DNA from: Streptomyces akebiae
Lineage (GTDB): Bacteria > Actinomycetota > Actinomycetes > Streptomycetales > Streptomycetaceae
Direction of reading: 5' to 3'
Assembly: GCF_019599145.1 (NCBI RefSeq)
Contig: NZ_CP080647.1
Coordinates: 1,364,001-1,428,000 of the forward strand
Length of the DNA stretch: 64,000 nt
This document shows positions 1-64,000 of the stretch, one piece after another (the first letter of the stretch is position 1; each line of letters begins with the position of its first letter). The position numbers and the translations under genes were made by a program. Below the pieces are notes generated by a model. It saw only the letters and a program-made list of their open reading frames with translations, was not told the DNA's origin and ran no database searches.

Positions 1-892
1 GCTCCTTCTCCACATCCTCGGCGATGTTCTTCCAGTCCACGCCGTAGGGCGGGTTGGAGAGGATGTAGTTGAACCTGTCGTCTGGGAACAGGTCCTTGGT
101 CAGGGTATTGCCCAGCACGATGTTCTGGGGGTTCTGGCCCTTGGCGAGCATGTCGGAGCGGCACATGGCGTAGGACTCGGAACGCAGCTCCTGCCCGTAC
201 AGGAGGAGCTCGGCGTCCGGGTTCATGCGGTGCAGGTGCTCCTCTGCCACGCTGAGCATGCCACCGGTGCCGACGGTGGGGTCGTAAATGCTGCGGATGG
301 CGTCGCCGGACAGCGCGTTGTCGTCCTCGGCGAACAGCAAGTCGACAAGCAGGTTGATCGCGTCGCGCGGAGTGTAGTGGTCACCGGACTCAGCGTTGGA
401 CGACTCAAAGTCCATATAGATGAGGTGCTCGAACAGCTCACCCATCTTGGAGTTCGGCACGGCCCTGGGCGACAGGTCGAGATCGCGGAACTGGCGGACG
501 ATCGTGGCGAGGATGCCGCCCTTCCTCATCCGTTCGATGTGCTGGGGCAGGTGGAAGTTCGCGAAGACGTCGATGTCGCTGCTGAACCCGCGCACATACT
601 CCAGCAGGTTGTCGGCCATGTCGTCGCCGGAGTCGTACACCGAGGCCAGGGTGTGCTTCGTCGTGTTGTAGAACTTCACACCGCCAGTGAAGGACTTGAT
701 CAGCTTCACGCGCAGCGTCTCGTTCGGCTGCTGGGCGATGATCGCGGCAACCTGGGCGCGGTGGGGTGCCATGACGCACTCCAGGCGGCGCAGGATCGTC
801 ATGGGCAGGATGACGTCGCCCGCCTTGTTGCGGGCATAGACACCGCGCAGGGTGTCCGCGATGGCCCAGACGTCCTTCTTCAGGTCGACCAC
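1..892 (-). CDS. hsdM: Type I restriction-modification methylase subunit HsdM (3' end off the window)
   Basis: N-terminal ~297 residues of an N6-adenine methyltransferase of a type I restriction system, which would methylate host DNA and pair with HsdS/HsdR. The frame opens with VVDLKKDVWAIADTLRG, the usual helical N-terminal domain of HsdM. The methylase core follows: SAM-binding motif I DPTVGTGGML and catalytic motif IV SNPPYG near the left edge. The GTG start at 892 is preceded by GGAAGGA at 901-907, 8 nt upstream. There is no stop before position 1, and the family is usually about 500 residues, so the C-terminal part and any hsdS/hsdR genes lie outside the window. It is divergent from the Gabija-like genes, consistent with a defence cluster. 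Confidence 0.93.
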   Translation of the reverse strand, partial: MVDLKKDVWAIADTLRGVYARNKAGDVILPMTILRRLECVMAPHRAQVAAIIAQQPNETLRVKLIKSFTGGVKFYNTTKHTLASVYDSGDDMADNLLEYVRGFSSDIDVFANFHLPQHIERMRKGGILATIVRQFRDLDLSPRAVPNSKMGELFEHLIYMDFESSNAESGDHYTPRDAINLLVDLLFAEDDNALSGDAIRSIYDPTVGTGGMLSVAEEHLHRMNPDAELLLYGQELRSESYAMCRSDMLAKGQNPQNIVLGNTLTKDLFPDDRFNYILSNPPYGVDWKNIAEDVEKE

Positions 893-1425
893 TTGAGTTG
901 TCCTTCCTAGCACGGACGCAGGGGGCACCCGCTGAGAGGTTGACCAGTGACGGCACTGGTCCACACACGAAAATGTAGATGGTGCCACTGACAGGACCGA
1001 CGCCATTCCAGAAGCGACGCCCGTTTTGAGTTAGAAGTCCCATTCGTGCCGTCCGTTGTCCGCCGGATAACCGAGCGGGCAGCGCCTCTCTGCCTTTAGA
1101 GCGGCATGGCAACCAGGGGTAGCAAGCCGAGGGAGTGCCGAGCCGTCGGCGGTGCCTATGGCGCCATGCCCTGTATGCCGATCCTCCTGCCGTATTCGGG
1201 TGGGCGGCCCGGTCGCCGGACCGCCCGCCCGAAGGGGCTGGCTGGGGGGCGCCGTGGGTAGCGGGGGCGTGGCTGTTGCTCCGTGGTTGACCTCGGGGAT
1301 CAGGCCGTAGACGAGGACACACGAGGCGCCGATACGACCAGGCCGTGGACGTCGGTGGGCATGCCCCGCAGAGGTGGAGTGATCCGGTCGGTCGTGCTGT
1401 TGGGGACGGGCCGTAGGCTTCCCCT
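893..1425. other. Intergenic region between divergent defence genes
   Basis: About 530 bases with no reading frame I would defend. It must hold promoters for hsdM (leftward) and for the rightward three-gene set. A TANNNT-type -10 candidate (TAGGCT, 1414-1419) lies 6 nt before the ATG at 1426. No obvious Shine-Dalgarno lies between them, so that gene may be read from a leaderless transcript. Nothing else was recognised. Confidence 0.4.
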
Positions 1426-2595
1426 ATGAGTTCGGTGCGCGCCCGGGTGTGGCGCTTCACGGTTGAGAAGGGAAGCGCGGGCGCGGAAGCCGTCCAGGCC
1501 GTCGAGATCGGGCAGGGCCCCCTGCCTGTGTCCTTGGCCGCCTTGGTCAACATCAACGCCCTCGCGTGCGACCTGCGCAAGACGGTTGACCAGCGTGTGC
1601 GTGACCACGAGATCAGCCTCCTCCTCAGCTACATCACCAGCAGCTCGGGCGGTGCGCTTGGGGTCGACTGTTCCGCGCTCGACTCCAGCTCCGGCCACAT
1701 CCGACGCTTCGTCAGCGAGTGCACCGGGCTCGGGGTGATGAGCGCCGCCAGTGAGGCACTCTTCGACTGGAAGCCCGGGGCCAACGGCCTTAGCAGCTTC
1801 GACGTCTTACCTGGAAAGCTCGTCGGAACCTACGCGAAAAAGGGCGTACGGCCCGACCTTCTGTACGACTTGGCCGCCGGTCCGCTCGCCGGAGAGGCAC
1901 GGGGCCGACGCCGCGACCACAAGCAGATGCTCCCAGCTGGCCAAGGCACCCAGCCGCAAAAGGCACGCTTGGAGAAACTCGCGCAGTGGTCCGTCGACCA
2001 CAACGAGCATGCCTACTTCATGAGCTGGGTCTGGCTCGGTTCGGGCGGCGTCTATGTCGACATCTTCCTGCCCGACGACTCCCCGGCCACGGCCGGACTC
2101 AAGACCGGGTGGATCGATGCACCAGGCAGCGCACAACCCTGGCGGTTCCGTGTTCCCCGGGATCCCCGCCGGCGCACGGACCTGGAGCAGGACCCTCTCG
2201 CGGCCGGGGCAGACTCCGCGCCCGAGTCCGGCGGCGAGGGCTCTGCCGATGCAACCGGGGCCTCCGCCGGAACGGCGATCAGCCGAGCCGCAGTAGTGGT
2301 CGAGAAGGCGATGAAGCGGTCCTTCGCACGCGAGGACACGCTTGGCACGCTCTCCGGCGTAGAGGTCCGTGGCCGATGGATCCGCGGCGACGCTGTCGGA
2401 CAGGCACACCACGAGGTCCTGCTGGGCGTCCTGGGCGAGCGAGTGCCGGTGGACCACCGGGCCAAGCGCCGCCGACTGGCCTCGCAGACCGACCGGCTCG
2501 ATGTGTTCCTCGAAGGCCGCCTCCTGACCCTCGTGCACCCGGTCGACAGCCCGCGGCCGAGCTGGGACCGCATCCGATCAGAGCTGCTGGAGTAG
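1426..2595 (+). CDS. Unknown protein with a PD...EAR nuclease-like motif, upstream of the Gabija-like pair
   Basis: 389 residues, not matched to a family I can name. Around residues 146-165 the sequence GVRPDLLYDL is followed by LAGEARGR. That arrangement (PD, a short hydrophobic strand, then E-A-R) resembles the active-site hairpin of PD-(D/E)XK nucleases with the lysine replaced by arginine. A second conserved-looking stretch is FMSWVWLGSGGVYVDIFLP (around 196-214). A low-complexity A/S/G/E linker (around 255-285) separates a basic C-terminal domain. It lies 106 nt upstream of the OLD nuclease on the same strand, so it may be a third component or a separate defence gene. The nuclease reading is inference from one motif. 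Confidence 0.6.
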   Translation: MSSVRARVWRFTVEKGSAGAEAVQAVEIGQGPLPVSLAALVNINALACDLRKTVDQRVRDHEISLLLSYITSSSGGALGVDCSALDSSSGHIRRFVSECTGLGVMSAASEALFDWKPGANGLSSFDVLPGKLVGTYAKKGVRPDLLYDLAAGPLAGEARGRRRDHKQMLPAGQGTQPQKARLEKLAQWSVDHNEHAYFMSWVWLGSGGVYVDIFLPDDSPATAGLKTGWIDAPGSAQPWRFRVPRDPRRRTDLEQDPLAAGADSAPESGGEGSADATGASAGTAISRAAVVVEKAMKRSFAREDTLGTLSGVEVRGRWIRGDAVGQAHHEVLLGVLGERVPVDHRAKRRRLASQTDRLDVFLEGRLLTLVHPVDSPRPSWDRIRSELLE

Positions 2596-2701
2596 ACGGG
2601 TCACAGATCGGCTGCGGCTCTGATCTACGTCACACACCCCCTTTAGTCGTCTTGCGGCAAATGCCGCGCTTTCCGCGGGGGTTGTCCGCGATGATGGTGG
2701 G

Positions 2702-4597
2702 GTGCGAGTGACCCGACTGCTGATCACGGACTTCCGGGGCTGGAAGTCCCTCGACCTGCGCCCCCGCGATCACGCGGTCGTGGCCGGCGTGCCCCGCGCC
2801 GGCCGTAGCGATGTCATCGAGGCACTGGCGCGCGTACTCGACCCGGAAGCTGCACACGGCCCCTCCCTGTCGGATCTCCACCAGACGGCGCCTGTGGAGG
2901 GAGATGGCGAGGACCAGACTTCCCAGTTCGAAGCAGGCTCGGAGGCGGCATCGCCTGAGTCGGCGGCGCCAGTCCGGGCGTCCACGGCAGAGGTGGAGGT
3001 CACGCTGTCTGATCTCGACCCGGAGATCGAGCAACTGGTCGATGGCTACCTCCAGCCGCTCGACGCAACGGGGATGGCTTCCGAGGACGACGAGGCGGAC
3101 CCGTCCGCTCCCCAGTGTGTTCGTCTCACCTATCGCCTCAGCTACGACCACGAGACCGAGGCACTGGAGTCCGTCGTCTACTATCCCGCGCGCAGCAATC
3201 CGGAAACCAACCATCTTCTACGGGTGCCAGCTGCCGTGCGCCGCGCGCTTCCGGTGATCACCCTCAACGCGGGAGTCCCCCTGCAGCTTCGAGCGGGCGG
3301 CAGCCTGCGACGGTACATCGAGGAGCGCGACCCCAAGGCTGCCGTCGCCGCCTTCGAAGTCCTGCGCGACGCCGTCGGCGAGGCCGTGACCGCTCTGTCC
3401 CAGGACCCGGCCATCACCGAGGCCGTGGACGCCGTGCTCGCCGTGGGCGGCACCGGGAAACGCCTCGGGGACAGCCCGATCACCGCCGGGGACGTCGGTT
3501 TTCTCGCTGAGGACGGATCCGTCAGCGCACTTCTGCGTACGCTGCGGGCCGCCCTAAGGCTCGACACCGCCGGACCGCTGGCCCTGACGACCCACGGCAG
3601 CACCGTGACCGCCGTCCTCTCCATGGCCGAGGCCATGCTGCTCGCGGACGTCCCCGGCGCGGTCGTACTCGCCGATGACTTCGGAGACCAGCTCGACGCC
3701 GCCACCGCCGAGTATCTGGCCTCGCTGATCCGCAACCGGTCCGGACAGGCCTGGCTGTCGACCCGCCGGCCCGAAGTGGCCCGCGCATTCGAACCCGGCG
3801 AGGTGGTCCGCCTTGTGCGGCACGGCGGCCAACGGACCTACCACCAGCTTCCGCAGGTCAGAGACCGTAAGCAGCTCGTCGCCCACCGCCAGCTCCATAC
3901 ACAGCTGCTGCCTGCGCTCACCGCACCCGTCGTTGCGGTCACCGAGGGGCCGCACGACGTCGCGGTCCTCGGCATGGCCAACCGGCGCTACCCTCCCCAC
4001 AGGTTGCCCCTATCCGCCTACGGTGTCCGGCTCGTCGCTGCCGGGACGGGGTCCGACGGCGGCATCGACCAGGTCCCTCAGATCGCCGATCTCGCCAAGC
4101 AACTCGGCTTCCGTGTGATCGGCGTCGTGGACGCCGACAAGCCCTCGCAGCAGTCGGCTGATCAGCTCGACAAGGTAAAGAAGTCGTGCGACGTCGTCAT
4201 CCAGCTGCCGGAGAAGACCGCGATCGAACGCGCGATAACCGCCGGCGTACGGCTGGCTCAGCTCGCCGCGGCCAGCTCGGTCCTTACCGTCTTCGGCCAA
4301 CCGGATCCCCTGGGCGTCGAAGCCACAGAGCAGACCGTCACGAACCTCTGCGTGACACTCCACAAGAAGGGCTTGCACGAGCCCTTCCTCGACGCTCTCT
4401 ACCGCGAGCTTCAGCCGGAACCTGCGGACGCTGAAGAGCACCATGGGAAGGAGCTGGAGGAGGACGTTTCCGTGGTCCACCCGCCACTCTTGGCGGCCAT
4501 TCTGGACGCCATCGCCACGGCAGCCAGCTCCAGCTACAGCGGCCCCACGATGGTTGCCCTTGAAAGTGTCGGCCGCCCTGACGAGGACGCAGCGTGA
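2702..4597 (+). CDS. OLD-family ATP-dependent endonuclease (GajA-like: ATPase plus TOPRIM)
   Basis: 631 residues. The N-terminus (LLITDFRGWKSLDLRP) is typical of the OLD/RecF-like ABC ATPase domain. The Walker A equivalent reads GVPRAGRSD, with arginine in place of the usual lysine, which is unusual. The C-terminal third carries a TOPRIM nuclease fold: VVAVTEGPHDVAVLG supplies the acidic glutamate, and VIGVVDADKP supplies the D-x-D metal-binding pair about 90 residues later. GajA of Gabija systems has the same order (about 580 residues). An acidic insertion lies at about 63-100. The stop overlaps the start of the following UvrD helicase by 4 nt (GTGA), so the two are translationally coupled. 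GTG start at 2702; a GTG at 2708 is an alternative. Confidence 0.85.
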   Translation: MRVTRLLITDFRGWKSLDLRPRDHAVVAGVPRAGRSDVIEALARVLDPEAAHGPSLSDLHQTAPVEGDGEDQTSQFEAGSEAASPESAAPVRASTAEVEVTLSDLDPEIEQLVDGYLQPLDATGMASEDDEADPSAPQCVRLTYRLSYDHETEALESVVYYPARSNPETNHLLRVPAAVRRALPVITLNAGVPLQLRAGGSLRRYIEERDPKAAVAAFEVLRDAVGEAVTALSQDPAITEAVDAVLAVGGTGKRLGDSPITAGDVGFLAEDGSVSALLRTLRAALRLDTAGPLALTTHGSTVTAVLSMAEAMLLADVPGAVVLADDFGDQLDAATAEYLASLIRNRSGQAWLSTRRPEVARAFEPGEVVRLVRHGGQRTYHQLPQVRDRKQLVAHRQLHTQLLPALTAPVVAVTEGPHDVAVLGMANRRYPPHRLPLSAYGVRLVAAGTGSDGGIDQVPQIADLAKQLGFRVIGVVDADKPSQQSADQLDKVKKSCDVVIQLPEKTAIERAITAGVRLAQLAAASSVLTVFGQPDPLGVEATEQTVTNLCVTLHKKGLHEPFLDALYRELQPEPADAEEHHGKELEEDVSVVHPPLLAAILDAIATAASSSYSGPTMVALESVGRPDEDAA

Positions 4598-6252
4598 CGT
4601 ACGAGGCCAAGGGTGAGCAGCAGGACGTCGTCGAGAGCACCGCGCCGGTTCTCGTCGTACTCGGGGGTGCTGGCACGGGCAAGACCACCACCGCCGTCGC
4701 AGCCGCCCGCCGCCACCTCGAAGACGCCGACGAACGGCTGGCGCTCCGACGCCGAGCGGCCCACCAGGCTGGCCGAAGGACGCGGCTGCCCGCCCCGGAG
4801 CGGGTCCTTTTCCTCTCCTTCTCCCGCACCGCAGTGGCGCAGATCATCGACCGCTCATCCGACGTGATCGGTCCGCTAGCCCCCCGCCTCGAAGTGGCCA
4901 CCTTCCACGGCTTCGCCTGGCGCATCATCAACAGCTTCGGCCCGCACCACGGATACCCCCTGCCCCTCGCCGTCCTGAGTGAAGCGCAGCGCCTCGTCGG
5001 CGGAGCCGGGCCCGGGCTCACCTACAGCCAACTGGTCCCGACGGCCATGGGGTTGCTCGGCCTGGACAAGGTGCGCAGCCACTACAGCAGCCGGTACGGC
5101 CTTGTCATCTGCGACGAGTTCCAGGACACCGACGACCAGGAATGGCAGTTTCTCCAGCAGATCGCCCCGACCGCGCGCCGCATCCTGCTGGGCGACACCA
5201 ACCAGTGCATCTACGCGGGCTTCAAACACATCAACGCCGACACTCGGATCGCCGCGGCAGTGCGATTGCCGGGTGCCGACAAGATCACGTTGCCACCGCT
5301 CAGCTACCGCGACCCGAGCGGAACCCTTCCGGCCGCAGCCGAAGCCGCCATGCGACGCGACTTCACCCACGACGCTATCCGCACAGCCGCCGCCGCGGGG
5401 CGCATCTCGGTCACCGACTATGACGACGGCCACGGACACGCCGAGGTCATCGACCTCGCACGCCGTGCCCGAAAGGACGGCCACACCGTCAGTATCTTCA
5501 CCCACACGAACGTGGCGACCTCCAGCCTCTCCGACGCCCTCCTCGCCGACGGACTCGTGCACGAGCAGGTCGGCCTAAGCGAGGCATACGGTGAGGCCCT
5601 CACCGCACAACTCGCACTGGTGAAGTACGCCCTGAAGATCCCCGACTCCGGAGTGCTCCGTGCGCTGGCCGTATACGTCCAGGCCACGGAGCGCAAGGGG
5701 AACAGGATGGTGCCGCTCGCCCAACAGATGCTCAACCCGACGACTAACCCGGCCCTCCGCAACGCACTGAAGCGACTGGCACGCGACCTGCGAGCCTCGG
5801 TCGGCGAGGGTGGCCAGCCTGATGTTGCCAGACTCGCCGAGGTGGTCACGAACGCCTACAACACGGTCGGCGCCGCCCGTGGCCAGGAGACCTGGCTTCA
5901 GGCGGCCCGTCAGGCGCGCATCGCGCTACGTCGCTTCGGCGAGGACTGCTTCGACGCTGTCGCGGTCGAGCAGGAGTTGCTCCGGGCACGCGACGAAGCC
6001 CTGGTCGGGGCAGGGACAGCGCGCCGAGCCCCGATCCAGGTCATGAACCTCCACCAGACCAAGGGCAGGGAAGCCGACACCACGATCTTGCTCCTCGGAA
6101 GCAACGAGTTCCACGGCTCCGAAGGAGAGCCCTACCCGACCGGCTCCAAACTGTTGTACGTGGTAATGACCCGCGCCCGACACAACGCGCACCTCGTTGT
6201 GCCCAATCTGGTGCACGGGCTCTGGGAACCTCTCGTCGCCGCCCTGCGGTAG
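4594..6252 (+). CDS. UvrD/Rep-family (SF1) DNA helicase, GajB-like
   Basis: 552 residues. Helicase motifs in order: Walker A GGAGTGKTTTA (about 26-36), motif Ia region FLSFSRTAVAQI, Walker B VICDEFQDTDD (about 170-180), a GDTNQCIY motif III, motif V NLHQTKGREAD, and motif VI LLYVVMTRARHN. It is therefore an active-looking SF1A helicase that should unwind or translocate on DNA. It overlaps the preceding OLD nuclease by 4 nt, the gene order of Gabija defence (nuclease then helicase). GajB is usually near 500 residues; this one is slightly longer. It converges with the DUF1173-like gene 78 nt downstream. Confidence 0.88.
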   Translation: MTYEAKGEQQDVVESTAPVLVVLGGAGTGKTTTAVAAARRHLEDADERLALRRRAAHQAGRRTRLPAPERVLFLSFSRTAVAQIIDRSSDVIGPLAPRLEVATFHGFAWRIINSFGPHHGYPLPLAVLSEAQRLVGGAGPGLTYSQLVPTAMGLLGLDKVRSHYSSRYGLVICDEFQDTDDQEWQFLQQIAPTARRILLGDTNQCIYAGFKHINADTRIAAAVRLPGADKITLPPLSYRDPSGTLPAAAEAAMRRDFTHDAIRTAAAAGRISVTDYDDGHGHAEVIDLARRARKDGHTVSIFTHTNVATSSLSDALLADGLVHEQVGLSEAYGEALTAQLALVKYALKIPDSGVLRALAVYVQATERKGNRMVPLAQQMLNPTTNPALRNALKRLARDLRASVGEGGQPDVARLAEVVTNAYNTVGAARGQETWLQAARQARIALRRFGEDCFDAVAVEQELLRARDEALVGAGTARRAPIQVMNLHQTKGREADTTILLLGSNEFHGSEGEPYPTGSKLLYVVMTRARHNAHLVVPNLVHGLWEPLVAALR

Positions 6253-6330
6253 GGCCCTTCCGCGCCGTCGGCGCTCGATCCCAGCACCGTGCGGCAGGCG
6301 ACGGTTCCGCCACCCAGCAGATAAGGATCT

Positions 6331-7632
6331 CTAGCGTCTACGCAAGTCAGGAATCGGTTCGGTCACGTCCCACTCGATCAAGCTGGAACCCTGGTTTTGG
6401 TAGTGAGCCTGCTTCACACGCTTGCGCTCGTCGTAGGCCTCTCTGCCCTGAATGCCGTAGACCTCCACATAGGAGTGAGGGCAGGTGTCGGTGAGGACGA
6501 AGTCCGGGAAAACGAGATCGCTGCCGTCGTACCGGACCGGCTTGACATAGGCACGGCCGGCGTCGGCGAGGGCGTTGGCCATGACGACTTCGTGGCTGGA
6601 GTCGGCGGGTATGTAGAGCTTGCTGACCAGCATGGCCGCCATGTCGACTACCCGGACGTTGTCCTTGGGGCTGAGTTCGACCAGGAACAGGCCGATCCGT
6701 CGGGCTCCGTGTTCGGCGGCGGCTTCGGAAAAGGCGGGGCGGTAGGAGCGGCGTAGCCGTTCGTCGAGCGCAGCGGTGGCGAACAGGGCGCCGCGGTGGT
6801 GCGCCAGCGCATACCGGACTCCATACCGGGTCTCTCTGACATCCCTGATCTCGCCGAGGATGAGACCCCGGCGCTGGGTGTCTCCGCGACGTTTCAGTCG
6901 GGCAACGCGGAAGGTCTCGAAAGCGGCGGCATTGCGGCGGGCAAACTCCTCCCGGAATGGGGGCACGACATACAGGGCCTCGGTCAACTCCTCGTGGTTG
7001 ATGGAGCATCCGGCGATCTGCTCGCTCAGACGCGCGTGACAGACCCACCAGGTGCGTCGCCGCCATCGCGGATGCCACGCAGTGAGCTGGGCGCCCTCCC
7101 ACAACCAGTGGAGAAGGCCGAGCAGACCGACAGTACGGCGGGTGCGGCCCTCACGCTGTTCAGTAGGGGCTCTGGCGGGCTCCGGGGCGCTGAGCTTGCG
7201 GGCAAGTGCGGTCGAGAAGCGGATCGCGACGCCGTCGTCAGACTCGTGGATGGCTTCCGTGCTGTAGGCATCGCGGCCGGACAGCTCCGAGGCGAGCTTG
7301 TGGAAACTGCAGCTGGGATCGTGGAGTTCGCCTTCCCCTGGCCATCCAGCCAAGTGATAGCGGCCGGCCCGGCTACAGCGGATAACCAGCCGGAGGGCCG
7401 GTGTCCGGCAGAGACATTGGCCGTGGCCCACCTCGGCTCGCGCCCGGGCGAAGAGTGCCGCGTAGTCGGTGGCGTGCTCGCGCAGCACGAACAGCGGAAG
7501 CGACTTGTCTGCCAGCCGTACGCGGTCGGACCGGTCACCGCGGGTGGTGCCGTCGCTTCGGGACCTGTCCGCGTCGGCTGGTCGGGGGTGGCCGGGTTGG
7601 TCTTGCAGGATGGCGGCTTTCGACGCGGTCAT
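6331..7632 (-). CDS. DUF1173-like protein with zinc-ribbon-like cysteines and nuclease-like C-terminus
   Basis: 433 residues. The N-terminal part holds a cluster C-x-C ... C ... H ... H-D-P-S-C ... H (around residues 75-112), matching the description of DUF1173, which has conserved cysteines near the N-terminus and occurs on conjugative elements. The C-terminal part contains SDLVFPDFVLTDTC, then SYVEVYG, then YDERKRVKQAHY. The order PD...ExY...K resembles a degenerate PD-(D/E)XK core, so a nuclease role is possible but inferred. The ATG at 7632 overlaps the stop of the upstream nucleotidyltransferase gene by 4 nt, making it the last gene of a three-gene operon. It converges with the UvrD gene. 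Confidence 0.7.
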   Translation of the reverse strand: MTASKAAILQDQPGHPRPADADRSRSDGTTRGDRSDRVRLADKSLPLFVLREHATDYAALFARARAEVGHGQCLCRTPALRLVIRCSRAGRYHLAGWPGEGELHDPSCSFHKLASELSGRDAYSTEAIHESDDGVAIRFSTALARKLSAPEPARAPTEQREGRTRRTVGLLGLLHWLWEGAQLTAWHPRWRRRTWWVCHARLSEQIAGCSINHEELTEALYVVPPFREEFARRNAAAFETFRVARLKRRGDTQRRGLILGEIRDVRETRYGVRYALAHHRGALFATAALDERLRRSYRPAFSEAAAEHGARRIGLFLVELSPKDNVRVVDMAAMLVSKLYIPADSSHEVVMANALADAGRAYVKPVRYDGSDLVFPDFVLTDTCPHSYVEVYGIQGREAYDERKRVKQAHYQNQGSSLIEWDVTEPIPDLRRR

Positions 7633-8837
7633 CTCCCCACTCCTCCGTAACCGGGACCGGTCGTTGGCCGATGGTGCTGAAGTTCTTCCTCTGCCTCGGC
7701 GTGTCGACGCCGTCGGCTGACCTGCAGCATGAGTTGAGCCGCCGCTTGGTGAGGGTCTGGGGTCTCGGCGGCATCCAGCTGCTCGGCCAGGGCACGCCGT
7801 ACAGCAGCCTCCTCCGCCCGCTGGCGTGCAGTGAGCCTGGAGCGACGTTGGATCTCCAACGTGATGCGCTGCACCTCTTCGATGAGTTCCTCGATACGGT
7901 GCATCGCCTCAGCTGCGTCCGGGGGGCCAAGTACGCCTTCGGAGAGTTGCTCGGTCATCTGCCGGAGCCCGTAAGAGGCGGTCAGCGCCCGGTCCATGAC
8001 CTGGCCGCGTCGGCTGCTCAGCTCGGGCGGGGTCAGCAACGCGAGGGAGTCCGCGCGCGCCAGTCTGGCCAGGGCGGCCAGCACGTCTGCCTGTCCCATG
8101 CCCTGCAGACCGGCGCCCACGCCTGGTTCCAGGCGGCTCTGATTGAGCTCGGCTGGTGTGATCCGGTCCGCCCATGCCAGCAGGTCGGCGCGCAGGAGGG
8201 GCACGGCCTGCGGGTCCAGCGCGTAGCCGGCGAATGCCGTGTCCGGGATGTCGGCGACCTGGGCCAGCCGGACGTAGAGGTCTTCGCGCACCTGCGTCTC
8301 GGGGAGCTGGCGGAGCCCTGCGATACCGCTCACGTAGTCGGCGAGGTAGGAGTCGACGTCTCCTTGTCCCAGATGTCGACTCAGCACGGCCAGATCGACG
8401 AAGTCTTTGGGGGCCAGGTGGTGTTCAGGAGCCTCCAGCTTGGCGTAGAGGAGGTCGCCTATGGCCGCGACCGGCACGCCCGCGATGGTGTGGGAGAAAA
8501 AGTAGCGTGGCATGCGGGCCATTTGAACGGTGACCGAGCCGTACTCGGCGTGCGTGACGAGCAGGTCGCTGTTCTGGTCGCATTGCGCGAGCGGATGGAA
8601 GGCCCAGGTCCGGACCTCCTCAACTCGGTACCCGTGGGCGGCCAGCGCGCCGACGACGGCCGCCCGCACCGCCGGGGTGTCCTGGACCTCGTCTGTGAAC
8701 ACGTCGATGTCGTGTGCCGGCCTGGCCCCGGCGACGCCGAGGGCATGGAGTGCCAGCGAGCCGGACAGGTGGTAGCCGTTCGGGCCGCATGCGGTCAGCA
8801 CGATACGGGCGACCGCGAGCATTCCCTCGGTGTTCAT
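7629..8837 (-). CDS. AbiEii/AbiGii-like nucleotidyltransferase
   Basis: 402 residues from the ATG at 8837. The longer frame to 8909 was rejected because this ATG overlaps the upstream stop (ATGA) as its neighbours do. The N-terminal region has the nucleotidyltransferase signature YHLSGSLALHAL followed by ARPAHDIDVFTD, giving the G-S motif and the D-x-D metal ligands of the MNT/AbiEii fold. VPVAAIGDLLYAKLEAP and the following DFVDLAVLSRHL continue the family pattern. AbiEii proteins are toxins that transfer nucleotides to RNA or tRNA. The C-terminal ~130 residues form a charged, probably coiled helical extension, longer than in simple AbiEii proteins. The partner is not a recognisable AbiEi antitoxin, so a toxin-antitoxin role is inferred. 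Confidence 0.75.
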   Translation of the reverse strand: MNTEGMLAVARIVLTACGPNGYHLSGSLALHALGVAGARPAHDIDVFTDEVQDTPAVRAAVVGALAAHGYRVEEVRTWAFHPLAQCDQNSDLLVTHAEYGSVTVQMARMPRYFFSHTIAGVPVAAIGDLLYAKLEAPEHHLAPKDFVDLAVLSRHLGQGDVDSYLADYVSGIAGLRQLPETQVREDLYVRLAQVADIPDTAFAGYALDPQAVPLLRADLLAWADRITPAELNQSRLEPGVGAGLQGMGQADVLAALARLARADSLALLTPPELSSRRGQVMDRALTASYGLRQMTEQLSEGVLGPPDAAEAMHRIEELIEEVQRITLEIQRRSRLTARQRAEEAAVRRALAEQLDAAETPDPHQAAAQLMLQVSRRRRHAEAEEELQHHRPTTGPGYGGVGR

Positions 8838-9274
8838 GGCGCGGTCAGCTCCGGGAACCGCCGCTCCCACACCTGCACGACGGCGTGCGGGGCAAGCCGT
8901 TGGGGCCACAGGCGGAGCAGAACGTCGCGGTTGATCAGTTCTGCCTGCTCTGTCGCGGTCCCTCGTGCGAGGAGTCTGCGATACAGCACGGCGCGCTGCA
9001 CCGGGTCCGCCACGTCCACGAGCTCGGGCAGGTCGCCGTCGACCAGGTGACGGGGAACGTCCACGAAGCCCGAGCTGGGGCCCGAGAGGGAGTCGAGGTC
9101 CGCTACCACCTCAAACCCCTGGAACAGAAGTTGGTCACCTGCGCCAGGCGACGTGAGCGCGTGAGCGATGTCTGCAGGTATGAGTCCCTGGCGGGCCGCT
9201 TCGTCGATCACTCCCTGCTCGGCGCCCCGCAGGCGTGCCACGCGCGCGAAATCGGGCCGGGGGGTGCTGGCCAT
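8834..9274 (-). CDS. Small partner protein of the nucleotidyltransferase operon (unknown)
   Basis: 146 residues from the ATG at 9274, chosen because AAGGAGAG lies 8 nt upstream (9283-9290). A longer frame to 9340 lacks such a site. It is mostly helical in appearance with no transmembrane segment or recognised domain; the C-terminus contains INRDVLLRLWPQRL. It is the first gene of an operon in which all three genes overlap by 4 nt, and it sits where an antitoxin would be expected before an AbiEii-type toxin. It shows no winged helix like AbiEi, so the antitoxin idea rests on position only. Confidence 0.65.
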   Translation of the reverse strand: MASTPRPDFARVARLRGAEQGVIDEAARQGLIPADIAHALTSPGAGDQLLFQGFEVVADLDSLSGPSSGFVDVPRHLVDGDLPELVDVADPVQRAVLYRRLLARGTATEQAELINRDVLLRLWPQRLAPHAVVQVWERRFPELTAP

Positions 9275-9433
9275 GTGATCCGCTCTCCTTCGGTGATGCG
9301 TCAAGTACATGCACTGATTGACTAGTTGCGGCGAAGTCACCCGTCATCCGTATCCATTCACCTCTAACGTCGCCGAACGGCGGCTTCCCCTTGTGCAGAA
9401 GTCATCCGACTGTCGCGCCAACCCCATCACAAA

Positions 9434-9450
9434 ATACCCCCTAGGGGTAT
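9434..9450. promoter_or_regulatory. CsoR-like copper operator
   Basis: The 17-mer ATACCCCCTAGGGGTAT lies about 60 nt upstream of the lipoprotein start. Actinobacterial CsoR repressors bind near-palindromic TACCC...GGGTA sites of this kind and release them on binding Cu(I). The exact reverse complement occurs at 57,310-57,326. Assignment is by motif; no csoR gene lies in the window. Confidence 0.7.
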
Positions 9451-9510
9451 GAAAGGGTGTGAGAGTGTGGCTTCAACCGGCTGCGATGCACATCCAGAAC
9501 GGAGGACTTG

Positions 9511-11019
9511 ATGACTGACTGCTCCATACCCGTGCCGACCGGCGCACGTAGCGCGTCCTCGGCAACAAGATCGCGCCGCGCACCACGCCGGGCGGTCGCC
9601 GCGGGAATGGCGGCACTCGTCCTCGGCGCGCTGGCTGGCTGCAGCGATGCCTCGGGCGGCAAGGCCGATCCGACCGCCGGGGCAACGCACAAGGCCGCGG
9701 CACCGGTCCGGCTGCCGGTCCCGGACGGATTCGCCACGGAGACCGGCTGGAGCACATCGGCGAGCCCCGAGGCCACCGATGTGGAGCCGGGATCCAGCGG
9801 TTTCCCCCTGGTCGCCGTCGCGCCCAAGCGCGGTCTGGTGATTCAGGCAGCCGCCGACGGCTCGCGGGTACGCGCCTTCTCCCTCGCCAGCGGCGAGACC
9901 GAGTGGACCTTCACCCCCAAGGCCCTCACGAGTGCCCGCACCGGCGTCTTCGTTCAGGAGAGCAAGGCCGGCGAGAAGGTGGTGCTGGCCCGCCAGGGCA
10001 AGACCAGCGGAAGCGGCCTGAACGCGTCGCACCGCACGACCACGATCGATGTCATCGCGGCGGACTCGGCCAGCAAGGCAACCGCGGACCATCACCTCGT
10101 CCTGGAGGCGCCTGACGACACCGCGGCCTCCTTCACGACCACCGATTCCGGCTTCCTGGTCGGCCCGGTGACCGGCGGCGTGCACGAGAAGGCCGTCGCG
10201 GTCGACGCGGCCACGGGCGCCCAGCGCGTGGTGCAGACGAAGACGCTGACGGTTTCCGGCTGCGGCGCGGGGTCCTGCACCGTTCAGGCCTCTCCTGCCT
10301 TCGCCACCGCTCAGGGCGTCGTCTTCACCTTCCAGCAGCAGGACGGCTGCGACCAGTGGGCCGGGGGCGGCACCCCGTGCACTTACGGGTTCCAGGTCGG
10401 TGACGCCTGGACCAGCACCAGCTTTGCCCCCGGCGATATGCACGTCGGCATCCCGCTCGCGGTCGCCGGGCAGTATCTGGTGGCCGCCTGGCACACCAGC
10501 GACACGCAGACCGACCCGCCCGCGCTCTCCGACACGAAAAAGACGACACTGGCGGTGCACGATCTCGCCACCGGGAAGATCAAGGCGCAGGTGAGCTGCA
10601 CCTCCGCCGAGGGGCTCACCCTTCAGCCGGGGTCCGCGCAGTCCTCCACCCGCCTTTCGCCGAGCGGTGACTTCCTCGTCTCCGGGCAGGTCGGGTTCGA
10701 CCTGGCTACCGGCCGCGGGCACTGCTTCACCAGCACCGACAGCACCAAGGGCATCGATCTGACCGCTGTCGCCGACGACGGCACGGCGTACGGCATAGTG
10801 CATGCCGTCGACGACACCGAAGCCACCTCCCTGTACGGGCGGCTGCCGATTGCCCAGGACGGGACGGACACGCCCGAGCGGGACTCCGCCCGTGTCAGCG
10901 TGCGGACCGGGACGGCCAAGGCGCTGCCCGCAGCGGCCGAGGTTCCGATGTATGTGGCGGCGGACGGGCACGGTGTCTTCCGCACCCGCGACGTGGTCGC
11001 GGTCTATCCCGCTTCCTGA
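9511..11019 (+). CDS. Secreted lipoprotein with a predicted beta-propeller, probably copper-regulated
   Basis: 502 residues. Start ATG at 9511 with GGAGGA at 9501-9506. An arginine-rich N-region and a hydrophobic stretch end in the lipobox LGALAGC, so it should be exported and lipid-anchored. The mature part contains repeated blades resembling PQQ/WD-type propellers (for example AFSLASGETEWTF, AVDAATGAQRV, AVHDLATGKIKA). Paired cysteines occur at SGCGAGSCTV and in DGCDQWAGGGTPCTY. No enzyme motif was found. The CsoR-like operator upstream suggests induction by copper and a role in envelope copper stress, which is inference. It converges with the giant conjugation gene, with 36 nt between them. 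Confidence 0.8.
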   Translation: MTDCSIPVPTGARSASSATRSRRAPRRAVAAGMAALVLGALAGCSDASGGKADPTAGATHKAAAPVRLPVPDGFATETGWSTSASPEATDVEPGSSGFPLVAVAPKRGLVIQAAADGSRVRAFSLASGETEWTFTPKALTSARTGVFVQESKAGEKVVLARQGKTSGSGLNASHRTTTIDVIAADSASKATADHHLVLEAPDDTAASFTTTDSGFLVGPVTGGVHEKAVAVDAATGAQRVVQTKTLTVSGCGAGSCTVQASPAFATAQGVVFTFQQQDGCDQWAGGGTPCTYGFQVGDAWTSTSFAPGDMHVGIPLAVAGQYLVAAWHTSDTQTDPPALSDTKKTTLAVHDLATGKIKAQVSCTSAEGLTLQPGSAQSSTRLSPSGDFLVSGQVGFDLATGRGHCFTSTDSTKGIDLTAVADDGTAYGIVHAVDDTEATSLYGRLPIAQDGTDTPERDSARVSVRTGTAKALPAAAEVPMYVAADGHGVFRTRDVVAVYPAS

Positions 11020-11055
11020 CCGCACACCGATCCGAGCCCCGAGCATCGTCGTGCC

Positions 11056-14000
11056 CTACCTGCGGCCGACGCCGCTCGGGGCATTCTGCTGCCCGTGAAG
11101 CCGGTGCTCGGCCTGCTCTCGCTCGGCCTGTCCCTTGCGGGTCGGGCGAGGCCCTGCTGGGGCAGTGCCTGCGGAACGCTGCGGCGCCGCGGCGACCGCC
11201 TCCTTGGCCGCCTCCATAGCACTTGCCAGCAGATCGTCGGGGATCTGCGCCCCCCGCGCCTGGGCCGTGGTCCGCAGCGCCGCAAGGAAGGCCTCGGCGG
11301 TCAGCCCGGCCTGTGGAGACGCCGGCGGTCCGCCAGCGGGTGCCGCTCCGGCGATCCGGTCAGCAGTGGCCCGCGAGTTCGCCGCGATCGTCTGCAGGAC
11401 TCCCGCTGCCCGTTCCTCGGCCGGGCTGGTCGCGGCAGCCCGCGCGAAGTCCGCGCGGTCCTGCATCCGTTGAGCCTGAGCTGCGAACGTGCTCGCGGTG
11501 ACCGCCGACCGGTTTCCCTCGGTCGGGGATGGCTGCCGTCGCCGTCCGGCAGCCGCCTGCTCGATCTTCGACGGACCATCCGTCGGCGCCTGGCGACGCC
11601 GACGCGGCAGCTGCGGCCCCGCAGCGGCCTGCTCTCCCTCCGCCTTCACCTGCCCGCTGGCAGGCGTCGGCGAGGCTGCGGGAGGCGCGGCCTCCCGGAG
11701 TACCCAGTCCCTGTTCGCCTCGCCCCGCACGTAGGCGAAGCCCTCGCCCGCCAGGTGCTGCGGCACCTCGTCGCCGCGGCCCTGCAGGAAGAGCTCGACG
11801 CACTCGTTCGCGCGCCGGCCGGCGTCCGTCCGGTTGCCCGGGCGCGCGTTCTCGTGGTTGAGCAGGCTCATCAAGTCCCGGCGGGACAGCCCGCGATCGG
11901 GCTGGACGTCGCGCCGTATGGCGGTCCTGACTTCCTCGAACCAGGCCTGGCTCAGCGGCTCGTTGACCGGTTGCCATCGCGGCGCGGGGGCGTTGGCCGT
12001 CGGGGTCGCGTCCAGGATGCGCGCCGCTTCGTCAGGCGTGACCAAGACGTTCCGGACGCCTCCCTCGCCCTGGGGCCCGACGACGCCGAGTTCCTCCATG
12101 CGTGCCAGCGTGACGTCGGCCAACCACGGCGAGATGCCGTAGTCGTAGCTCAGGTCCAGGGCCAGGGTGTACTCCTTCGCCGCCACCTGCAGCACGACCG
12201 CACGGAACCGGTCCGGATCGCCCGCGAGGCTCTCACCAATCGGTGCCGGCTCGGCCTCATCGGCGGAGCGCCCCTCGGGCGATGGCGCTTGCGGTGCCGT
12301 CTCCTCTCCCACCGCGGGCGTCTGCTCGGCCGCCTCGTCGACCGCGGATTCATAGCTGCCGAGCGGGGTGCTCACTTCCTCAGGCAGGTGACCGTGAATG
12401 TGGCTGATGTGGTCTTCGGCGGCATGGCGCAGTACCCGCAGCAGGTTCCACCGCAGCCCGTTTTGCTGGCCGTTCGCGGCCAGCCGGTTGATCAGAGCCT
12501 GAGCCCCGGACGAAATGATCTCCAGCGTTCGAACCCACAGCGCTCGGCCGGTGCCCAGCGTTGTACGGTCCGCCATGAAGCGGCCCACCCCGAGCCAGCC
12601 CCTGTTGACGGCCTCGCGCACCGCTGACCACACGGAGGCGATCCGTCGCCACACCGGATGCTGCGCCAGGCTCCCAAGGCGCTCCGAGGCGGCGCCGTAG
12701 AGGCGGCCGATCGACTCGACGCTGTTCGACAGCATCGCACGCATACGGCCCTGGTCCTCACCGCCCGTGCTGTTCCCCGTGCCCTGGCGCCGGGCGGCGA
12801 GCCGCTCGGAGAACCACTGCCAGGCGCGGCCCAGTTGGTCGGCCAGGTCGATGCGCTGGCCGGCGGGCAGCAGCCCAGTCAACCGGTCTGCTCGGGTCGC
12901 GGCGGCCCGGTGAAGGCCCCATACCGCCCGCCAGCCACGCGAGTCCCGCTGGCCCGACCGCTCCAGGCGCCGCGCCAGGTGCATCGCCGCATGGGAGATG
13001 GCCCGCGCCGTACGGGCTTCGATCGTCCGGTTGATGCCGTGCGCACGGATGTCGCGAAGGGTCGTCTCCCCGTAGGTCAGCAGCGCCTCCCGGACGGCTC
13101 CTCGAAGCTGCTGTCCCGCCTGGCCGATCGATCGGATCATCGTCCATTCGGGGGTGCCCCAGTACTGACCCGCCTCGGCCTCTGCGTTGCCCATCGCCGC
13201 TTCGAGCGCGGTGGCGTCACCGGCCTCGACCGCTGGATCCTCCGCCGTCGGCAGGATCGGATCTGCGTCGATGCTCGTGAGGATCTCGGACAGCGCCTGA
13301 CGTGTGGCGGCGTACTGTTCCCGCAGCCGCTGTTCGTCCTCGGCACTAAAACGCGGCCGCGGTATGGAGGCTTGCGTCTCGGCCGGAGGCTCAGCGCTCC
13401 GCAACAGGGCGACGATGTCCTCGAAGTGCCGGTCGAAGTCGTCCTGCCCCGGAACCTCACTTCCCGTGACTGCTTCGGCCGCAGCCATGCGTTCCTCCTC
13501 GATCAGGGCCTCGTACTCCCGGTCCACTTCCATCGCTGCCAGTTCCTCAGCGGACACCGGCTCGTCTTCTGCCTCGGTACGGCGGCGAACGCCCTCTTCC
13601 GGGTCCGGCTCCCACTCGGCGCTGCTGTAGACGACGCCGTTGACGACCAGGTCATCGCCGATGACGTCCCTGAAGAAGTCGAAGTCGTCGCCTTCCTGCT
13701 CCGGCGGCGCCTCCGCGGGGCGTGTGGCGGCTGGTTCGGACTCGGCAGGAGTCTCGGGCTCGGACACGGCAGGGGCCCGATCGGCCACGGTCTCCTGCAC
13801 CGGCTCGTCCTCTGTCTCCGGCAGCTCGACTGCGCCGACCGTCTCCGGCTCATCCACCGCAGCCGGCCCGGAGCCAGCCACAGCGCCCACCGGGACGGCG
13901 TCAGTCTCTGCGGCTGGTGCCTCATACGTCGTCGCCGACTCGATCTCCTCGACAGCGTTCTTCGCCTCATCCGCAGACACCGTCTCGGATGGTCCGCCGA

Positions 14001-17000
14001 CTGTCCTTTGCTCCGAGGGGCGGGCTTCCTTGTAGCGGGTCAGCAGCCAGGAATCGTCGTTCTCAGCGCCGAGGCGTCGTCGAACGTCCTCGGCGGCCTG
14101 CGCCCAGGCCCCGTCGTCTTGGCTATCGAGCAGTCGTTGAACGTCCCCGGTGGCCTCCAGGCGCGCGAGCTGCTCTTGCCCTTGGCCGTACACCGCAAGC
14201 AGTAGCTGTCGGTCCTCGTCAGACGCGAACGCCCTGCGACTTGCCAAGGACCGCCCGGCCTCCGCGACGGTTGACTGCAAGTTTCGGCAGGCGTCCAGCA
14301 CGTGGTCCCCTGAGGGAGAAGTGCTCGTAGCCGCGAGAGCCACGCCGCGGAATGCGGTCTGAACGAGGGCCGCCTCGTTGGAGTCGGCGAGACCCGTCTC
14401 CTCCTGTAGTTCGTGAGCCTCCGACAAGAGTGACTGGCCCGTGGCTGAAGCTGCCCATGCCTTGTAGCGCTGTTCCGTGACATACAGGTCGGTGAGGAAT
14501 TCCTCCAGCAGCCTGTACGGCGTCTGCGCCGGAGGGGTGTCCGTGCCCCGTGCTGGGTCCGTGGCCTGCACTCCCGAAGTTGCATCGGGTACGTCCTGGC
14601 CAGTCGGGGCGGCGGGCCCGCTCTGGGGGGCCTGTTTGCTCGCCCCTGTGTCGACGCCAGGGGCCGGATCGGTGGCCTCGGCCGCCGCTGGCGCCTGGGG
14701 CTGCTGCTCTGGGGCATCGGAGACTTCTTCGGGCCCGGTTGCGGTGTCCGGCTCGGTGGTTGCCGATCCCGCAGCGGAGGGCGCTGTCTGCGGCACGCCT
14801 TCCGCCGCCGGTGGCGCGGCCTCTACCGGGGCATCAGCTTGCACGGGAGCGGCAACAGGGTGCGGTCCGTCGGCGGGCACGTCCACGAGCCCGGCCAGCG
14901 ACTCGGGCAGAAGGAGAGGCTCGACAGTGTCGTCCGGGTCACGGCCGGTCTCCCACGTGTAGGGACGCAGGTCGCCCGGTCCGGCGACGAGGTCTCCCAC
15001 GAGGGAAACCTCCGTGCCCTCGGTGACGACGGGGCGCTCTCGCACGATGAACGGCAGCCGTTCCTGGGACACACCGGTGATGCAGTCGCCCGGCTTGACC
15101 TCGCTAAGGCGGCAGATGCTGTTGCGCCGGTCGGGCAGCACCGCCCTGAGCGCGGTCACCCGCTCCAACGCAGCGATGTCGACGAAGGCCTCCTCCATCG
15201 CGCCGAAGTCGATCAGCTGCAACTGCTGCTCTTCCTGGACCCAGTTCTCAGCAGCGCGTATCTGGGCGAGTCGTTCGTCTGCCGTCCCGGTGAGATGAGC
15301 CTCCAGGGCTTCCGTCATCACCCGGGCCTGGGCATCTTGGAGGATTCGCCGGACCTCGTCATCGGCTGCCTTCCAGCGGCGAAACTCACCGATGACCTCG
15401 AAGCCCCGCTCAGAGCGGGACATCGCGTTTCCGGTCCGCCACGCCGCCGCCACCAGCCGACGCCGTTCCGGCGGCAGGGCCGGCCGGAACCATGCGATGA
15501 CCTTGGCCAGCGTGAGCCGACCCGCACGGACGGGTGCCATGACGTCGTCGGAAGTTTTGACCTCGATCTCGATGGCGCCGCTTCGCGAATAGGCGCTGGC
15601 GAACTCGTTGCCCTCCTCGTTGTAGCCGGGCTCCGAGGGCAGGCGAATCCAGCCCTCGTAGAGCTGAGGGGTCTTCCTCTTCTTCTGATCCATTTCGAAG
15701 ATCAGCTGGCCGAAGTCGAACGGACTGATCTTCGCCAGTGCCGCGCCGATGTCCCGGTCGGTCAGCGGGTCGGGTGTGCGTTCCTCCTGCGCGGCGGGTG
15801 CCGGAGGCTCGCTGGTGTTCTCGGCCTCCGGGGCGGGTGCCGGGGTGTCGACGGTCTGGGCCTGCGCATCGGGCTGCGCCTCGTGGGCGGCGATGAGCGC
15901 CCGGAGCCGGGCGTACTGCTCGGTGACCGTCGAGTTGGACAGCTCGGCAATGCGTTCGCGGGCCCGGTCCACCTCCACCTTGACCGGGGCCAGGGCCGCG
16001 TCGACGTTCGGCCACATCTGCTGGCCGTCGGGGCTGTACGACGTGCCGGCCAGTCCCATGACCTGCTCCAGGGCGTCCCGTGCGGCGGCGGCCCTGAGCT
16101 TGCTGCTGCGCGCGGTGCGCTCGATGGTGTCCACGGCCTCCAGGCAGAGGATCAGGGCCTGGCGAACGAGCGGGTCGGTGAGTTCTGGCAGGCGGTGCGC
16201 CTCAGCAAGCTGGGCGTCGAGTTCGGCCAGCTGGTCAGGGTCGTCAGCGCGGGCCTGGATCAGGGTCTCAAAGGCGTTGAAGGCCTCGGCGGCGAGCTGA
16301 TCGATCTTGGTGCGTAGCTGTTCGGCAGCCTCCGTCACCAGCGTGCTCAGGGCGGAGTCCGACTGCGCGAGCTCGTCTTGTGTGTGCCGGAGGTTCTCCT
16401 CGAACTGGGCCCAGGGGTTGTCCTGTTCCCAGACGTCGCGTACCTGGTTGTCGCCGAGGGCCTCGCGCATTTCTCGGGCGAGGTTGGGGATCTCCTTCTT
16501 CTGGCCGCGGCGGATTCCTGCTGTGCCGCGCTTTTTGATCTTCTGGTCGTCCCAGGGCAGGGGCGCGATGCCTGCATCTGCGTCCTGTACGGCGGCCGGG
16601 GTGGTGGTCTGCTCGTCGACGGGCGTGTTGTCCGCCTGGCCGACGAAGAGGGATGGCTGGTCGGCTCCGTTGAGTGGTTCGCCCGGGTCCTGCAAGGTGG
16701 GGGCGGTCGTTTTTCGCTGCTCCTCGGAGCCCGACTCCGGCTGGGTGGTCGGTTCGGTGACGGCCTGCGTCGTGTTCTCGGTGTCGTCGGTCGGCGTGGG
16801 GGCGGACGGCTCGGCGGAGACGGGCGCTGGCTGGCGAACCGAGACGGCGGTTTCCTCCTCTGCCGCCTCGGTGACCGCGCGGTCCGGCTGCTGTTCTGGG
16901 ACGACATCAGCCGGCGGGGCGGTCTCTGTGACCGCGGGGCTCGTTTGGGGCAGTGGCGGCTCGGGGGCGGCGGGGGTCTCGGCAGCGACGGCGGCCGGAG

Positions 17001-20000
17001 TGGGGGCGGCAGTGATCTCGGCCTGCGGGGTATCCGCGATGTGGCCGATGGAGTGGATCCAGCCGAGGGAGCCGATGTCGAGGCGTTTCCTGGCCCGGGT
17101 CACCGTCACATAGGCCAGTCGCAGCTCGTCCTTGCCGGGCAGGACGAGGTCGCCGGTCTTGGTGTCCTCCTTGGGCTGGGGGAAGTCGCCCCAGATCTGC
17201 ACCACGTCCCATTCGCGGCCCTTGGACTTGTGGGCGGTGGAGACGACCAGCTCCGGGCGGGTCTCCTCGTCGCGTGCTTCCTCCGGGACCAGGTCACGGA
17301 TCATGTTGATCAGACCCTGAGGCGTATAGCGGTCGACGAGCCGTACGAACATCTGCAGGGTGCGCGCGTCCTCGTCGGATTCGGCGTACTCCTTGACCTC
17401 GCTCCAGTTCTCGAAGGCCGACAGCTCAGGGTGCTTGGTTCGGCGGCCCTGTTGGAGATCCCGGGCGGCCCGGGCGATGTCTTCGATGTCCCGGCCGCCG
17501 CCGACAAGTGCCACGCGCTTGCCGGCCTCGAATCCCGCGAAGACGGCGGAGATGGCGCCGACGTTGGTCCGGGTCAAGATCGCATCGGGTTCTTCGACGG
17601 TGCCGAGGGTCGTATCGAGCGTGGGCGCGCCCTCCAGACGGAGGTCGGACTCCAGGAGGGCGAGGTATTCGTTGCCCACCTCTGCCACAGCAGGGCCGAA
17701 GCGCCAGCTCTGCGTCAGGGGCAGGACCACGTCGGCCGGCCAGTCCTGCAGAGCATCGATCGCCCCACGGAATTCGTAAATCGCCTGATTGCTGTCGCCG
17801 ACGACGATGATCTGGGCGTCCTGGTCCTGGATCACCTTCTTCAAGACGGGATTGATGTCCTGTGCCTCGTCAAAGAAGATCGTGTCGAAGTTCAGGCGCG
17901 GCTCCGACAAGGCCCAGATCTTCAGATAGTCGTCATGGTCGAAGAAGATCTTGTTGCTGTTCGGATCCGCGATGTCCGCCCAGGCCCGGCGGGCGTACTC
18001 CAGCAGCGTGCGCGCGGCGGGGACGTGTGCCCACTTCTCGCCGAGGTGCTGGCGCCCCAGTTCGGAGTCGGCGCTCTGCCGGTAGCGTCGGATCGCCCCC
18101 ATCACGATCTTGGCGATCTCCTCGGGACCGACGTACTGGATGTTGCCGTCGCGGTCGCCGACGCGCACCTCGGCGGTGATCCCGAGCGCAGCCGCGACGT
18201 CCTTGGGGCGCCGGGCTCCGCTGTTGCGCGAGCCGGCGATGGAAACCTTGTGCCGGTAGGGAGTGTTACGCAGATCCTGCAGTGCGAAGGAGTGGCTCGT
18301 CCGGGCGGTGACGTTGCGGCCGAACTTCTGGCCTGCCTCGTCGGCGATGGCCCGGTTGAAGGCGATGTAGCCGATGCGCCGTTCCAGCATTTGGGAAGCG
18401 ATCATCACCAGCGTGGACGTTTTGCCGGTGCCCGCGAGGGCCTGAACGGCAACGTTCTTGCCTTCCACCGCCGCGGTGATGATCGCCTGCTGTTGGGCCG
18501 TGGGCGGGTACTTCCCACTGGCCACGGCCGCAACCGCGCCTTCCTGAGCGTCCCTGGCCGCGAGAAAGGCCCGGACTTCCTCCAGGACCTGCTCCTTCTG
18601 TCCGCGCATGCCGTTGTAGCGCCAACGGCCCTTCTCGTACTTGAAGTTGCGATCCCGCTTCAGCAGGTCGCGAAGGCCGTCCTCCGCCGGGGCGCCCGTC
18701 GTGCCGGTGACGTAGGTGCCGGTGGCGTCACTGACGATCTTGATCCGGCTCGTCCAGGGTCCTTCGGCCGCCGTCTCCGGCTCGGTCGCCGTCACGCTTT
18801 CCTCCTGTTGCTGCTCATCGGCCGGGGCCGTCGGCGCAGGTGCGGGTTCCTGTGCCGGAGCCGATGCGGCTTTCCCCTCTTGCCCGGGGCTGCTGGGGCC
18901 GACGTGACCGATGACGATGCGGTCGCCGAGGGCGCCGATCAGGTCCTGCAGGGGCGCGGTCTCTGGCTGGGGCTGGTCGGCGCGCTGCTGGGTATCCCGA
19001 GCGGGCACGCCCGCGGAGGGGCCGTTCTGGGCGGCGAGCGGCAGCCGGTCCAGGGCCTGCGCGTAGGGCAGCCGGACGAGTTCCTCCACCTGCTCCCAGG
19101 TCAGTCCGCCCTCAAGTGGCAGCAACCGGGCATTGGTGCCATGCAGCAGGTCACGGGGGAACACCGCGTACCCGGTCTTGGAGGTGAGGTTGAGCTCACT
19201 CTCCGGGGCGATCAGGACACCGTGCAGTACGTCGCCGTACTGCCGGTCTTCCTCAGCCGCCTGAAGCAGGATCACGGCGTCGGGGACCACGCCTTTGGCG
19301 AAAGTGAGGTTGGCGACCACTCCGAACTGAATCTCTGCGTCGTCCGGGGGGCGTTCGTTGTAGCGCGGCAGTGAACGAAGGTGCTCTCGGGTCAGCGGTT
19401 CGACGGCGGTACTCAACGCCTCCTGAGAGCCGACGAGTTCCGGCCGGGCTGGAGTGACCCGCTGCGGAGCTTCAGGGGCGGCCTGCTCCGGGCCGGCGGT
19501 CATCGCTGTGGAATTCTGCTCCTCGGTCTGGTTCCCCTGATCTGCAGAGACAGGGTTCTCCGTCGGGACGAGCGCCTCCGGCGCGTTCTGGTTGACCTCA
19601 TCTGCGCCGGTCACGGGCAGGCGCCGCAGCGCTTCCCCATGCGGCAGGCCAACCAGGGACTCGACTTCTGCCCAGGGAATCGGGCGGGAGAGCGGAAGGA
19701 CCCGGGAGTCGGGCAGGAACAGCAGCTGTTCCGGAGTCCACCGGGCATCCCCGCTGCTGACGACGTGACCGTTCGCCGGCACGATCTGCGCCCCGTACAC
19801 GAGGGGGGCGTCGCCGAGTTCTTCGTCATCCTCCACTTGTTGCAGCAGCAGAAGCGCGTCGTGAACCTGTCCGTTCCGGAAGGGCAGTGTCGCCAGCACG
19901 GCGAGACGGACGTCTTCACTGGGTCGGTGCTCCGGGCCACGGGGCAGCGAGTGCAGGTGCTCTTCTGTCAGGTAGGGGCCGGTGAGCGTGCCGGTCGGGG

Positions 20001-23000
20001 CGTCGTTGACCGCCTGTGCCGAGGGCTCGGCAGGGTTCCTGTTTCGCGGCGTACTGGTCTTCTGGCTCTCGCTCGCGGCAGATGGTGTCGACGATTCGGG
20101 CGGCGGTACGCCGGCTTGGCGGGCTGCGCCTGTTTCGGTGGGCTGATCGGTCGACGCTGCGGACACGGCCGCGTACACCTGCTCGAAGGCATTTCCCGCG
20201 TACTGTTCCTCGACGCCCTGACGGTCGTGGCGGAACCAGTCCGGGAACCTGTCTCCTCCTGAGCCTGTTGCCGACAGATCGGCGCTGCTGAGCCAGTCCA
20301 TGAACAACTGGCGGGCTTCCTCGCGGGATCGCCCGTCCACGAGCAGCGCCCGTAGAGGGTCATCCGCGAGGGCTGCTCGCACCGCTCGTTCCCGGGCGTC
20401 GTCGCGCATCGCGGCGGCCCAGCGGGCGCTCTCGGCCTGGGCTTCGGCACGCTTCCGCTCGCGTTCGCTCTCAGCGGGCGAGGCGGCCGGCTGCTCATCG
20501 GGGACGGAGGGGCCGGGCTCTTGCGGCGCGGGTTCCACGGCCTGCTCACGCAGCTCCCGGTAGGCACGGGGGCCTGCCAGGTCGAGGACCTCCCGGCGTC
20601 CGTCTTCCTTGAGGTAGGTCCACAGCAGGTGTTCCGAGCCGCCATCCGTGATCAGTTCGTCGGCGGCGGCTGCGAAGACAGCGAGGAAGTCGGCCTGTTC
20701 GTTGGCGTGCGCGGCATGGATCAGAGCCCGGTTCTCGCTCGCCACGCTCACCAGCCAAGCCGCGACGTCCTCGGGGGCTGGAGCCATGGAGTCACGCAGC
20801 AGATCACGGACCGTCCCCTGGATCACCGCGCGTACGGCTGGCGTGTTCCAGGCCGGTGCTACCGAGCTGTCGGGCAGATGCTCGCTGAGCCACGCGTCGA
20901 CCTCCTCGTCGGACACCAGCGAGTCCGTGAGTTTCGCCGGTCGTACCAGGAGGGGCAGCGCGGTGTGAGCGGGCAGTGTCAGCCCTGGTATATCGGCCGC
21001 GAGTAGGTCGGGAACCTCCTGGGCGGCGCCGGTCTGCTCTGCCGGGATGGCGACGTTGACCAGCAAATGCCCTGCAGCACTCCTGGCCGCCACGGTGATC
21101 TCAACGCGTCGCTGCTGCACCTCTTCCCGTCGATGCGCAGCCGCGTGTCCGGCGCCCGTGGTGGCGCCTTCTTCCCCGGTCGGAAGGGGAGCCTGCTCGC
21201 TCTCAGGTGCGTCGGGCTGCGGTGGGCTGCTCGGAGCCGCGGGGGGCTCTGGTCCGACCGGCTTCGAGAGTTCGCCCGCGGTCTGTGCTGCTGCGAGGGC
21301 GGGAGTCCCGAAGATCTCCTGCCAGTCCTCTCCCTGTTGGGCGGTGGCCGTGATACGTGAGGCCAACTGCACGGCGTGCTGCTTCATCGTGCGGAAGTGA
21401 GCCATCACCACGGGCGCCCGGTATCGCTCCTCCTCCAGGTTCTGGGCGAGGACCAGGATGGCGCGGGCGAGCTTGGTGCAGCGCTCGACCATGGTGTCGG
21501 CCGGATGGGTGAACGGATCGCGTACCAGCCCCACCGGTCCGTCGCACAGTTCCTCCATCGCCAGCCATACCGCCTGGCCGTCCGGTCGGGTCTGCACTCC
21601 CTGGTCTGTCAGGCCCCGTCCGATCAGGCGCCGGCCCGCCGGGGTGTCCTTCAGCCCCGACAGTGCCCCGTACATCTCCCAGAAGTCCTGCTGGGCCTCC
21701 CCCAACGACGCGTACGGCTCGCCAACGGAGATGACGATCTCGGGCGCCGTCTCCTGCTGGGGCTCCTCCACCATGCGGTAGGAGCGGCCCATGCGGGTCA
21801 GCTCGTCCGTCAGATTCCGTACGTGGAGGTCCCGGGTGGGCCGGCTCATGTTCCGCCGCAGGTACCAGAATTGCTGGTTGCGACTCCACCTGAACTTGTG
21901 GCGGTCCAGAGCAGCACGCACGGGCGCGTCGGCGTCCTGGCTGGTGGTGCCGCGGACCACCGTGCCCCGGTAGTGGTGCTCGATCTCCAGGGTGGTGCCG
22001 GTGGACGGAGCGGCCTGCTGCGGCTCGGGGACGGAGCCGCGTTCGGCGTCGAGCCGCTGACGGCGCTGGGCCACGCCAGCCCGCACGGCAGCGACCGTCT
22101 CCGGCCGTGCGGTGGAGGCCCGACAGGCGACCGCGTGTTCGTAGCAATGGCGGACGAGGTCGTCCAGCCGTTTGGCGTCGTCGGGATGACGGTAATCGCT
22201 GGCGCGCAGGCTCAGCACCAGGTCGTACGCTGCATGTGCCATCGCCGTCACACGCCGGTTGACCTCGTCCAGGGTCTCGGCGGCTACCGTGACGAAATCG
22301 ACCGCGTACTGGGCGTCCCGGGCCGCGTCGAGGGCCGCGCGCGCGGCGGATTCCTCAGGCGTGCTGTCGAGGAGCGCCTTGGCGGTGTCGCTCGCCATCC
22401 ACCAGTTCCACGCGGATTCTGCCTTGTTGGCTCCGCCGACGAAGGCGTCGGGATCCTCGTACGGGGGCTGTTCCAAGCCCAACTCGTGGGCTGCGAGGCG
22501 CTGGTGGTGCTGGAAGGTCTTGCGGGCCAGGTCCCGCAGCGCGTACCTGCTGACTCCGTCCCCGGCAGCCTCGGCCTCCTGCGCGGCGCCGAGGGCGTAG
22601 GAGGTGACCTCCATCCAGTCGGTCAGGGCTGAGGCGACCGTGTCGTGCGGCCGGTGCAGCATGAGCATGGCGCCGCGCAACTGGTCCGAGTACGGACCGC
22701 CGTGGTCGTCGTAGGCGTGCGGCCACTTCGGGAAGCCGTCGAAGATGTCAGACAGTGCACGGCCGATCTCGGCGCTGTCCTGGTACCAGGGAGCTGTCAA
22801 CCGGAGCGGGTCGTGGTGGTGCAGGACGGCAGGGTCGTCGTTGGCGAGATCAGCTGCGTGCATGAGCAGGTCGGCGAGGTCGGCTCGTCGTGCCTGCATG
22901 CGGGCAAGGTGACGCTCCGTGTACTGGGCGGCCTTCTGGGCCGCTGTGCTCACGTCGTGACGGGGGTCGTCGGCGAGCTGCACGGCGGCCTCGGCGAGGC

Positions 23001-26000
23001 GGTCGTAGAGGGTGAACACCTCGGCAGGCGTGCGCGGTTGACTCTCGATCACCGCCGCGGTTGCTGCGGCGGCCTCGTGGCGTACTGCCGCCGGGGCCGG
23101 GGTGTCGCTCTCGTGTCGTACGAGGACCTGCCGGAACTGCTCGGCGGCCAAACCCACGTAGTGGCGCCCACCGGCCAGTTCCGCGGCGTCCGCGTAGCCT
23201 TCGAGCACGATCGCGAGGTTCGCCACCTGGGGCAGCACGGAGCCGAGGACGTCCTCTGTCCCTTCCACCGGGGTCACCAGCGCGGTGGAGGATGTAGACA
23301 CGGGAGTCTCGGCCTCGTGATCCGGCTCCGGTGAGTGGGCGGCGCTGGCCTCTGGTTGCGGTTCCGGCACAGTCGCAGCGGCGGAAGAAGGCGCCGGGGT
23401 GCCCGGTTGTGCCGTGGCCAGCTGAACGGAGAACCGGTCGCCGCCGGGGCCGGAAACCACGAGGCCGTCCTCGGTCTCTTCCAGGTCCGTGCCGTCGGCG
23501 GCGAGTTGAGCCAGGCCAGCCGCGAGGTCACGGCCACTGACCGGACCGACGAGGAGGCCCTTGGGCCCGGCGACGGTGTATTCGTCCCACGGGAGGATGC
23601 CGGGGATGAATTCCAGGGCGTCTTCGTCGAGCGTGAGGGGTTCCGGGGAGCTGGCCCACTGCTGGTAGGCGTCGCTGCTGGGGTCCTCCACGGTGCTGCG
23701 GTACCGGGCTGCGTGGTCGCGCAGTGCGGTGTATATCTCCCAGTTGCCCTCGGTGCTCCGGCCGTCTTCTCGCTCCCACTGTTCGACCACGGCACGGCAT
23801 TGGTCGGCGAAGCGCTGAAGGTGCGTCCACTCGGGTGCCAAGTCCATGCCGAGCAGGCGGGCGATCCGGCCCGTCCGGCTGGCGGCTATCGCGGTTTCGG
23901 CTGCCGCGGCCAGGGCGTCCGCTCGCTCTCCTGTCGCGAGGCGCCGGGCGTTGTCCGCCGACCAGCGGCCGTAGGCGGACAGGGCCACCTGCTCGGCGGC
24001 CCAGTACTCGGACCGGTCGGTGTAGGGCGCGTTCGGCGCGCGCCAGGGTCGCTGGGCGTTGGCGGCTGGGGTCGTCGCCGGGGCCGGCTCCGCATCGTCT
24101 GTGCTCTCGGGGGTTTCCCGTGCTGCACGGGCGCTGTCCGCACGGTGCGCGCTGCCCTGATCGTCGCCTCCTGCCACCGGCGGGTTCTCGGTCGGCTCGG
24201 CTACGGGCGTGGATGCCGCGTCACCTGGTGTCTCTTCCGCTGCGCGTGTGCGGGGTCGCGGTGGGGCATCGGCCACTTCGGCGTCGGCCGCGACTTCCTG
24301 CGGTGTTCGGGATTCCGGCTGGGGCCGGTCGGCCGTGTCCGGGTGGGCCCAAGAGGAGGTCTCATAGAAGCGCACCCGCATCGCCTGTCGGAAGGCGGCT
24401 TCGATTTCATCACTGGTCAGGGTGGCTTTCAACGCCGCTGCCGGGCCGTCGAGTTGGTCGGTCAACCAGGCGTCGAAGAGGTCACCGGCCTGGCTGCCGC
24501 TGGCGCGCAGGGCACGCTGTGCGTCTTGGATGAGCTGGTCGATGGCCGCCTCGTGTGCCTGGGCGACGCCGGCAGGGAACTCCTTGGTAAGCGGTGTGAC
24601 CTTCACCGACCCGATGGGGCCGGTTATCACCACCGCGCCCGTGGCGTCCGGTTCGACAGCTACGTCCGACCCTTCGTGGCCGAGCTGCACAACGATGTCG
24701 TTGAGGAACGTGCCGCGCGAGTCGCTGAGCGTCCCGCCGTTCATCGTGTGCTGGTACCAGCGCTCCCGGTCGAACGGTCCGCTGGCATCGTGCGCCGGTG
24801 CCGCTGGGCGCGCTGGAGAGGGATCGGCGAGTGCTGGCGTCTGCGGCGTGGAGCGCAGCACGTGCTTCAGCGGTGCGGCGCGCAGGGTGTGCTCGTTGGC
24901 GGCCCGTGACACCTGCTCGGTACGGTCCCGCATCGCTCGCCCGGCCTCGTTGGGCTTGAACATGGGGGAGTCCAGGTGGGAGAGGAACTCCTCGCTGGTG
25001 CGCGCGAGATCACGGCAGAGGTCCAGGGCCCAAGGGTCGCTTCCGGTCTCAGCGCCCTCGGATGCTGCCGCACGCGCGTCCCGCACAGCGTGGGCCAGTG
25101 CGAGTCCGGCTTCCTCCATCTGGCGGGCCAGCTCTTGGCCACGGCCGCCCATCCCGTTGACGACGTCGAGGTTCTGCCAGGCGCCGAAGGCGGCCAGCAC
25201 TGCGTCTTCACCTGCCTCGGCGGCGGCTTCATCGGCGTACGGCGGCGGGTCCGAGGCGAAGCGGCCAGGTCCTGCGCCCGCAGCCGGCCCGCTGTGTGCC
25301 GACGTTCCGGCCCCGGAGCCGGCGGACGGGGCAGTGGGGCTGCCCCCAGCACCCGCGCCGTCGGCCAATGCGTCCAGAAGGCCGCGGGTGGTGTCACTCA
25401 GGTCGGCAGGCGTGATGCTGGCCGGATCGACCTCTACCCAGCCGTCGGTGGAGCCACCAGCCAGGACCATGGCGTCGTGGACGGCTGCATCGACCAGGTC
25501 GGCGCCGGGTTCGGTGACCCCCGCGTCGTGGACTTCCGGCTCGTTCGCTTCCGGGGGTCCCTGCACGCCGAGGGCTTTGGTCAGCTTGCGGTGCTGGGCC
25601 TCGATCTCGTCGAGTTCAGCTTGCTGCGGGAAGGGCTTGCCGACCAGTTCCTTAGCACGCGCGATGTTCGTCTCGATACGGGCGATGTGCTCCTGCGCTT
25701 TGGCGTGGACGGTTTCCAGGGTGTCCAGCGTGTTCTCCAGGCGTCGGATCAGACCGACGCGGTCCTGGTTGGCCAGTCCGCTCGCGGTCAGCCGCACCTC
25801 GTCGACGGGAGCGCCCTGGAAGGCGACCTCGACATACATGCCCTCGAAGGAACGCCGTGTGACGGCAAAGACCGGGAAGCCGCCCAACTCGCCGACGACG
25901 GCGTCCTGCTGCATGCCGGTGCCGACCGACGAGCGGGCAAGCCGTTCCAGCCGCTGGGCCAGCGCCTCGCCGGCCTCGCGGCGTTCGTCGAATGTGCGGC

Positions 26001-29000
26001 CGCCGACCGTCATGGTGAAGGCGTCGCCGCGGGTGTCGGTGCGCCGCTGCATGGCGGTCGCGGCCTCCTGCATGCGGGCCCTGAGGTCTTTGACGCGCCG
26101 CTGCCCCTGCTCGCCCGTGATCTGGTACGCGAACTGCTCGTCGTGCCACATCTGCTGTTCCAGGCGTAGCTTGGCGAGCCGGCCCTCGACGCGCTCCAGC
26201 TGTTCGAGTTCGGGCTTGTCCGCGGCGACGGCGAACATGACGCCGGCGGGGATGCGGCCGTCGTCGCCGTCCTCGGCGGCTTCCAGGATGCGGCTGGTGT
26301 CGTTGACGTCGAGGATGGCCTCTGCGAACGCCTGCTTGGTGGCGACCTTCTGCCACAGGAAGGGGTCGTAGGACTTCTTCGTGACGATGGCGGTGTGGTG
26401 GATCGCCTTGTTCTGGTTGCCCTGGCGCTTTCCTCGCCCAAGGCTCTGGATGATCGGTGTGGCCTTCCACGTGGGGTCGATCTGCATCACGTGGATGACG
26501 CGCTTTTGCAGGTTGCGGCCGGTGCCCAGGCCGGAGCGGCTGCCGACCAGCACGGCGACCCGTCCTTCGCGGGCGTCCTTGTCGAGCCGGGCTTTCTGCT
26601 GCGGGTTCTTCGCTTCTTGGTCGAAGCGGATGAGGCTGCCCGGCATGCCGCGGGCGGTCAGTGCCTCGCGCAGCGCCTCGTAGAAGACGAACTCCTTGTC
26701 CGGGCCGGGCACGCCGAGGTCGCAGAAGGCGAGTTGCAGGCTGCCGCGGTTGGTTTCCTCGTTGCCGTCGTCGTCGTAGTAGACGTCGTCCTTGTGCAGT
26801 TGCCACAGCCGGAACAGTTCGTCGGCGGCGACGTCGACCTTCTGGGCTTCGTCGGTGGACTTGTTGACCAGGCGCACGTCGAGCGAGGCCAGGCGCCCGT
26901 CGGTGGAGATCCACAGGGTGTTGTCCTCGACCCGCTTGCCCTTGCGGTTGAACTTCAGGTCGGGCTGGCCGAGGCGGATGCTCATCATGCGCTGGCCGAG
27001 CTGTTGCATCACCTGGCGCAGTTCCGGGGAGGCCTCGGCTTCCAGGATTCGCATCTCCCCGCCGATGATGGCGGGCTCACCGAGTTGGAGATCGCGCTTG
27101 AGTTTGACGTCGGCAATGCTGAACAGCACGCGCTTGAGCTCGGTCTGGTTGACGTACCGGGCGTAGCGGGCGCGGGTGGAGAAGGAGTTGCCGTCCGGGC
27201 TCATCTCGACCCGGTTGACGGGCTGGATGAAGGTGGAGACGAACTGGTCGTCCTCCTCGATGCCCCACTCGTCGCGCAGCAGGTCGGGGGCGTTGTACTT
27301 GATGGCGGTCAGGATCTCCATCGGGCTGTTGTCCACCGGCGTGGCGGTGGCCTGGGTCGTCACCCGGCCGCCGTAGTTCTTGCGCAGGTAGGACAGTTTC
27401 ATGTCCATGTCTGCGGTGATCTGGTTGCCTTCGAGGGCGAGTTCGCGGATGGAGGAGATCACCCGGAGGTTTTTCAGGGTGTGGGCTTCGTCGTAGAAGA
27501 TGTAGGTGGAGCCGGTCCGTTCGAACTCCACACCCGAGTCGCCCGGGGTCTTGAGTTCGTCCTCGATCCGCCCCTTCAAGGTGGCGATCTGGTTCTCGAT
27601 GTCCTTGACGGTGTACTTGTCGCCGCCGTCGGCGTTGTCCAGGTGCGCCTCCAGGCGCTTGACCTCCTGGTTGATGTAGTCCAGGCGAGCCGCTTTGGAC
27701 ATCGGGATCTTTTTGAACGCGGTGTGGCTGATGATGACCGCGTCCCAGTTACCGGTCGACCAGCGGGCGACGAACTGGTGACGGCGCTCCCCGGTGAGGT
27801 CGGAGGAGTCCGCGACGAGGATCCGGGCCCGGGGGTAGGCCTGGAGGAACTCGCGCTGGAACTGCCCCAGGACACCCTTGGGTACGGCGTAGACAGGCTT
27901 CTTGGCCAGGCCCAGGCGGGTCAGTTCCATCCCGCCGACGATCATTGAGAGGGTCTTGCCGGCGCCGGTGCCGTGGTAGAGACCGACTCCGTGCTTGGAG
28001 GCACGGATCCGGGCGACCGCCGCTTTCTGGTGGGGGTGCAGGGTGTAGGCCTTGGACAGTCCCGGGGCCGTGATCTCAACGCCGTTGTAGTTCGGGGGGA
28101 CGATGGCGTTGTAGCGGTGGTTGTAGTACCTCAGGAGGATTTCAGCCCGGTCGGGGTCTTCCCAGAGCCACATCCGGAAGCGGTCATCCAGCTGCTTGGA
28201 CTTGGCCAGGGCAAACGCTGTTGCCTTCTGGTCGGTCACCACCGGGCCGTCGGGGGGCAGTTTCTTGGTGACGACGATTTCCTGGTTGTTGAGCAGGTTG
28301 CTGGCCAGGGCCTGGGCCGAGCGGGCCTGGGTACCCCAGACGGTGCGGGCCATCAGGCTGCTCGCGTCGCCGCCCTTGACGCTCCAGCGGGCGCCGAGGT
28401 TGCTGACCTGGATGTCGTCGTCTTCCAGGATCTCGCGCAGGAACTGCTGCACGTACTTGGCGCCGATCCAGGCGGCGCCGAGCCGGCTCTCGATCTCGGC
28501 AGGCTGCAGGTCGCGGGGAATGACCTCGCGCAGGGCGTCGACGTTGACGGCGTATTTGGGGTCTTTGGCCGCGGCCTTCTCGGCCGCGGCGAGCTTGCGG
28601 CGGACGTTGCCCGACAGGTACTCCATGCGGCGGACCAGACCGCCGTCCGGGTCGTCGTAGACGAGGGTGCCCAGTGCCTCGCGCGCCGCCTGTTCGCTGT
28701 CCAAGCCGAGCAGAGCAGCCACCGCATCAAGGCGGATCTCGTTGTGCTGGTCCCAGCAGATCAGCGCGGCGTCTTCCGGGCTGTCCGCACGGGTCAGCGG
28801 ATCCGGTGGGGCGACGACCCGCTTGGCGAACAGGTCGGCCTTCTTCGCCGTCTGTGTGTCCTCGTCGAAATTCTCCAGCGCGAAGACGTAGGGGGCGAAG
28901 GGGTCGTTGCGGAACCCGCCCATGCGCGGGTAGGTCCGGCGCTCGGTTGCGTCGTCGTCCTGTGGCGCCTCGGTGGAGGGGCGGTTACTGACTTTGAAGC

Positions 29001-30861
29001 GGTTGATCGGGCCGAACCGGGCCGCGTAGGCGTCGTAGCGGCGGTTGAGTTCGGCCCGCAGCTGCGTCATACGCGGGGTGGTGAGGTGGTTCTCGGACTC
29101 CTCATCGAGCAGGGCCACCGCGATGTCGCGTAGGCCGATCAGCTCGCGCAGTTCCCGGGCCTGTGTCTTAGCGGGCACGTGCGGAACGGGCCGGCCGTTG
29201 CGGATCTCGGTGAAGGTGCCCTCGGGGCCGAGTTCCAGCAGCCCGTCGTACTTTTCCAGCGTCCCGTGGAAGACCATGCGCTCGGTGAAGGTGCGGCCCG
29301 TCTCCTGGGCGCGCTGTGCCACCTGGTCCAGGGCGGCGGCAAGGGCGGTGTCCACCGGCTGGTCCGCTTGGACGACGAGATCGGGGCCGTGCCGGACGAT
29401 GTCGGCTTTGGGTGTGCCGAGCACCATCTCCGGGTGCTGCACGAAGTAGTTGTTGATCTCGATGGGCTGCGGTGCCACACCGGTCCGGGATCCGGGCAAG
29501 ACGGTCGGCTCGATGTCCAGCCAGTCGGCTTCGGCCGGTGGCTCACCGTCAGCCCGACGCCGGAAGACGAGCATGTCGGTCACGACCGGTGTGCCGGCGG
29601 CCTCCTGGTGGGCTCCGCTCGGCAGCCGGACCGCACCCAGGAGATCACCGAGGGCGGCCATCCGCTCCCGGGCCTCCTGGTGGGTCTGGTCGGTGCCGTC
29701 GAGGGTGTAGCGGCTGGTGATCAGAACGACGATGCCGCCGGGCCGGGTGAACTCCAGGCTCTTGAGGATGAAGTGGTTGTGGATCGAGTGGCGCCGACCG
29801 GGGTTGTACTTCGAGTCCCGGACCTTGTACTTGCCGAACGGGACGTTGCCGACCACGACATCGAAGTCCTCCTCCGGTGGCCGGGTGTCGGCGAAGGACT
29901 CGGTGAGGATCTGCGCGTCCGGGTAGAGGGCGCGGGCGACGGCCGCGGTGATGGGGTCGACCTCCACGCCGACGATCTCCGCGTCGGTGGGGGCATCTGC
30001 AAGGAAGCGCCCAGCGCCCACGCCGGGTTCCAGCACCCGCAGTTTCGCTCCGGCTGGGACGCCGAACCGCTGCAGGGCCTGCCAGACGACCCGGGCGTAG
30101 GCCGGATCGGTGTAGTGCGCGTTCAGGGTCGAGGCCCGGGCCTTGGCGTACTCGTCGTCCGACAGGACTTCGCGCAGGTGGGCGCGTTCGGCCGCGAACG
30201 TGGCGGCGAACTTCTTGCGCTCGTCGAACAGGTACGGGGTGGCGCCCCAGCCCGTCCACTGCTGGAGCACCTGCCGCTCGGCCTCGGTGGTCGGCCGGTT
30301 CTCCGCCCGCAGCCGCAGGACGACGTGTACGGCCGCGATGTTCGCGGCGACCCGCTCCCGCTCCGTACGCGGCCCAGTCCGTGTTATTCCTGGTCCGGCT
30401 CCACGTCCAGGAGCACCCTCTCCCGAAGCACTTCGCCCTCCGCCTCCAGCCGGGAGGTGTTCAGCCGCTGCAGGCGCTGCAGGTAGCCCTCCCCTTCCGG
30501 CTCCTGGCCCGCCAGCGCCCGGGCCCGCGTCTCGATCTCCGTGGCGATCTCCTCCCCGAGTGCCGTGAAGAACTCCTCCGGGTTCTCCAACTCCGCGAAC
30601 GCCTGGGGCTTGTTCTCCTTCCAGTGCGTCATCGCCTGCTCGCCGTACCGATTCATCCTCGAACTCCCCTGCCGACTCAGCACTGTTGGACCTGGTGGAC
30701 GGGGTCGGGTGCCCCGCCTCATCCTCTCCCGCCGCCGGGCCGTCCGGGCGTGCCGCAGCCCCTCCCCGCGCCGGAGGATCCTGGGCGTCGAAGTCCAGGC
30801 CGGGCAGGAAGCCGCTGTCGTTGATCGAATTGTCGTCGGCGGGCTGCTGCGGTGTACTCAA
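11056..30861 (-). CDS. Giant methylase/SF2 helicase/UvrD helicase protein of a conjugative element (about 6,600 aa)
   Basis: About 6,601 residues if translation starts at TTG 30861 (GGGAG 6 nt upstream). Order of domains: acidic disordered N-terminus; N6-adenine-methylase-like Rossmann domain with LEPGVGAGRF (about 275) and GNVPFGKY (about 340); SF2/SNF2-like helicase with YHGTGAGKT (about 963), IFYDEAHTLKN (about 1120) and QSLGRGKRQGNQNK (about 1475); long A/P/E-rich linkers with helical modules; an accessory module ending in FRWSRNQQFWYLRR (about 2990) with a second version at about 4065; a ~122-residue duplicated module (about 3630 and 3822); a UvrD helicase with ALAGTGKTST (about 4140), FFDEAQD (about 4327) and VTVTRARKR (about 4588); and an FtsK-gamma-like winged helix (about 6213-6280). 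It resembles DarB-type DNA-processing/protection proteins and probably handles DNA during transfer. The start is uncertain: GTG 30270 is the next in-frame option. Confidence 0.85.
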   Translation of the reverse strand: MSTPQQPADDNSINDSGFLPGLDFDAQDPPARGGAAARPDGPAAGEDEAGHPTPSTRSNSAESAGEFEDESVRRAGDDALEGEQAPGVRGVGEPGGVLHGTRGGDRHGDRDAGPGAGGPGAGRGGLPAAPAAAEHLPAGGGGRSASGEGAPGRGAGPGITRTGPRTERERVAANIAAVHVVLRLRAENRPTTEAERQVLQQWTGWGATPYLFDERKKFAATFAAERAHLREVLSDDEYAKARASTLNAHYTDPAYARVVWQALQRFGVPAGAKLRVLEPGVGAGRFLADAPTDAEIVGVEVDPITAAVARALYPDAQILTESFADTRPPEEDFDVVVGNVPFGKYKVRDSKYNPGRRHSIHNHFILKSLEFTRPGGIVVLITSRYTLDGTDQTHQEARERMAALGDLLGAVRLPSGAHQEAAGTPVVTDMLVFRRRADGEPPAEADWLDIEPTVLPGSRTGVAPQPIEINNYFVQHPEMVLGTPKADIVRHGPDLVVQADQPVDTALAAALDQVAQRAQETGRTFTERMVFHGTLEKYDGLLELGPEGTFTEIRNGRPVPHVPAKTQARELRELIGLRDIAVALLDEESENHLTTPRMTQLRAELNRRYDAYAARFGPINRFKVSNRPSTEAPQDDDATERRTYPRMGGFRNDPFAPYVFALENFDEDTQTAKKADLFAKRVVAPPDPLTRADSPEDAALICWDQHNEIRLDAVAALLGLDSEQAAREALGTLVYDDPDGGLVRRMEYLSGNVRRKLAAAEKAAAKDPKYAVNVDALREVIPRDLQPAEIESRLGAAWIGAKYVQQFLREILEDDDIQVSNLGARWSVKGGDASSLMARTVWGTQARSAQALASNLLNNQEIVVTKKLPPDGPVVTDQKATAFALAKSKQLDDRFRMWLWEDPDRAEILLRYYNHRYNAIVPPNYNGVEITAPGLSKAYTLHPHQKAAVARIRASKHGVGLYHGTGAGKTLSMIVGGMELTRLGLAKKPVYAVPKGVLGQFQREFLQAYPRARILVADSSDLTGERRHQFVARWSTGNWDAVIISHTAFKKIPMSKAARLDYINQEVKRLEAHLDNADGGDKYTVKDIENQIATLKGRIEDELKTPGDSGVEFERTGSTYIFYDEAHTLKNLRVISSIRELALEGNQITADMDMKLSYLRKNYGGRVTTQATATPVDNSPMEILTAIKYNAPDLLRDEWGIEEDDQFVSTFIQPVNRVEMSPDGNSFSTRARYARYVNQTELKRVLFSIADVKLKRDLQLGEPAIIGGEMRILEAEASPELRQVMQQLGQRMMSIRLGQPDLKFNRKGKRVEDNTLWISTDGRLASLDVRLVNKSTDEAQKVDVAADELFRLWQLHKDDVYYDDDGNEETNRGSLQLAFCDLGVPGPDKEFVFYEALREALTARGMPGSLIRFDQEAKNPQQKARLDKDAREGRVAVLVGSRSGLGTGRNLQKRVIHVMQIDPTWKATPIIQSLGRGKRQGNQNKAIHHTAIVTKKSYDPFLWQKVATKQAFAEAILDVNDTSRILEAAEDGDDGRIPAGVMFAVAADKPELEQLERVEGRLAKLRLEQQMWHDEQFAYQITGEQGQRRVKDLRARMQEAATAMQRRTDTRGDAFTMTVGGRTFDERREAGEALAQRLERLARSSVGTGMQQDAVVGELGGFPVFAVTRRSFEGMYVEVAFQGAPVDEVRLTASGLANQDRVGLIRRLENTLDTLETVHAKAQEHIARIETNIARAKELVGKPFPQQAELDEIEAQHRKLTKALGVQGPPEANEPEVHDAGVTEPGADLVDAAVHDAMVLAGGSTDGWVEVDPASITPADLSDTTRGLLDALADGAGAGGSPTAPSAGSGAGTSAHSGPAAGAGPGRFASDPPPYADEAAAEAGEDAVLAAFGAWQNLDVVNGMGGRGQELARQMEEAGLALAHAVRDARAAASEGAETGSDPWALDLCRDLARTSEEFLSHLDSPMFKPNEAGRAMRDRTEQVSRAANEHTLRAAPLKHVLRSTPQTPALADPSPARPAAPAHDASGPFDRERWYQHTMNGGTLSDSRGTFLNDIVVQLGHEGSDVAVEPDATGAVVITGPIGSVKVTPLTKEFPAGVAQAHEAAIDQLIQDAQRALRASGSQAGDLFDAWLTDQLDGPAAALKATLTSDEIEAAFRQAMRVRFYETSSWAHPDTADRPQPESRTPQEVAADAEVADAPPRPRTRAAEETPGDAASTPVAEPTENPPVAGGDDQGSAHRADSARAARETPESTDDAEPAPATTPAANAQRPWRAPNAPYTDRSEYWAAEQVALSAYGRWSADNARRLATGERADALAAAAETAIAASRTGRIARLLGMDLAPEWTHLQRFADQCRAVVEQWEREDGRSTEGNWEIYTALRDHAARYRSTVEDPSSDAYQQWASSPEPLTLDEDALEFIPGILPWDEYTVAGPKGLLVGPVSGRDLAAGLAQLAADGTDLEETEDGLVVSGPGGDRFSVQLATAQPGTPAPSSAAATVPEPQPEASAAHSPEPDHEAETPVSTSSTALVTPVEGTEDVLGSVLPQVANLAIVLEGYADAAELAGGRHYVGLAAEQFRQVLVRHESDTPAPAAVRHEAAAATAAVIESQPRTPAEVFTLYDRLAEAAVQLADDPRHDVSTAAQKAAQYTERHLARMQARRADLADLLMHAADLANDDPAVLHHHDPLRLTAPWYQDSAEIGRALSDIFDGFPKWPHAYDDHGGPYSDQLRGAMLMLHRPHDTVASALTDWMEVTSYALGAAQEAEAAGDGVSRYALRDLARKTFQHHQRLAAHELGLEQPPYEDPDAFVGGANKAESAWNWWMASDTAKALLDSTPEESAARAALDAARDAQYAVDFVTVAAETLDEVNRRVTAMAHAAYDLVLSLRASDYRHPDDAKRLDDLVRHCYEHAVACRASTARPETVAAVRAGVAQRRQRLDAERGSVPEPQQAAPSTGTTLEIEHHYRGTVVRGTTSQDADAPVRAALDRHKFRWSRNQQFWYLRRNMSRPTRDLHVRNLTDELTRMGRSYRMVEEPQQETAPEIVISVGEPYASLGEAQQDFWEMYGALSGLKDTPAGRRLIGRGLTDQGVQTRPDGQAVWLAMEELCDGPVGLVRDPFTHPADTMVERCTKLARAILVLAQNLEEERYRAPVVMAHFRTMKQHAVQLASRITATAQQGEDWQEIFGTPALAAAQTAGELSKPVGPEPPAAPSSPPQPDAPESEQAPLPTGEEGATTGAGHAAAHRREEVQQRRVEITVAARSAAGHLLVNVAIPAEQTGAAQEVPDLLAADIPGLTLPAHTALPLLVRPAKLTDSLVSDEEVDAWLSEHLPDSSVAPAWNTPAVRAVIQGTVRDLLRDSMAPAPEDVAAWLVSVASENRALIHAAHANEQADFLAVFAAAADELITDGGSEHLLWTYLKEDGRREVLDLAGPRAYRELREQAVEPAPQEPGPSVPDEQPAASPAESERERKRAEAQAESARWAAAMRDDARERAVRAALADDPLRALLVDGRSREEARQLFMDWLSSADLSATGSGGDRFPDWFRHDRQGVEEQYAGNAFEQVYAAVSAASTDQPTETGAARQAGVPPPESSTPSAASESQKTSTPRNRNPAEPSAQAVNDAPTGTLTGPYLTEEHLHSLPRGPEHRPSEDVRLAVLATLPFRNGQVHDALLLLQQVEDDEELGDAPLVYGAQIVPANGHVVSSGDARWTPEQLLFLPDSRVLPLSRPIPWAEVESLVGLPHGEALRRLPVTGADEVNQNAPEALVPTENPVSADQGNQTEEQNSTAMTAGPEQAAPEAPQRVTPARPELVGSQEALSTAVEPLTREHLRSLPRYNERPPDDAEIQFGVVANLTFAKGVVPDAVILLQAAEEDRQYGDVLHGVLIAPESELNLTSKTGYAVFPRDLLHGTNARLLPLEGGLTWEQVEELVRLPYAQALDRLPLAAQNGPSAGVPARDTQQRADQPQPETAPLQDLIGALGDRIVIGHVGPSSPGQEGKAASAPAQEPAPAPTAPADEQQQEESVTATEPETAAEGPWTSRIKIVSDATGTYVTGTTGAPAEDGLRDLLKRDRNFKYEKGRWRYNGMRGQKEQVLEEVRAFLAARDAQEGAVAAVASGKYPPTAQQQAIITAAVEGKNVAVQALAGTGKTSTLVMIASQMLERRIGYIAFNRAIADEAGQKFGRNVTARTSHSFALQDLRNTPYRHKVSIAGSRNSGARRPKDVAAALGITAEVRVGDRDGNIQYVGPEEIAKIVMGAIRRYRQSADSELGRQHLGEKWAHVPAARTLLEYARRAWADIADPNSNKIFFDHDDYLKIWALSEPRLNFDTIFFDEAQDINPVLKKVIQDQDAQIIVVGDSNQAIYEFRGAIDALQDWPADVVLPLTQSWRFGPAVAEVGNEYLALLESDLRLEGAPTLDTTLGTVEEPDAILTRTNVGAISAVFAGFEAGKRVALVGGGRDIEDIARAARDLQQGRRTKHPELSAFENWSEVKEYAESDEDARTLQMFVRLVDRYTPQGLINMIRDLVPEEARDEETRPELVVSTAHKSKGREWDVVQIWGDFPQPKEDTKTGDLVLPGKDELRLAYVTVTRARKRLDIGSLGWIHSIGHIADTPQAEITAAPTPAAVAAETPAAPEPPLPQTSPAVTETAPPADVVPEQQPDRAVTEAAEEETAVSVRQPAPVSAEPSAPTPTDDTENTTQAVTEPTTQPESGSEEQRKTTAPTLQDPGEPLNGADQPSLFVGQADNTPVDEQTTTPAAVQDADAGIAPLPWDDQKIKKRGTAGIRRGQKKEIPNLAREMREALGDNQVRDVWEQDNPWAQFEENLRHTQDELAQSDSALSTLVTEAAEQLRTKIDQLAAEAFNAFETLIQARADDPDQLAELDAQLAEAHRLPELTDPLVRQALILCLEAVDTIERTARSSKLRAAAARDALEQVMGLAGTSYSPDGQQMWPNVDAALAPVKVEVDRARERIAELSNSTVTEQYARLRALIAAHEAQPDAQAQTVDTPAPAPEAENTSEPPAPAAQEERTPDPLTDRDIGAALAKISPFDFGQLIFEMDQKKRKTPQLYEGWIRLPSEPGYNEEGNEFASAYSRSGAIEIEVKTSDDVMAPVRAGRLTLAKVIAWFRPALPPERRRLVAAAWRTGNAMSRSERGFEVIGEFRRWKAADDEVRRILQDAQARVMTEALEAHLTGTADERLAQIRAAENWVQEEQQLQLIDFGAMEEAFVDIAALERVTALRAVLPDRRNSICRLSEVKPGDCITGVSQERLPFIVRERPVVTEGTEVSLVGDLVAGPGDLRPYTWETGRDPDDTVEPLLLPESLAGLVDVPADGPHPVAAPVQADAPVEAAPPAAEGVPQTAPSAAGSATTEPDTATGPEEVSDAPEQQPQAPAAAEATDPAPGVDTGASKQAPQSGPAAPTGQDVPDATSGVQATDPARGTDTPPAQTPYRLLEEFLTDLYVTEQRYKAWAASATGQSLLSEAHELQEETGLADSNEAALVQTAFRGVALAATSTSPSGDHVLDACRNLQSTVAEAGRSLASRRAFASDEDRQLLLAVYGQGQEQLARLEATGDVQRLLDSQDDGAWAQAAEDVRRRLGAENDDSWLLTRYKEARPSEQRTVGGPSETVSADEAKNAVEEIESATTYEAPAAETDAVPVGAVAGSGPAAVDEPETVGAVELPETEDEPVQETVADRAPAVSEPETPAESEPAATRPAEAPPEQEGDDFDFFRDVIGDDLVVNGVVYSSAEWEPDPEEGVRRRTEAEDEPVSAEELAAMEVDREYEALIEEERMAAAEAVTGSEVPGQDDFDRHFEDIVALLRSAEPPAETQASIPRPRFSAEDEQRLREQYAATRQALSEILTSIDADPILPTAEDPAVEAGDATALEAAMGNAEAEAGQYWGTPEWTMIRSIGQAGQQLRGAVREALLTYGETTLRDIRAHGINRTIEARTARAISHAAMHLARRLERSGQRDSRGWRAVWGLHRAAATRADRLTGLLPAGQRIDLADQLGRAWQWFSERLAARRQGTGNSTGGEDQGRMRAMLSNSVESIGRLYGAASERLGSLAQHPVWRRIASVWSAVREAVNRGWLGVGRFMADRTTLGTGRALWVRTLEIISSGAQALINRLAANGQQNGLRWNLLRVLRHAAEDHISHIHGHLPEEVSTPLGSYESAVDEAAEQTPAVGEETAPQAPSPEGRSADEAEPAPIGESLAGDPDRFRAVVLQVAAKEYTLALDLSYDYGISPWLADVTLARMEELGVVGPQGEGGVRNVLVTPDEAARILDATPTANAPAPRWQPVNEPLSQAWFEEVRTAIRRDVQPDRGLSRRDLMSLLNHENARPGNRTDAGRRANECVELFLQGRGDEVPQHLAGEGFAYVRGEANRDWVLREAAPPAASPTPASGQVKAEGEQAAAGPQLPRRRRQAPTDGPSKIEQAAAGRRRQPSPTEGNRSAVTASTFAAQAQRMQDRADFARAAATSPAEERAAGVLQTIAANSRATADRIAGAAPAGGPPASPQAGLTAEAFLAALRTTAQARGAQIPDDLLASAMEAAKEAVAAAPQRSAGTAPAGPRPTRKGQAEREQAEHRLHGQQNAPSGVGRR
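12010..12215 (-). other. FtsK-gamma-like winged-helix domain inside the giant protein
   Basis: Near the C-terminus, a ~66-residue stretch begins DRFRAVVLQVAAKEYTLALD. It continues with YGISPWLADVTLARMEELG and VVGPQGEGGVRNVLV. FtsK/SpoIIIE gamma domains, which read polar KOPS/SRS sequences, share the pattern of a helix, a recognition helix with alternating hydrophobics, then MEE-x-G-x-VGP...R-x-VLV. The assignment is by pattern only. Confidence 0.6.
19030..19394 (-). repeat. Second copy of the ~122-aa internal module of the giant protein
   Basis: Encodes a module that begins LTREHLRSLPRYNERP and ends YAQALDRLPLAA. It matches the copy encoded at 19,606-19,971 in order and spacing of its conserved residues: an opening LT-x-EHL-x-SLPR, a middle DA-x-LLLQ, and a closing W-x-(Q/E)-VE-x-LV-x-LP...AL-x-RLP. 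The two copies are separated by ~210 nt of low-complexity linker, so this is a diverged tandem duplication inside one protein. Confidence 0.75.
19606..19971 (-). repeat. First copy of the ~122-aa internal module of the giant protein
   Basis: Encodes LTEEHLHSLPRG at its start and GEALRRLPVTG at its end; it pairs with 19,030-19,394. The module has no function I recognise. Its regular alternation of hydrophobic strands suggests a compact alpha/beta fold. Confidence 0.75.
30384..30656 (-). CDS. Small conserved conjugation-operon protein, paralogue of 30931-31254
   Basis: 90 residues from the ATG at 30656. It begins MNRYGEQAMTHWKENKP and is acidic and helical, ending DVEPDQE. Its paralogue two positions upstream begins MNSYGRAALAHWREHLP, and the shared MN-x-YG...A-x-x-HW-(K/R)-E head supports this reading frame. 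The giant frame is open through the same DNA in the -1 frame and has no ATG/GTG/TTG between this gene's start and position 30,270. The giant gene therefore either starts upstream and fully contains this gene, starts late at GTG 30270, or is joined to this gene by frameshifting. The function is unknown. Confidence 0.7.
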   Translation of the reverse strand: MNRYGEQAMTHWKENKPQAFAELENPEEFFTALGEEIATEIETRARALAGQEPEGEGYLQRLQRLNTSRLEAEGEVLRERVLLDVEPDQE

Positions 30862-30930
30862 CGCCTGCTCCCAACGTCGAAAAGGGCAGTTGCGTGCATC
30901 AGGGCCCAAGGGGGCTGCTCGTGGGCTGGG

Positions 30931-31254
30931 TCAGACGGGGGGTGGCGGTGCGGCGAGACCAGGGGGTGCGCCGTCCGGGGAAGGCTCGGCGGGTGGGCGT
31001 ATGAGCTTGCGGAGCACGAGCTGTTCGGCCTCGTCCATGACCGCAAGGAGCCGGACGGAGCGCTGTTCGCCGGTCTCACCGCCGACGGGCGTGCCTGCGA
31101 GGACCATCGCGTCCGTCAGTTCCCCGGCTTGCCGCTCGGCCTTCTCCCCGAGACGGGTGAAGTACGCCAGCGGGTCCGGCAGCATCCCGTACTGGCCGGG
31201 CAGATGCTCACGCCAGTGGGCCAGAGCGGCGCGCCCGTAGCTGTTCATGACCAT
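30931..31254 (-). CDS. Small conserved conjugation-operon protein, paralogue of 30384-30656
   Basis: 107 residues from the ATG at 31254 (GAGAG 6 nt upstream); the ATG two codons later (31248) aligns exactly with the paralogue's start. The sequence begins MNSYGRAALAHWREHLPGQY, has a charged helical middle (FTRLGEKAERQAGELTDAMV), and ends in a proline-rich tail. No enzyme motif or membrane segment was found. It lies between the DUF4913 gene and the giant gene in the conjugation operon. The role is unknown; a structural or adaptor function is a guess. Confidence 0.75.
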   Translation of the reverse strand: MVMNSYGRAALAHWREHLPGQYGMLPDPLAYFTRLGEKAERQAGELTDAMVLAGTPVGGETGEQRSVRLLAVMDEAEQLVLRKLIRPPAEPSPDGAPPGLAAPPPPV

Positions 31255-31276
31255 GTCTGACTCTCGGCTGGTGTCG

Positions 31277-31882
31277 TCATTTGCTGCCGTCCTCGTCGGA
31301 ATCGGGCCGGTCTTCGTCAGGTGGGCCTGGTGCATCGCCGTCGGGATCGGGGCCTCCGGCGGCCAGGAGCAGGGAGAGGTATTCCGCGTCTTCGCCCCAG
31401 GGGGCATCACGGTGGCGGGCCCGGTGCTGGCCGTTTCGGCATGAGCCCAGCCAGAACCGGCCCATGCGCTCCACCGCCCGGGCAAGGGCGTCTTGCCACA
31501 GATATGGCGCCGACCCCCCGTCCTCCCCGCTCGCGTACGCCGACTCGTGGGAGGTCCACAACGCCGTAAGCTCTTCGACGACCGCGCCGTGCTTCCACCA
31601 GCACTGGCGCGGCAGCTGATCCGTGGTCATCTCGTACCGGTCGGCGACCCAGATCACCCAGCGGACGAACTTCGGCCAGAGCACGGCGCGTTCTTCGGCG
31701 TCGAGTTCGTCCCAGCGCACCGGGGCGCCGACCGGGCGTTCCTTTTCGCCGTCGGCCTCCCCGCTGCCGGATCCTCCCGCCGCCAGCTGCTCCTCCAGCA
31801 GCTTGACGCGCTCGCTCAGGAGCACCTGCTCGGCGTTGATGTTGGTGAGTTCGGCGAAGATGTCATCGAAGCCGCTAGCCAT
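31277..31882 (-). CDS. DUF4913 family protein
   Basis: 201 residues. The central part has the DUF4913 tryptophan-rich pattern: WPKFVRWVIWVADRYE, then CWWKHGAVVEELTALWTSH, then the YLWQDALARAVERMGRFW segment. The N-terminus is a short coiled helix (INAEQVLLSERVKLLEEQL) and the C-terminus is acidic and disordered. DUF4913 proteins are found on actinobacterial plasmids and conjugative elements, and their function is not established. The start overlaps the end of the coupling-protein gene by 8 nt, so the two are probably translationally coupled. Confidence 0.8.
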   Translation of the reverse strand: MASGFDDIFAELTNINAEQVLLSERVKLLEEQLAAGGSGSGEADGEKERPVGAPVRWDELDAEERAVLWPKFVRWVIWVADRYEMTTDQLPRQCWWKHGAVVEELTALWTSHESAYASGEDGGSAPYLWQDALARAVERMGRFWLGSCRNGQHRARHRDAPWGEDAEYLSLLLAAGGPDPDGDAPGPPDEDRPDSDEDGSK

Positions 31883-33692
31883 GTCCGCCCGCCTTTTCCA
31901 GCCGGACGCGGTCGTCGACCATCTCGTGGGCCCTGCGGGTGGCTTCCTTGATCTCCGCCGCCCGTGGCCCCTCGTGGGCTCGGACGAACGTGACGAGGGT
32001 GGCGGGAGTTCGGCGGTGGAACACCATGCCCCCGCGCTCCGGGATCATCCGGATCGTGGCCGGCTCGACGACGGCGCGGCGGCGGACCGACGTCGACACC
32101 GAGACCCGGTCTCCGTCGTCGGATACGGTCTCCACGTCCTCGTCGAATTCACCCGCGAGCGAGCTGTAGGACTTCAGCTCTTCGGGGTCGCTGATACCGC
32201 CCAGGAAGACCTTCACGGTGCCGCTGGCGAACATTTTCCGCACGCCCAAGGCGCCCCAGCGTTCCTCTGCCTGGGCATAGCCCTGAAGCACGGCCATGAT
32301 GAAGATGTTCTGTGAGCCGCTGACGCTCATGAGGCTCGGAATTTCCGGCAGGGGGGCTACGTTGGCCAGCTCATCCAGGAAGCAGCCAAGCGGAATCGGA
32401 AGACGCCCGTTAGGGCTGCGGGCCGCAACCCTCTTGGCGGTGTCGAACATCGCTTTGGCGAACGCTGCGTTCAGCGGTGCCAAGGCACTTCCCTCTTCGT
32501 CCTCACCGATCAGGAAAAGCGTTCCTGACTGCCTGAGGTACGTCTCGATGTCGAAGACTTCCACGTCCCCCTGGGGGGCGAAGATCTCGGCGACCTTCTC
32601 GTCGTAGAGCGCGATGAAGCTCTGCTCCGCGGTCCTCCAGGTGGCGGAACGTTCCTCCTCGGCCGCCGCGTGCTGGCCGGCGAGCGCGGCGGCGAGGAGG
32701 TGCTTGCCCTTCGCTGCCAGAAGGTCGACGGCCTCGCGGTTGTCGGGGTCCGTCGCCCAGGCCAGCACGTCGAGGACTGGACGGTTGTGGAGGGCTGCAG
32801 CATGCAGCCAGCAGGTAATAAGGGTTTTCGCGTTGAGCGCGAAATAACCGCCATTCTTTGTCCCTTCTTCCGTTTTCGTGGTAGCAGCTAGGGTCTCCGC
32901 CCGCTTTCGCGCTACCTGGTATTCCTCGCACCCCTGCGTCAGCGGCCAGCGCAGCTGATTCGGCCAGCCGGATAGACCTGTCGGGTCCAACACCCAGACA
33001 GGACCGTGTTCTTGCCGCAGAAGCGCGGTGTTGTACAGGACGTCTGTCTTGCTGCTGGTCGCGAGGACCGTTCCACGGAATTCGAGGATCTCGGGAAGGA
33101 TGATCTGGGAGGTCTTTCCCTCGCGTGGCGGGGCGACAAGGATCATGGATTCCTCGATAGTGATCCACAGGTGGATTTCCGAGGGGTCGGCGCTTCCGAT
33201 GTAGACGGCGACGTCGCGGATGGTGATGGCCTTAGGGTTCCGCTCGGCGAGCGTGGGGCGCAGGGACCCGGCACGGGACAGGGCCTGCTGCTCGCCCATG
33301 GCCTTCTCCAGCTGGGCCCGGGTGGCCATCCCGTCGGCACCGTCGGCGCCACGGTGCTTCCACCACCAGTACGTCTTCCACGCGCCCCAGACAGCGCCGG
33401 CGAGCAAAACGAGGAAGGTGGGCCAGAACACGAAGGGGCCGGCCACACCCGCGCTGGGCGGCCAGGCTGCCGAGGGGTCACCGGGGTGCCGGAAGACGGC
33501 CACAACCGCTTTGCCCGCCGAGTCCCAGCTGATGGCGGCGGGCCGTCCGTGAGCGAGGACTCCGGACACCAGCGCGGTCAGCCACAGCAGCGCGGTGAGC
33601 ACGAACGCCGCGATCAGGGGAATGATCCACACGGTGTCGCGCCCGAGGCGCAGGCGGGCCGCGGTCTTGGGAGTGGCGGCCTTCGGCATCAT
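31875..33692 (-). CDS. Type IV secretion coupling ATPase (VirD4/TraD-like)
   Basis: 605 residues. Two or three N-terminal transmembrane segments (WIIPLIAAFVLTALLWLTAL and FVFWPTFLVLLAGAVWGAW) precede a RecA-like ATPase. Motifs: Walker A APPREGKTSQIILPEIL, then FRGTVLATSSKTDVL, a Walker B/VirD4 signature GCFLDELANVAPLPEIP, and MAVLQGYAQAEERWG. These are typical of VirD4/TraG coupling proteins, which bring the DNA-relaxase substrate to the secretion channel at the inner membrane. The ATG at 33692 overlaps the VirB4 stop (ATGA). It sits in the middle of the leftward conjugation operon. Confidence 0.9.
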   Translation of the reverse strand: MMPKAATPKTAARLRLGRDTVWIIPLIAAFVLTALLWLTALVSGVLAHGRPAAISWDSAGKAVVAVFRHPGDPSAAWPPSAGVAGPFVFWPTFLVLLAGAVWGAWKTYWWWKHRGADGADGMATRAQLEKAMGEQQALSRAGSLRPTLAERNPKAITIRDVAVYIGSADPSEIHLWITIEESMILVAPPREGKTSQIILPEILEFRGTVLATSSKTDVLYNTALLRQEHGPVWVLDPTGLSGWPNQLRWPLTQGCEEYQVARKRAETLAATTKTEEGTKNGGYFALNAKTLITCWLHAAALHNRPVLDVLAWATDPDNREAVDLLAAKGKHLLAAALAGQHAAAEEERSATWRTAEQSFIALYDEKVAEIFAPQGDVEVFDIETYLRQSGTLFLIGEDEEGSALAPLNAAFAKAMFDTAKRVAARSPNGRLPIPLGCFLDELANVAPLPEIPSLMSVSGSQNIFIMAVLQGYAQAEERWGALGVRKMFASGTVKVFLGGISDPEELKSYSSLAGEFDEDVETVSDDGDRVSVSTSVRRRAVVEPATIRMIPERGGMVFHRRTPATLVTFVRAHEGPRAAEIKEATRRAHEMVDDRVRLEKAGGHG

Positions 33693-35071
33693 GCCGCAGC
33701 CCCCTTGTGGAGGGGGATAATGGGCGCCGAGGCCTGACCACCGCGGCCGTCCGCGGACTCGCGAGGCCCTGTCTCGGACATCCGGCGGTTGGTGTCCGTC
33801 AGGCGGACCTCCAGCGGTGTCCGGATGTGTTCCACAAGATTGATCCGCGAGCCCACCTGCCAGATGCCCCGCCCTGGCGCACACACGTTGGATCCGTCCG
33901 CCAGCGCCTTGCGCGCCCAGTCGGGAAGTCCCAGGTAGTCGGCCGTGGTCTCGGCCTCGTCCCGGTCCATGTGATACAGGACCCGGGTCGCGGTCAATTT
34001 CAGGATGGCCGCTGCCTCAGGAGCCTGGTCGAGCAGCAAATCCCCCAGGTGGTGCAGGACCGCCCAGAAGGACAGGCCCAGCCGCCTGCCGTACCTGACC
34101 AGCTCCTCAAACAGCCTCGCGACCGGCCGGTGGGAGAGGATGTGCCACGCTTCCTCAACGATCAAGGTTCTTTTGATCCGGTCGTTCGCCTTGATCCAGC
34201 CGAACCTCAACCAGGGCCCGATGACCGCCATCAGCAGCGGCATGGCCTCGCCCTCGCGTGGCAGCCTCGTCAAATCGAAGATGATCAAACGGGCATCGAG
34301 ATCGATACCAGGAGTCGTCGGCCCGTCGAACATGCCCGACAAGTCCCTGCTGGGATTGCACAGCTCGTCCAGGGCCAGTGCCGCAGGCTGCCCCCACTCC
34401 ACCAACTCCTCGGGAGTGACCGGCTGTTGTCCGAGGAGGGTCGGCTCCGGAGCGGTCAGGGCGTCCAGGACGTCGGAGAGGATCACCACACGCTGCTGCT
34501 CGCGCGCGGCGGCGGTTGCCGTCTTATGCGCCTCGGCCAGGGCGAACTTGGTCTGGGAGGAGATGGTGCCGGTGAGAATCTCCATCATGGACACCAGCAC
34601 CTTGAACTGATGCTCGGCAGGCACCCGGGGGTCGAGCGGGTTGATCCGCACCCCTTCACCAGCGTCGCCCGCACCGTAGACCAGGCGGATCGGCGTGATG
34701 CCCAACTGCCGGGCAATGCCGTCCCACTCGCCGGCGCCGTCTTCACCCTGCGCGTCGAGAACGGCGAAGTTCCGGTCCCTGAAGCGAAGTTGGCGCAGGA
34801 CGTAGGTCTTCTCCAAGGCGGACTTGCCGTATCCGCTCTTACCCAAGATCAGCGCATGTCCGCTGGCAAGCCTGACGCGTGCCCGCGGGTTGTACAAGAT
34901 GAACGGGTCGTAGATGTACGCCTTGCCGCTGTAGGCCTCCCGGCCGATGATCACGCCACGAGGGTCCATGCTGGCGGCACCGACCGCCGGGTAGAGACCG
35001 CAGGCGTGGCTGGTGGTCGAGCGCATGGCCCGGCGTCGGGTCTGTGACTGCCGCCGCAGCATCTCCAGCAT
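33689..35071 (-). CDS. VirB4-family conjugation ATPase
   Basis: 460 residues from the ATG at 35071, 2 nt after the stop of the upstream SCO6880-like gene; the longer open frame to 35,617 is a shadow of that gene. Walker A ILGKSGYGKSALEK, Walker B ARLIIFDLTRLPREGE, then TLIVEEAWHILSHRPVARL and a SFWAVLHHLGDLL motif match the VirB4/TraC hexameric ATPases that energise pilus assembly and substrate transport. It is short for a VirB4, which is often 600-800 residues. The missing N-terminal domain corresponds to the separate SCO6880-like protein, a split seen in actinobacterial systems. Confidence 0.88.
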   Translation of the reverse strand: MLEMLRRQSQTRRRAMRSTTSHACGLYPAVGAASMDPRGVIIGREAYSGKAYIYDPFILYNPRARVRLASGHALILGKSGYGKSALEKTYVLRQLRFRDRNFAVLDAQGEDGAGEWDGIARQLGITPIRLVYGAGDAGEGVRINPLDPRVPAEHQFKVLVSMMEILTGTISSQTKFALAEAHKTATAAAREQQRVVILSDVLDALTAPEPTLLGQQPVTPEELVEWGQPAALALDELCNPSRDLSGMFDGPTTPGIDLDARLIIFDLTRLPREGEAMPLLMAVIGPWLRFGWIKANDRIKRTLIVEEAWHILSHRPVARLFEELVRYGRRLGLSFWAVLHHLGDLLLDQAPEAAAILKLTATRVLYHMDRDEAETTADYLGLPDWARKALADGSNVCAPGRGIWQVGSRINLVEHIRTPLEVRLTDTNRRMSETGPRESADGRGGQASAPIIPLHKGAAA

Positions 35072-35073
35072 CG

Positions 35074-36573
35074 CTACAGCCCTTCCTTCAGGAGCCCAGC
35101 GGTGAAGGGCAGGGTGTTGGCGAAGGCCCTGTAGTGCTCGCCGTCGCACCACTCCAGGCGCAGGCCAGCGCGGGTGGCGCCGGCGCGGACGGTGTCGGCA
35201 TCCCGGCGCAGGGTATCGAGGGTGGGGGAAGTGACAGTGATCCAAGCTGCAAGCCGCGTGCCTGCCGCGCCGTCGGCGATGTCCCGCATGGTGCTCAGCG
35301 AGGCGCGCTGGGCTTTCTGCTCCCGCGGATCCTCGATGCGTCCGGCCTTCTTGTCCGCCTGGCCCAGCTCGTTGGTGGCGTCCGCCATTGCCTCGGTGAT
35401 GGCCTGGTCGGTGCTGACGAGGTCCATGACCACGGACACCGACAGGATGATGTCCTGGATGTAGAGCAGGACGGGCGCGAGGAAGTTGATGCCGACCGGG
35501 AGCACGGGCAGTTCCTTCACCCAGGCGGTCATCGAGTACCAGTTGTCCTCGGAGGCCTCCCAGCTGCGGGAGGCCATGTACTTCTTGTTCCGGGCATCGA
35601 GTACGGCCGGCCAGCACGTGACCCGGTCCATCCCGGTGGTGTCGTCGATCCAGTGGCTGGGGTCGTACGAGTGATGCAGGTAGGAGGCCAGTCCGGCTTC
35701 GTCGAAGTTGCGCACGTGGCGCAGCTGTCCGCGTCCCAGCGTGCGGATGAAGCTCTCGATCTCCTGCCCGAGAGTGATCGCGTAGCCCTCGTGGAGGGTG
35801 TTGTAGCGGCGGGCCTCAGCGACCAGGTCGGAGGTGTAGGGGATGCCCACCGCAAGCAGCAGCCGGCGGTCCTCCGCTGTGACGGCGACGCGTCGGATCA
35901 GGTCGTCGTACGACTGCTGCAGCCACGACGGGCTGTCGGTGTCGCGGCGGTCGGCGGCGTCCCGGGCGTGGGCGTTGGGGTCCGTGGGGATGACCCTGCT
36001 GATCCACTGCAGGCGGCGGATCCGGCCTCCGCTGTCGGCCGTGGTCTTGAGCAGGTGCTCGTAGGCCCGGACCAGCGCCTCTTTGTCCGCGGTGTCGAGG
36101 CTGCCGAAGTCGCGCTGGCCTTCCACCTCGACAACGGCCGTGAACATCAGCTCGTCCGGCTGCAGCACGATCGCGATCTCGCCGAAGGCGGTACGTGCCG
36201 TGATCCACTGCATGTTCCGGGGCACGCCGACTGGCACGTCGACGGGGACACGGCGGCCGTCGGCGAATCGGCCTGCGTACGGCGCCTTCGACTTGTACAG
36301 CAACGAGCCGTCACGCAGCAGCTTCTTGTAGGTCCGGTTGATCTCGAACCACCGGACGTAGGTCCGCCCCTTGTACGGCGCCAGGGTCGCCCAGACGCAG
36401 GTTCCCGCGATCAGCACGAAGCTGACGATCTTCACCGCGATGCCCGCGAGGATCCAGGCCGCGAGGAGTCCGCCGACGAGCCCGGCTCCCAATACGAGCT
36501 GCTCATCGGCTTCGAGCTTCCTGCCGAGCAGTCCGCGAGGCCTCGGCCGGGGGTATGTGAAGGTGCGTGCCAC
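35074..36573 (-). CDS. SCO6880-like type IV secretion membrane protein
   Basis: 499 residues from the GTG at 36573 (AGGAG 5 nt upstream); the open frame continues upstream to 36,942 but runs into the preceding gene. A basic N-terminus is followed by two close membrane segments (LVLGAGLVGGLLAAWILAG and VSFVLIAGTCVWATLAPY) and then YKGRTYVRWFEINRTYKKLL. A large cytoplasmic part follows with little low complexity. This is the layout of SCO6880-type proteins, always found directly before a VirB4 ATPase in Streptomyces conjugative elements and probably acting as the PrgI/VirB3 plus N-terminal VirB4 part. No catalytic motif was seen. Confidence 0.82.
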   Translation of the reverse strand: MARTFTYPRPRPRGLLGRKLEADEQLVLGAGLVGGLLAAWILAGIAVKIVSFVLIAGTCVWATLAPYKGRTYVRWFEINRTYKKLLRDGSLLYKSKAPYAGRFADGRRVPVDVPVGVPRNMQWITARTAFGEIAIVLQPDELMFTAVVEVEGQRDFGSLDTADKEALVRAYEHLLKTTADSGGRIRRLQWISRVIPTDPNAHARDAADRRDTDSPSWLQQSYDDLIRRVAVTAEDRRLLLAVGIPYTSDLVAEARRYNTLHEGYAITLGQEIESFIRTLGRGQLRHVRNFDEAGLASYLHHSYDPSHWIDDTTGMDRVTCWPAVLDARNKKYMASRSWEASEDNWYSMTAWVKELPVLPVGINFLAPVLLYIQDIILSVSVVMDLVSTDQAITEAMADATNELGQADKKAGRIEDPREQKAQRASLSTMRDIADGAAGTRLAAWITVTSPTLDTLRRDADTVRAGATRAGLRLEWCDGEHYRAFANTLPFTAGLLKEGL

Positions 36574-36604
36574 AACTACTCCTGGTCGTGCGACGGGACG
36601 GGCA

Positions 36605-38173
36605 TCAGCGCATCTCCTCGTCCGGTGGCGGAGGTGGTTCCGGCTGCTCGTCGGCGGGCTCTGGCGGCAGGGACGCCGGGCCTCCCGGCCCCATCGGCTC
36701 CTCGCCGGCCGTCGCGTTGTCCGGTCCTCCGGTTTCGGGAGCACTGGTGGCAGGCGGCGCTTCCCCGCCGGTAGCAGGGCCACCGCTGCCGTCGGAGTCA
36801 CTGCCGTCGGACGACGGTGTCGCCGAGCCACCGGAGTCGAGACCGGCGGTCGCCCCGTCGACGCCGCGTTCGACGGCGGCTTCGGTCTCGTCCTTGGCCT
36901 TATCGACGCCCTTCTTCGCGGCCACGGCCGCTGCGCCGGCACCGGTCGCGGAAGCTGCTCCTTCGGCCGCTCCGGCTTCGGTGGCTCCCTCGGTTTCCCC
37001 GCCGCTCAATGCGTCGCCGTCCGCCGCGTCAGCGTCGTCGCCGTCGTCGTCCTCGCCGGATCCGCCGCCGTCACCTCCGCCCATACGCGACTTGAGCTCT
37101 CCGTAGGAGTCGCCCACCTGGTCTCCGACGTTCTTGGCCCGGCCCTTCAGGTCGTCGCGGGCGGAATACATGTCGCGCAGCTCGTCGACGAATCCCGGGA
37201 TGAACTTCGAGAATTGGAAGGGCATGTAGAAGGCAAGAAACAACAGCGCCAACGCGGTGAAGACGGTTGCAAAGGACTGCGCCAGACTCTTATTGGGGCT
37301 GTCGGAGGCCAGCGTCCCCGAAGCCAGCGCAAGAACCGTGAACGTCACATATTTCGACCCGATGATCGCGACCATCACGCCGAACCATCGTTTGGTGTGC
37401 CCCCACAGATCGCGGTCCACCAGCCCGCTGAACACGGTCGGCCCGAAGACGAGTCCCGACAAGATCAGCGCGTTGCGGACGATGAGCTCCAGCCACACGC
37501 CGGCCACCGCCGCCAGCAGCGCCAGGGCAAAGAAGATCACGATGATGGCGCCGCCAGGGATCGCCATCAGCGCCAGCATCGCCGTCGTAACAGTGACCAC
37601 CATGTCGGCGGCGTCTCCGGCCACGGGCTTGAACATGGCCTCCGCAGCCTCATCGACGATGCGCACGGTGTAGGCAATGGCCAGCGGCGCGAAGGCAGAG
37701 ACCAGAACCGACATCAGAAGAAAGCCGATCGACTCGGCCAGCGCCTGAAGCGGCGGCACCCCCTGAATCGCCCTTTTGGCCACGGCGATCAGCCAATAGA
37801 TCACGGTCAACACCGTGGACGCGGCGAACGCCATGGTGTACGTCCGCAGAAAGCCCGGGTCCTGCCAGTCGATTCGCGTGGTCGAACCCAATGCCTTCAT
37901 CATCTGGGTGAAGATGCTGGTCACGGCATTGTTGAAGAACTGGGCGATATACCCCAGAGGATCGCTCGCGAAATCAATGGCCTCATTCGTCTTCTCGACG
38001 ACGCCGCAGACCTTGTCCGCAAACGGAATGTTCTTGCACGACCAGTCACTGAATTCATTCGCCTGGGCCTGGCCCGGGGCAAGCATTATCGAGATCGTGG
38101 CCGTGAAGCCGACGATCCAGGTCAGCCGGGTACGCACCCGGTAACGAGTCTCAGCCTGCATACGGGGGCGCAT
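36605..38173 (-). CDS. VirB6/TrbL-like polytopic membrane protein
   Basis: 522 residues. A signal-like N-terminus ending AQA precedes a short cysteine-bearing loop (DWSCKNIPFADKVCG). About six transmembrane segments follow between residues ~95 and ~330, including TYTMAFAASTVLTVIYWLI, FLLMSVLVSAFAPLAIAY and IIVIFFALALLAAVAGVW. The last ~170 residues are a low-complexity acidic/Gly/Ala/Pro tail probably in the cytoplasm. The membrane layout and operon position fit the channel component VirB6/TrbL. The gene overlaps the end of the VirB8-like gene by 23 nt. Confidence 0.82.
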   Translation of the reverse strand: MRPRMQAETRYRVRTRLTWIVGFTATISIMLAPGQAQANEFSDWSCKNIPFADKVCGVVEKTNEAIDFASDPLGYIAQFFNNAVTSIFTQMMKALGSTTRIDWQDPGFLRTYTMAFAASTVLTVIYWLIAVAKRAIQGVPPLQALAESIGFLLMSVLVSAFAPLAIAYTVRIVDEAAEAMFKPVAGDAADMVVTVTTAMLALMAIPGGAIIVIFFALALLAAVAGVWLELIVRNALILSGLVFGPTVFSGLVDRDLWGHTKRWFGVMVAIIGSKYVTFTVLALASGTLASDSPNKSLAQSFATVFTALALLFLAFYMPFQFSKFIPGFVDELRDMYSARDDLKGRAKNVGDQVGDSYGELKSRMGGGDGGGSGEDDDGDDADAADGDALSGGETEGATEAGAAEGAASATGAGAAAVAAKKGVDKAKDETEAAVERGVDGATAGLDSGGSATPSSDGSDSDGSGGPATGGEAPPATSAPETGGPDNATAGEEPMGPGGPASLPPEPADEQPEPPPPPDEEMR

Positions 38174-38954
38174 TGAACTCCCGATCTGCCGTGCGGAACT
38201 CGTCGACGCTCGTGGGGTCGTCGCTGCCTGCGTCCAGCGGCGTTGGACCGTTGACGGAATTGATCGAGGCCAACTTCCAGTCGCCCGACTGCCACTGCAG
38301 CGTCAGCGTGTAGGTGGTCCAGGACGCGGACACGGGCATCGGTGCGTTCGTGTCCGTGACGCCGACGAGTCCGGCCATCCACACCTCGACGGTGGCCACC
38401 TGATCGGTGTATGTGGTGACCCGGGTGCCCATCGCCGCACCCCGCGCGACCAGCTCATCCCCATTGCCACTGGTGACGCCCAGTGAACTGAGGACTTGCT
38501 GCATCCCGTTGTCGTCGTTGCGGGTCTGCCGGTCCAGCGCCTCGCTGGTCATCATCGCGGCGAGGGTCGCGTGCCTGACCTTCTCATCGGTGAAGTACGC
38601 AGCAGACGATCGAGCCACCTGGTAGTTCACCGCGGCCTGAACAGCGCCGGCCTGGTTGTGGGTGTAACCGACCGGGACACCGCTGACGAGCTTCTTGGCT
38701 GTGCTCTTGGTGTCTCCGCCGGTGTCGTTCCGTTCCGCCGGTGCGGTCTGGTTCTGGCGATCGGACGAGCCGTCGGACGTCGATCCGCCGCTACCGCCGG
38801 ACAGGCTCATGAACACGGCGAGGATGACCAGCGCGAGGAAGGCCGCGCCAGTGATGGCCATACCCCGCCACCAGGGCTTCCCGCCCGTCGCCTCCGTCGG
38901 GTTCTCGTCGACCAGGACTCGGGTACCCCGGCCAGGGGAGCTCTGGCGGGTCAT
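38151..38954 (-). CDS. VirB8/TcpC-like conjugation protein
   Basis: 267 residues. A cytoplasmic N-terminus (around 1-30) precedes one membrane anchor (MAITGAAFLALVILAVFMSL), then a Ser/Gly-rich linker. An extracytoplasmic domain follows whose features (QAAVNYQVARSSAAYFTDE, YTDQVATVEVWMAGLVG, WTTYTLTLQWQSGDWKLAS) match the NTF2-like fold of TcpC/VirB8 scaffolds. It would nucleate the secretion channel at the membrane. The start overlaps the stop of the preceding small membrane-protein gene (ATGA). Confidence 0.8.
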   Translation of the reverse strand: MTRQSSPGRGTRVLVDENPTEATGGKPWWRGMAITGAAFLALVILAVFMSLSGGSGGSTSDGSSDRQNQTAPAERNDTGGDTKSTAKKLVSGVPVGYTHNQAGAVQAAVNYQVARSSAAYFTDEKVRHATLAAMMTSEALDRQTRNDDNGMQQVLSSLGVTSGNGDELVARGAAMGTRVTTYTDQVATVEVWMAGLVGVTDTNAPMPVSASWTTYTLTLQWQSGDWKLASINSVNGPTPLDAGSDDPTSVDEFRTADREFNAPPYAG

Positions 38955-39268
38955 ATGCCCATCCCGTAAACGATCGTGAAAATTGTTCCGATTGAGGCGA
39001 CGACGAAGGCACCGACGAGGCTGCCGGCGATCTCCTTCTTGCCCTTGCTGACCTGGGCCACGTCGTGCTGGCCTTCACCGACCTTGAGATGCACCGCGCC
39101 GAGAATCGCGCGCCCCAGCAACACAAGGACGACGCCGGCCATGAGGGCTTGGATCACCGTTCGCCCGGTCGTCCCCAGCTGCCCGAATGGACCCCAGTCC
39201 GGGGACAGTCCGTTCACGAGGGTGCCGATGTCACCACTCGCAGCAAGATCCACCAGGTGTTGTGGCAT
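38951..39268 (-). CDS. DUF6112-type small membrane protein (VirB2-like position)
   Basis: 105 residues from the ATG at 39268; the longer frame upstream has no conserved character. Two transmembrane segments (VIQALMAGVVLVLLGRAILG and AGSLVGAFVVASIGTIFTIV) flank a charged loop (HDVAQVSKGKKEI). Size and topology resemble pilin-like VirB2 proteins and the DUF6112 proteins that open actinobacterial conjugation operons. It is the first gene of the ~28-kb leftward operon; GGGGAG stands upstream of the start. Confidence 0.75.
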   Translation of the reverse strand: MPQHLVDLAASGDIGTLVNGLSPDWGPFGQLGTTGRTVIQALMAGVVLVLLGRAILGAVHLKVGEGQHDVAQVSKGKKEIAGSLVGAFVVASIGTIFTIVYGMGI

Positions 39269-39717
39269 CCCCCGACTCCCCTTCCACCCTCGTTCCGGAG
39301 GTCGACCCGAACCTGGGCCGTGACGGTGAAAGGTACATACACGCAAACTTGACAACAAGCGTTTACAGATTGAGAGACCGTTGCACGACGTCAAGAACGC
39401 ACCGGGGGGCGCTCCCGTGAACCACGGTCAGCCCTTATGTGGCACCTCCCTGCGGGTTCCTCGAATAGTCATTCGAGGCAGCGTAAAGTCCCAGGTCACA
39501 GGCGCCCTGTATCTGCCTCATGCGGCTTCAGTCCGCACCCAAGGGCGCCCCTCCAGACGGGCGGAAGCGTCGTGGAGAACCCCAATGTGGCGCCATCAAA
39601 TCCTCAGTGAACCCGCCCCCGAGTAGCCTCACGCGACCCCGGCGTGGGTAGCTCTCGCCCCACAAGTACTGTTCACTGACCTCATGTCATCAACACACGT
39701 TTATGGCTGAGGACCTG
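39269..39717. promoter_or_regulatory. Divergent regulatory region of the conjugation operon
   Basis: About 450 bases separate the leftward conjugation operon from the rightward cell-wall hydrolase operon. A leftward -35 candidate TTGACG lies at 39,389-39,394 on the minus strand. An imperfect dyad (AAACTTG n4 CAAGCGTTT, 39,344-39,365) lies between it and the first gene and could be an operator. A perfect 8-bp inverted repeat at 39,459-39,478 is listed separately. No gene was recognised. Confidence 0.5.
39459..39478. repeat. Perfect inverted repeat between divergent operons
   Basis: CCTCGAAT and ATTCGAGG form exact 8-bp arms around the 4-nt loop AGTC. It has no U-tract, so a regulator-binding site is as likely as a terminator. 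Its position between the two divergent operons favours an operator. Confidence 0.5.
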
Positions 39718-40890
39718 ATGAATGGGCTAGGAAAAACGGCCATAGGTGTCGCTGCGGCAGGCGTCTCGGTGCTCTCGCTCTGCGTTCTCGCAGTCGGCGG
39801 TGCCACGACAGCAGCCAACGCCAACACCTGCGAGACAGGCCTCCAGCCAGTGGGAGACGGGGAAAACGGAGCGGGCGCGGGAGGGGAAGCCCCAAAGTTC
39901 GACGGCACGCAGGAAGTCAGCGAATCCCAGGTAACCGTGCCGCTCCACCCGGAGGGCACACAGAACAGCGCGAAGTGGAGCGCTCGACAGGTACGCAACG
40001 CAGGCACGATCGCCAACGTCGCCCGCACACGGCACCTTTCACCTCGGGCAGCGGTCATCGCCGTGGCGGTCGCCATGCAGGAGAGCACGCTCGACAACCT
40101 TCGCGGCGGTCACATGGACAGCGTGGGACTCTTCCAGCAGCGGCCCTCACAGGGCTGGGGAACAGTCAGTCAGCTCACCGACCCCGTGTACGCGGCCGGC
40201 AAGTTCTACGACCAACTCGTCAAGATCGACAACTGGCAGAAGAAATCCCTGACCAAGGTCGCCGCGAGCGTCCAACGACCTGCCGAGAAGTACCGCAACG
40301 AGTACGCCAAATGGGAGTCGACAGCCGGCTCACTCGTGGCCAAGACCTGGGGAACCCACGCCGTGACCTCGATCAGCACAGGCTGCGACGACCCTGCCGC
40401 CTCCGGCGGCAAGGACCCCAACACCAAGTTCAACGTCAAGAATCCGCGCACCGTCGCCCAGGCGATCACCAGCGCCCGCAACGAGGCGGGCAAGACAGGC
40501 TGGTACCGGCGGTGCGACAACTTCGTCGCCCAGGCCTACGGCTGGGGCTCCTCCGGATCCGCAACCGCCAACGTTCACTGGAACCGACTCGTGGACGCGG
40601 GGCTCGCTCACCCCGGCAACATGTCACCACCCCCAGGAGCGCTGCTCTTCTACGACACCGGCGAGTCAGCGGGACACGTGACCCTCTACCTGGGCAACGA
40701 CCAGGTCGCCAGCAACGACGTCGGGGACGACTACCCGCGCCAAGGCAAGATCGCAATCGTTCCACGGGAAGAGCTCACGAACGGCGCCTGGCGGCTGCGG
40801 TACCGCGGATGGGCCGAGCCGAGCTTCCCGAGCGCCGGCGGAATCAGCACCATCCCCCTCCTCCCGGACAAGAAGGTGGGCCAACAGTGA
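39718..40890 (+). CDS. Secreted lytic transglycosylase/NlpC-P60 cell-wall hydrolase of the transfer system
   Basis: 390 residues from the ATG at 39718 (GAGGA 5 nt upstream preferred over the ATG at 39703). An N-terminal hydrophobic segment (TAIGVAAAGVSVLSLCVLAV) acts as a signal or anchor. Residues ~90-190 are lysozyme-like: AVAVAMQESTLDN with the likely catalytic glutamate, and SVGLFQQRPSQGWG. Residues ~255-370 are NlpC/P60-like: WYRRCDNFVAQAYGWG carries the cysteine nucleophile, and AGHVTLYLGND the histidine. Such two-domain hydrolases open peptidoglycan for conjugation channels in Gram-positive bacteria. It shares a GTGA overlap with the next gene. Confidence 0.87.
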   Translation: MNGLGKTAIGVAAAGVSVLSLCVLAVGGATTAANANTCETGLQPVGDGENGAGAGGEAPKFDGTQEVSESQVTVPLHPEGTQNSAKWSARQVRNAGTIANVARTRHLSPRAAVIAVAVAMQESTLDNLRGGHMDSVGLFQQRPSQGWGTVSQLTDPVYAAGKFYDQLVKIDNWQKKSLTKVAASVQRPAEKYRNEYAKWESTAGSLVAKTWGTHAVTSISTGCDDPAASGGKDPNTKFNVKNPRTVAQAITSARNEAGKTGWYRRCDNFVAQAYGWGSSGSATANVHWNRLVDAGLAHPGNMSPPPGALLFYDTGESAGHVTLYLGNDQVASNDVGDDYPRQGKIAIVPREELTNGAWRLRYRGWAEPSFPSAGGISTIPLLPDKKVGQQ

Positions 40891-41675
40891 ACGCAATACC
40901 TCCTGATGCAATGCAGGTTCGGATCACTCCTGATGGGATCTGCTTCATTGACGAGGAGTACTTCACCCCACCTCCCGGCGCGTCCCTCAACGAAGCCGTC
41001 CTGGCTCACCTCCAGTTGGAGGCTGCGGCGCTGGAGATGCCAATCCAGGCCGTGATCCAAGACGAGCAAGCCCAGTACACGACATCGATCCAGGTCAACA
41101 CCGACGGCACCAGCCACCCCCTGGACGACGAGACGTCGGTCTCCCACAACCCGAACCTGCCTCAGCCGACCGCCATGCCGGCACCTCCCGCATCGCCACA
41201 CACTGCGGATCCTGTACCTCCAGATCGGCCGTACGAACCGCTGCCTGAGCCCTACCGCGGACGGCTAGCTTCCACATGCGCAACCGCCAACGAGGACCGC
41301 TTCACCGAGGCGGCCCACGAGGCCGATCAGCTTCTTGCCGAGTTGTCCACCCAGTACGGCCCCAGCCACCTGTACACCCTGGCAGTCGCCCTCGTACGCG
41401 GTGACATCGCCTGGCTCAGCCAGGACTATCTATACGGCGCGCAGATCTGGATCTTCATGGCTCGGTCGTGGCACCTCCACCTCGGCCCACAGCACGGCAC
41501 GACCGTCCGCGCCGTCGGCAACGCTCTCGGCTGCTGGGGGCGCCTGCAGCCCGAGGACGCGAAGGCGTCCGCCCCTCATGTAGTCAAGCTCCTTCAGGAC
41601 ATCACCATCCCGAACGCCGACTCGGCACTTCGGACCATCAACCAATGGACGCAGAGAATCGCCCTGGCCAACTAG
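40887..41675 (+). CDS. TPR-like conserved hypothetical protein coupled to the cell-wall hydrolase
   Basis: 262 residues starting at GTG 40887, whose GTGA overlaps the upstream stop; the frame is open further upstream but only as a shadow. The N-terminal ~80 residues form a small alpha/beta domain (QVRITPDGICFIDEEYF). A proline-rich linker follows. The C-terminal ~130 residues are helical, with TPR-like spacing (AAHEADQLLAELSTQYGPSH, then WLSQDYLYGAQIWIFMARSW). A role in assembly or regulation of transfer is inferred from the coupling only. Confidence 0.7.
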   Translation: MNAIPPDAMQVRITPDGICFIDEEYFTPPPGASLNEAVLAHLQLEAAALEMPIQAVIQDEQAQYTTSIQVNTDGTSHPLDDETSVSHNPNLPQPTAMPAPPASPHTADPVPPDRPYEPLPEPYRGRLASTCATANEDRFTEAAHEADQLLAELSTQYGPSHLYTLAVALVRGDIAWLSQDYLYGAQIWIFMARSWHLHLGPQHGTTVRAVGNALGCWGRLQPEDAKASAPHVVKLLQDITIPNADSALRTINQWTQRIALAN

Positions 41676-41699
41676 TGGACAAATAGGGATACTTAACCC

Positions 41700-41888
41700 A
41701 TGAATCCCATCCGCCTCGGGCGCACCATCATCTTCCTCCTGCCGTACACCCTCATAGTCACCGGAATCCTCGCCGCGTCGAAGGTCGCTGGCGCCCCCGG
41801 CGGCGTCGGCACAGCGTTCCAGGCCCTTGGCGTAGCGGCCGTTGGCGGATTTTGGGCCTGGCGACGCGGTCGGCGCAGCGGCTACTGA
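41700..41888 (+). CDS. Small membrane protein (unknown)
   Basis: 62 residues. Two predicted transmembrane segments (IIFLLPYTLIVTGILAASKV and GTAFQALGVAAVGGFWAW) are followed by a basic tail RRGRRSGY. It lies 24 nt after the TPR-like gene on the same strand, so it may be the third gene of that operon. A weak AGGGAT site lies 9 nt upstream of the ATG. Confidence 0.5.
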   Translation: MNPIRLGRTIIFLLPYTLIVTGILAASKVAGAPGGVGTAFQALGVAAVGGFWAWRRGRRSGY

Positions 41889-41986
41889 TCTGCACCAAGT
41901 CGTGCTTCCGAGCCTGTCCCCCCGAGTGCAAGGCATGACGGAGCAATCCAGCCTGCGTGAGCCTGCTCGTGCTGCTCTCAGTACCG

Positions 41987-43018
41987 CTACCGGTAGCGGA
42001 CACACCCCTCGAACCAGTTGGGGGGCATCTGCGCTCGGCCGTCGCTGACGTCCACCAACACGGTCGCCACAGTGGGCACAGGCGGGGCTGGCGGTTCCGC
42101 CTCATCGGCTTCGAGGAGCTGGAGCACATGGGGTGGCAACCGGTGAGGGCCACCACGCAAGATGACGGGAGCGTCATCGTCACGATTCACGTCCGGGGTT
42201 TGGGCGTGGGCAACGTTCTCCCCAGCGCCGTGGCCGGGGGTTGATCCGGCCGAGTACGTCGGTGACCGGTCCATGCCCACGAGCGTCATCTCTTTGACGG
42301 CGGCGAATACGTCACTAATGATCTCGCTGCTGGAACGGGAGGTCGATGCGTTGGCGGCCCCACGACGGTCGCACAGCACCCTGTTCCAAGGCAGCGATTC
42401 CGCCCACAGAACCTTGTGACGCACATTTTGCCCGTCTGCCTTCCGGCCGACCTCGCTCTGCACGCGATACGCCGACAGGAGCGTGCATCCATGGTGTGAC
42501 CCGTCAGCGACGACGTGATCGCATAGAAGCCCTGCCTGAGCCGCTTCCTCCTCGCCCCCGCCGGCCCAATCCCAGTGGTTGTACAGCAAGTAGACAGGCA
42601 CGCACCCGACGGCCAGCGCGTGCTGGACGAGCAGGTCGCACTGGTAGACGTTCCTTTTCCCGACTGTGTAGTTGAAGGGGTACCGGCTCTGCTTCGACGC
42701 CTTCTTGGCCTGGATCCGCAGACCGACCCCGTGAGTGCGGTTATGGATCCACAGCTCCCAGTCGGCACCGTTCTGACGCTCCTGGTCCTTGGTGAACTGG
42801 AAGACCTTGACCCGGTCGCCGACGAACTGACGCAAGTGCCGGATGTTCATGTCAGTGAGGCTTTCCTCACCAGGCGCAGGGGGGTAGCGGTGATGGCCGT
42901 TGTGCAGCCAGTGGAACGTGTCGCCGGCTATCCACATCAGCACCTCGCACAGCGAAGTCTGCTGACCCACCTGGGGGTCGGTGCTCGGCAAGGGGAATGC
43001 GGTTCCGATCATGGGCAT
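41987..43018 (-). CDS. DUF6615-like putative PD-(D/E)XK nuclease
   Basis: 343 residues. The N-terminal half contains TSLCEVLMWIAGDTFHWLHN, then QNGADWELWI followed by GVGLRIQAKKASK. That order (E...GADWE, a short strand, then Q-A-K) is the DUF6615 pattern and looks like a PD-(D/E)XK core with glutamine in the second acidic position. CDLLVQHALAVGCVPVYLLYN follows as in the family. The C-terminal third is low-complexity and proline-rich. ATG 43018 has no clear Shine-Dalgarno; the ATG two codons later is an alternative. The neighbours are unrelated, so it is probably accessory or defence cargo. Confidence 0.7.
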   Translation of the reverse strand: MPMIGTAFPLPSTDPQVGQQTSLCEVLMWIAGDTFHWLHNGHHRYPPAPGEESLTDMNIRHLRQFVGDRVKVFQFTKDQERQNGADWELWIHNRTHGVGLRIQAKKASKQSRYPFNYTVGKRNVYQCDLLVQHALAVGCVPVYLLYNHWDWAGGGEEEAAQAGLLCDHVVADGSHHGCTLLSAYRVQSEVGRKADGQNVRHKVLWAESLPWNRVLCDRRGAANASTSRSSSEIISDVFAAVKEMTLVGMDRSPTYSAGSTPGHGAGENVAHAQTPDVNRDDDAPVILRGGPHRLPPHVLQLLEADEAEPPAPPVPTVATVLVDVSDGRAQMPPNWFEGCVRYR

Positions 43019-43356
43019 CAGCTAACCAAAGGCCACCGACATGAGGCGTCCGAAGCGGCCGAGAAACCGGACGTCGTTCTCCGGCTCTCCGGCCCTCGTC
43101 GACCTTCACCTCGGCAAGGCCCTCGCCAAGAACGCAGCGGGCCGCTGACAACTAGCCACACAAGACATCGGCGCTCCCGACTATTCCGGTGGGGACGCAG
43201 GCGGCCTTCGGCCCCCTTCGAGGACGGTGCCGAATAGCCGACAGTCCCGCCCTCGCCCCGATCCCGGCAGACCTGAGCGAGCCCTACCCGGTGCGGACGG
43301 GTGACCTGTAAGTGTGTCGCCGCTCCGGCCATCCTGGGGTGCGCGACGCTCCGATC
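43019..43356. other. Intergenic region between divergent genes
   Basis: About 340 bases between the leftward DUF6615 gene and the rightward unknown gene. Short open frames here are extensions of shadows. I recognise no RNA, repeat or operator. Confidence 0.3.
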
Positions 43357-44067
43357 ATGACGATGGTGGAGATCCAAGTACCCGGGGACCGACTCGACAT
43401 CACCGCCCTGGAAGTTGCATTCGCCGATCTGCCTGTCGCCAGTGCATCCGTCGCGCTGGTACGCGGGTTCGGCGGTGACTTGGATGAACTGAGGGAAACA
43501 CTGCGGGAGTACTTCGCCGATGGCGCCTCGTGGTGCCGGGTCGGCAACGCAGTCCACACGGTGACCGACGGAGATGCCGAAGTGCGGCTGGTGCCACGGT
43601 CCGACGTGCCGACCTGGCACGCGGACTACTTCCAGGCCGGTTGGAAAAGTCGCGAGGGTGCGCGGATTCCGCTGGAGTCTCGGCTGCAGTACGCCAGGTA
43701 CGTGGACAGAAGGCATAAGGCACGCGAATCCTGCCTCCAAGGCGAGGACCTACGCGAGGCGGCGGCCAAGGATGGGGCCGGGGGTGTCGACAAGCTGGTA
43801 CGGCACCATCGTGCTCAGCTCGCCGAGTGGTACGACGCCCTAGACGTCCTGCTCCACTCGGTCCAGACCGGTCCGGACCTCCCCGAGTGGGCCACCTCGG
43901 TGGCCAAGGAAGAGCTGCTGGACTGGCACCGGACCCGCGAGTACCTGACGAGCGCCGTGCTCGAATACCACCACGGCAGCGACACCGAGCCGCGCCCCGA
44001 AACGGTGTTCGGCAATCTGTGCTTTCACTTCTCGGCAGGCTCGGTGGAACTGGTACCCGGGCCTTAA
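43357..44067 (+). CDS. Hypothetical protein
   Basis: 236 residues from the ATG at 43357 (another ATG lies two codons later). Acidic, soluble and mostly helical in the C-terminal half (DKLVRHHRAQLAEWYDALDV), with an alpha/beta N-terminal half (SVALVRGFGGDLDELRETL). No signal peptide, membrane segment or catalytic motif was recognised. Codon use is typical for the host. It stands alone between divergent or unrelated cargo genes. Confidence 0.6.
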   Translation: MTMVEIQVPGDRLDITALEVAFADLPVASASVALVRGFGGDLDELRETLREYFADGASWCRVGNAVHTVTDGDAEVRLVPRSDVPTWHADYFQAGWKSREGARIPLESRLQYARYVDRRHKARESCLQGEDLREAAAKDGAGGVDKLVRHHRAQLAEWYDALDVLLHSVQTGPDLPEWATSVAKEELLDWHRTREYLTSAVLEYHHGSDTEPRPETVFGNLCFHFSAGSVELVPGP

Positions 44068-44224
44068 GACGGCGACATCCGGTACGCATGCCTGAGCACG
44101 GGGCGGAGCTGTGGCGGGCGAAGCACCCGCCGGCTTCTCCGGTTGTGCGAGCGAAGCAGTGCGATAGACGGCAAGCGTCGCCGCGCTTCTCCTGGTGGGA
44201 CTGCCCCACGGATAACGTGGCCCC

Positions 44225-44698
44225 ATGGATGAGGCGACGCAGCACGCGGCGTGGGACATCTATGTCTCCCTGCACAACCTCGCTGCCGCTCATGTCCTCG
44301 GCGAGGTTCTCACCACCGTGCAGAACGATCAAGTGATTCTTGGCGACATCGACGACGCACTGGAACAACTGAACGAGCATGAGGCAGTGTTGCGCCTTGC
44401 CGATGCTGAGCTCCTCCAGCGCGTTCGAGACGCCATCGCCACCTGGAACGCTCGTCCCGGCAGCCGACTTGCTGAAGTTCTACCGCTATTGGACCGTCTG
44501 GAGAGGATCCTGGGACTTCCCTCCCGCCCCTTCTCCCGCCCACCACGTGAGCGCCATCAGCGCCTCCTGGGCCGCAAGGGGCCTGTGCGGGTCTCTAGAA
44601 GAGCCTGGACCTCCTCGCGCTGCCGCTGCTGGACGCTGCCGAGCCGGCAGATCGTCACGAACCGACCATCGTACGATGCTCGGCGCCCCAATAACTGA
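44225..44698 (+). CDS. Hypothetical protein with an atypical C-terminus
   Basis: 157 residues. The first ~97 are a regular acidic helical protein (YVSLHNLAAAHVLGEVL, LEQLNEHEAVLRLADAELL). After GLPSRPFSRPP the composition abruptly becomes Arg/Ser/Trp/Cys-rich, suggesting that the original 3' end was lost by frameshift or replaced where the lower-GC segment begins. It overlaps the convergent small membrane-protein gene by 44 nt. The function is unknown. Confidence 0.5.
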   Translation: MDEATQHAAWDIYVSLHNLAAAHVLGEVLTTVQNDQVILGDIDDALEQLNEHEAVLRLADAELLQRVRDAIATWNARPGSRLAEVLPLLDRLERILGLPSRPFSRPPRERHQRLLGRKGPVRVSRRAWTSSRCRCWTLPSRQIVTNRPSYDARRPNN

Positions 44699-45017
44699 GC
44701 CACTTCACCTCCTGCTTGCCATGTGGCTTAGGTCCTCCAGTCGGCGCCCCTTCTTTTGCCTCTACGAGTGCGACAGTAGCACCAAATGCGCTCCAGTAGA
44801 GAAGGCATCCATTGATTATTGGGATCACCCAGCCGTACCATTCGTTCACGCCGACTATCGCTGCACCCAAATAGGCGACACCTATTGCGATGAAGAATGG
44901 AATCCCGCGCGAGTCTCGCCCCACTAGGACCCTAGCCGTATTGCCGAGGAGAAAAACGATGGCAACCGAACCGGCGAAACTGAGGAATGAGTCTGCCGTA
45001 TAGAAGTCTTCGTTCAT
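44655..45017 (-). CDS. Small polytopic membrane protein linked to the trypsin-like protease
   Basis: 120 residues from the ATG at 45017, one nucleotide after the protease stop. Three or four hydrophobic segments are visible (FAGSVAIVFLLGNTARVL, FFIAIGVAYLGAAIVGV, WVIPIINGCLLYWSAFGA), followed by a hydrophilic tail. Base composition is visibly poorer in G+C than in the flanks, as in the protease gene. Tight spacing implies co-translation with the protease. It may be a membrane target or effector, which is inference; no family was recognised. Confidence 0.65.
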   Translation of the reverse strand: MNEDFYTADSFLSFAGSVAIVFLLGNTARVLVGRDSRGIPFFIAIGVAYLGAAIVGVNEWYGWVIPIINGCLLYWSAFGATVALVEAKEGAPTGGPKPHGKQEVKWLSYWGAEHRTMVGS

Positions 45018-45018
45018 G

Positions 45019-46260
45019 TCACTCGCCAATCCGTGCATGCACTTGTACTGGACCAAGTGATCTGGCTGGCCCGTCAATAACCGACCGCAGAATGGCTTCT
45101 GGGACGTGAGCGTATGAGAATTTTCCGTTACCGCTGATGACCATTCCGTACCAAACGGAACCATCTTTGCTCAGCACCCAGCTGCCAGATTCTCCCTCTT
45201 TACTAAATTTTCCACCGAACGGCGGCCAAGCGATTATTCGCCTTACTTGTTGGCGCCGGATCATGATAGATGGAACAAGGCAAACTCTCCCGTCATGGGG
45301 GAACTCGGGATTATATCCCTCGATTACCCCTAGGCGCTTCCTCTTTCGTCCTCGACTTAGATACACAACCGTATTGATAGCTTCCGGGTGATGTTCCCTC
45401 TGTCCGAGATCACAGGGGTGCACCGCTCGCAATTTGCTCGGTATATCGAAACATTCTTGATCGAGCGAAAGGAGTGCGAGGTCAGGCGCGGTCATGCTTT
45501 CTCTATATTCCTCAACGAATTCCGCCGAGTAGCATCCCGGAGAAATCACATGAGCGCATGTAACTCCCAAGTCGCCGACTTCTCCAACGGTGAGGATGCC
45601 GCCAATTCGACCGGATCTTCCTCCCGGGACTTTACAGTGGCCTAGTGGCGTCGGCGGCCTTCGCTGTTCTACGTCGACCCCTATTCCGAACCAGTCAGGA
45701 GAAACCTCTGCGATGCTCCGGAGGTAGCCTACAAAAACCTCTGGATGTCTTGAAGATATTACTGCACAATAGGGGAATTGCTTCGTGTGGCTCCGTGCTC
45801 GCATCCTGAATTTAGGGACAAGTTGCAGTGAAACGGATGGCGAGAGGTTCTTCCACGCATTTTGGAAAGGCTCATCACTGTAGGCGGCAACGTCTTGCAC
45901 AATTGCCGCGACGGTGTCGGCTACCCGCCCTATAAGCAGGAGCGGTTCGCTCTCCATTTCGTGGCGCAGCCAGTATGCTCGATCTGCGGCTTCTCGTGGA
46001 CTGAGCTCAACAACCCTTCTCTCGCGAGAGTGCCTGAGGGGTGGATGCTCTGTTGGGAATTGCCGCAATAGCTCTTGCCTCATCGCCGCCATTAGATGCA
46101 AGCGGCGGCCGCTCGCTGCTTGCGAAGCTTCGCGATAACTGGCATACGGGATGACCGTCCGGCGCCTACCGGACATAATCTGCTGGAGTCGAGCGAAGAC
46201 TCGCCTACTTCGAGTTGAGCCATTTTCGTCATGCCTCGGTGGCTCGTGGGCAGTGGACAT
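45019..46260 (-). CDS. Trypsin-like serine protease
   Basis: 413 residues. The C-terminal ~220 residues contain an S1-type triad: histidine in GVTCAHVISPG, aspartate in DLALLSLDQE, and serine in KEGESGSWV. The N-terminal ~190 residues are basic then helical, without a secretion signal, so the protease appears cytoplasmic. Cytoplasmic trypsin-like domains often act as effectors in bacterial defence systems. The gene has lower G+C and A/T-richer codons than its neighbours, suggesting recent acquisition with the small membrane-protein gene directly downstream. AAGG lies upstream of the ATG at 46260. Confidence 0.75.
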   Translation of the reverse strand: MSTAHEPPRHDENGSTRSRRVFARLQQIMSGRRRTVIPYASYREASQAASGRRLHLMAAMRQELLRQFPTEHPPLRHSRERRVVELSPREAADRAYWLRHEMESEPLLLIGRVADTVAAIVQDVAAYSDEPFQNAWKNLSPSVSLQLVPKFRMRARSHTKQFPYCAVISSRHPEVFVGYLRSIAEVSPDWFGIGVDVEQRRPPTPLGHCKVPGGRSGRIGGILTVGEVGDLGVTCAHVISPGCYSAEFVEEYRESMTAPDLALLSLDQECFDIPSKLRAVHPCDLGQREHHPEAINTVVYLSRGRKRKRLGVIEGYNPEFPHDGRVCLVPSIMIRRQQVRRIIAWPPFGGKFSKEGESGSWVLSKDGSVWYGMVISGNGKFSYAHVPEAILRSVIDGPARSLGPVQVHARIGE

Positions 46261-46470
46261 GGCCGCACCTTGAATCTTGCAAGTAGGGCTCTTTTCAGCG
46301 TAACGCAGCTTTGCCGATCGCGCCCCTCAGGGATCGTCAGGTGGCTTCCCCCTTGGTCGTCTCGCGGGGCGGTACGGACGCCTGCACGATGTACTCATGG
46401 ATGTCTGGTAGTACCGCAGTGGGCCCGGCTGCGGCGGCCTGGCCCGATACTCTTTCCGACGAGGGTGATG

Positions 46471-48195
46471 ATGCTCAAGCAGCTTGTCGTAGGCGACGAT
46501 CCGACCTCGGTTCAGGAGACCAGCTTCTCGATCGATGTCTTGGGGCGTTTCCTCTGCAACACCTGGGAGGAGGCCACCCAGAACGGCGGTCCTGCCTTCG
46601 ACGTGGTGGTCATCGGCGGAGGCATGTACGGAGCGTACTGCGCGGCCAAGGTCTTCCGGCGCCACCCCGGGAAGCGGGTCCTGCTGCTGGACGCCGGGAA
46701 GTTCCTACTGCCGGAGCACATGCAGAATCTTGGACGCACGGGGCTGGAAATCCCCTCCCCCATCGATCCGGCGAACGATCCGCACGTCGCCCGAGCCCAT
46801 GTCTGGGGCATTCCATGGCGCGGCAACGTGGAATTCCCCGGACTCGCCTATTGCACCGGCGGGAAGTCCCTCTACTGGGGAGGCTGGTGCCCCAGGCTCA
46901 CCCCTGGGGACCTGCTGCGGTGGCCAGCCTCGACCGCACTGTACCTAGCCATGAACTACCTCGACGTCGAACGTGAGATCGGCGTTGTTCCGGACACGGA
47001 CTTCATCACTGGGGATCTGTACACGGCTCTGCTCGCGCGGCTTCCGGCGGCCGCCGCGGCGGTCCCTGGCATCGAGACGACTCTGGGCAACCAGGGCGTC
47101 GAGCCACCGCCGCTGGCCGTACAGGGGAACGCCCCCGCTTCGGGGTTGTTCAGCTTCGACAAGTACAGCAGCCTGCCGCTACTCAGCGACGCCGTTCGTG
47201 CGGACGTCGGCGTGTCAGGCGGCAACGACAGCAACCGTCGGCTCTTCGTCGTACCCCAGGCACATGTAATCAAGGTGCACACAGCCGGAGGAGTCGCCAA
47301 CGCCGTCGAGCTGGACGTTGCTGGCCAGCGCGCGTCCCTGCCGGTCGGGCCACACTGTTCGGTGATCTTCGCGGCGAGTGCCGTGGAGAGCACCCGGCTC
47401 GCGCTGCACTCGTTTCCGACCCCGCTCATGGGTCGGAATCTGATGGCCCATGTGCGCAGCGATTTCACCGTGCGCATCAGGAGAACTGCCCTGCCCGCGT
47501 TCCCTCATACGCCGCCGGGGCGTGTGGAAACCGCCGCACTGCTCGTTCGAGGGGCCGTGCCCGAAGGGCGGTTCCATATCCAGGTCACGGCGTCGACCAG
47601 CCGGGGCGGATCGGACGAGCTCCTCTTCCGTATGATCCCCGACGTCGATCTTTTCGAGCAGCAGATGGCGAACGCCGATCCCGACTGGCTCACCCTCACC
47701 CTGCGCTGTATCGGCGAGATGAGCGGGGACACGGTCAGTTCCGTGCCGGACACGTCGAAGAGCTGGGTGAACCTCAGCCCTCACCAACGAGACGAGTTCG
47801 GGGAGCCACGCGCCTACGTCCACTTCACACTGAGCCAGCAGGACGCCACCGTCTGGGGCAGGATGGACAAGGCGGCGCTCGACCTCGCTCAGGGCCTCGC
47901 CGGCAACGCCGCCTCCATCGAGTACCTCTACGACGGAGGCTGGCAGGCATCCCCCTTCCCATTGAACCGGCCGTTCCCGGAATGGCACCGCGGGCTGGGA
48001 ACGACGTACCACGAATCGGGGACCCTCTGGATGGGAGACACTCCGCAGACCTCGGTAACCGACTCCGTGGGCCGGTTCCATCACGTAAGCAACGCCTATG
48101 CATGCGACCAATCGCTGTTTCCCACGGTCGGTTCGGTCAACCCGGTGCTCACGGGCCTGACCTTGACCAAGCAGCTCGTTGAGCACCTCCCATGA
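46471..48195 (+). CDS. GMC-family FAD-dependent oxidoreductase
   Basis: 574 residues from the ATG at 46471 (GAGGG 5 nt upstream; ATG 46468 is equivalent). An FAD-binding Rossmann motif VVVIGGGMYGAYCAAK (about 45-60) is followed by VLLLDAGKF. The C-terminus has the GMC pattern HESGTLWMGD, then NAYACDQSLFPTVGSVNP, with the usual VNP and the final helix TLTKQLVEHLP. The substrate cannot be told. It is not part of an operon with its neighbours and sits beside the low-GC protease pair as independent cargo. Confidence 0.82.
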   Translation: MLKQLVVGDDPTSVQETSFSIDVLGRFLCNTWEEATQNGGPAFDVVVIGGGMYGAYCAAKVFRRHPGKRVLLLDAGKFLLPEHMQNLGRTGLEIPSPIDPANDPHVARAHVWGIPWRGNVEFPGLAYCTGGKSLYWGGWCPRLTPGDLLRWPASTALYLAMNYLDVEREIGVVPDTDFITGDLYTALLARLPAAAAAVPGIETTLGNQGVEPPPLAVQGNAPASGLFSFDKYSSLPLLSDAVRADVGVSGGNDSNRRLFVVPQAHVIKVHTAGGVANAVELDVAGQRASLPVGPHCSVIFAASAVESTRLALHSFPTPLMGRNLMAHVRSDFTVRIRRTALPAFPHTPPGRVETAALLVRGAVPEGRFHIQVTASTSRGGSDELLFRMIPDVDLFEQQMANADPDWLTLTLRCIGEMSGDTVSSVPDTSKSWVNLSPHQRDEFGEPRAYVHFTLSQQDATVWGRMDKAALDLAQGLAGNAASIEYLYDGGWQASPFPLNRPFPEWHRGLGTTYHESGTLWMGDTPQTSVTDSVGRFHHVSNAYACDQSLFPTVGSVNPVLTGLTLTKQLVEHLP

Positions 48196-48269
48196 CCACG
48201 AAGATCCTGCCGTGCCGACGTCGGTCATGCACGCCCACCTCGCTCGCGCGGCACAAAGGACAACTAGAC

Positions 48270-48437
48270 CTAGTGGACCGTTAGTTCAGAGAAGTCAGGC
48301 GCGGCTTCGTGCGGATACGCGACCGTCGCACCGTCAGGCCGTACGGCGTCATCCACCGCGAGGCGGATTCGGTTGTCTGGTCCACCGGCGAAGAGGGTCC
48401 GGCTGCCCCGCTTGTGCCATCGGCCATCACTGTTCAT
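48270..48437 (-). pseudogene. 55-residue fragment resembling a NUDIX-hydrolase N-terminus
   Basis: A frame from the ATG at 48437 ends at a TAG at 48270-48272. It encodes MNSDGRWHKRGSRTLFAGG, then RIRLAVDDAVRPDGATVAYP. The W...R-x-LF...R-x...D-x-V-x-x-PDG...Y pattern is that of ADP-ribose-pyrophosphatase-like NUDIX proteins just before the catalytic domain, which is missing. It is probably the truncated 5' end of a lost gene. Confidence 0.45.
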
Positions 48438-48588
48438 GCCCAGGGACCCTAATGCCCCACCAGCTCGGCCAGGACCTGTCGGATGATCCGGGGAGTCTGG
48501 GTCGGCTCCTGCAGCGCACCCACGCGGCCCAGGCTGGGGCTCGGGCCGGTGTTGGCAGCATGACGGCGTCGCTCATACGGTAGCGACC

Positions 48589-48831
48589 ATGACCCAGACC
48601 CTCGACCAGCGCAGGGTGAGCGAGATCGCGCGTTCGCTCAACCGGTACGAATGGCGGCCCACCGCTGAGGAAGTCATGTGGCCGGCCGTGTCGGTGATGA
48701 GCACGGACACGCCGGTCCACAGGGTGGCCCGGGAGGCGCTGTACGCGGTGGCCGGCATCGCGGTGCTGTGCGGCGCGGGTTCGCTGGGCGGTGGAGAGGT
48801 CATGTGGGCTCCGAATCATCGAGAGGGGTAG
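48589..48831 (+). CDS. Small hypothetical protein (weak)
   Basis: 80 residues with plausible amino-acid usage (DQRRVSEIARSLNRYEW, VHRVAREALYAVAGIAVLCG) and one hydrophobic stretch. There is no convincing ribosome binding site or known family. The overlapping minus-strand frames are Arg/His/Pro-rich and look like shadows, so this is the best candidate in the interval. Confidence 0.3.
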   Translation: MTQTLDQRRVSEIARSLNRYEWRPTAEEVMWPAVSVMSTDTPVHRVAREALYAVAGIAVLCGAGSLGGGEVMWAPNHREG

Positions 48832-48937
48832 CGGGCGGGGCGTGCGGGCGGGTGGCCTACGAGCAAGTGCCGCCTGGGTGGGAGTCGGTGGTACGGGTGG
48901 CGGGATAGACGGTGGTGTGGGCTGTTGTCTGCCACAG

Positions 48938-50104
48938 TCATTGCGCGGCGGCCGTCGTGTCGGCGAAGGGGGTGAAGTGCGCGGGCGGGTGGTCGATGGG
49001 CAGGTCGGGCCGCCAAGCGGTCAGGACTTGGGCGCTGCACTCGAACAGGCCGGAGGGCAGGGAGTCCAGGGGCCACCAGCGCCAGTCGCTCACGCTCTCG
49101 TCGAGCTGGTCGGCGGGGTTCCCCTGCCAGGTGGTGACGAGGGCGGCCACCGTGATCCGGACGACGTCGCCGACGTGGTCGAGGAGCGTGCCGAGCAGGC
49201 GGACGTTCTCCGGGAGGGCGGTGAGGCCGGTCTCCTCGGCGAGTTCGCGCACGACGGCCTCGGACCATGATTCGCCGGGCTCCACAGTGCCTCCGGGCAG
49301 CTCGACCGTGCGCCGGCGGTGCCGGCCCAGCAGGACACCGTCCGGCCCGGACAGGATGATGCCGACGCCGAGGGCCGCGTGCGCGACGGGTGGCCGGGTG
49401 GTCCGCGGGCGGGACGTGACGCGGACGGGGCGGCGGACCTGGAAGAGCCGGTAGGAGGCGTGGTTGTCCTCTTCCGGGGCGTCGAGGACGGTGATGTGTT
49501 CCACCCGCAGTCCGTACTGGACCAGCAGGTCCTCCCACAGTTCGGACGTGAGCACCCACATCTGGACGGTCAACTCCGGCCCGTCGGCCAGCCGCAGGGT
49601 CTCCGGCCGCGGGGCGAGCGCGGTGGAGGGGCCATCGCCCTGGGAGTTGGTGTGCAGGACGGTGAAGCACAGCCGGCCGCCGGGCTTGAGCGCCGCGCTC
49701 AGGGCAGGCAGCAGCCGGTGCGGGTCGATGTAGGGGACGGAATGGACGGAGTAGATCACGTCGTACGGGGCGGCGGCCTGGAGGTGCTCGACGGCGTCCG
49801 CCAGCACCACGTTCAGCCCAGGCACTTCGTCGTAACGGGCGCGGGCGCGTTCGATCTGGGTGGGTGAGAAGTCGACGGCGTCCACGAGCGCGCCGTGGTC
49901 GCGGGCGAGGTGGGCGGCGTGCCGGGCCAGGCCGCTCCCGAGGTCCAGCACCCGCCGGCCGTCAAGGTCGCCGAGGATCGCGGTACCCGGCCCGGTGCCG
50001 CCGGGGCCCCAGTCGATCCGCACCACCTCCGCCAGGAGTGTGCCTCGCTGGAGATGGTGGCGGCCGTAGGTGGTCCACGCCTCGGCGTTGGCTGATTCGA
50101 TCAT
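48938..50104 (-). CDS. Methyltransferase-NUDIX fusion protein
   Basis: 388 residues. Residues ~1-230 form a class I SAM methyltransferase: motif [32 protein letters not shown], and post-motif [14 protein letters not shown]. Residues ~245-375 form a NUDIX hydrolase: [20 protein letters not shown] is followed by AEETGL, a complete Nudix box (GX5EX7REUXEEXGU). The fusion suggests one pathway that both methylates a small molecule and cleaves a nucleoside-diphosphate derivative. It follows another methyltransferase and an ABC exporter on the same strand, which points to a small specialised-metabolite or peptide pathway. Confidence 0.85.
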
Positions 50105-50137
50105 GAAGTGGCTGTCTCCGGTGGTGGAAAGGGCGGG

Positions 50138-50710
50138 TCACGGGCGGAGGGCGAAGCAGGCCAGCAGGTCGAGGTCGACAGTGGTGACGGTGGACCAGTC
50201 GGAGGTGAGGACTTCGCGGTCGTGGCTGGTGATGCCGAGGCGTTGGAGGGGATCGTCGTCGTCACGCCGGTCGGCGAGTTCGGTGACCACCCAGAAGATC
50301 CCGCCGGGAACGAGGAGTTGACGGACCCGGTCAAGGAAGGCGGCCTTGTCGGTGAAGAATTTGTACGCCAGGCGGCAGGTGATGACCGCGTACGCCGGAT
50401 CGGGCAGCTCGCTCAGGTCGTCGGTGGCGAAGTCCATGACCTGGAAGTGGGGTTGGCCGTCTTCGCGATGACCGGTGTCGGCGAGGGCGATGGCGCTGGG
50501 TGCGCAGTCGATGCCGGTGCTCCGGTAGCCGAGCGGGTCGTGCAGGTGGCGGGCCAGAAGGCCATCGCCGCATCCAATGTCGAGCGCCGGCCGTGAGTGG
50601 CCGGGACCGAGGTGTTCGGCGAGGAGTTGCCTCTCCGGGTCGGTGATCTTGCGGTAGCGGCGGCCGGAGGCCCACAGGGGTTCCCAGTAGGCGACTGTGG
50701 ATTGGGTCAT
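50138..50710 (-). CDS. Class I SAM-dependent methyltransferase
   Basis: 190 residues from the ATG at 50710, overlapping the ABC transporter stop (ATGA); the longer upstream frame is a shadow. Motif I ALDIGCGDGLLARHL, acidic loop TGIDCAPSAIALAD, and the later VRQLLVPGGIFWVVTEL are typical of Rossmann methyltransferases acting on small molecules. It lies 33 nt upstream of the methyltransferase-NUDIX gene, so the three genes form one operon. Confidence 0.83.
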   Translation of the reverse strand: MTQSTVAYWEPLWASGRRYRKITDPERQLLAEHLGPGHSRPALDIGCGDGLLARHLHDPLGYRSTGIDCAPSAIALADTGHREDGQPHFQVMDFATDDLSELPDPAYAVITCRLAYKFFTDKAAFLDRVRQLLVPGGIFWVVTELADRRDDDDPLQRLGITSHDREVLTSDWSTVTTVDLDLLACFALRP

Positions 50711-52644
50711 CGTTCTTCCCCTTCGCTGCGGTAGGCGGCCCGGTCCTGCTGGAGTTGCCACAGTTCCTGCATCAGGCCGGGCTGGTTGACCAGTTCGTGG
50801 AAGGTGCCTTCCTGCACCACGCGGCCCTTGTCGAGGACGACGATGCGGTCGGCGGTGGAGGTGTTGGCGAGGTTGTGGGTGACGAGGACGACGGCCCGGT
50901 CTCCGGCCATGTCGCGCAGGCCGGTAAAGATCCGGTGCTCGGCACGCGGGTCGAGGTCCGAGGTGGGTTCGTCCATGACGAGCAGGCCCGCGTCTCGGTG
51001 TGCGGGCCGGGCGACCGCGATGCGCTGCCACTGTCCCGGCGACAGGGCTACGCCGCCCCAAAACTCCCGGGCCAGCAGGGTGCCCAGCCCCGACCGCAGG
51101 GTTTTAATCACATCGTCGGCGCCGCTGGACCGTGCCGCGCGATGGATGGCCGCATCGCCCTCGGCACGCTGCTGGCCGAGGGAGATGTTCTCGCGCGCGG
51201 TCATGGGCCAGCGGGCGAAGTCCTGCGGGACCACGCTGGTCTGGCGCCACACGGCGTGGGGGTCGAGGTCGGCGATGCTGATGCCGTCCCAGGTGACGAC
51301 GCCGCTGGTGGGCAGGTTGAGCCCGGACAGCAATTTCATCAGGGTCGACTTGCCCGAGCCGTTCTCCCCGACGACGGCCACGATTTCGCCCTGACGGACC
51401 TCGAAGTCGACGTTGTGGAGGGTGTCTTGATCCGCCTCGGGGTATCGGAAGGTGACGTTGCGCAGGGCGATGTGGCGCGGCCGTTGGGGGGTGAGGTCGC
51501 CGCGGTCCAGGCGCTGGCCGGCGGCCTCCGTGACGAACCGCTCCCAGTCGTCGAGGTAGAAGCCCGTGCGCATCAAATCCCGGCCGTAGCCGACGAGCCC
51601 CTGCAGCCCGGTGGCCGCGGAGCGCAGCGCGAACACGGCGGTGCCGGCCGCTGCCGCCGAGATCCGGCCGGTCCCCAGCAGTAGGAACACCGCACCCCAC
51701 ACCAGCGAGGACGCCAGGCCCGTGGCCGCGGCGCCGACGATGGCGATCTTGGCCCGGTCCCAGGCGGCGGTGTTGCTGGTGGCTTCCACCCGCTCGGCGC
51801 TGACCGTGTACTTCTTCAGCAGGTAGGGGGCCAGGGTGTCGGTGCGGATCTGGTCGGACTGGTTCTTGGCGATCAGATGCCAGCGCAGCATGGTCTTCAC
51901 CCGCCGGTCCTTGTGGGTGGCGACCACCGCGAGGTAGGTGATGCGTTCGCCCCGGATGGAGGCGACGGCCTGCGGTACGGCGGCCAGCAGAAGAAGGGGC
52001 AGGAGCAGCGGATACAGGCTGGCCAGGACCACAGCTGCCGCGATCAGAGTGGCCAGGGAGGAGACGTAGTTCTGGGACTGGCCGATCATGTCCCGGCTGA
52101 CCTCGACGCCCCGCTCGGCAGCGTCGAACCGGTCATTGAAGCCGGGGTGGTCGTAGGCGGCCTGTTCCGCGTTGGTCGCTGCCTCCAGCATCTTGTACTC
52201 CGCCTCGCGCTGAATCCGCGGGGAGAGCCGGTTGGACAGGGCCTGGATGGCGATGCCGAGCAGGGCCCGCAGTCCGGCCGTCCCGGCCAGGACGGCCACG
52301 GCCGGGATCGCTGCGGGCAGCCGGCTCGTGTTGTGTGCCGTCTCGATGAGCACCGCGAGCGCCTCGGTGGTGGCGAACAGCCCGAGCGCTCCGGAGATCC
52401 CGGAGACAATCTGGCAGGCGAGAAGGGCGATGACGGCTTTGCGGTCGACCTCCCAGGCCAGGGAGAAGGTCCTGCGGATCAGTGAGGGAAGCCGCCGGGC
52501 CATGGTGCGTCCGGTCAGCAGATCCGCGATCTCCAGACTGTCCCCACCCGGATGGTTGAACGCCAGTTCCTCCTCGTCGGGCACCGAACTTGCCTCGTCG
52601 GTCTCGCCGTTCTTGTCGTGCAGTCGGTCGGAGGTCTCCGTCAC
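50707..52644 (-). CDS. ABC transporter, fused permease and ATPase
   Basis: 645 residues. The N-terminal ~370 residues contain about six membrane segments (for example AVIALLACQIVSGISGALGL, YVSSLATLIAAAVVLASLYP). The ATPase domain has Walker A VVGENGSGKSTLMKLLSG, signature LSPGQWQRIAVARP, Walker B LLVMDEPTSDLD and switch histidine LVTHNLANT. It is a half-size exporter that should work as a dimer. The ATG at 52644 overlaps the stop of the truncated MFS gene by 4 nt, and its own stop overlaps the methyltransferase start. Confidence 0.88.
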   Translation of the reverse strand: MTETSDRLHDKNGETDEASSVPDEEELAFNHPGGDSLEIADLLTGRTMARRLPSLIRRTFSLAWEVDRKAVIALLACQIVSGISGALGLFATTEALAVLIETAHNTSRLPAAIPAVAVLAGTAGLRALLGIAIQALSNRLSPRIQREAEYKMLEAATNAEQAAYDHPGFNDRFDAAERGVEVSRDMIGQSQNYVSSLATLIAAAVVLASLYPLLLPLLLLAAVPQAVASIRGERITYLAVVATHKDRRVKTMLRWHLIAKNQSDQIRTDTLAPYLLKKYTVSAERVEATSNTAAWDRAKIAIVGAAATGLASSLVWGAVFLLLGTGRISAAAAGTAVFALRSAATGLQGLVGYGRDLMRTGFYLDDWERFVTEAAGQRLDRGDLTPQRPRHIALRNVTFRYPEADQDTLHNVDFEVRQGEIVAVVGENGSGKSTLMKLLSGLNLPTSGVVTWDGISIADLDPHAVWRQTSVVPQDFARWPMTARENISLGQQRAEGDAAIHRAARSSGADDVIKTLRSGLGTLLAREFWGGVALSPGQWQRIAVARPAHRDAGLLVMDEPTSDLDPRAEHRIFTGLRDMAGDRAVVLVTHNLANTSTADRIVVLDKGRVVQEGTFHELVNQPGLMQELWQLQQDRAAYRSEGEER

Positions 52645-53306
52645 GGCCTGTCTCCCTCCTTGGCTCCGGGGGTGGAGGCGTCGGCGGCCGAGACGCTGTC
52701 CGTCACGCCCGAGGCTCGGCTACCGGGATCGGACGGCGCCACCGGTAGCGCCCGCAGGGAACGCACCGGGGAGAGCACCAGGACGATGACCGGAACGAGC
52801 AGCAGAACGGTGCCGGCGATCAGGGCGCTGCGTACCCCCTGCAACGTGCCGATGGCTCCGGCGAGGGGGGCGGCGACGGGGCGTGACCCTCCCGTGAGCC
52901 AGGTGCTGACCGCCTGCATGCGCCCCTGGAGACGGGGTGTGGTGATCATCTGGCGGATGGACCGCTGGGTAGTACCGACCGCTGCCGCGCACAGGAGCTG
53001 GACGGCGAGCGCGGCTCCGATCGTGATCTGCCATCCGCGTCCCGGAGACGCGAGCAGCAGCGGGAACTGGGTGAGGGGGGTCAGGACGAGAGCGGTGAGC
53101 ATCATCGGGCCGGGACCGAACCACCGAGTCATGCGCGGAGCGAACAGGGCTCCGGCGCAGCTGCCCAGGGCGGCGGCCCCCATGACGAGGCCGAACGCCG
53201 TTGAGCTGAAGCGGAGTTCACGCAGCAGATTTGTTTCCGCAGAGACCGTGTCCCCCACACGTGGTGTCGCTTTACAGGCGGGCTGCTGTTTCGGCCTGTG
53301 TCGCAT
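52641..53306 (-). pseudogene. Truncated MFS transporter (C-terminal half only)
   Basis: 221 residues. The homologous part begins near LLRELRFSSTAFGLVMGAAA and shows about five membrane segments (FGLVMGAAALGSCAGALFAP, ALIAGTVLLLVPVIVLVL). Full MFS proteins have about 400 residues and twelve segments. The first ~28 residues (MRHRPKQQPACKATPRVG) are unlike a transporter, so the 5' half was lost by deletion or rearrangement near 53,230-53,280. The 3' end remains coupled to the ABC gene by a 4-nt overlap, so the original operon structure is preserved. Confidence 0.7.
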
Positions 53307-53315
53307 TCGCGCAGC

Positions 53316-53522
53316 TCATCGTGTCGCTTTCTCCGGGTCGGCACGTGACGAAGCCCACACTCTAGCGAGCGGTCTCGTGTTGGGGGCCGGGACAACGAAC
53401 TCTGCGCAGAGTGCACCTCGTTGAGCTTCCACCCCCGCCGTACATCCCGGGGTGGGCCGTGCAGGTGTCCTGCCAGTGTCGGCACGCTGCGCGTCTGGCA
53501 GGGCTTGCTCGCTGTCGGCCAT
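53316..53522 (-). CDS. Candidate small peptide upstream of the export operon (weak)
   Basis: 68 residues from the ATG at 53522, with GGAAGG 8 nt upstream. It begins MADSEQALPDAQRADTGR and has two cysteines (PTPGCTAG, GALCAEF) and a charged tail. Its position just before an MFS remnant, ABC exporter and two methyltransferases would suit a modified-peptide precursor, but no leader or core motif I know is present. Confidence 0.25.
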   Translation of the reverse strand: MADSEQALPDAQRADTGRTPARPTPGCTAGVEAQRGALCAEFVVPAPNTRPLARVWASSRADPEKATR

Positions 53523-53631
53523 CGTTCCGCCCTTCCTTCTCCCGACCGGTGCCGGATGCGTCGGCCCAGCCCAGGTAGCGCTGTTGAGGGCCTGGCGCAC
53601 CTTCCGGCACGAGCAGGATCTTGATCGCCAT
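53362..53631 (-). CDS. Candidate small ORF after the CDF transporter (weak)
   Basis: 89 residues from the ATG at 53631, starting 29 nt after the CDF stop with AAAGAGAT before it. The first ~35 residues (MAIKILLVPEGAPGPQQRYL...) use host-like codons. The rest is in an alternative frame to the 53,522 ORF and is Arg/Cys/Gly-rich. Only one of the two overlapping frames can be fully real, and the start region may be a remnant. Confidence 0.2.
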   Translation of the reverse strand: MAIKILLVPEGAPGPQQRYLGWADASGTGREKEGRNDGRQRASPARRAACRHWQDTCTAHPGMYGGGGSSTRCTLRRVRCPGPQHETAR

Positions 53632-53660
53632 ATCTCTTTAGTTGTCGCGCGAGGTGGCCG

Positions 53661-54368
53661 TCAGCAGCAGGCGCACCCGGGGCGGTCGCAGGCGTCCGGC
53701 TCGGCGCTGGCGCTCGGCAGCGTTGCGGCGGCGGCCGGTGCACAGCAGCCCTTGCCCTGCCAGGCGTCTCGGCCTTCCTTGACGGCGATGGCGGCGATGA
53801 CGAGGGCGGCGATCGGGTCGGCCCAGGACCAGCCGAGGGTGGCGTTGAGGACCAGGCCCAGGAGCAGGACGGCGGAGAGGTAGGTGCACAGCAGGGTCTG
53901 CTGGGAGTCGGCTACCGCACTGGCTGAGCCGAGTTCGCGGCCGGCCCGACGCTGGGCGCCGGACAGGAACGGCATGATCGCCAGGGACAGCGCGGCGAGC
54001 ACAATGCCGGGGATGGACCGCTCAGCCTCCCCGGTGCCGGTCAGCGCCCGGATGGCATCGACGGTGACGTAGGCGGCGAGCACGAAGAAGGACACCGCAA
54101 TGATCCGCAGAGTCGTCTTCTCCCGCGCTTCGCGCAGAACGTGGTCTCGGGCGGAGAACTGCCAGGCGACCGCCGCGGCGGAGGAGACCTCGATGACCGA
54201 ATCGAGGCCGAAGCCGATCAGCGCGGTGGAGGAGGCGATCGTGCCGGCGGTGATGGCGGCGATCGCCTCGATGACGTTGTAGGTGATGGTCGCGGCGACC
54301 AGTAGGCGTATGCGCTTAGCGAGGGCGTCACGGCGGGCAGGGGAGGGCCCGAGGGATATCGCGCTCAT
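53661..54368 (-). CDS. Cation diffusion facilitator-type metal exporter with a Cys-rich tail
   Basis: 235 residues. Six hydrophobic segments are visible, including LVAATITYNVIEAIAAITAG and IGFGLDSVIEVSSAAAVAWQ. The latter has the G-x-x-x-D-S-x-x-E metal site of this CDF-like family, with a second site around WADPIAALVIAAIAVKEG. The C-terminus carries cysteines (CCAPA, ...DACDRPGCACC), likely binding soft metals. It overlaps the CmtR-like repressor gene by 1 nt (TGATG), so it is the exported-metal partner of that regulator, probably Cd/Pb/Zn. It lacks the usual cytoplasmic C-terminal domain, the Cys tail taking its place. Confidence 0.82.
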   Translation of the reverse strand: MSAISLGPSPARRDALAKRIRLLVAATITYNVIEAIAAITAGTIASSTALIGFGLDSVIEVSSAAAVAWQFSARDHVLREAREKTTLRIIAVSFFVLAAYVTVDAIRALTGTGEAERSIPGIVLAALSLAIMPFLSGAQRRAGRELGSASAVADSQQTLLCTYLSAVLLLGLVLNATLGWSWADPIAALVIAAIAVKEGRDAWQGKGCCAPAAAATLPSASAEPDACDRPGCACC

Positions 54369-54703
54369 CAGCAGCAGCCCTTTTCGTCGGCGTCCGGGCA
54401 GGTGCGGTCAGCTTCCACGGCGAGCACGGCAGTGCGCAGGTCGTCCAGTGCGTGGCCGAGGCGCGAGTCGGCGAGTTCGTAGCGGCTGCGGCGGCCTTCG
54501 GGGACGGCGACGACCAGGCCGCAGTCGCGCAGGCAGGCCAGTTGGTTGGACAGGCGGGTTCGGGAGATACCGAGGGCGTCGGCGAGGTCGGAGGGGTAGG
54601 CCGGGGCCTCGCGCAGCGCGAGCAGCAGGCGGCAGCGGATCGGGTCGGCCAGTGCCCGACCGAACCGGGTCAGGGCGTCGAGGTCGGTCGCGAGGGTCAG
54701 CAT
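54368..54703 (-). CDS. cmtR: ArsR-family metal repressor, CmtR-like (Cd/Pb)
   Basis: 111 residues. A winged helix (DLADALGISRTRLSNQLACL) contains the cysteine pair in ACLRDCGLVV, and a third cysteine lies in the C-terminal tail (DRTCPDAD). This matches CmtR, which binds Cd(II)/Pb(II) with Cys57, Cys61 and Cys102 and releases DNA on metal binding. It ends in GCC, adding two more cysteines. It is transcribed with the CDF exporter downstream and presumably represses that operon. Confidence 0.85.
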   Translation of the reverse strand: MLTLATDLDALTRFGRALADPIRCRLLLALREAPAYPSDLADALGISRTRLSNQLACLRDCGLVVAVPEGRRSRYELADSRLGHALDDLRTAVLAVEADRTCPDADEKGCC

Positions 54704-55158
54704 GACAATAACGATACACAGATACTTGAATCCACGGATGGTTGAACTATTGGGGGAGGGTGCTCGTGCTCCGCTGTACTGGAGTGGCGTGCAACGACCG
54801 CATCGCTTCCCTGGGCTGACACGCCGACCTTTTCCGTCCCGCGCGGCCAGGCCCCTCGACCGCCTTTCGCCGGGGTCTCTTGCTGCGTGGGCCGCAGTCG
54901 TGTCGCGCCAGTCGCGCCAGTTGGAGCCGGGCCTGGCGCGTCGTCGAGGGAAAGGCGGCAGCCAGCGCGAGCACGGCAGCGAGGCGGGAGCGAACAGTGC
55001 GCGGGTTCATCTCGGTGGTTTTCGATCGTGTGAGGTGGGCGACCGGCCGGCACGCAACCGGTGGACCGCGCTTCGACACCCTGATGGAACTCATCTCATG
55101 CCCCGGCGCCTGCCCGGTGGCGAGCAGTCCCGTACGGGGCTGCTCGTACGATGGGCGC
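54704..55158. other. Intergenic region between CmtR operon and copper cassette
   Basis: About 455 bases between divergent genes. The ~60 bases next to cmtR are A/T-rich with a short dyad ATCC/GGAT (around 54,731-54,740), a candidate operator. The rest has only shadow frames; a signal-peptide-like minus-strand start near 55,009 (MNPRTVRSRLAAVLALAAA) quickly loses coding character. No RNA gene was seen. Confidence 0.35.
55147..55152 (+). promoter_or_regulatory. -10 element of a probably leaderless gene
   Basis: TACGAT fits the TANNNT -10 consensus and lies 6 nt before the ATG at 55159, the spacing of actinobacterial leaderless transcripts. There is no Shine-Dalgarno between them. Confidence 0.45.
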
Positions 55159-55560
55159 ATGACCAGCAGCACGGGATCGAGCCGCCGCCCCGCCGGGCGG
55201 CTGTTTGTGCTGCTGGTGATGGCGGTGCTGACCGGCGTGCTGGGCATGCACGCTCTGGGCCCCGGCTGGGCGCCGGCAGTGCGATCGGAGGCCGGGCACG
55301 AGATGGTGATGGCCCATACGGCCGCGGCGCCGCAGGTGAGCAGCGGGTGCTCCCACACGGATGGCGGCAGCGATCATCTCGACCATGCGGATGGAACGTG
55401 TGCGGCGGCCGGGATCGGCTCGGCGTACGCGCCGCCCGCGCTGACCAGCGCCCTGATGGACGCCCCTGCCACTTTCGTTCCGGCGACAAGCGTGACAGGG
55501 CCGGCCGTGAGCGGCCGGGCACCGCCCGACCTGTCTGAGCTGCAACTTCTGCGGATATAG
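55159..55560 (+). CDS. DUF6153 family small secreted/membrane protein
   Basis: 133 residues. A basic N-terminus and one hydrophobic segment (LFVLLVMAVLTGVLGMHAL) precede an extracytoplasmic part with His/Cys clusters (SGCSHTDGGSDHLDHADGT). The C-terminus RAPPDLSELQLLRI is the hallmark ending of DUF6153 proteins in Streptomyces. The His/Cys content and the position at the head of the copper-associated cassette suggest metal binding outside the membrane, which is inference. Confidence 0.78.
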   Translation: MTSSTGSSRRPAGRLFVLLVMAVLTGVLGMHALGPGWAPAVRSEAGHEMVMAHTAAAPQVSSGCSHTDGGSDHLDHADGTCAAAGIGSAYAPPALTSALMDAPATFVPATSVTGPAVSGRAPPDLSELQLLRI

Positions 55561-55682
55561 AGCGGCCCGCACGGCACCCCCTTGCCCGGATGCTCCGGCG
55601 CAGGGTGCCGCGGTTTTGCACGCCCTCATCCCAGATCACTCGCGCGCCGCTGTGTCGTGGCCGCGCGCACAAGGAGTTGTAC

Positions 55683-56309
55683 ATGACCAGCAAGCGATCC
55701 CTCGTCCGCCGTACCGCCGCCGTGGCTGCCGCGGCAACCGCCGCCCTCGTCCTCGCCGCCTGCGGCGGGAACGGCGACAGCTCCGCCGGACACGACGGGC
55801 ACGCCACGAAGTCCCCCTCCGCCTCGGCGCCGGCTTCGCAGGGTCAGCAGAACGCGGCCGACGTCGCCTTCGCCAAGGGGATGATCCCGCACCACCGCCA
55901 GGCGGTTGAGATGGCCGACCTCGCGCCGTCCCGGGCCGAGTCGGCGGAGGTGAAGAAGCTCGCCGAGCAGATCAAGAAGGCCCAGGACCCGGAGATCAAG
56001 ACGCTGTCCGGCTGGCTGACCTCCTGGGGCGAGGAAGTACCCGCGGAGGGCGCCATGGATCACTCCGCGCACGGCACGGGCGGCATGATGACGGCCGAGG
56101 AGATGGACCAGCTCAAGAACTCCTCGGGCACGGCGTTCGACACCTCCTTCATGGAGATGATGATCAAGCACCACGAAGGCGCTGTGGCGATGGCGAAGAC
56201 CGAGAAGGCCGACGGCGCCTACGAGCCGGCCAAGAAGATGGCAGACGCGATCATCACGTCCCAGACGGCCGAGATCGCCCAGATGAACAAGCTCCTCGGC
56301 AAGAACTGA
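55683..56309 (+). CDS. DUF305 lipoprotein (copper-associated)
   Basis: 208 residues. Signal peptide with lipobox LVLAACGG. Then a His-rich segment (GHDGHATK) and the two DUF305 helical repeats, each with the MI-x-HH motif: AKGMIPHHRQAVEMA and FMEMMIKHHEGAVAMAKTEK. A methionine/histidine-rich linker (GAMDHSAHGTGGMMTAEEM) lies between them. DUF305 proteins are ferritin-like and often accompany copper-resistance genes. AAGGAG lies upstream of the ATG at 55683, and a strong terminator follows. Confidence 0.88.
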   Translation: MTSKRSLVRRTAAVAAAATAALVLAACGGNGDSSAGHDGHATKSPSASAPASQGQQNAADVAFAKGMIPHHRQAVEMADLAPSRAESAEVKKLAEQIKKAQDPEIKTLSGWLTSWGEEVPAEGAMDHSAHGTGGMMTAEEMDQLKNSSGTAFDTSFMEMMIKHHEGAVAMAKTEKADGAYEPAKKMADAIITSQTAEIAQMNKLLGKN

Positions 56310-56321
56310 CGGACCGCTACA

Positions 56322-56348
56322 GGGGCGGGCGCCGCTGGCGCCCGCCCC
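56322..56348 (+). terminator. Rho-independent-type hairpin after DUF305
   Basis: Perfect 12-bp arms GGGGCGGGCGCC / GGCGCCCGCCCC with a 3-nt loop, 12 nt after the stop. There is no T-tract, which is common for Streptomyces terminators. Confidence 0.75.
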
Positions 56349-56399
56349 ACCCGGTCTCCTCATCCGCCGTCTGCTTTTCTTCGACAGCTTGGACCGCAC

Positions 56400-57305
56400 G
56401 TGATCACTTCTGCTTGCATACCCCGGCGCCGCGGGCGCGCCGCTGCTCTCCTTGCGGCGGCCGCGGTGCTGCTCGCCGCCTGCACCGGCCCCAATACCGG
56501 CACGGAGACCGACGCCGCGGCCGCCGATCCCGGTACCGGGCATCTGCACGGCCTGGGTGTCGACCCGGCTGACGGCGCCGTCTACGCCGCGGGCCACCTC
56601 GGTGTCTTCCGTCTCAGTGGCGGGAAGGCGGTGCGGGTGGCCGACCGTTATCAGGACACCATGGGCTTCACCGTCACCGGCCCCTCGACGTTCCTGGCCA
56701 GCGGCCACCCCTCTCCGACCGACACCGACGCCCGCTCACCCCACCTGGGCCTGATCCGCAGCACCGATGCTGGCCGGTCCTGGCAGATGCTCTCCGTCGA
56801 GGGAGAGGCCGACTTCCACGCCCTGGAGCAGGCCGGCGGCGTGCTCTATGGATTCGACAGCCAGAGCGGACGGCTGTGGGCCAGCGCCGACGGCGGCCGC
56901 AGCTGGGACAAGCGCGCCAAGCAGCCGCTGCTCGACATCGCCGCCCACGCCAAGAGCCCCGAGACGGTGTGGGCCGCCACGGGCAAGGGTCTTGAGCGCA
57001 GCACCGACGGCGGGCGCGCCTTCAGCGCCGTCCCCGCCGCCCCTGGTGTGGTCGCCGTCGAAGAGCCCGAGCCCGGTCTGTTCGTCGCCCTCGCTGCGGA
57101 CGGCCGCGTGGTCAGCAGCCGAGGCGGCCGCACGTGGACCGAGCGCGGCCGCCTGCCCGACGGCGGTGATCCGACGGTGCTGACCGCCGTGACCGGGCAG
57201 CGGCTGCTGGCTGCCGACAGCTCCGACACCGTCTACCAGTCCACCGACGCCGGCCGCACCTGGAAGGTCCTCCACCAGCCGTCGCAGACGACGCAACACC
57301 ACTAG
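56400..57305 (+). CDS. BNR/Asp-box beta-propeller lipoprotein (F510_1955-type)
   Basis: 301 residues from the GTG at 56400. Lipobox VLLAACTG, then HLHGLGVDPADGAVYAAGH, and a propeller with Asp-boxes STDAGRSW, SADGGRSW and STDAGRTW. This matches the F510_1955 family of sialidase-fold proteins found in actinobacterial copper-resistance clusters; real glycosidase activity is not shown by any catalytic motif here. It lies 90 nt after DUF305, beyond the hairpin, and a CsoR-like operator begins 5 nt after its stop. Confidence 0.8.
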   Translation: MITSACIPRRRGRAAALLAAAAVLLAACTGPNTGTETDAAAADPGTGHLHGLGVDPADGAVYAAGHLGVFRLSGGKAVRVADRYQDTMGFTVTGPSTFLASGHPSPTDTDARSPHLGLIRSTDAGRSWQMLSVEGEADFHALEQAGGVLYGFDSQSGRLWASADGGRSWDKRAKQPLLDIAAHAKSPETVWAATGKGLERSTDGGRAFSAVPAAPGVVAVEEPEPGLFVALAADGRVVSSRGGRTWTERGRLPDGGDPTVLTAVTGQRLLAADSSDTVYQSTDAGRTWKVLHQPSQTTQHH

Positions 57306-57309
57306 AGGA

Positions 57310-57326
57310 ATACCCCTAGGGGGTAT
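57310..57326. promoter_or_regulatory. CsoR-like copper operator
   Basis: ATACCCCTAGGGGGTAT, the exact reverse complement of the site at 9,434-9,450, lies between the BNR lipoprotein and the DUF4396 gene, 53 nt before the start of the latter. It should make DUF4396 and the downstream gene copper-inducible. Confidence 0.75.
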
Positions 57327-57378
57327 ATGGTTGGTGGTGTGGGGCCCGGTGAACGGACCACACCGGACGGGATTGGGG

Positions 57379-57918
57379 ATGAAGGTCATGGACCACGGCA
57401 CTCACCACACCGGCACCGCGCACGACCCGGCCACCCACGAGGGCCACCACGCTCAGGCCGATCAGCACGGTGGGCACGCGCACGGGGCGTCCTGGTCAAC
57501 GGCCGCGAAGGCGACGCTGCACTGCCTGACCGGCTGCGCCATCGGCGAGATCCTCGGCATGGTCATCGGCACCGCCCTGCTGTGGGGCAACGTTCAGACC
57601 ATGGTTCTGGCGATCTCGCTGGCGTTCCTCTTCGGCTACTCGTTCACGCTGTTCGCCGTCCGCCGGGCCGGCCTGGACTTCAAGAGCGCCATCAAGGTGG
57701 CGCTGGCCGCCGACACCGTCTCGATCGCCGTAATGGAGCTGGTCGACAACGGCATCATCGCTCTCACCCCCGGCGCGATGGACGCCCACCTGTCGGACGC
57801 GCTGTTCTGGACCGCGCTGCTGGGCGGCTTCGTCGTGGCTTTCTTCATCACGACTCCGGTCAACAAGTGGATGATCGGCCGCGGCAAGGGCCACGCCGTC
57901 GTCCACGCCTACCACTGA
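57379..57918 (+). CDS. DUF4396 membrane protein
   Basis: 179 residues from the ATG at 57379 (an ATG at 57388 is possible). The His-rich N-terminus (DHGTHHTGTAHD, HEGHHAQADQHGGHAH) is followed by about four membrane segments. These include CLTGCAIGEILGMVIGTALL with its characteristic C...GCAIGE motif, MVLAISLAFLFGYSFTLFAV, and ALFWTALLGGFVVAFFITTP. DUF4396 proteins occur with copper genes; the His cluster probably binds metal in the cytoplasm. It is under the CsoR-like operator. Confidence 0.85.
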   Translation: MKVMDHGTHHTGTAHDPATHEGHHAQADQHGGHAHGASWSTAAKATLHCLTGCAIGEILGMVIGTALLWGNVQTMVLAISLAFLFGYSFTLFAVRRAGLDFKSAIKVALAADTVSIAVMELVDNGIIALTPGAMDAHLSDALFWTALLGGFVVAFFITTPVNKWMIGRGKGHAVVHAYH

Positions 57919-57937
57919 CCATTGCCGCTCGACACCT

Positions 57938-57972
57938 GCGCCCGGCCGCACCGTGAAGGTGCGGCCGGGCGC
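57938..57972 (+). terminator. Strong terminator hairpin after DUF4396
   Basis: Perfect 15-bp arms GCGCCCGGCCGCACC / GGTGCGGCCGGGCGC with a 5-nt loop (GTGAA), 20 nt after the stop. It separates DUF4396 from the copper-storage gene. Confidence 0.85.
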
Positions 57973-58065
57973 GTTCGCAGTCCGGGGGGTTAGCTGGAGA
58001 TGTACCCGGGCGCTTCCAACGGCGGCCGCCCCGGATCGCCGGCGCCGCGGCGTGAGGAGGTACTG

Positions 58066-58476
58066 ATGTCCAGCACCGTGAAGGACATGCTCGCCACCTA
58101 CCCAGCCGACCTCGGCGGCATCGACCAGGCCAAGCTCACCCGCTGCATCGAAACATGCATCGCCTGCGCGCAGGCGTGTACGGCGTGTGCGGATGCCTGC
58201 CTGTCCGAGGGCATGGTGGGCGATCTGACCAAATGCATCCGTACCGACATGGACTGCGCCGACATCTGCAACGCCACCGCGGCCGTGCTCTCCCGGCACA
58301 CCGGCTACGACGCCAACATCACGGCCGCGATGCTGCGGGCGTGCGCCATGGCCTGCAAGGCGTGCGGCGACGAATGCGAAAGGCACGCGGACATGCACGA
58401 ACACTGCCGCGTCTGCGCCGAAGCCTGCCGCTCCTGCGAGCAGGCGTGCAACGAACTGTTCCAGGCCCTGGGCTGA
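58066..58476 (+). CDS. Four-helix-bundle copper-binding protein (Csp-like)
   Basis: 136 residues from the ATG at 58066 (GAGGAGG 5 nt upstream). The helices carry regularly spaced cysteines: CIETCIACAQACTACADAC, CIRTDMDCADIC, ACAMACKACGDEC, then CRVCAEACRSCEQAC. This is the pattern of Csp/DUF326 copper-storage bundles that hold many Cu(I) ions in their core. There is no signal peptide, so it is a cytosolic Csp3-type store. It is downstream of DUF4396 but after a strong terminator, so it may have its own promoter. Confidence 0.9.
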   Translation: MSSTVKDMLATYPADLGGIDQAKLTRCIETCIACAQACTACADACLSEGMVGDLTKCIRTDMDCADICNATAAVLSRHTGYDANITAAMLRACAMACKACGDECERHADMHEHCRVCAEACRSCEQACNELFQALG

Positions 58477-58537
58477 CCCTCCTGCCGTTGCCCGTACTCC
58501 AGATGGGCGACCCGGATCTGGTTCGCGGGCGGAACAA

Positions 58538-59515
58538 TCAGTCGGCGAGCAAGTGGCCGAAGGTCTGTGCCGCGATCTCCCGGGCGCGGGCCTGGACGAT
58601 GACCTGTCCGGGCACTTCGGGGTGCTGCTTCGCCCAGGCATGGGCGGTGACGTCGCCGGTGAAGAAGTTCAGCGCGTCGCAGCAGGCCGTGGCCGCGGGC
58701 CCGCCGCCGGGGCGCTGCCCGACGAACACCACCGCGCCCGCCGGCTCCCACACTGCGCTCTGGCCGCTGGTAGTGACGGTGACCGGCTCATCGGTTACCG
58801 GATCGGCGGAGGTGATCACGACGTCCTGGCCGAGCATCACCGGGATGCCAAGCGCGTCGATCGCACACATCGACCACACTTCGGCGCCGCCGGTGATCGA
58901 CACGCGGTGACGCGTCGCCGCGGCGGAGAACGGGTAGGCGGCGCGGATCCGGCCCTCTGCGTCCAGCGTCAGGAAATCCTCGCGGGCCAGCTCTTCCAGC
59001 ACCTCACCGGCCGTGCGGCCCGCCTGGGCGACGGCCGGTTCCAGGACGCCCGGCTCCGGCGCGGTGCCGGTGGCGGCGAAGTGCCGCAGCACGGCCTGGT
59101 GCACCGCCCTCAGCCCCCGCTCGGCGGGGGCTCGGCGCCCCCGGCCGGCCCGTCCGACCACGTCCAGCGCATCGCTGCCACAGCAGTCGGCCGGCACGGC
59201 GGCGGGCTGAGGCAGGCCCGCGGCGGTGAGCGCCTGGCGAAGGGCGGCCTGGCTCGGCACGCCCGAGACCGTGCCGTCCGCGTCCCGGTACAGGCGGCAC
59301 GAGATGCTCGGCGCCGTCCCGGCGGCGGTGAACGGATCGACGCCGTCGAGCAGGATCGTAGGCGAGCCGCTCATTCCGTACTCGGCGGCCTGCGCCTGGT
59401 CGTGCACCTCGACCAGTTCCACCTCGGCCGCCCGGCCGGCCAGCGCGGCCCTGACCCGCTCGGCCGCAGGCTCCGCGTTCGGGCACCCCGCGACCGTCAG
59501 CACCGTAATCCGCAT
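58538..59515 (-). CDS. merB: Organomercurial lyase MerB with a thioredoxin-like N-terminal domain
   Basis: 325 residues from the ATG at 59515 (GGGAGGAG 9 nt upstream). Residues ~1-85 are thioredoxin-like (MRITVLTVAGCPNAEPA with one cysteine; SGSPTILLDGVDPF). The C-terminal ~200 residues are MerB: WSMCAIDALGIP provides the catalytic cysteine and aspartate (Cys96/Asp99 of E. coli MerB), and ATACCDALNFF the second cysteine (Cys159). It cleaves carbon-mercury bonds. MerB alone is about 210 residues, so this is a fusion. It is divergent from merR and controlled by the palindromic operator; no merA lies in the window. Confidence 0.9.
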   Translation of the reverse strand: MRITVLTVAGCPNAEPAAERVRAALAGRAAEVELVEVHDQAQAAEYGMSGSPTILLDGVDPFTAAGTAPSISCRLYRDADGTVSGVPSQAALRQALTAAGLPQPAAVPADCCGSDALDVVGRAGRGRRAPAERGLRAVHQAVLRHFAATGTAPEPGVLEPAVAQAGRTAGEVLEELAREDFLTLDAEGRIRAAYPFSAAATRHRVSITGGAEVWSMCAIDALGIPVMLGQDVVITSADPVTDEPVTVTTSGQSAVWEPAGAVVFVGQRPGGGPAATACCDALNFFTGDVTAHAWAKQHPEVPGQVIVQARAREIAAQTFGHLLAD

Positions 59516-59556
59516 CGCCGCCATCTCCTCCCGGTTCACCCCCGTACGCCTGCGAC

Positions 59557-59586
59557 GTTAGACCTTCCAGTGCGCTGGAAGGTCAA
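59557..59586. promoter_or_regulatory. MerR operator and merB promoter
   Basis: Perfect 10-bp arms GACCTTCCAG / CTGGAAGGTC around TGCG (59,561-59,584). On the minus strand a -35 TTGACC (59,581-59,586) and a -10 TCTAAC (59,557-59,562) overlap the palindrome. Their spacing is 18 nt, the over-long spacer that MerR regulators correct by twisting DNA. It drives merB leftward and lies 18 nt before the merR start. Confidence 0.85.
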
Positions 59587-59602
59587 GGCGTAGCCTGGAC
59601 TC

Positions 59603-60052
59603 ATGCGCATCGGCGATCTCGCCGCCACGAGCGGGCTGTCCACCAAGACCATCCGCTTTTACGAGCAGAGCGGTCTGCTTCCCGCGCCGCCGCGTACCGC
59701 AGGCGGCTACCGCGACTACGGCGAGCAGGCCGCGGTCCGGCTCGGCTTCATCCGCGACGCCCAGGGCGCCGGCCTGACCCTGGCCGAGATCCGCTCGGTC
59801 CTCGCGCTCCGCGACAGCGGCCAGGCGCCGTGCGCACACGTCACCGGGCTGATCGAGCAGCGCCTCGACGACATCGAGCGGCGCCTGGCCGAGCTGGCCG
59901 CAACCCGCGACGCACTGCGCGGTCTGGCCCGGCGGGCCGCCGCGACCGACCCCGCCTCGTGCAGCCGGGACGAAATCTGCACGATCCTCACCCCACCCCG
60001 AAACAGCCCGGGCGCGTCGGCCGGCGGTGTCAGCTCTCGCCATCCAGGGTGA
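59603..60052 (+). CDS. merR: MerR-family metal-responsive regulator
   Basis: 149 residues. The N-terminal winged helix MRIGDLAATSGLSTKTIRFY continues EQSGLLPAPPRTAGGYRDY, the MerR signature. The dimer helix is IEQRLDDIERRLAELAATRD. Metal-binding cysteines occur at APCAHV and in the tail DPASCSRDEICTI, the arrangement of Hg/Zn/Cu-type MerR proteins. It is divergent from merB with one shared palindromic operator. Its 3' end overlaps the convergent DinB gene by 23 nt. Confidence 0.86.
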   Translation: MRIGDLAATSGLSTKTIRFYEQSGLLPAPPRTAGGYRDYGEQAAVRLGFIRDAQGAGLTLAEIRSVLALRDSGQAPCAHVTGLIEQRLDDIERRLAELAATRDALRGLARRAAATDPASCSRDEICTILTPPRNSPGASAGGVSSRHPG

Positions 60053-60569
60053 GCTGGGCGTGGTGGAAGTCGAAGTGCTCGTTCGGGTAGCGGTAGATGT
60101 CGGCGAGCGTCATGAAGTCCTCGAAGAACGGGTCCCAGCGCACGGGGTAGTGCATGCCGCGCTGGAGTTCAGCCTCGGATTCCGCGGCGAGCCTGCGCTC
60201 CAGGCAGGCAGTGACCCGGTCGAATCTGGCGGCCATGCGGCGCGGCCCGTAGAACTTCACCGCCCCCACGGGACCGGCGTAGTTGATCAGGTCGAACGGG
60301 ACCGTCGCCACGTCCAGCAGCCTGGCGAACACCTTCCCGACACTGCGGGGAAGCCGCCCGAAGACGCGCACAAGGACCAGCAGCCGCAGGACGATCATGT
60401 AGCCGAAAAGCATGTGCCACAGCAGCTGCTCGTTCGTCCACCGGGTGACTTCGGTGGCCCGGGCAAGGTCGGCCTTCGAAGCCGTGTCCAGGAGACGATG
60501 GAACGCCTGCCGGGCCCGCTCGTAGTCCTCGTGTACCGCCTGCCGGTCCATCGGATACGTGTATGCCAT
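60030..60569 (-). CDS. DinB-like (DUF664-type) protein
   Basis: 179 residues from the ATG at 60569. Helical, with HEDYERARQAFHRLLDTASK near the N-terminus, TNEQLLWHMLFGYMIVL with a candidate metal histidine, and YPNEHFDFHHAQLTLDG at the C-terminus with further histidines. This fits the DinB four-helix metalloprotein fold, often thiol-dependent transferases or stress proteins. No catalytic assignment is possible. It is followed by nothing in the same orientation until merB; its promoter is probably just upstream of 60,600. Confidence 0.75.
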   Translation of the reverse strand: MAYTYPMDRQAVHEDYERARQAFHRLLDTASKADLARATEVTRWTNEQLLWHMLFGYMIVLRLLVLVRVFGRLPRSVGKVFARLLDVATVPFDLINYAGPVGAVKFYGPRRMAARFDRVTACLERRLAAESEAELQRGMHYPVRWDPFFEDFMTLADIYRYPNEHFDFHHAQLTLDGES

Positions 60570-60661
60570 GGCCTGTGCTCCCGCTCGACCTTCACGGTTC
60601 CACCCGGGGTTGCGATGATGCCCCCTCCAAGACGCCGTAACCAACAGGGCGCCCTGCCTTG

Positions 60662-61180
60662 TCAGCGGGTCTGGTCGCGCTGCCGGCGGCGTCCGAGGGC
60701 GGTTACGCCGCGGGGCTTGAACACCGACAGAGAGGCGGCCGCCAGCAGCACCACGAGGGCGGCGGCCGCGTCAGCGATCAACTGGATGCGCATGCCCTCC
60801 AGCTCACCGTCCGCCAGCGCGGCCCGGGCCGCCGCGTCGGCGAGGTGCCCGACCGGCTGCATGTGAACGAGCAGCACCACGGTGGCGACCACGGTGATCA
60901 ACAACTTCGCGATCACCCAGTAGTGCCGCAGCAGCCCCCACACCGTCCCCAGCGACTGCACCACGCCGGTCACCAACGATGCGCCGGCCAACGGCACGAT
61001 CACGAACCATCCCACCAGCTCCATCGCCACATACGACGACCGGACCGTCTGAGGAGCATCGCTGACCAGACCGGCGACGGCCAGTGCGAGGAAGGCCGCG
61101 ACCGCGCCCAGCCAGCCCAGGGAAGCAGTGACGTGCGCGGTCAGCGTCGCCTTGCGCAGCCGCGCGGGAAACGGGCTCAC
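60662..61180 (-). CDS. DUF2269-like integral membrane protein
   Basis: 172 residues from GTG 61180, which overlaps the stop of the small gene before it (GTGA). Four membrane segments: VTASLGWLGAVAAFLALAVA, VAMELVGWFVIVPLAGASL, WVIAKLLITVVATVVLLVHM and LIADAAAALVVLLAAASLSV. Conserved histidines lie near helix ends (LTAHVT, LVHMQPVGHL). This is the layout of DUF2269-type membrane proteins. It is co-transcribed with the 49-residue gene and divergent from a TetR gene. Confidence 0.75.
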   Translation of the reverse strand: MSPFPARLRKATLTAHVTASLGWLGAVAAFLALAVAGLVSDAPQTVRSSYVAMELVGWFVIVPLAGASLVTGVVQSLGTVWGLLRHYWVIAKLLITVVATVVLLVHMQPVGHLADAAARAALADGELEGMRIQLIADAAAALVVLLAAASLSVFKPRGVTALGRRRQRDQTR

Positions 61181-61326
61181 GGGGCGTGCCCGACCATGCC
61201 GCCCCCGGCCAGGTGCACGATCACGAACACCACAATCAGGGCGACCACCACTGCTGCGGAGATCTTCACCCAGCGCGGCGCCCGGTGATCATCAGGCGCG
61301 TCGGGGCGGGAAGGCAAGTCAGCCAT
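61177..61326 (-). CDS. Small single-pass membrane protein
   Basis: 49 residues from the ATG at 61326. It begins MADLPSRPDAPDDHRAPRW, then has one transmembrane helix VKISAAVVVALIVVFVIVHL and a short tail GGGMVGHAP. Such short proteins precede DUF2269-like genes in actinobacteria; the 4-nt overlap indicates co-translation. Confidence 0.65.
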   Translation of the reverse strand: MADLPSRPDAPDDHRAPRWVKISAAVVVALIVVFVIVHLAGGGMVGHAP

Positions 61327-61365
61327 GGCGTCCTCCAGGAGTCGGGCGCAGACCGACCGCGCCAA

Positions 61366-61434
61366 TCTTTTTCAATACACAGTGTCTCTCTCCCGGCGGA
61401 GTGTATCCAGGGTAGACGTCTGTATCCTTGAGGG
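61366..61434. promoter_or_regulatory. Divergent TetR-controlled promoter region
   Basis: A/T-richer than its surroundings. On the minus strand the heptamer GGATACA occurs twice (around 61,427-61,433 and 61,404-61,410), flanking the palindrome AGACGTCT (61,414-61,421). It is a candidate operator for the TetR gene that starts at 61435. Confidence 0.4.
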
Positions 61435-62004
61435 GTGCCGAAGCTGTGGAACGAGACCATCGACGCCCACCGCCACGCCGTGCGCGAGGCCATCTTGAAC
61501 ACCACCACGGAGCTGGTGAAAGCCGGCGGGCTGCGATCGGTGACCATGTCGCAGATCGCCGAGAAAACCGGCATCGGCCGCGCCACCCTCTACAAGTACT
61601 TCTCCGACGTCGAAGCCGTCCTCCTGGCCTGGCACGAGCGCCAAGTCACAGGCCACCTGCACCAGATGGCCGAGGTTGCCGGACAACCGGGCACCCCTGC
61701 CGAGCGCCTCCAAGCCGTCCTGGAGGCGTATGCGGACATCGCACGCCAGCGCCACGGCGGCGAACTCGCCACTCTTCTCCACCAGGGCGAGCACGTCTCC
61801 CACGCCGAGCACCACCTGGCACACATGGTCCAGGCCCTCATCGCCGAAGGCGCCGACAGCGGCGACCTGCGCGGTGACATCCCACCAGCCGAGCTCGCCC
61901 AGTACTGCCTCCACGCGCTGACTGCCGCAGCGGGCCTTCCCTCAGTGGCCGCTGTCCGCCGGCTCGTCGGGGTCACCCTGAACGGGCTGCGTCCAATTCC
62001 GTAG
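61435..62004 (+). CDS. TetR-family repressor
   Basis: 189 residues from the GTG at 61435. The N-terminal helix-turn-helix reads AGGLRSVTMSQIAEKTGIGR, then ATLYKYFSDVEAVLLAW, the TetR signature. The C-terminal ligand domain has several histidines (HHLAHMV, ATLLHQGEHVSHAEHH). It is divergent from the DUF2269 pair with 108 nt between them, so it probably controls both. Confidence 0.87.
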   Translation: MPKLWNETIDAHRHAVREAILNTTTELVKAGGLRSVTMSQIAEKTGIGRATLYKYFSDVEAVLLAWHERQVTGHLHQMAEVAGQPGTPAERLQAVLEAYADIARQRHGGELATLLHQGEHVSHAEHHLAHMVQALIAEGADSGDLRGDIPPAELAQYCLHALTAAAGLPSVAAVRRLVGVTLNGLRPIP

Positions 62005-62175
62005 CCGCAAGCGCCACATCACGTGAGTCCACGCAGACGAACCCGCTGTACGCGCAGATCCGCACCCATGGCGTAGAAGCGTCCCAACGCGTACTGCGGC
62101 CGCACTCTGACAGGGGCACAGGTACGGGTTCCCGGGTCAAGCCATTCATGAATCTCGGAGGGCGGTTAATGTCGA

Positions 62176-63345
62176 TCACCAGACCACGGGGAGGCTGACG
62201 AGGCCGCCCGTCAGCACCTCGCTGCGGACGGTCAGTTCCTCGATCGGGACGGCGAGCCGCATCGTGGGGAAGCGCCGGACGAGCTGCACGAGGGCGACCT
62301 GCAGTTCGATGCGGGCCAGGGGTGCGCCGATGCAGTAGTGCGCGCCGTGTCCGAACGTGAGGTGGGAGGCGGCGCGGCGCGTGATGTCGAAGCGGTCGGG
62401 GTCGGGGAAGACGGCGGGGTCGTGGTTGGCGGCACCGTTGTCCAGCATGACCAGGTCCCCGGCCTGGATAGTGACGCCGCCGACGTCGAAGTCGGTGCGG
62501 GCGTAGCGGGGTATGCCTCCGCTGCCTTTGCCCGGGGCTCGCAGGACTTCCTCGACGGCATTCGCGATCCGGTCGGGGGATTCTGCCGTGGCCTGCCACT
62601 GGTCCGGGTGGGAGAGCAGCAGCAGTGCGCCGAGGCAGATCTGGACGACGGTGGTCTCGTGGCCGGCGAACAGCAGGGCCATCGCGAGCATGGCGATCTC
62701 GTCGTCACCGACCCCGTCGGTCGCGCACAGACGTGAGATCACGTCGTCACCGGGCTCACGGCGCTTGTGGGTCACGAGCTCCTTTCCGTACTGGAACAGT
62801 TCGCCCAGCCCCTGCTCGGAGCGTTGCCGGTCGAGCACGTCGGCGGCGGCCTGTGTCCAGGTGCGAAACCGGACGCGGGCTTCGTACGGCACGCCGAGCA
62901 GCTCGCAGATGACCAGGATCGGCAGCGGCAGCGCGAGGGCTGTGTTGAGGTCGGCCGGCTGGTCCTGGTGCGTCAGTTGGTCGAGAAGCTCGGCGGTGAG
63001 GACTTCCACGCGAGGACGGAAGGCGCGCATGCGCCCTGGCGTGAAGTGCGGTTGGAGCAGGGAGCGCATACGGACGTGGTCGGTCTTCTCGGTCGCGTAG
63101 TTGCCCAGCGGGCCGCCGAAGAGGGCCGACTCGTTGGAGCGGGCGGCGGTTTCCGGGCACGGGTGGGAACGGCCGAGTCGGCTGTCGTCGAGGAGTTGGC
63201 GCACCTCGTCGTATCCGGTGACGAGCCAGGCATCGTCGCCAACGCGGGTGCGGATCTTGTGGACGGGGCCCTGGGCCTGCAGCTCACGCAGCAGCGGCGG
63301 GACCTGCAAGGGGCCGGTCTGTTCGAAGGGCAGCTGGGGAGTCAC
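62176..63345 (-). CDS. Cytochrome P450 (CYP105-like bacterial class)
   Basis: 389 residues. I-helix AGHETT (oxygen activation), ExxR in EEVLRAPG, and heme ligand loop FGHGAHYCIGAPLAR with the cysteine thiolate. A typical N-terminal region ends DDAWLVTGYDEVRQLLDD. It is a soluble bacterial P450 that would hydroxylate a small molecule with ferredoxin partners, none of which is adjacent. It is divergent from a TetR gene, with tandem operators between. The CYP105-like label is by general resemblance only. Confidence 0.9.
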   Translation of the reverse strand: MTPQLPFEQTGPLQVPPLLRELQAQGPVHKIRTRVGDDAWLVTGYDEVRQLLDDSRLGRSHPCPETAARSNESALFGGPLGNYATEKTDHVRMRSLLQPHFTPGRMRAFRPRVEVLTAELLDQLTHQDQPADLNTALALPLPILVICELLGVPYEARVRFRTWTQAAADVLDRQRSEQGLGELFQYGKELVTHKRREPGDDVISRLCATDGVGDDEIAMLAMALLFAGHETTVVQICLGALLLLSHPDQWQATAESPDRIANAVEEVLRAPGKGSGGIPRYARTDFDVGGVTIQAGDLVMLDNGAANHDPAVFPDPDRFDITRRAASHLTFGHGAHYCIGAPLARIELQVALVQLVRRFPTMRLAVPIEELTVRSEVLTGGLVSLPVVW

Positions 63346-63367
63346 GGCAGCTCCTGAGTAGACGCGA

Positions 63368-63420
63368 GTTTGTACACTCCGATGTAAACAAACGTACTTG
63401 TATACTCATGTGTAAACAAG
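63368..63420. promoter_or_regulatory. Tandem dyad operators between P450 and TetR genes
   Basis: Two near-identical inverted repeats lie head to tail. The first (63,368-63,393) has arms GTTTGTACA / TGTAAACAAAC; the second (63,397-63,420) has arms CTTGTATAC / GTGTAAACAAG. They are likely cooperative binding sites for the TetR protein encoded immediately downstream, covering both promoters. Confidence 0.8.
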
Positions 63421-63431
63421 AGGAGGATCGG

Positions 63432-64000
63432 GTGGCGGCAGAGCGAGCAGACTCCGATGGCGTCGAGCCGGTGAAGCGGATGCGGCGCGCCGAACGACGT
63501 GAGCAGATCTTGGATGCCGCCACCCGGGCGTTCGCACGCGCTGGCTTTGCTGGCACTGGCCTTGATGACGTCGCCGCCGAGGCGGGCATCACCCGGGTGA
63601 TGCTCTACCGGCACTTCGAGTCGAAAGCCGGCATGTACCGAGCGGTCCTGGACCGAGCCTGCGCCCGGCTCGCGGGAAACGTGGGCAGCGGCAACTTCGA
63701 CGAGAACTCGGTGCCCGCCCTGGTCCGTGCCGCGGCGGCCGACCCCGACGCCTTCCGGCTGCTGTTCCGTCATGCCGCCCGGGAGCCGGAGTTCCGCGAC
63801 CTCATCGACACTCTGACAGCGGCTTCGACCGAGATCGCCCAGCGTAACCTTGCCGCACTCCTGCCCGCCGGACCCTGGCTGGGCTGGGCGGCGCGGGTGA
63901 TTCCCGCATTCACCATCGAAGCCGTCATCGGCTGGCTGGACGCCGGACAGCCGGACCCGGAAGCTGCGGCGGACCGGATCAGTCAGGCCATCCACGGAGT
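63432..64000 (+). CDS. TetR-family regulator (3' end off the window)
   Basis: 189 residues visible from the GTG at 63432 (AGGAGG 5 nt upstream). The DNA-binding domain reads REQILDAATRAFARAGFAGT, then EAGITRVMLYRHFESKAGM. The ligand domain (DPDAFRLLFRHAAREPEFRD) is nearly complete, but the frame is still open at 64000. It is divergent from the P450 gene; the tandem operators lie just upstream, so autoregulation and control of the P450 are likely. Confidence 0.88.
   Translation, partial: MAAERADSDGVEPVKRMRRAERREQILDAATRAFARAGFAGTGLDDVAAEAGITRVMLYRHFESKAGMYRAVLDRACARLAGNVGSGNFDENSVPALVRAAAADPDAFRLLFRHAAREPEFRDLIDTLTAASTEIAQRNLAALLPAGPWLGWAARVIPAFTIEAVIGWLDAGQPDPEAAADRISQAIHG

Follow-up and report, generated by a model that had tools for sequence, protein, structure and literature searches.

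A TnpV-like gene nested out of register near the 5' end of a DarB-type giant gene: a probable dual-coding antirestriction module of a conjugative element in Streptomyces

Our analysis of a 64,000-nucleotide stretch of Streptomyces akebiae DNA (the window, part of a 10.26-Mb contig in a genome of 10.55 Mb) suggests that this locus probably serves a conjugative element, resident in a chromosome of the Streptomyces type, as a dual-coding antirestriction module, in which one gene would encode a giant DarB-type polyvalent protein and a second gene, nested near the 5' end of the first, an acidic TnpV-like protein. On a wider scale, we consider it highly probable that an actinobacterial branch of DarB-type genes carries, within the sequence for the giant's N-terminal part but in another register, a complete TnpV-like second gene of 89-185 codons, which selection on both frames keeps in place, and that the pair is one dual-coding anti-defence module with the acidic small protein working with the giant or regulating it. 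The giant belongs, as might be expected, to a class already published, and the apparent novelty sits at its 5' end. The features of the pair are the following.

30931..31248, minus strand: another copy of the TnpV-like small gene (105 aa), separate from the nested one and immediately upstream of the giant (HMM score 46 bits)
11056..30861, minus strand: giant polyvalent protein, 6,601 aa with its start at TTG 30861; about 6,440 codons (11056 to ~30390) with visible selection
30384..30656, minus strand: nested TnpV-like gene, 90 codons and a stop; starts with ATG, AGGGGAG upstream, in the +1 register relative to the giant frame
25540..30360, minus strand: DarB-type core of the giant, N6-adenine methylase and SWI2/SNF2-type SF2 helicase, residues 184-1790 (PHROG 10089, Pfam Eco57I, motifs)
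19021..20190, minus strand: tandem duplicated unit of about 190-200 residues each, residues 3574-3775 and 3766-3963
17050..18579, minus strand: UvrD-class SF1 helicase, residues 4111-4620, with motifs Q, I, II, III, IV, V and VI all present
11920..13509, minus strand: C-terminal region, conserved in five relatives and in part also in the giant of a Kitasatospora plasmid, with a weak FtsK-gamma-like stretch near residue 6269

The minus strand from 11056 to 30909 is a single stop-free frame of 6,617 codons counted from the first TTG, and its codon-position GC content (0.74/0.50/0.84) gives a strong coding signal; the TTG at 30861, which a sequence-only reading of the same DNA had taken as the start, is in frame and has GGGAG upstream. 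That reading's description of one uninterrupted frame of about 20 kb is thus borne out, and the assembly fusion of neighbouring genes that it had raised as a concern was rejected as very unlikely, because equivalent frames are found in five other genomes. In two of these, of the same genus, the DarB-type core is 92% identical and the frames measure 6,550 and 6,535 codons (295 genomes were searched including the window's own, 26 of them with any match); on three more Streptomyces contigs the frames are 6,323, 6,909 and 6,744 codons long, with the UvrD part inside them at 91-96%. Within its own genome, the DarB-type core has a single match.

As plain coding sequence, the giant frame holds from residue 174 onward, where pairwise comparisons between the window and its two relatives G095 and G141 give a dN/dS of 0.08-0.17 for the methylase/SF2 part and the UvrD part, with values elsewhere, linkers included, not above 0.43. 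It does not hold for residues 17-173, where the same comparisons give 0.87-1.74, and third-position GC falls to only 0.40-0.60 across residues 81-200. Both anomalies at the N-terminus arise because a second gene, in another register, covers residues ~84-174. Upstream of this nested gene, residues 17-83 show a dN/dS of 0.87-1.31 and no third-position excess in the window, and in the absence of purifying selection there the start codon of the giant is unproven.

The nested gene came to light through a small protein encoded upstream of a Micromonospora giant, which matched the window inside the N-terminal stretch of the giant frame, in the other register. Matching loci number 193 in the genome collection, and among the best 80 of these the small gene is present in 79; in 77 it keeps the same register, and the giant frame crosses it and continues beyond without a stop. 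The exceptions are L090 (a separate small gene), L145 (in frame) and L139 (no small gene). These loci are related and were chosen by similarity, and given the kinship of the 80, probabilities that assume independence overstate the case. Nesting was also seen in 12 of 13 loci on viral contigs, one of which (L166) is a weak partial match. It is not universal: the small gene is absent from all six comparison plasmids (three from alphaproteobacteria and one each from Lactococcus, Campylobacter and Gordonia). In an earlier set of 23 loci, the giant frame continues upstream of the small gene for more than 1 kb, stop-free and coding-like, in nine, and stops short of the small gene's upstream side in five, namely three of eight plasmid giants, L056 and the Kitasatospora giant L025. 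One actinobacterial-looking copy (L129) lies on a contig labelled Vibrio cholerae, which is probably mislabelled or a contamination.

The coding status of both frames was assessed in the 72 loci where no more than 450 nt separate small gene and core, leaving out L088, L089, L126, L134 and L136, where the distance is greater, and the three loci named above, which are not nested. The giant frame is open across the small gene in all 72, compared with 11.7 expected by chance if the small protein is recoded with the codon usage of the core and 23.3 if synonymous codons are permuted within the gene, while the third frame is open in none and holds 5.6 stops on average. Since openness in the giant frame exceeds these expectations of 12 to 23 loci and the third frame is never open, both genes appear to be translated. 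A non-redundant set, clustered at 60% identity, gives the same picture (42 of 42 open, 6.6 expected), and stops in the giant frame are avoided at the level of codon context: none of 361 T-ending codons of the small genes is followed by AA, AG or GA, as against 21.0% of 3,548 in the core. For its part, the small gene begins with ATG or GTG in 70 of the 72 loci and is preceded by a ribosome-binding-like site in 67, where control positions have one in 34%; the nested gene of the window has such a site of its own. In 44 of 50 pairs, which are non-independent, the small gene shows less synonymous divergence than the core (mean ratio 0.75).

A simpler explanation would be that the giant starts just past the small gene and that the open frame across it only follows from high GC. 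A giant-frame codon in the +1 register begins with the third base of a small-gene codon, which is GC-rich, and chance openness is thus not rare; residues 17-83 lack visible selection, and the NCBI annotation of Arthrobacter pA48BH1 begins the helicase after TnpV. We nevertheless regard this as quite improbable, given the openness of every locus and the complete lack of T-ending codons in stop-forming context that the core shows at 21%. Moreover, past the stop of the window's small gene no ATG, GTG or TTG occurs until 116 nt on, already inside the conserved core; in Micromonospora zamorensis, the sole upstream start is one that overlaps with the stop of the ArdC-like gene before it, and in nine of the 23 loci coding-like giant-frame sequence lies upstream of the small gene. 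The same shortage of canonical starts between small gene and core in the window could suggest that ribosomes enter the giant frame from the small gene through a programmed frameshift and so make a fusion of TnpV and giant. Giant-frame stops, however, are absent throughout all 72 small genes, and not just at their ends, and the frame runs on more than 1 kb upstream in those nine loci, and we judge it more improbable still. The reading that we prefer is that of two complete genes overlapping on the same strand.

If the nested gene is translated as the statistics indicate, it would be an example, in bacteria, of a same-strand overlap that is both long and widely kept, and the locus offers a clear test case both for overlapping genes and for the roles of TnpV-like proteins beside antirestriction giants. 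A precedent for the arrangement is comS of Bacillus subtilis, a small gene that lies out of register inside the giant gene srfAB; the likeness is in the nesting, and the proteins are unrelated. The annotations of nested loci that we inspected give either a TnpV or hypothetical protein with a giant that starts later, or the giant with no small gene. The overlap of the two genes seems to be new, as a literature search with most subscription papers outside its scope returned no description of a TnpV-like gene overlapping a giant, and neither TnpV nor the word "overlapping" occurs in the main text of the study that describes the polyvalent proteins (Iyer et al. 2017, PMC5512222).

The family to which the small protein belongs is suggested by matches to TnpV (PF14198) with an E-value of 0.1 or lower in 26 of 50 cases (2.5e-5 at best; 0.04 for the Micromonospora copy) and by the NCBI naming of many homologues as TnpV. 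Its copy in the window has no match to that family and, unlike TnpV, is nested in another gene. The small protein is acidic, with a mean charge of -14.4 and a negative charge in 72 of 72 loci, and is predicted to fold into four helices (pLDDT 92.2). The charge suggests a possible DNA-mimic fold, but the model matched nothing in the PDB at E up to 0.001. In the giant frame, the overlap encodes a low-complexity linker, of which Gly, Ala, Pro, Asp, Glu, Arg and Gln make up 79% on average.

Turning to the giant, the sequence-only reading had recognised an N6-adenine methylase-like domain, an SF2 helicase and a UvrD helicase in a protein of the DarB type set in a conjugation operon, and profile searches, among the checks it had proposed, agree with it, finding all three, with their motifs present. 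The DarB-type core matches the PHROG family named for DarB-like antirestriction (PHROG 10089, residues 32-1791, 1084 bits) and Pfam Eco57I (4.9e-6), with methylase motifs I and IV (VLEPGVGAGRF at 292, GNVPF at 354) and, in the SF2 helicase fused C-terminal to the methylase, the motifs GTGAGKT, DEAH and QSLGRGKRQG. These are conserved among relatives, with GNVPF or GNVPY in 71 of 71 aligned and a Walker A ending in GAGKT in 70 of 70 with tabulated variants. No solved structure matched the core at E up to 0.01. The UvrD block matches PHROG 1967 (helicase, residues ~4133-4612, 312 bits) and Pfam UvrD, and its closest solved relative is the F-box helicase FBH1 (8e-40, versus 1.5e-6 or weaker for UvrD, PcrA and Rep), from which the giant differs in having no F-box in a Pfam scan at E up to 0.01. 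The FtsK-gamma-like module of the sequence-only reading could not be established: PF09397 scores 12.4 bits (E 0.14) against a curated Pfam cut-off of 30.6 bits, and a fold model of the C-terminal part is unusable (pLDDT 39).

The size of the giant, which had been thought larger than those known, is no novelty. Eight plasmid giants, all with both the core and the UvrD block in one frame, measure 5,177-10,905 aa as annotated and share little sequence with our giant outside these blocks, and a Kitasatospora plasmid carries an open frame of 12,126 codons (L025:7092-43469; core 35%, UvrD block 63%, middle block 36%, C-terminal block 26%). A prototype of 12,242 aa, OJH72069.1 from a Streptomyces viridifaciens plasmid, is described as a polyvalent protein with UvrD in the main text of Iyer et al. 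(2017), which also treats the methylase-SWI2/SNF2 dyad of the polyvalent proteins with DarB as its archetype, names LPD36 as an N-terminal domain of the DarB-type members and notes a UvrD-like helicase within the same giant protein in a few actinomycetes. With its methylase motifs, C-terminal SF2 helicase, further disparate domain (UvrD), and T4SS and relaxase genes in what is probably the same element, our giant is a further member of this class, with an architecture already in print. It shares with the published UvrD-containing proteins the adenine methylase, the SWI2/SNF2 and the UvrD-like SF1 domains in one giant actinomycete protein in a conjugation setting, while it is shorter than the prototype, lies on a chromosome and is overlapped by a TnpV-like gene that is absent from that paper's main text. 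The likeness to DarB of phage P1 lies in the archetypal dyad and the PHROG family that carries its name; DarB, however, is a phage protein for which no UvrD is mentioned in the passages considered, whereas the setting here is conjugative. A close UvrD inside the giant frame (4,060-6,909 codons) is found in 5 of 20 genomes drawn from the best 80 loci and is absent from the other 15, and the UvrD fusion is therefore a sub-branch.

The conjugation genes around the giant are these, followed by the more distant DUF1173 gene.

39703..40890, plus strand: cell-wall-enzyme-like transfer-region protein (NlpC/P60 and lysozyme-like matches below cut-off; 59% to a protein of the S. chartreusis plasmid)
36605..38173, minus strand: conserved transfer-operon gene with no Pfam match
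35074..36942, minus strand: SCO6880-family conjugation protein (59% to a protein of the S. chartreusis plasmid)
33689..35617, minus strand: conjugation ATP/GTP-binding protein (Pfam AAA_10 just below cut-off; 70% to a protein of the S. chartreusis plasmid)
31875..33884, minus strand: VirD4/TraG-type coupling protein (TraM recognition; Pfam TraG-D_C 7.5e-24; 55-61% to eight large plasmids)
31277..31882, minus strand: conserved DUF4913-like protein (match below cut-off) adjoining the coupling protein
6331..7632, minus strand: DUF1173 protein; the S. chartreusis plasmid likewise has a DUF1173 gene close to its giant

The coupling protein and transfer genes upstream of the giant are collinear with the transfer operon of the giant linear plasmid of S. 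chartreusis. Eight plasmid records hold the closest relatives of the coupling protein and include seven Streptomycetaceae plasmid giants; seven of the eight are typed non-mobilizable and one mobilizable. Six large plasmids have an annotated toprim-domain giant after the UvrD giant, and a search of our own genome with the first 1,500 residues of one plasmid's copy, run with no positive control, did not find one. On one large Streptomyces plasmid, a second giant of 4,569 aa (L018:30563-44272) with DnaG-like primase and toprim matches follows the UvrD giant, and in this toprim giant FtsK-gamma is clearer (E 1.8e-5), yet still below the Pfam cut-off.

Seeing no separate relaxase in the operon, the sequence-only reading had proposed that the giant may carry part of the relaxosome or stand in for it. 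The first part is true within the window, where the relaxase families PF03432 and PF08751 have no match, and this, together with the MOB-suite call of three giant-bearing linear plasmids as non-mobilizable, could speak for a relaxase function in the giant. We find such a function extremely improbable, and the proposal fails on three counts. A search of the giant for relaxase domains at E up to 0.01 found none. About 33 kb from the giant, at window coordinates -26615..-21792 (G000:C1:1337386-1342209), lies a 1,607-aa relaxase of the TrwC/MOBF type with an AAA_30 helicase domain; its block is shared with two relatives at 89-91% protein identity, and the cargo between relaxase and giant is variable. 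Finally, a circular Micromonospora zamorensis plasmid with a similar giant has its own Relaxase-family protein (PF03432, E 4.9e-7). As the TrwC relaxase lies outside the window, the missing relaxase of the operon is an effect of the window's edge. Shared synteny suggests that relaxase and giant probably belong to one element; the synteny with the two relatives reaches about -77 kb in window coordinates, element borders were not found, and the stretches scanned for border tRNAs contained none. That the left flank is plain host chromosome was dropped once the relaxase was found there.

We return to the probable role of the pair as an antirestriction module. In the proposed mechanism, the SWI2/SNF2 motor would move the adenine methylase along the incoming element DNA so that restriction sites become modified, the FBH1-like UvrD helicase would act on the transferred single strand, perhaps stripping RecA, and an acidic four-helix TnpV-like protein would be made from the gene nested near the giant's 5' end and might act jointly with the giant. 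Fission yeast Fbh1 has been shown to disrupt Rad51 filaments (PMC4148199), and the FBH1-like nature of the UvrD block thus suggests, by analogy, a possible role in removing RecA from the transferred strand. The likely function would be protection of incoming conjugative DNA in the recipient, as the sequence-only reading had also supposed. Action on incoming DNA in the recipient is a published proposal for the polyvalent class (main text of Iyer et al. 2017), and protection of the transferred strand is a plausible prediction here; darB genes also appear in an anti-defence survey of leading regions (PMC11541004).

Alternatively, the chromosomal copy could have been domesticated and be used by the host against incoming elements. 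Such use is proposed for some host-encoded polyvalent proteins in the main text of Iyer et al. (2017), the locus sits on a contig of 10.26 Mb, and a variable block with restriction-like genes adjoins it. The coupling protein, the transfer operon and the relaxase, however, are all kept and conserved, and we consider domestication unlikely.

The variable block beside the giant includes a CHAT-domain protein (L013:1908-5243) and an Mrr-type restriction endonuclease (L013:7622-9103). At window coordinates -5460..1006, a three-gene cluster ending in an N6-methylase gene (a 705-codon open frame) looks like a type I restriction system, of which only the methylase was tested; the cluster is conserved in G141 and was not found in the stretch of G095 that was compared. 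Two separate UvrD-helicase genes, at 2702-6252 in the window and at L013:9442-13427, each adjoin a large gene with no assigned family, an arrangement that we take to be reminiscent of Gabija-like pairs.
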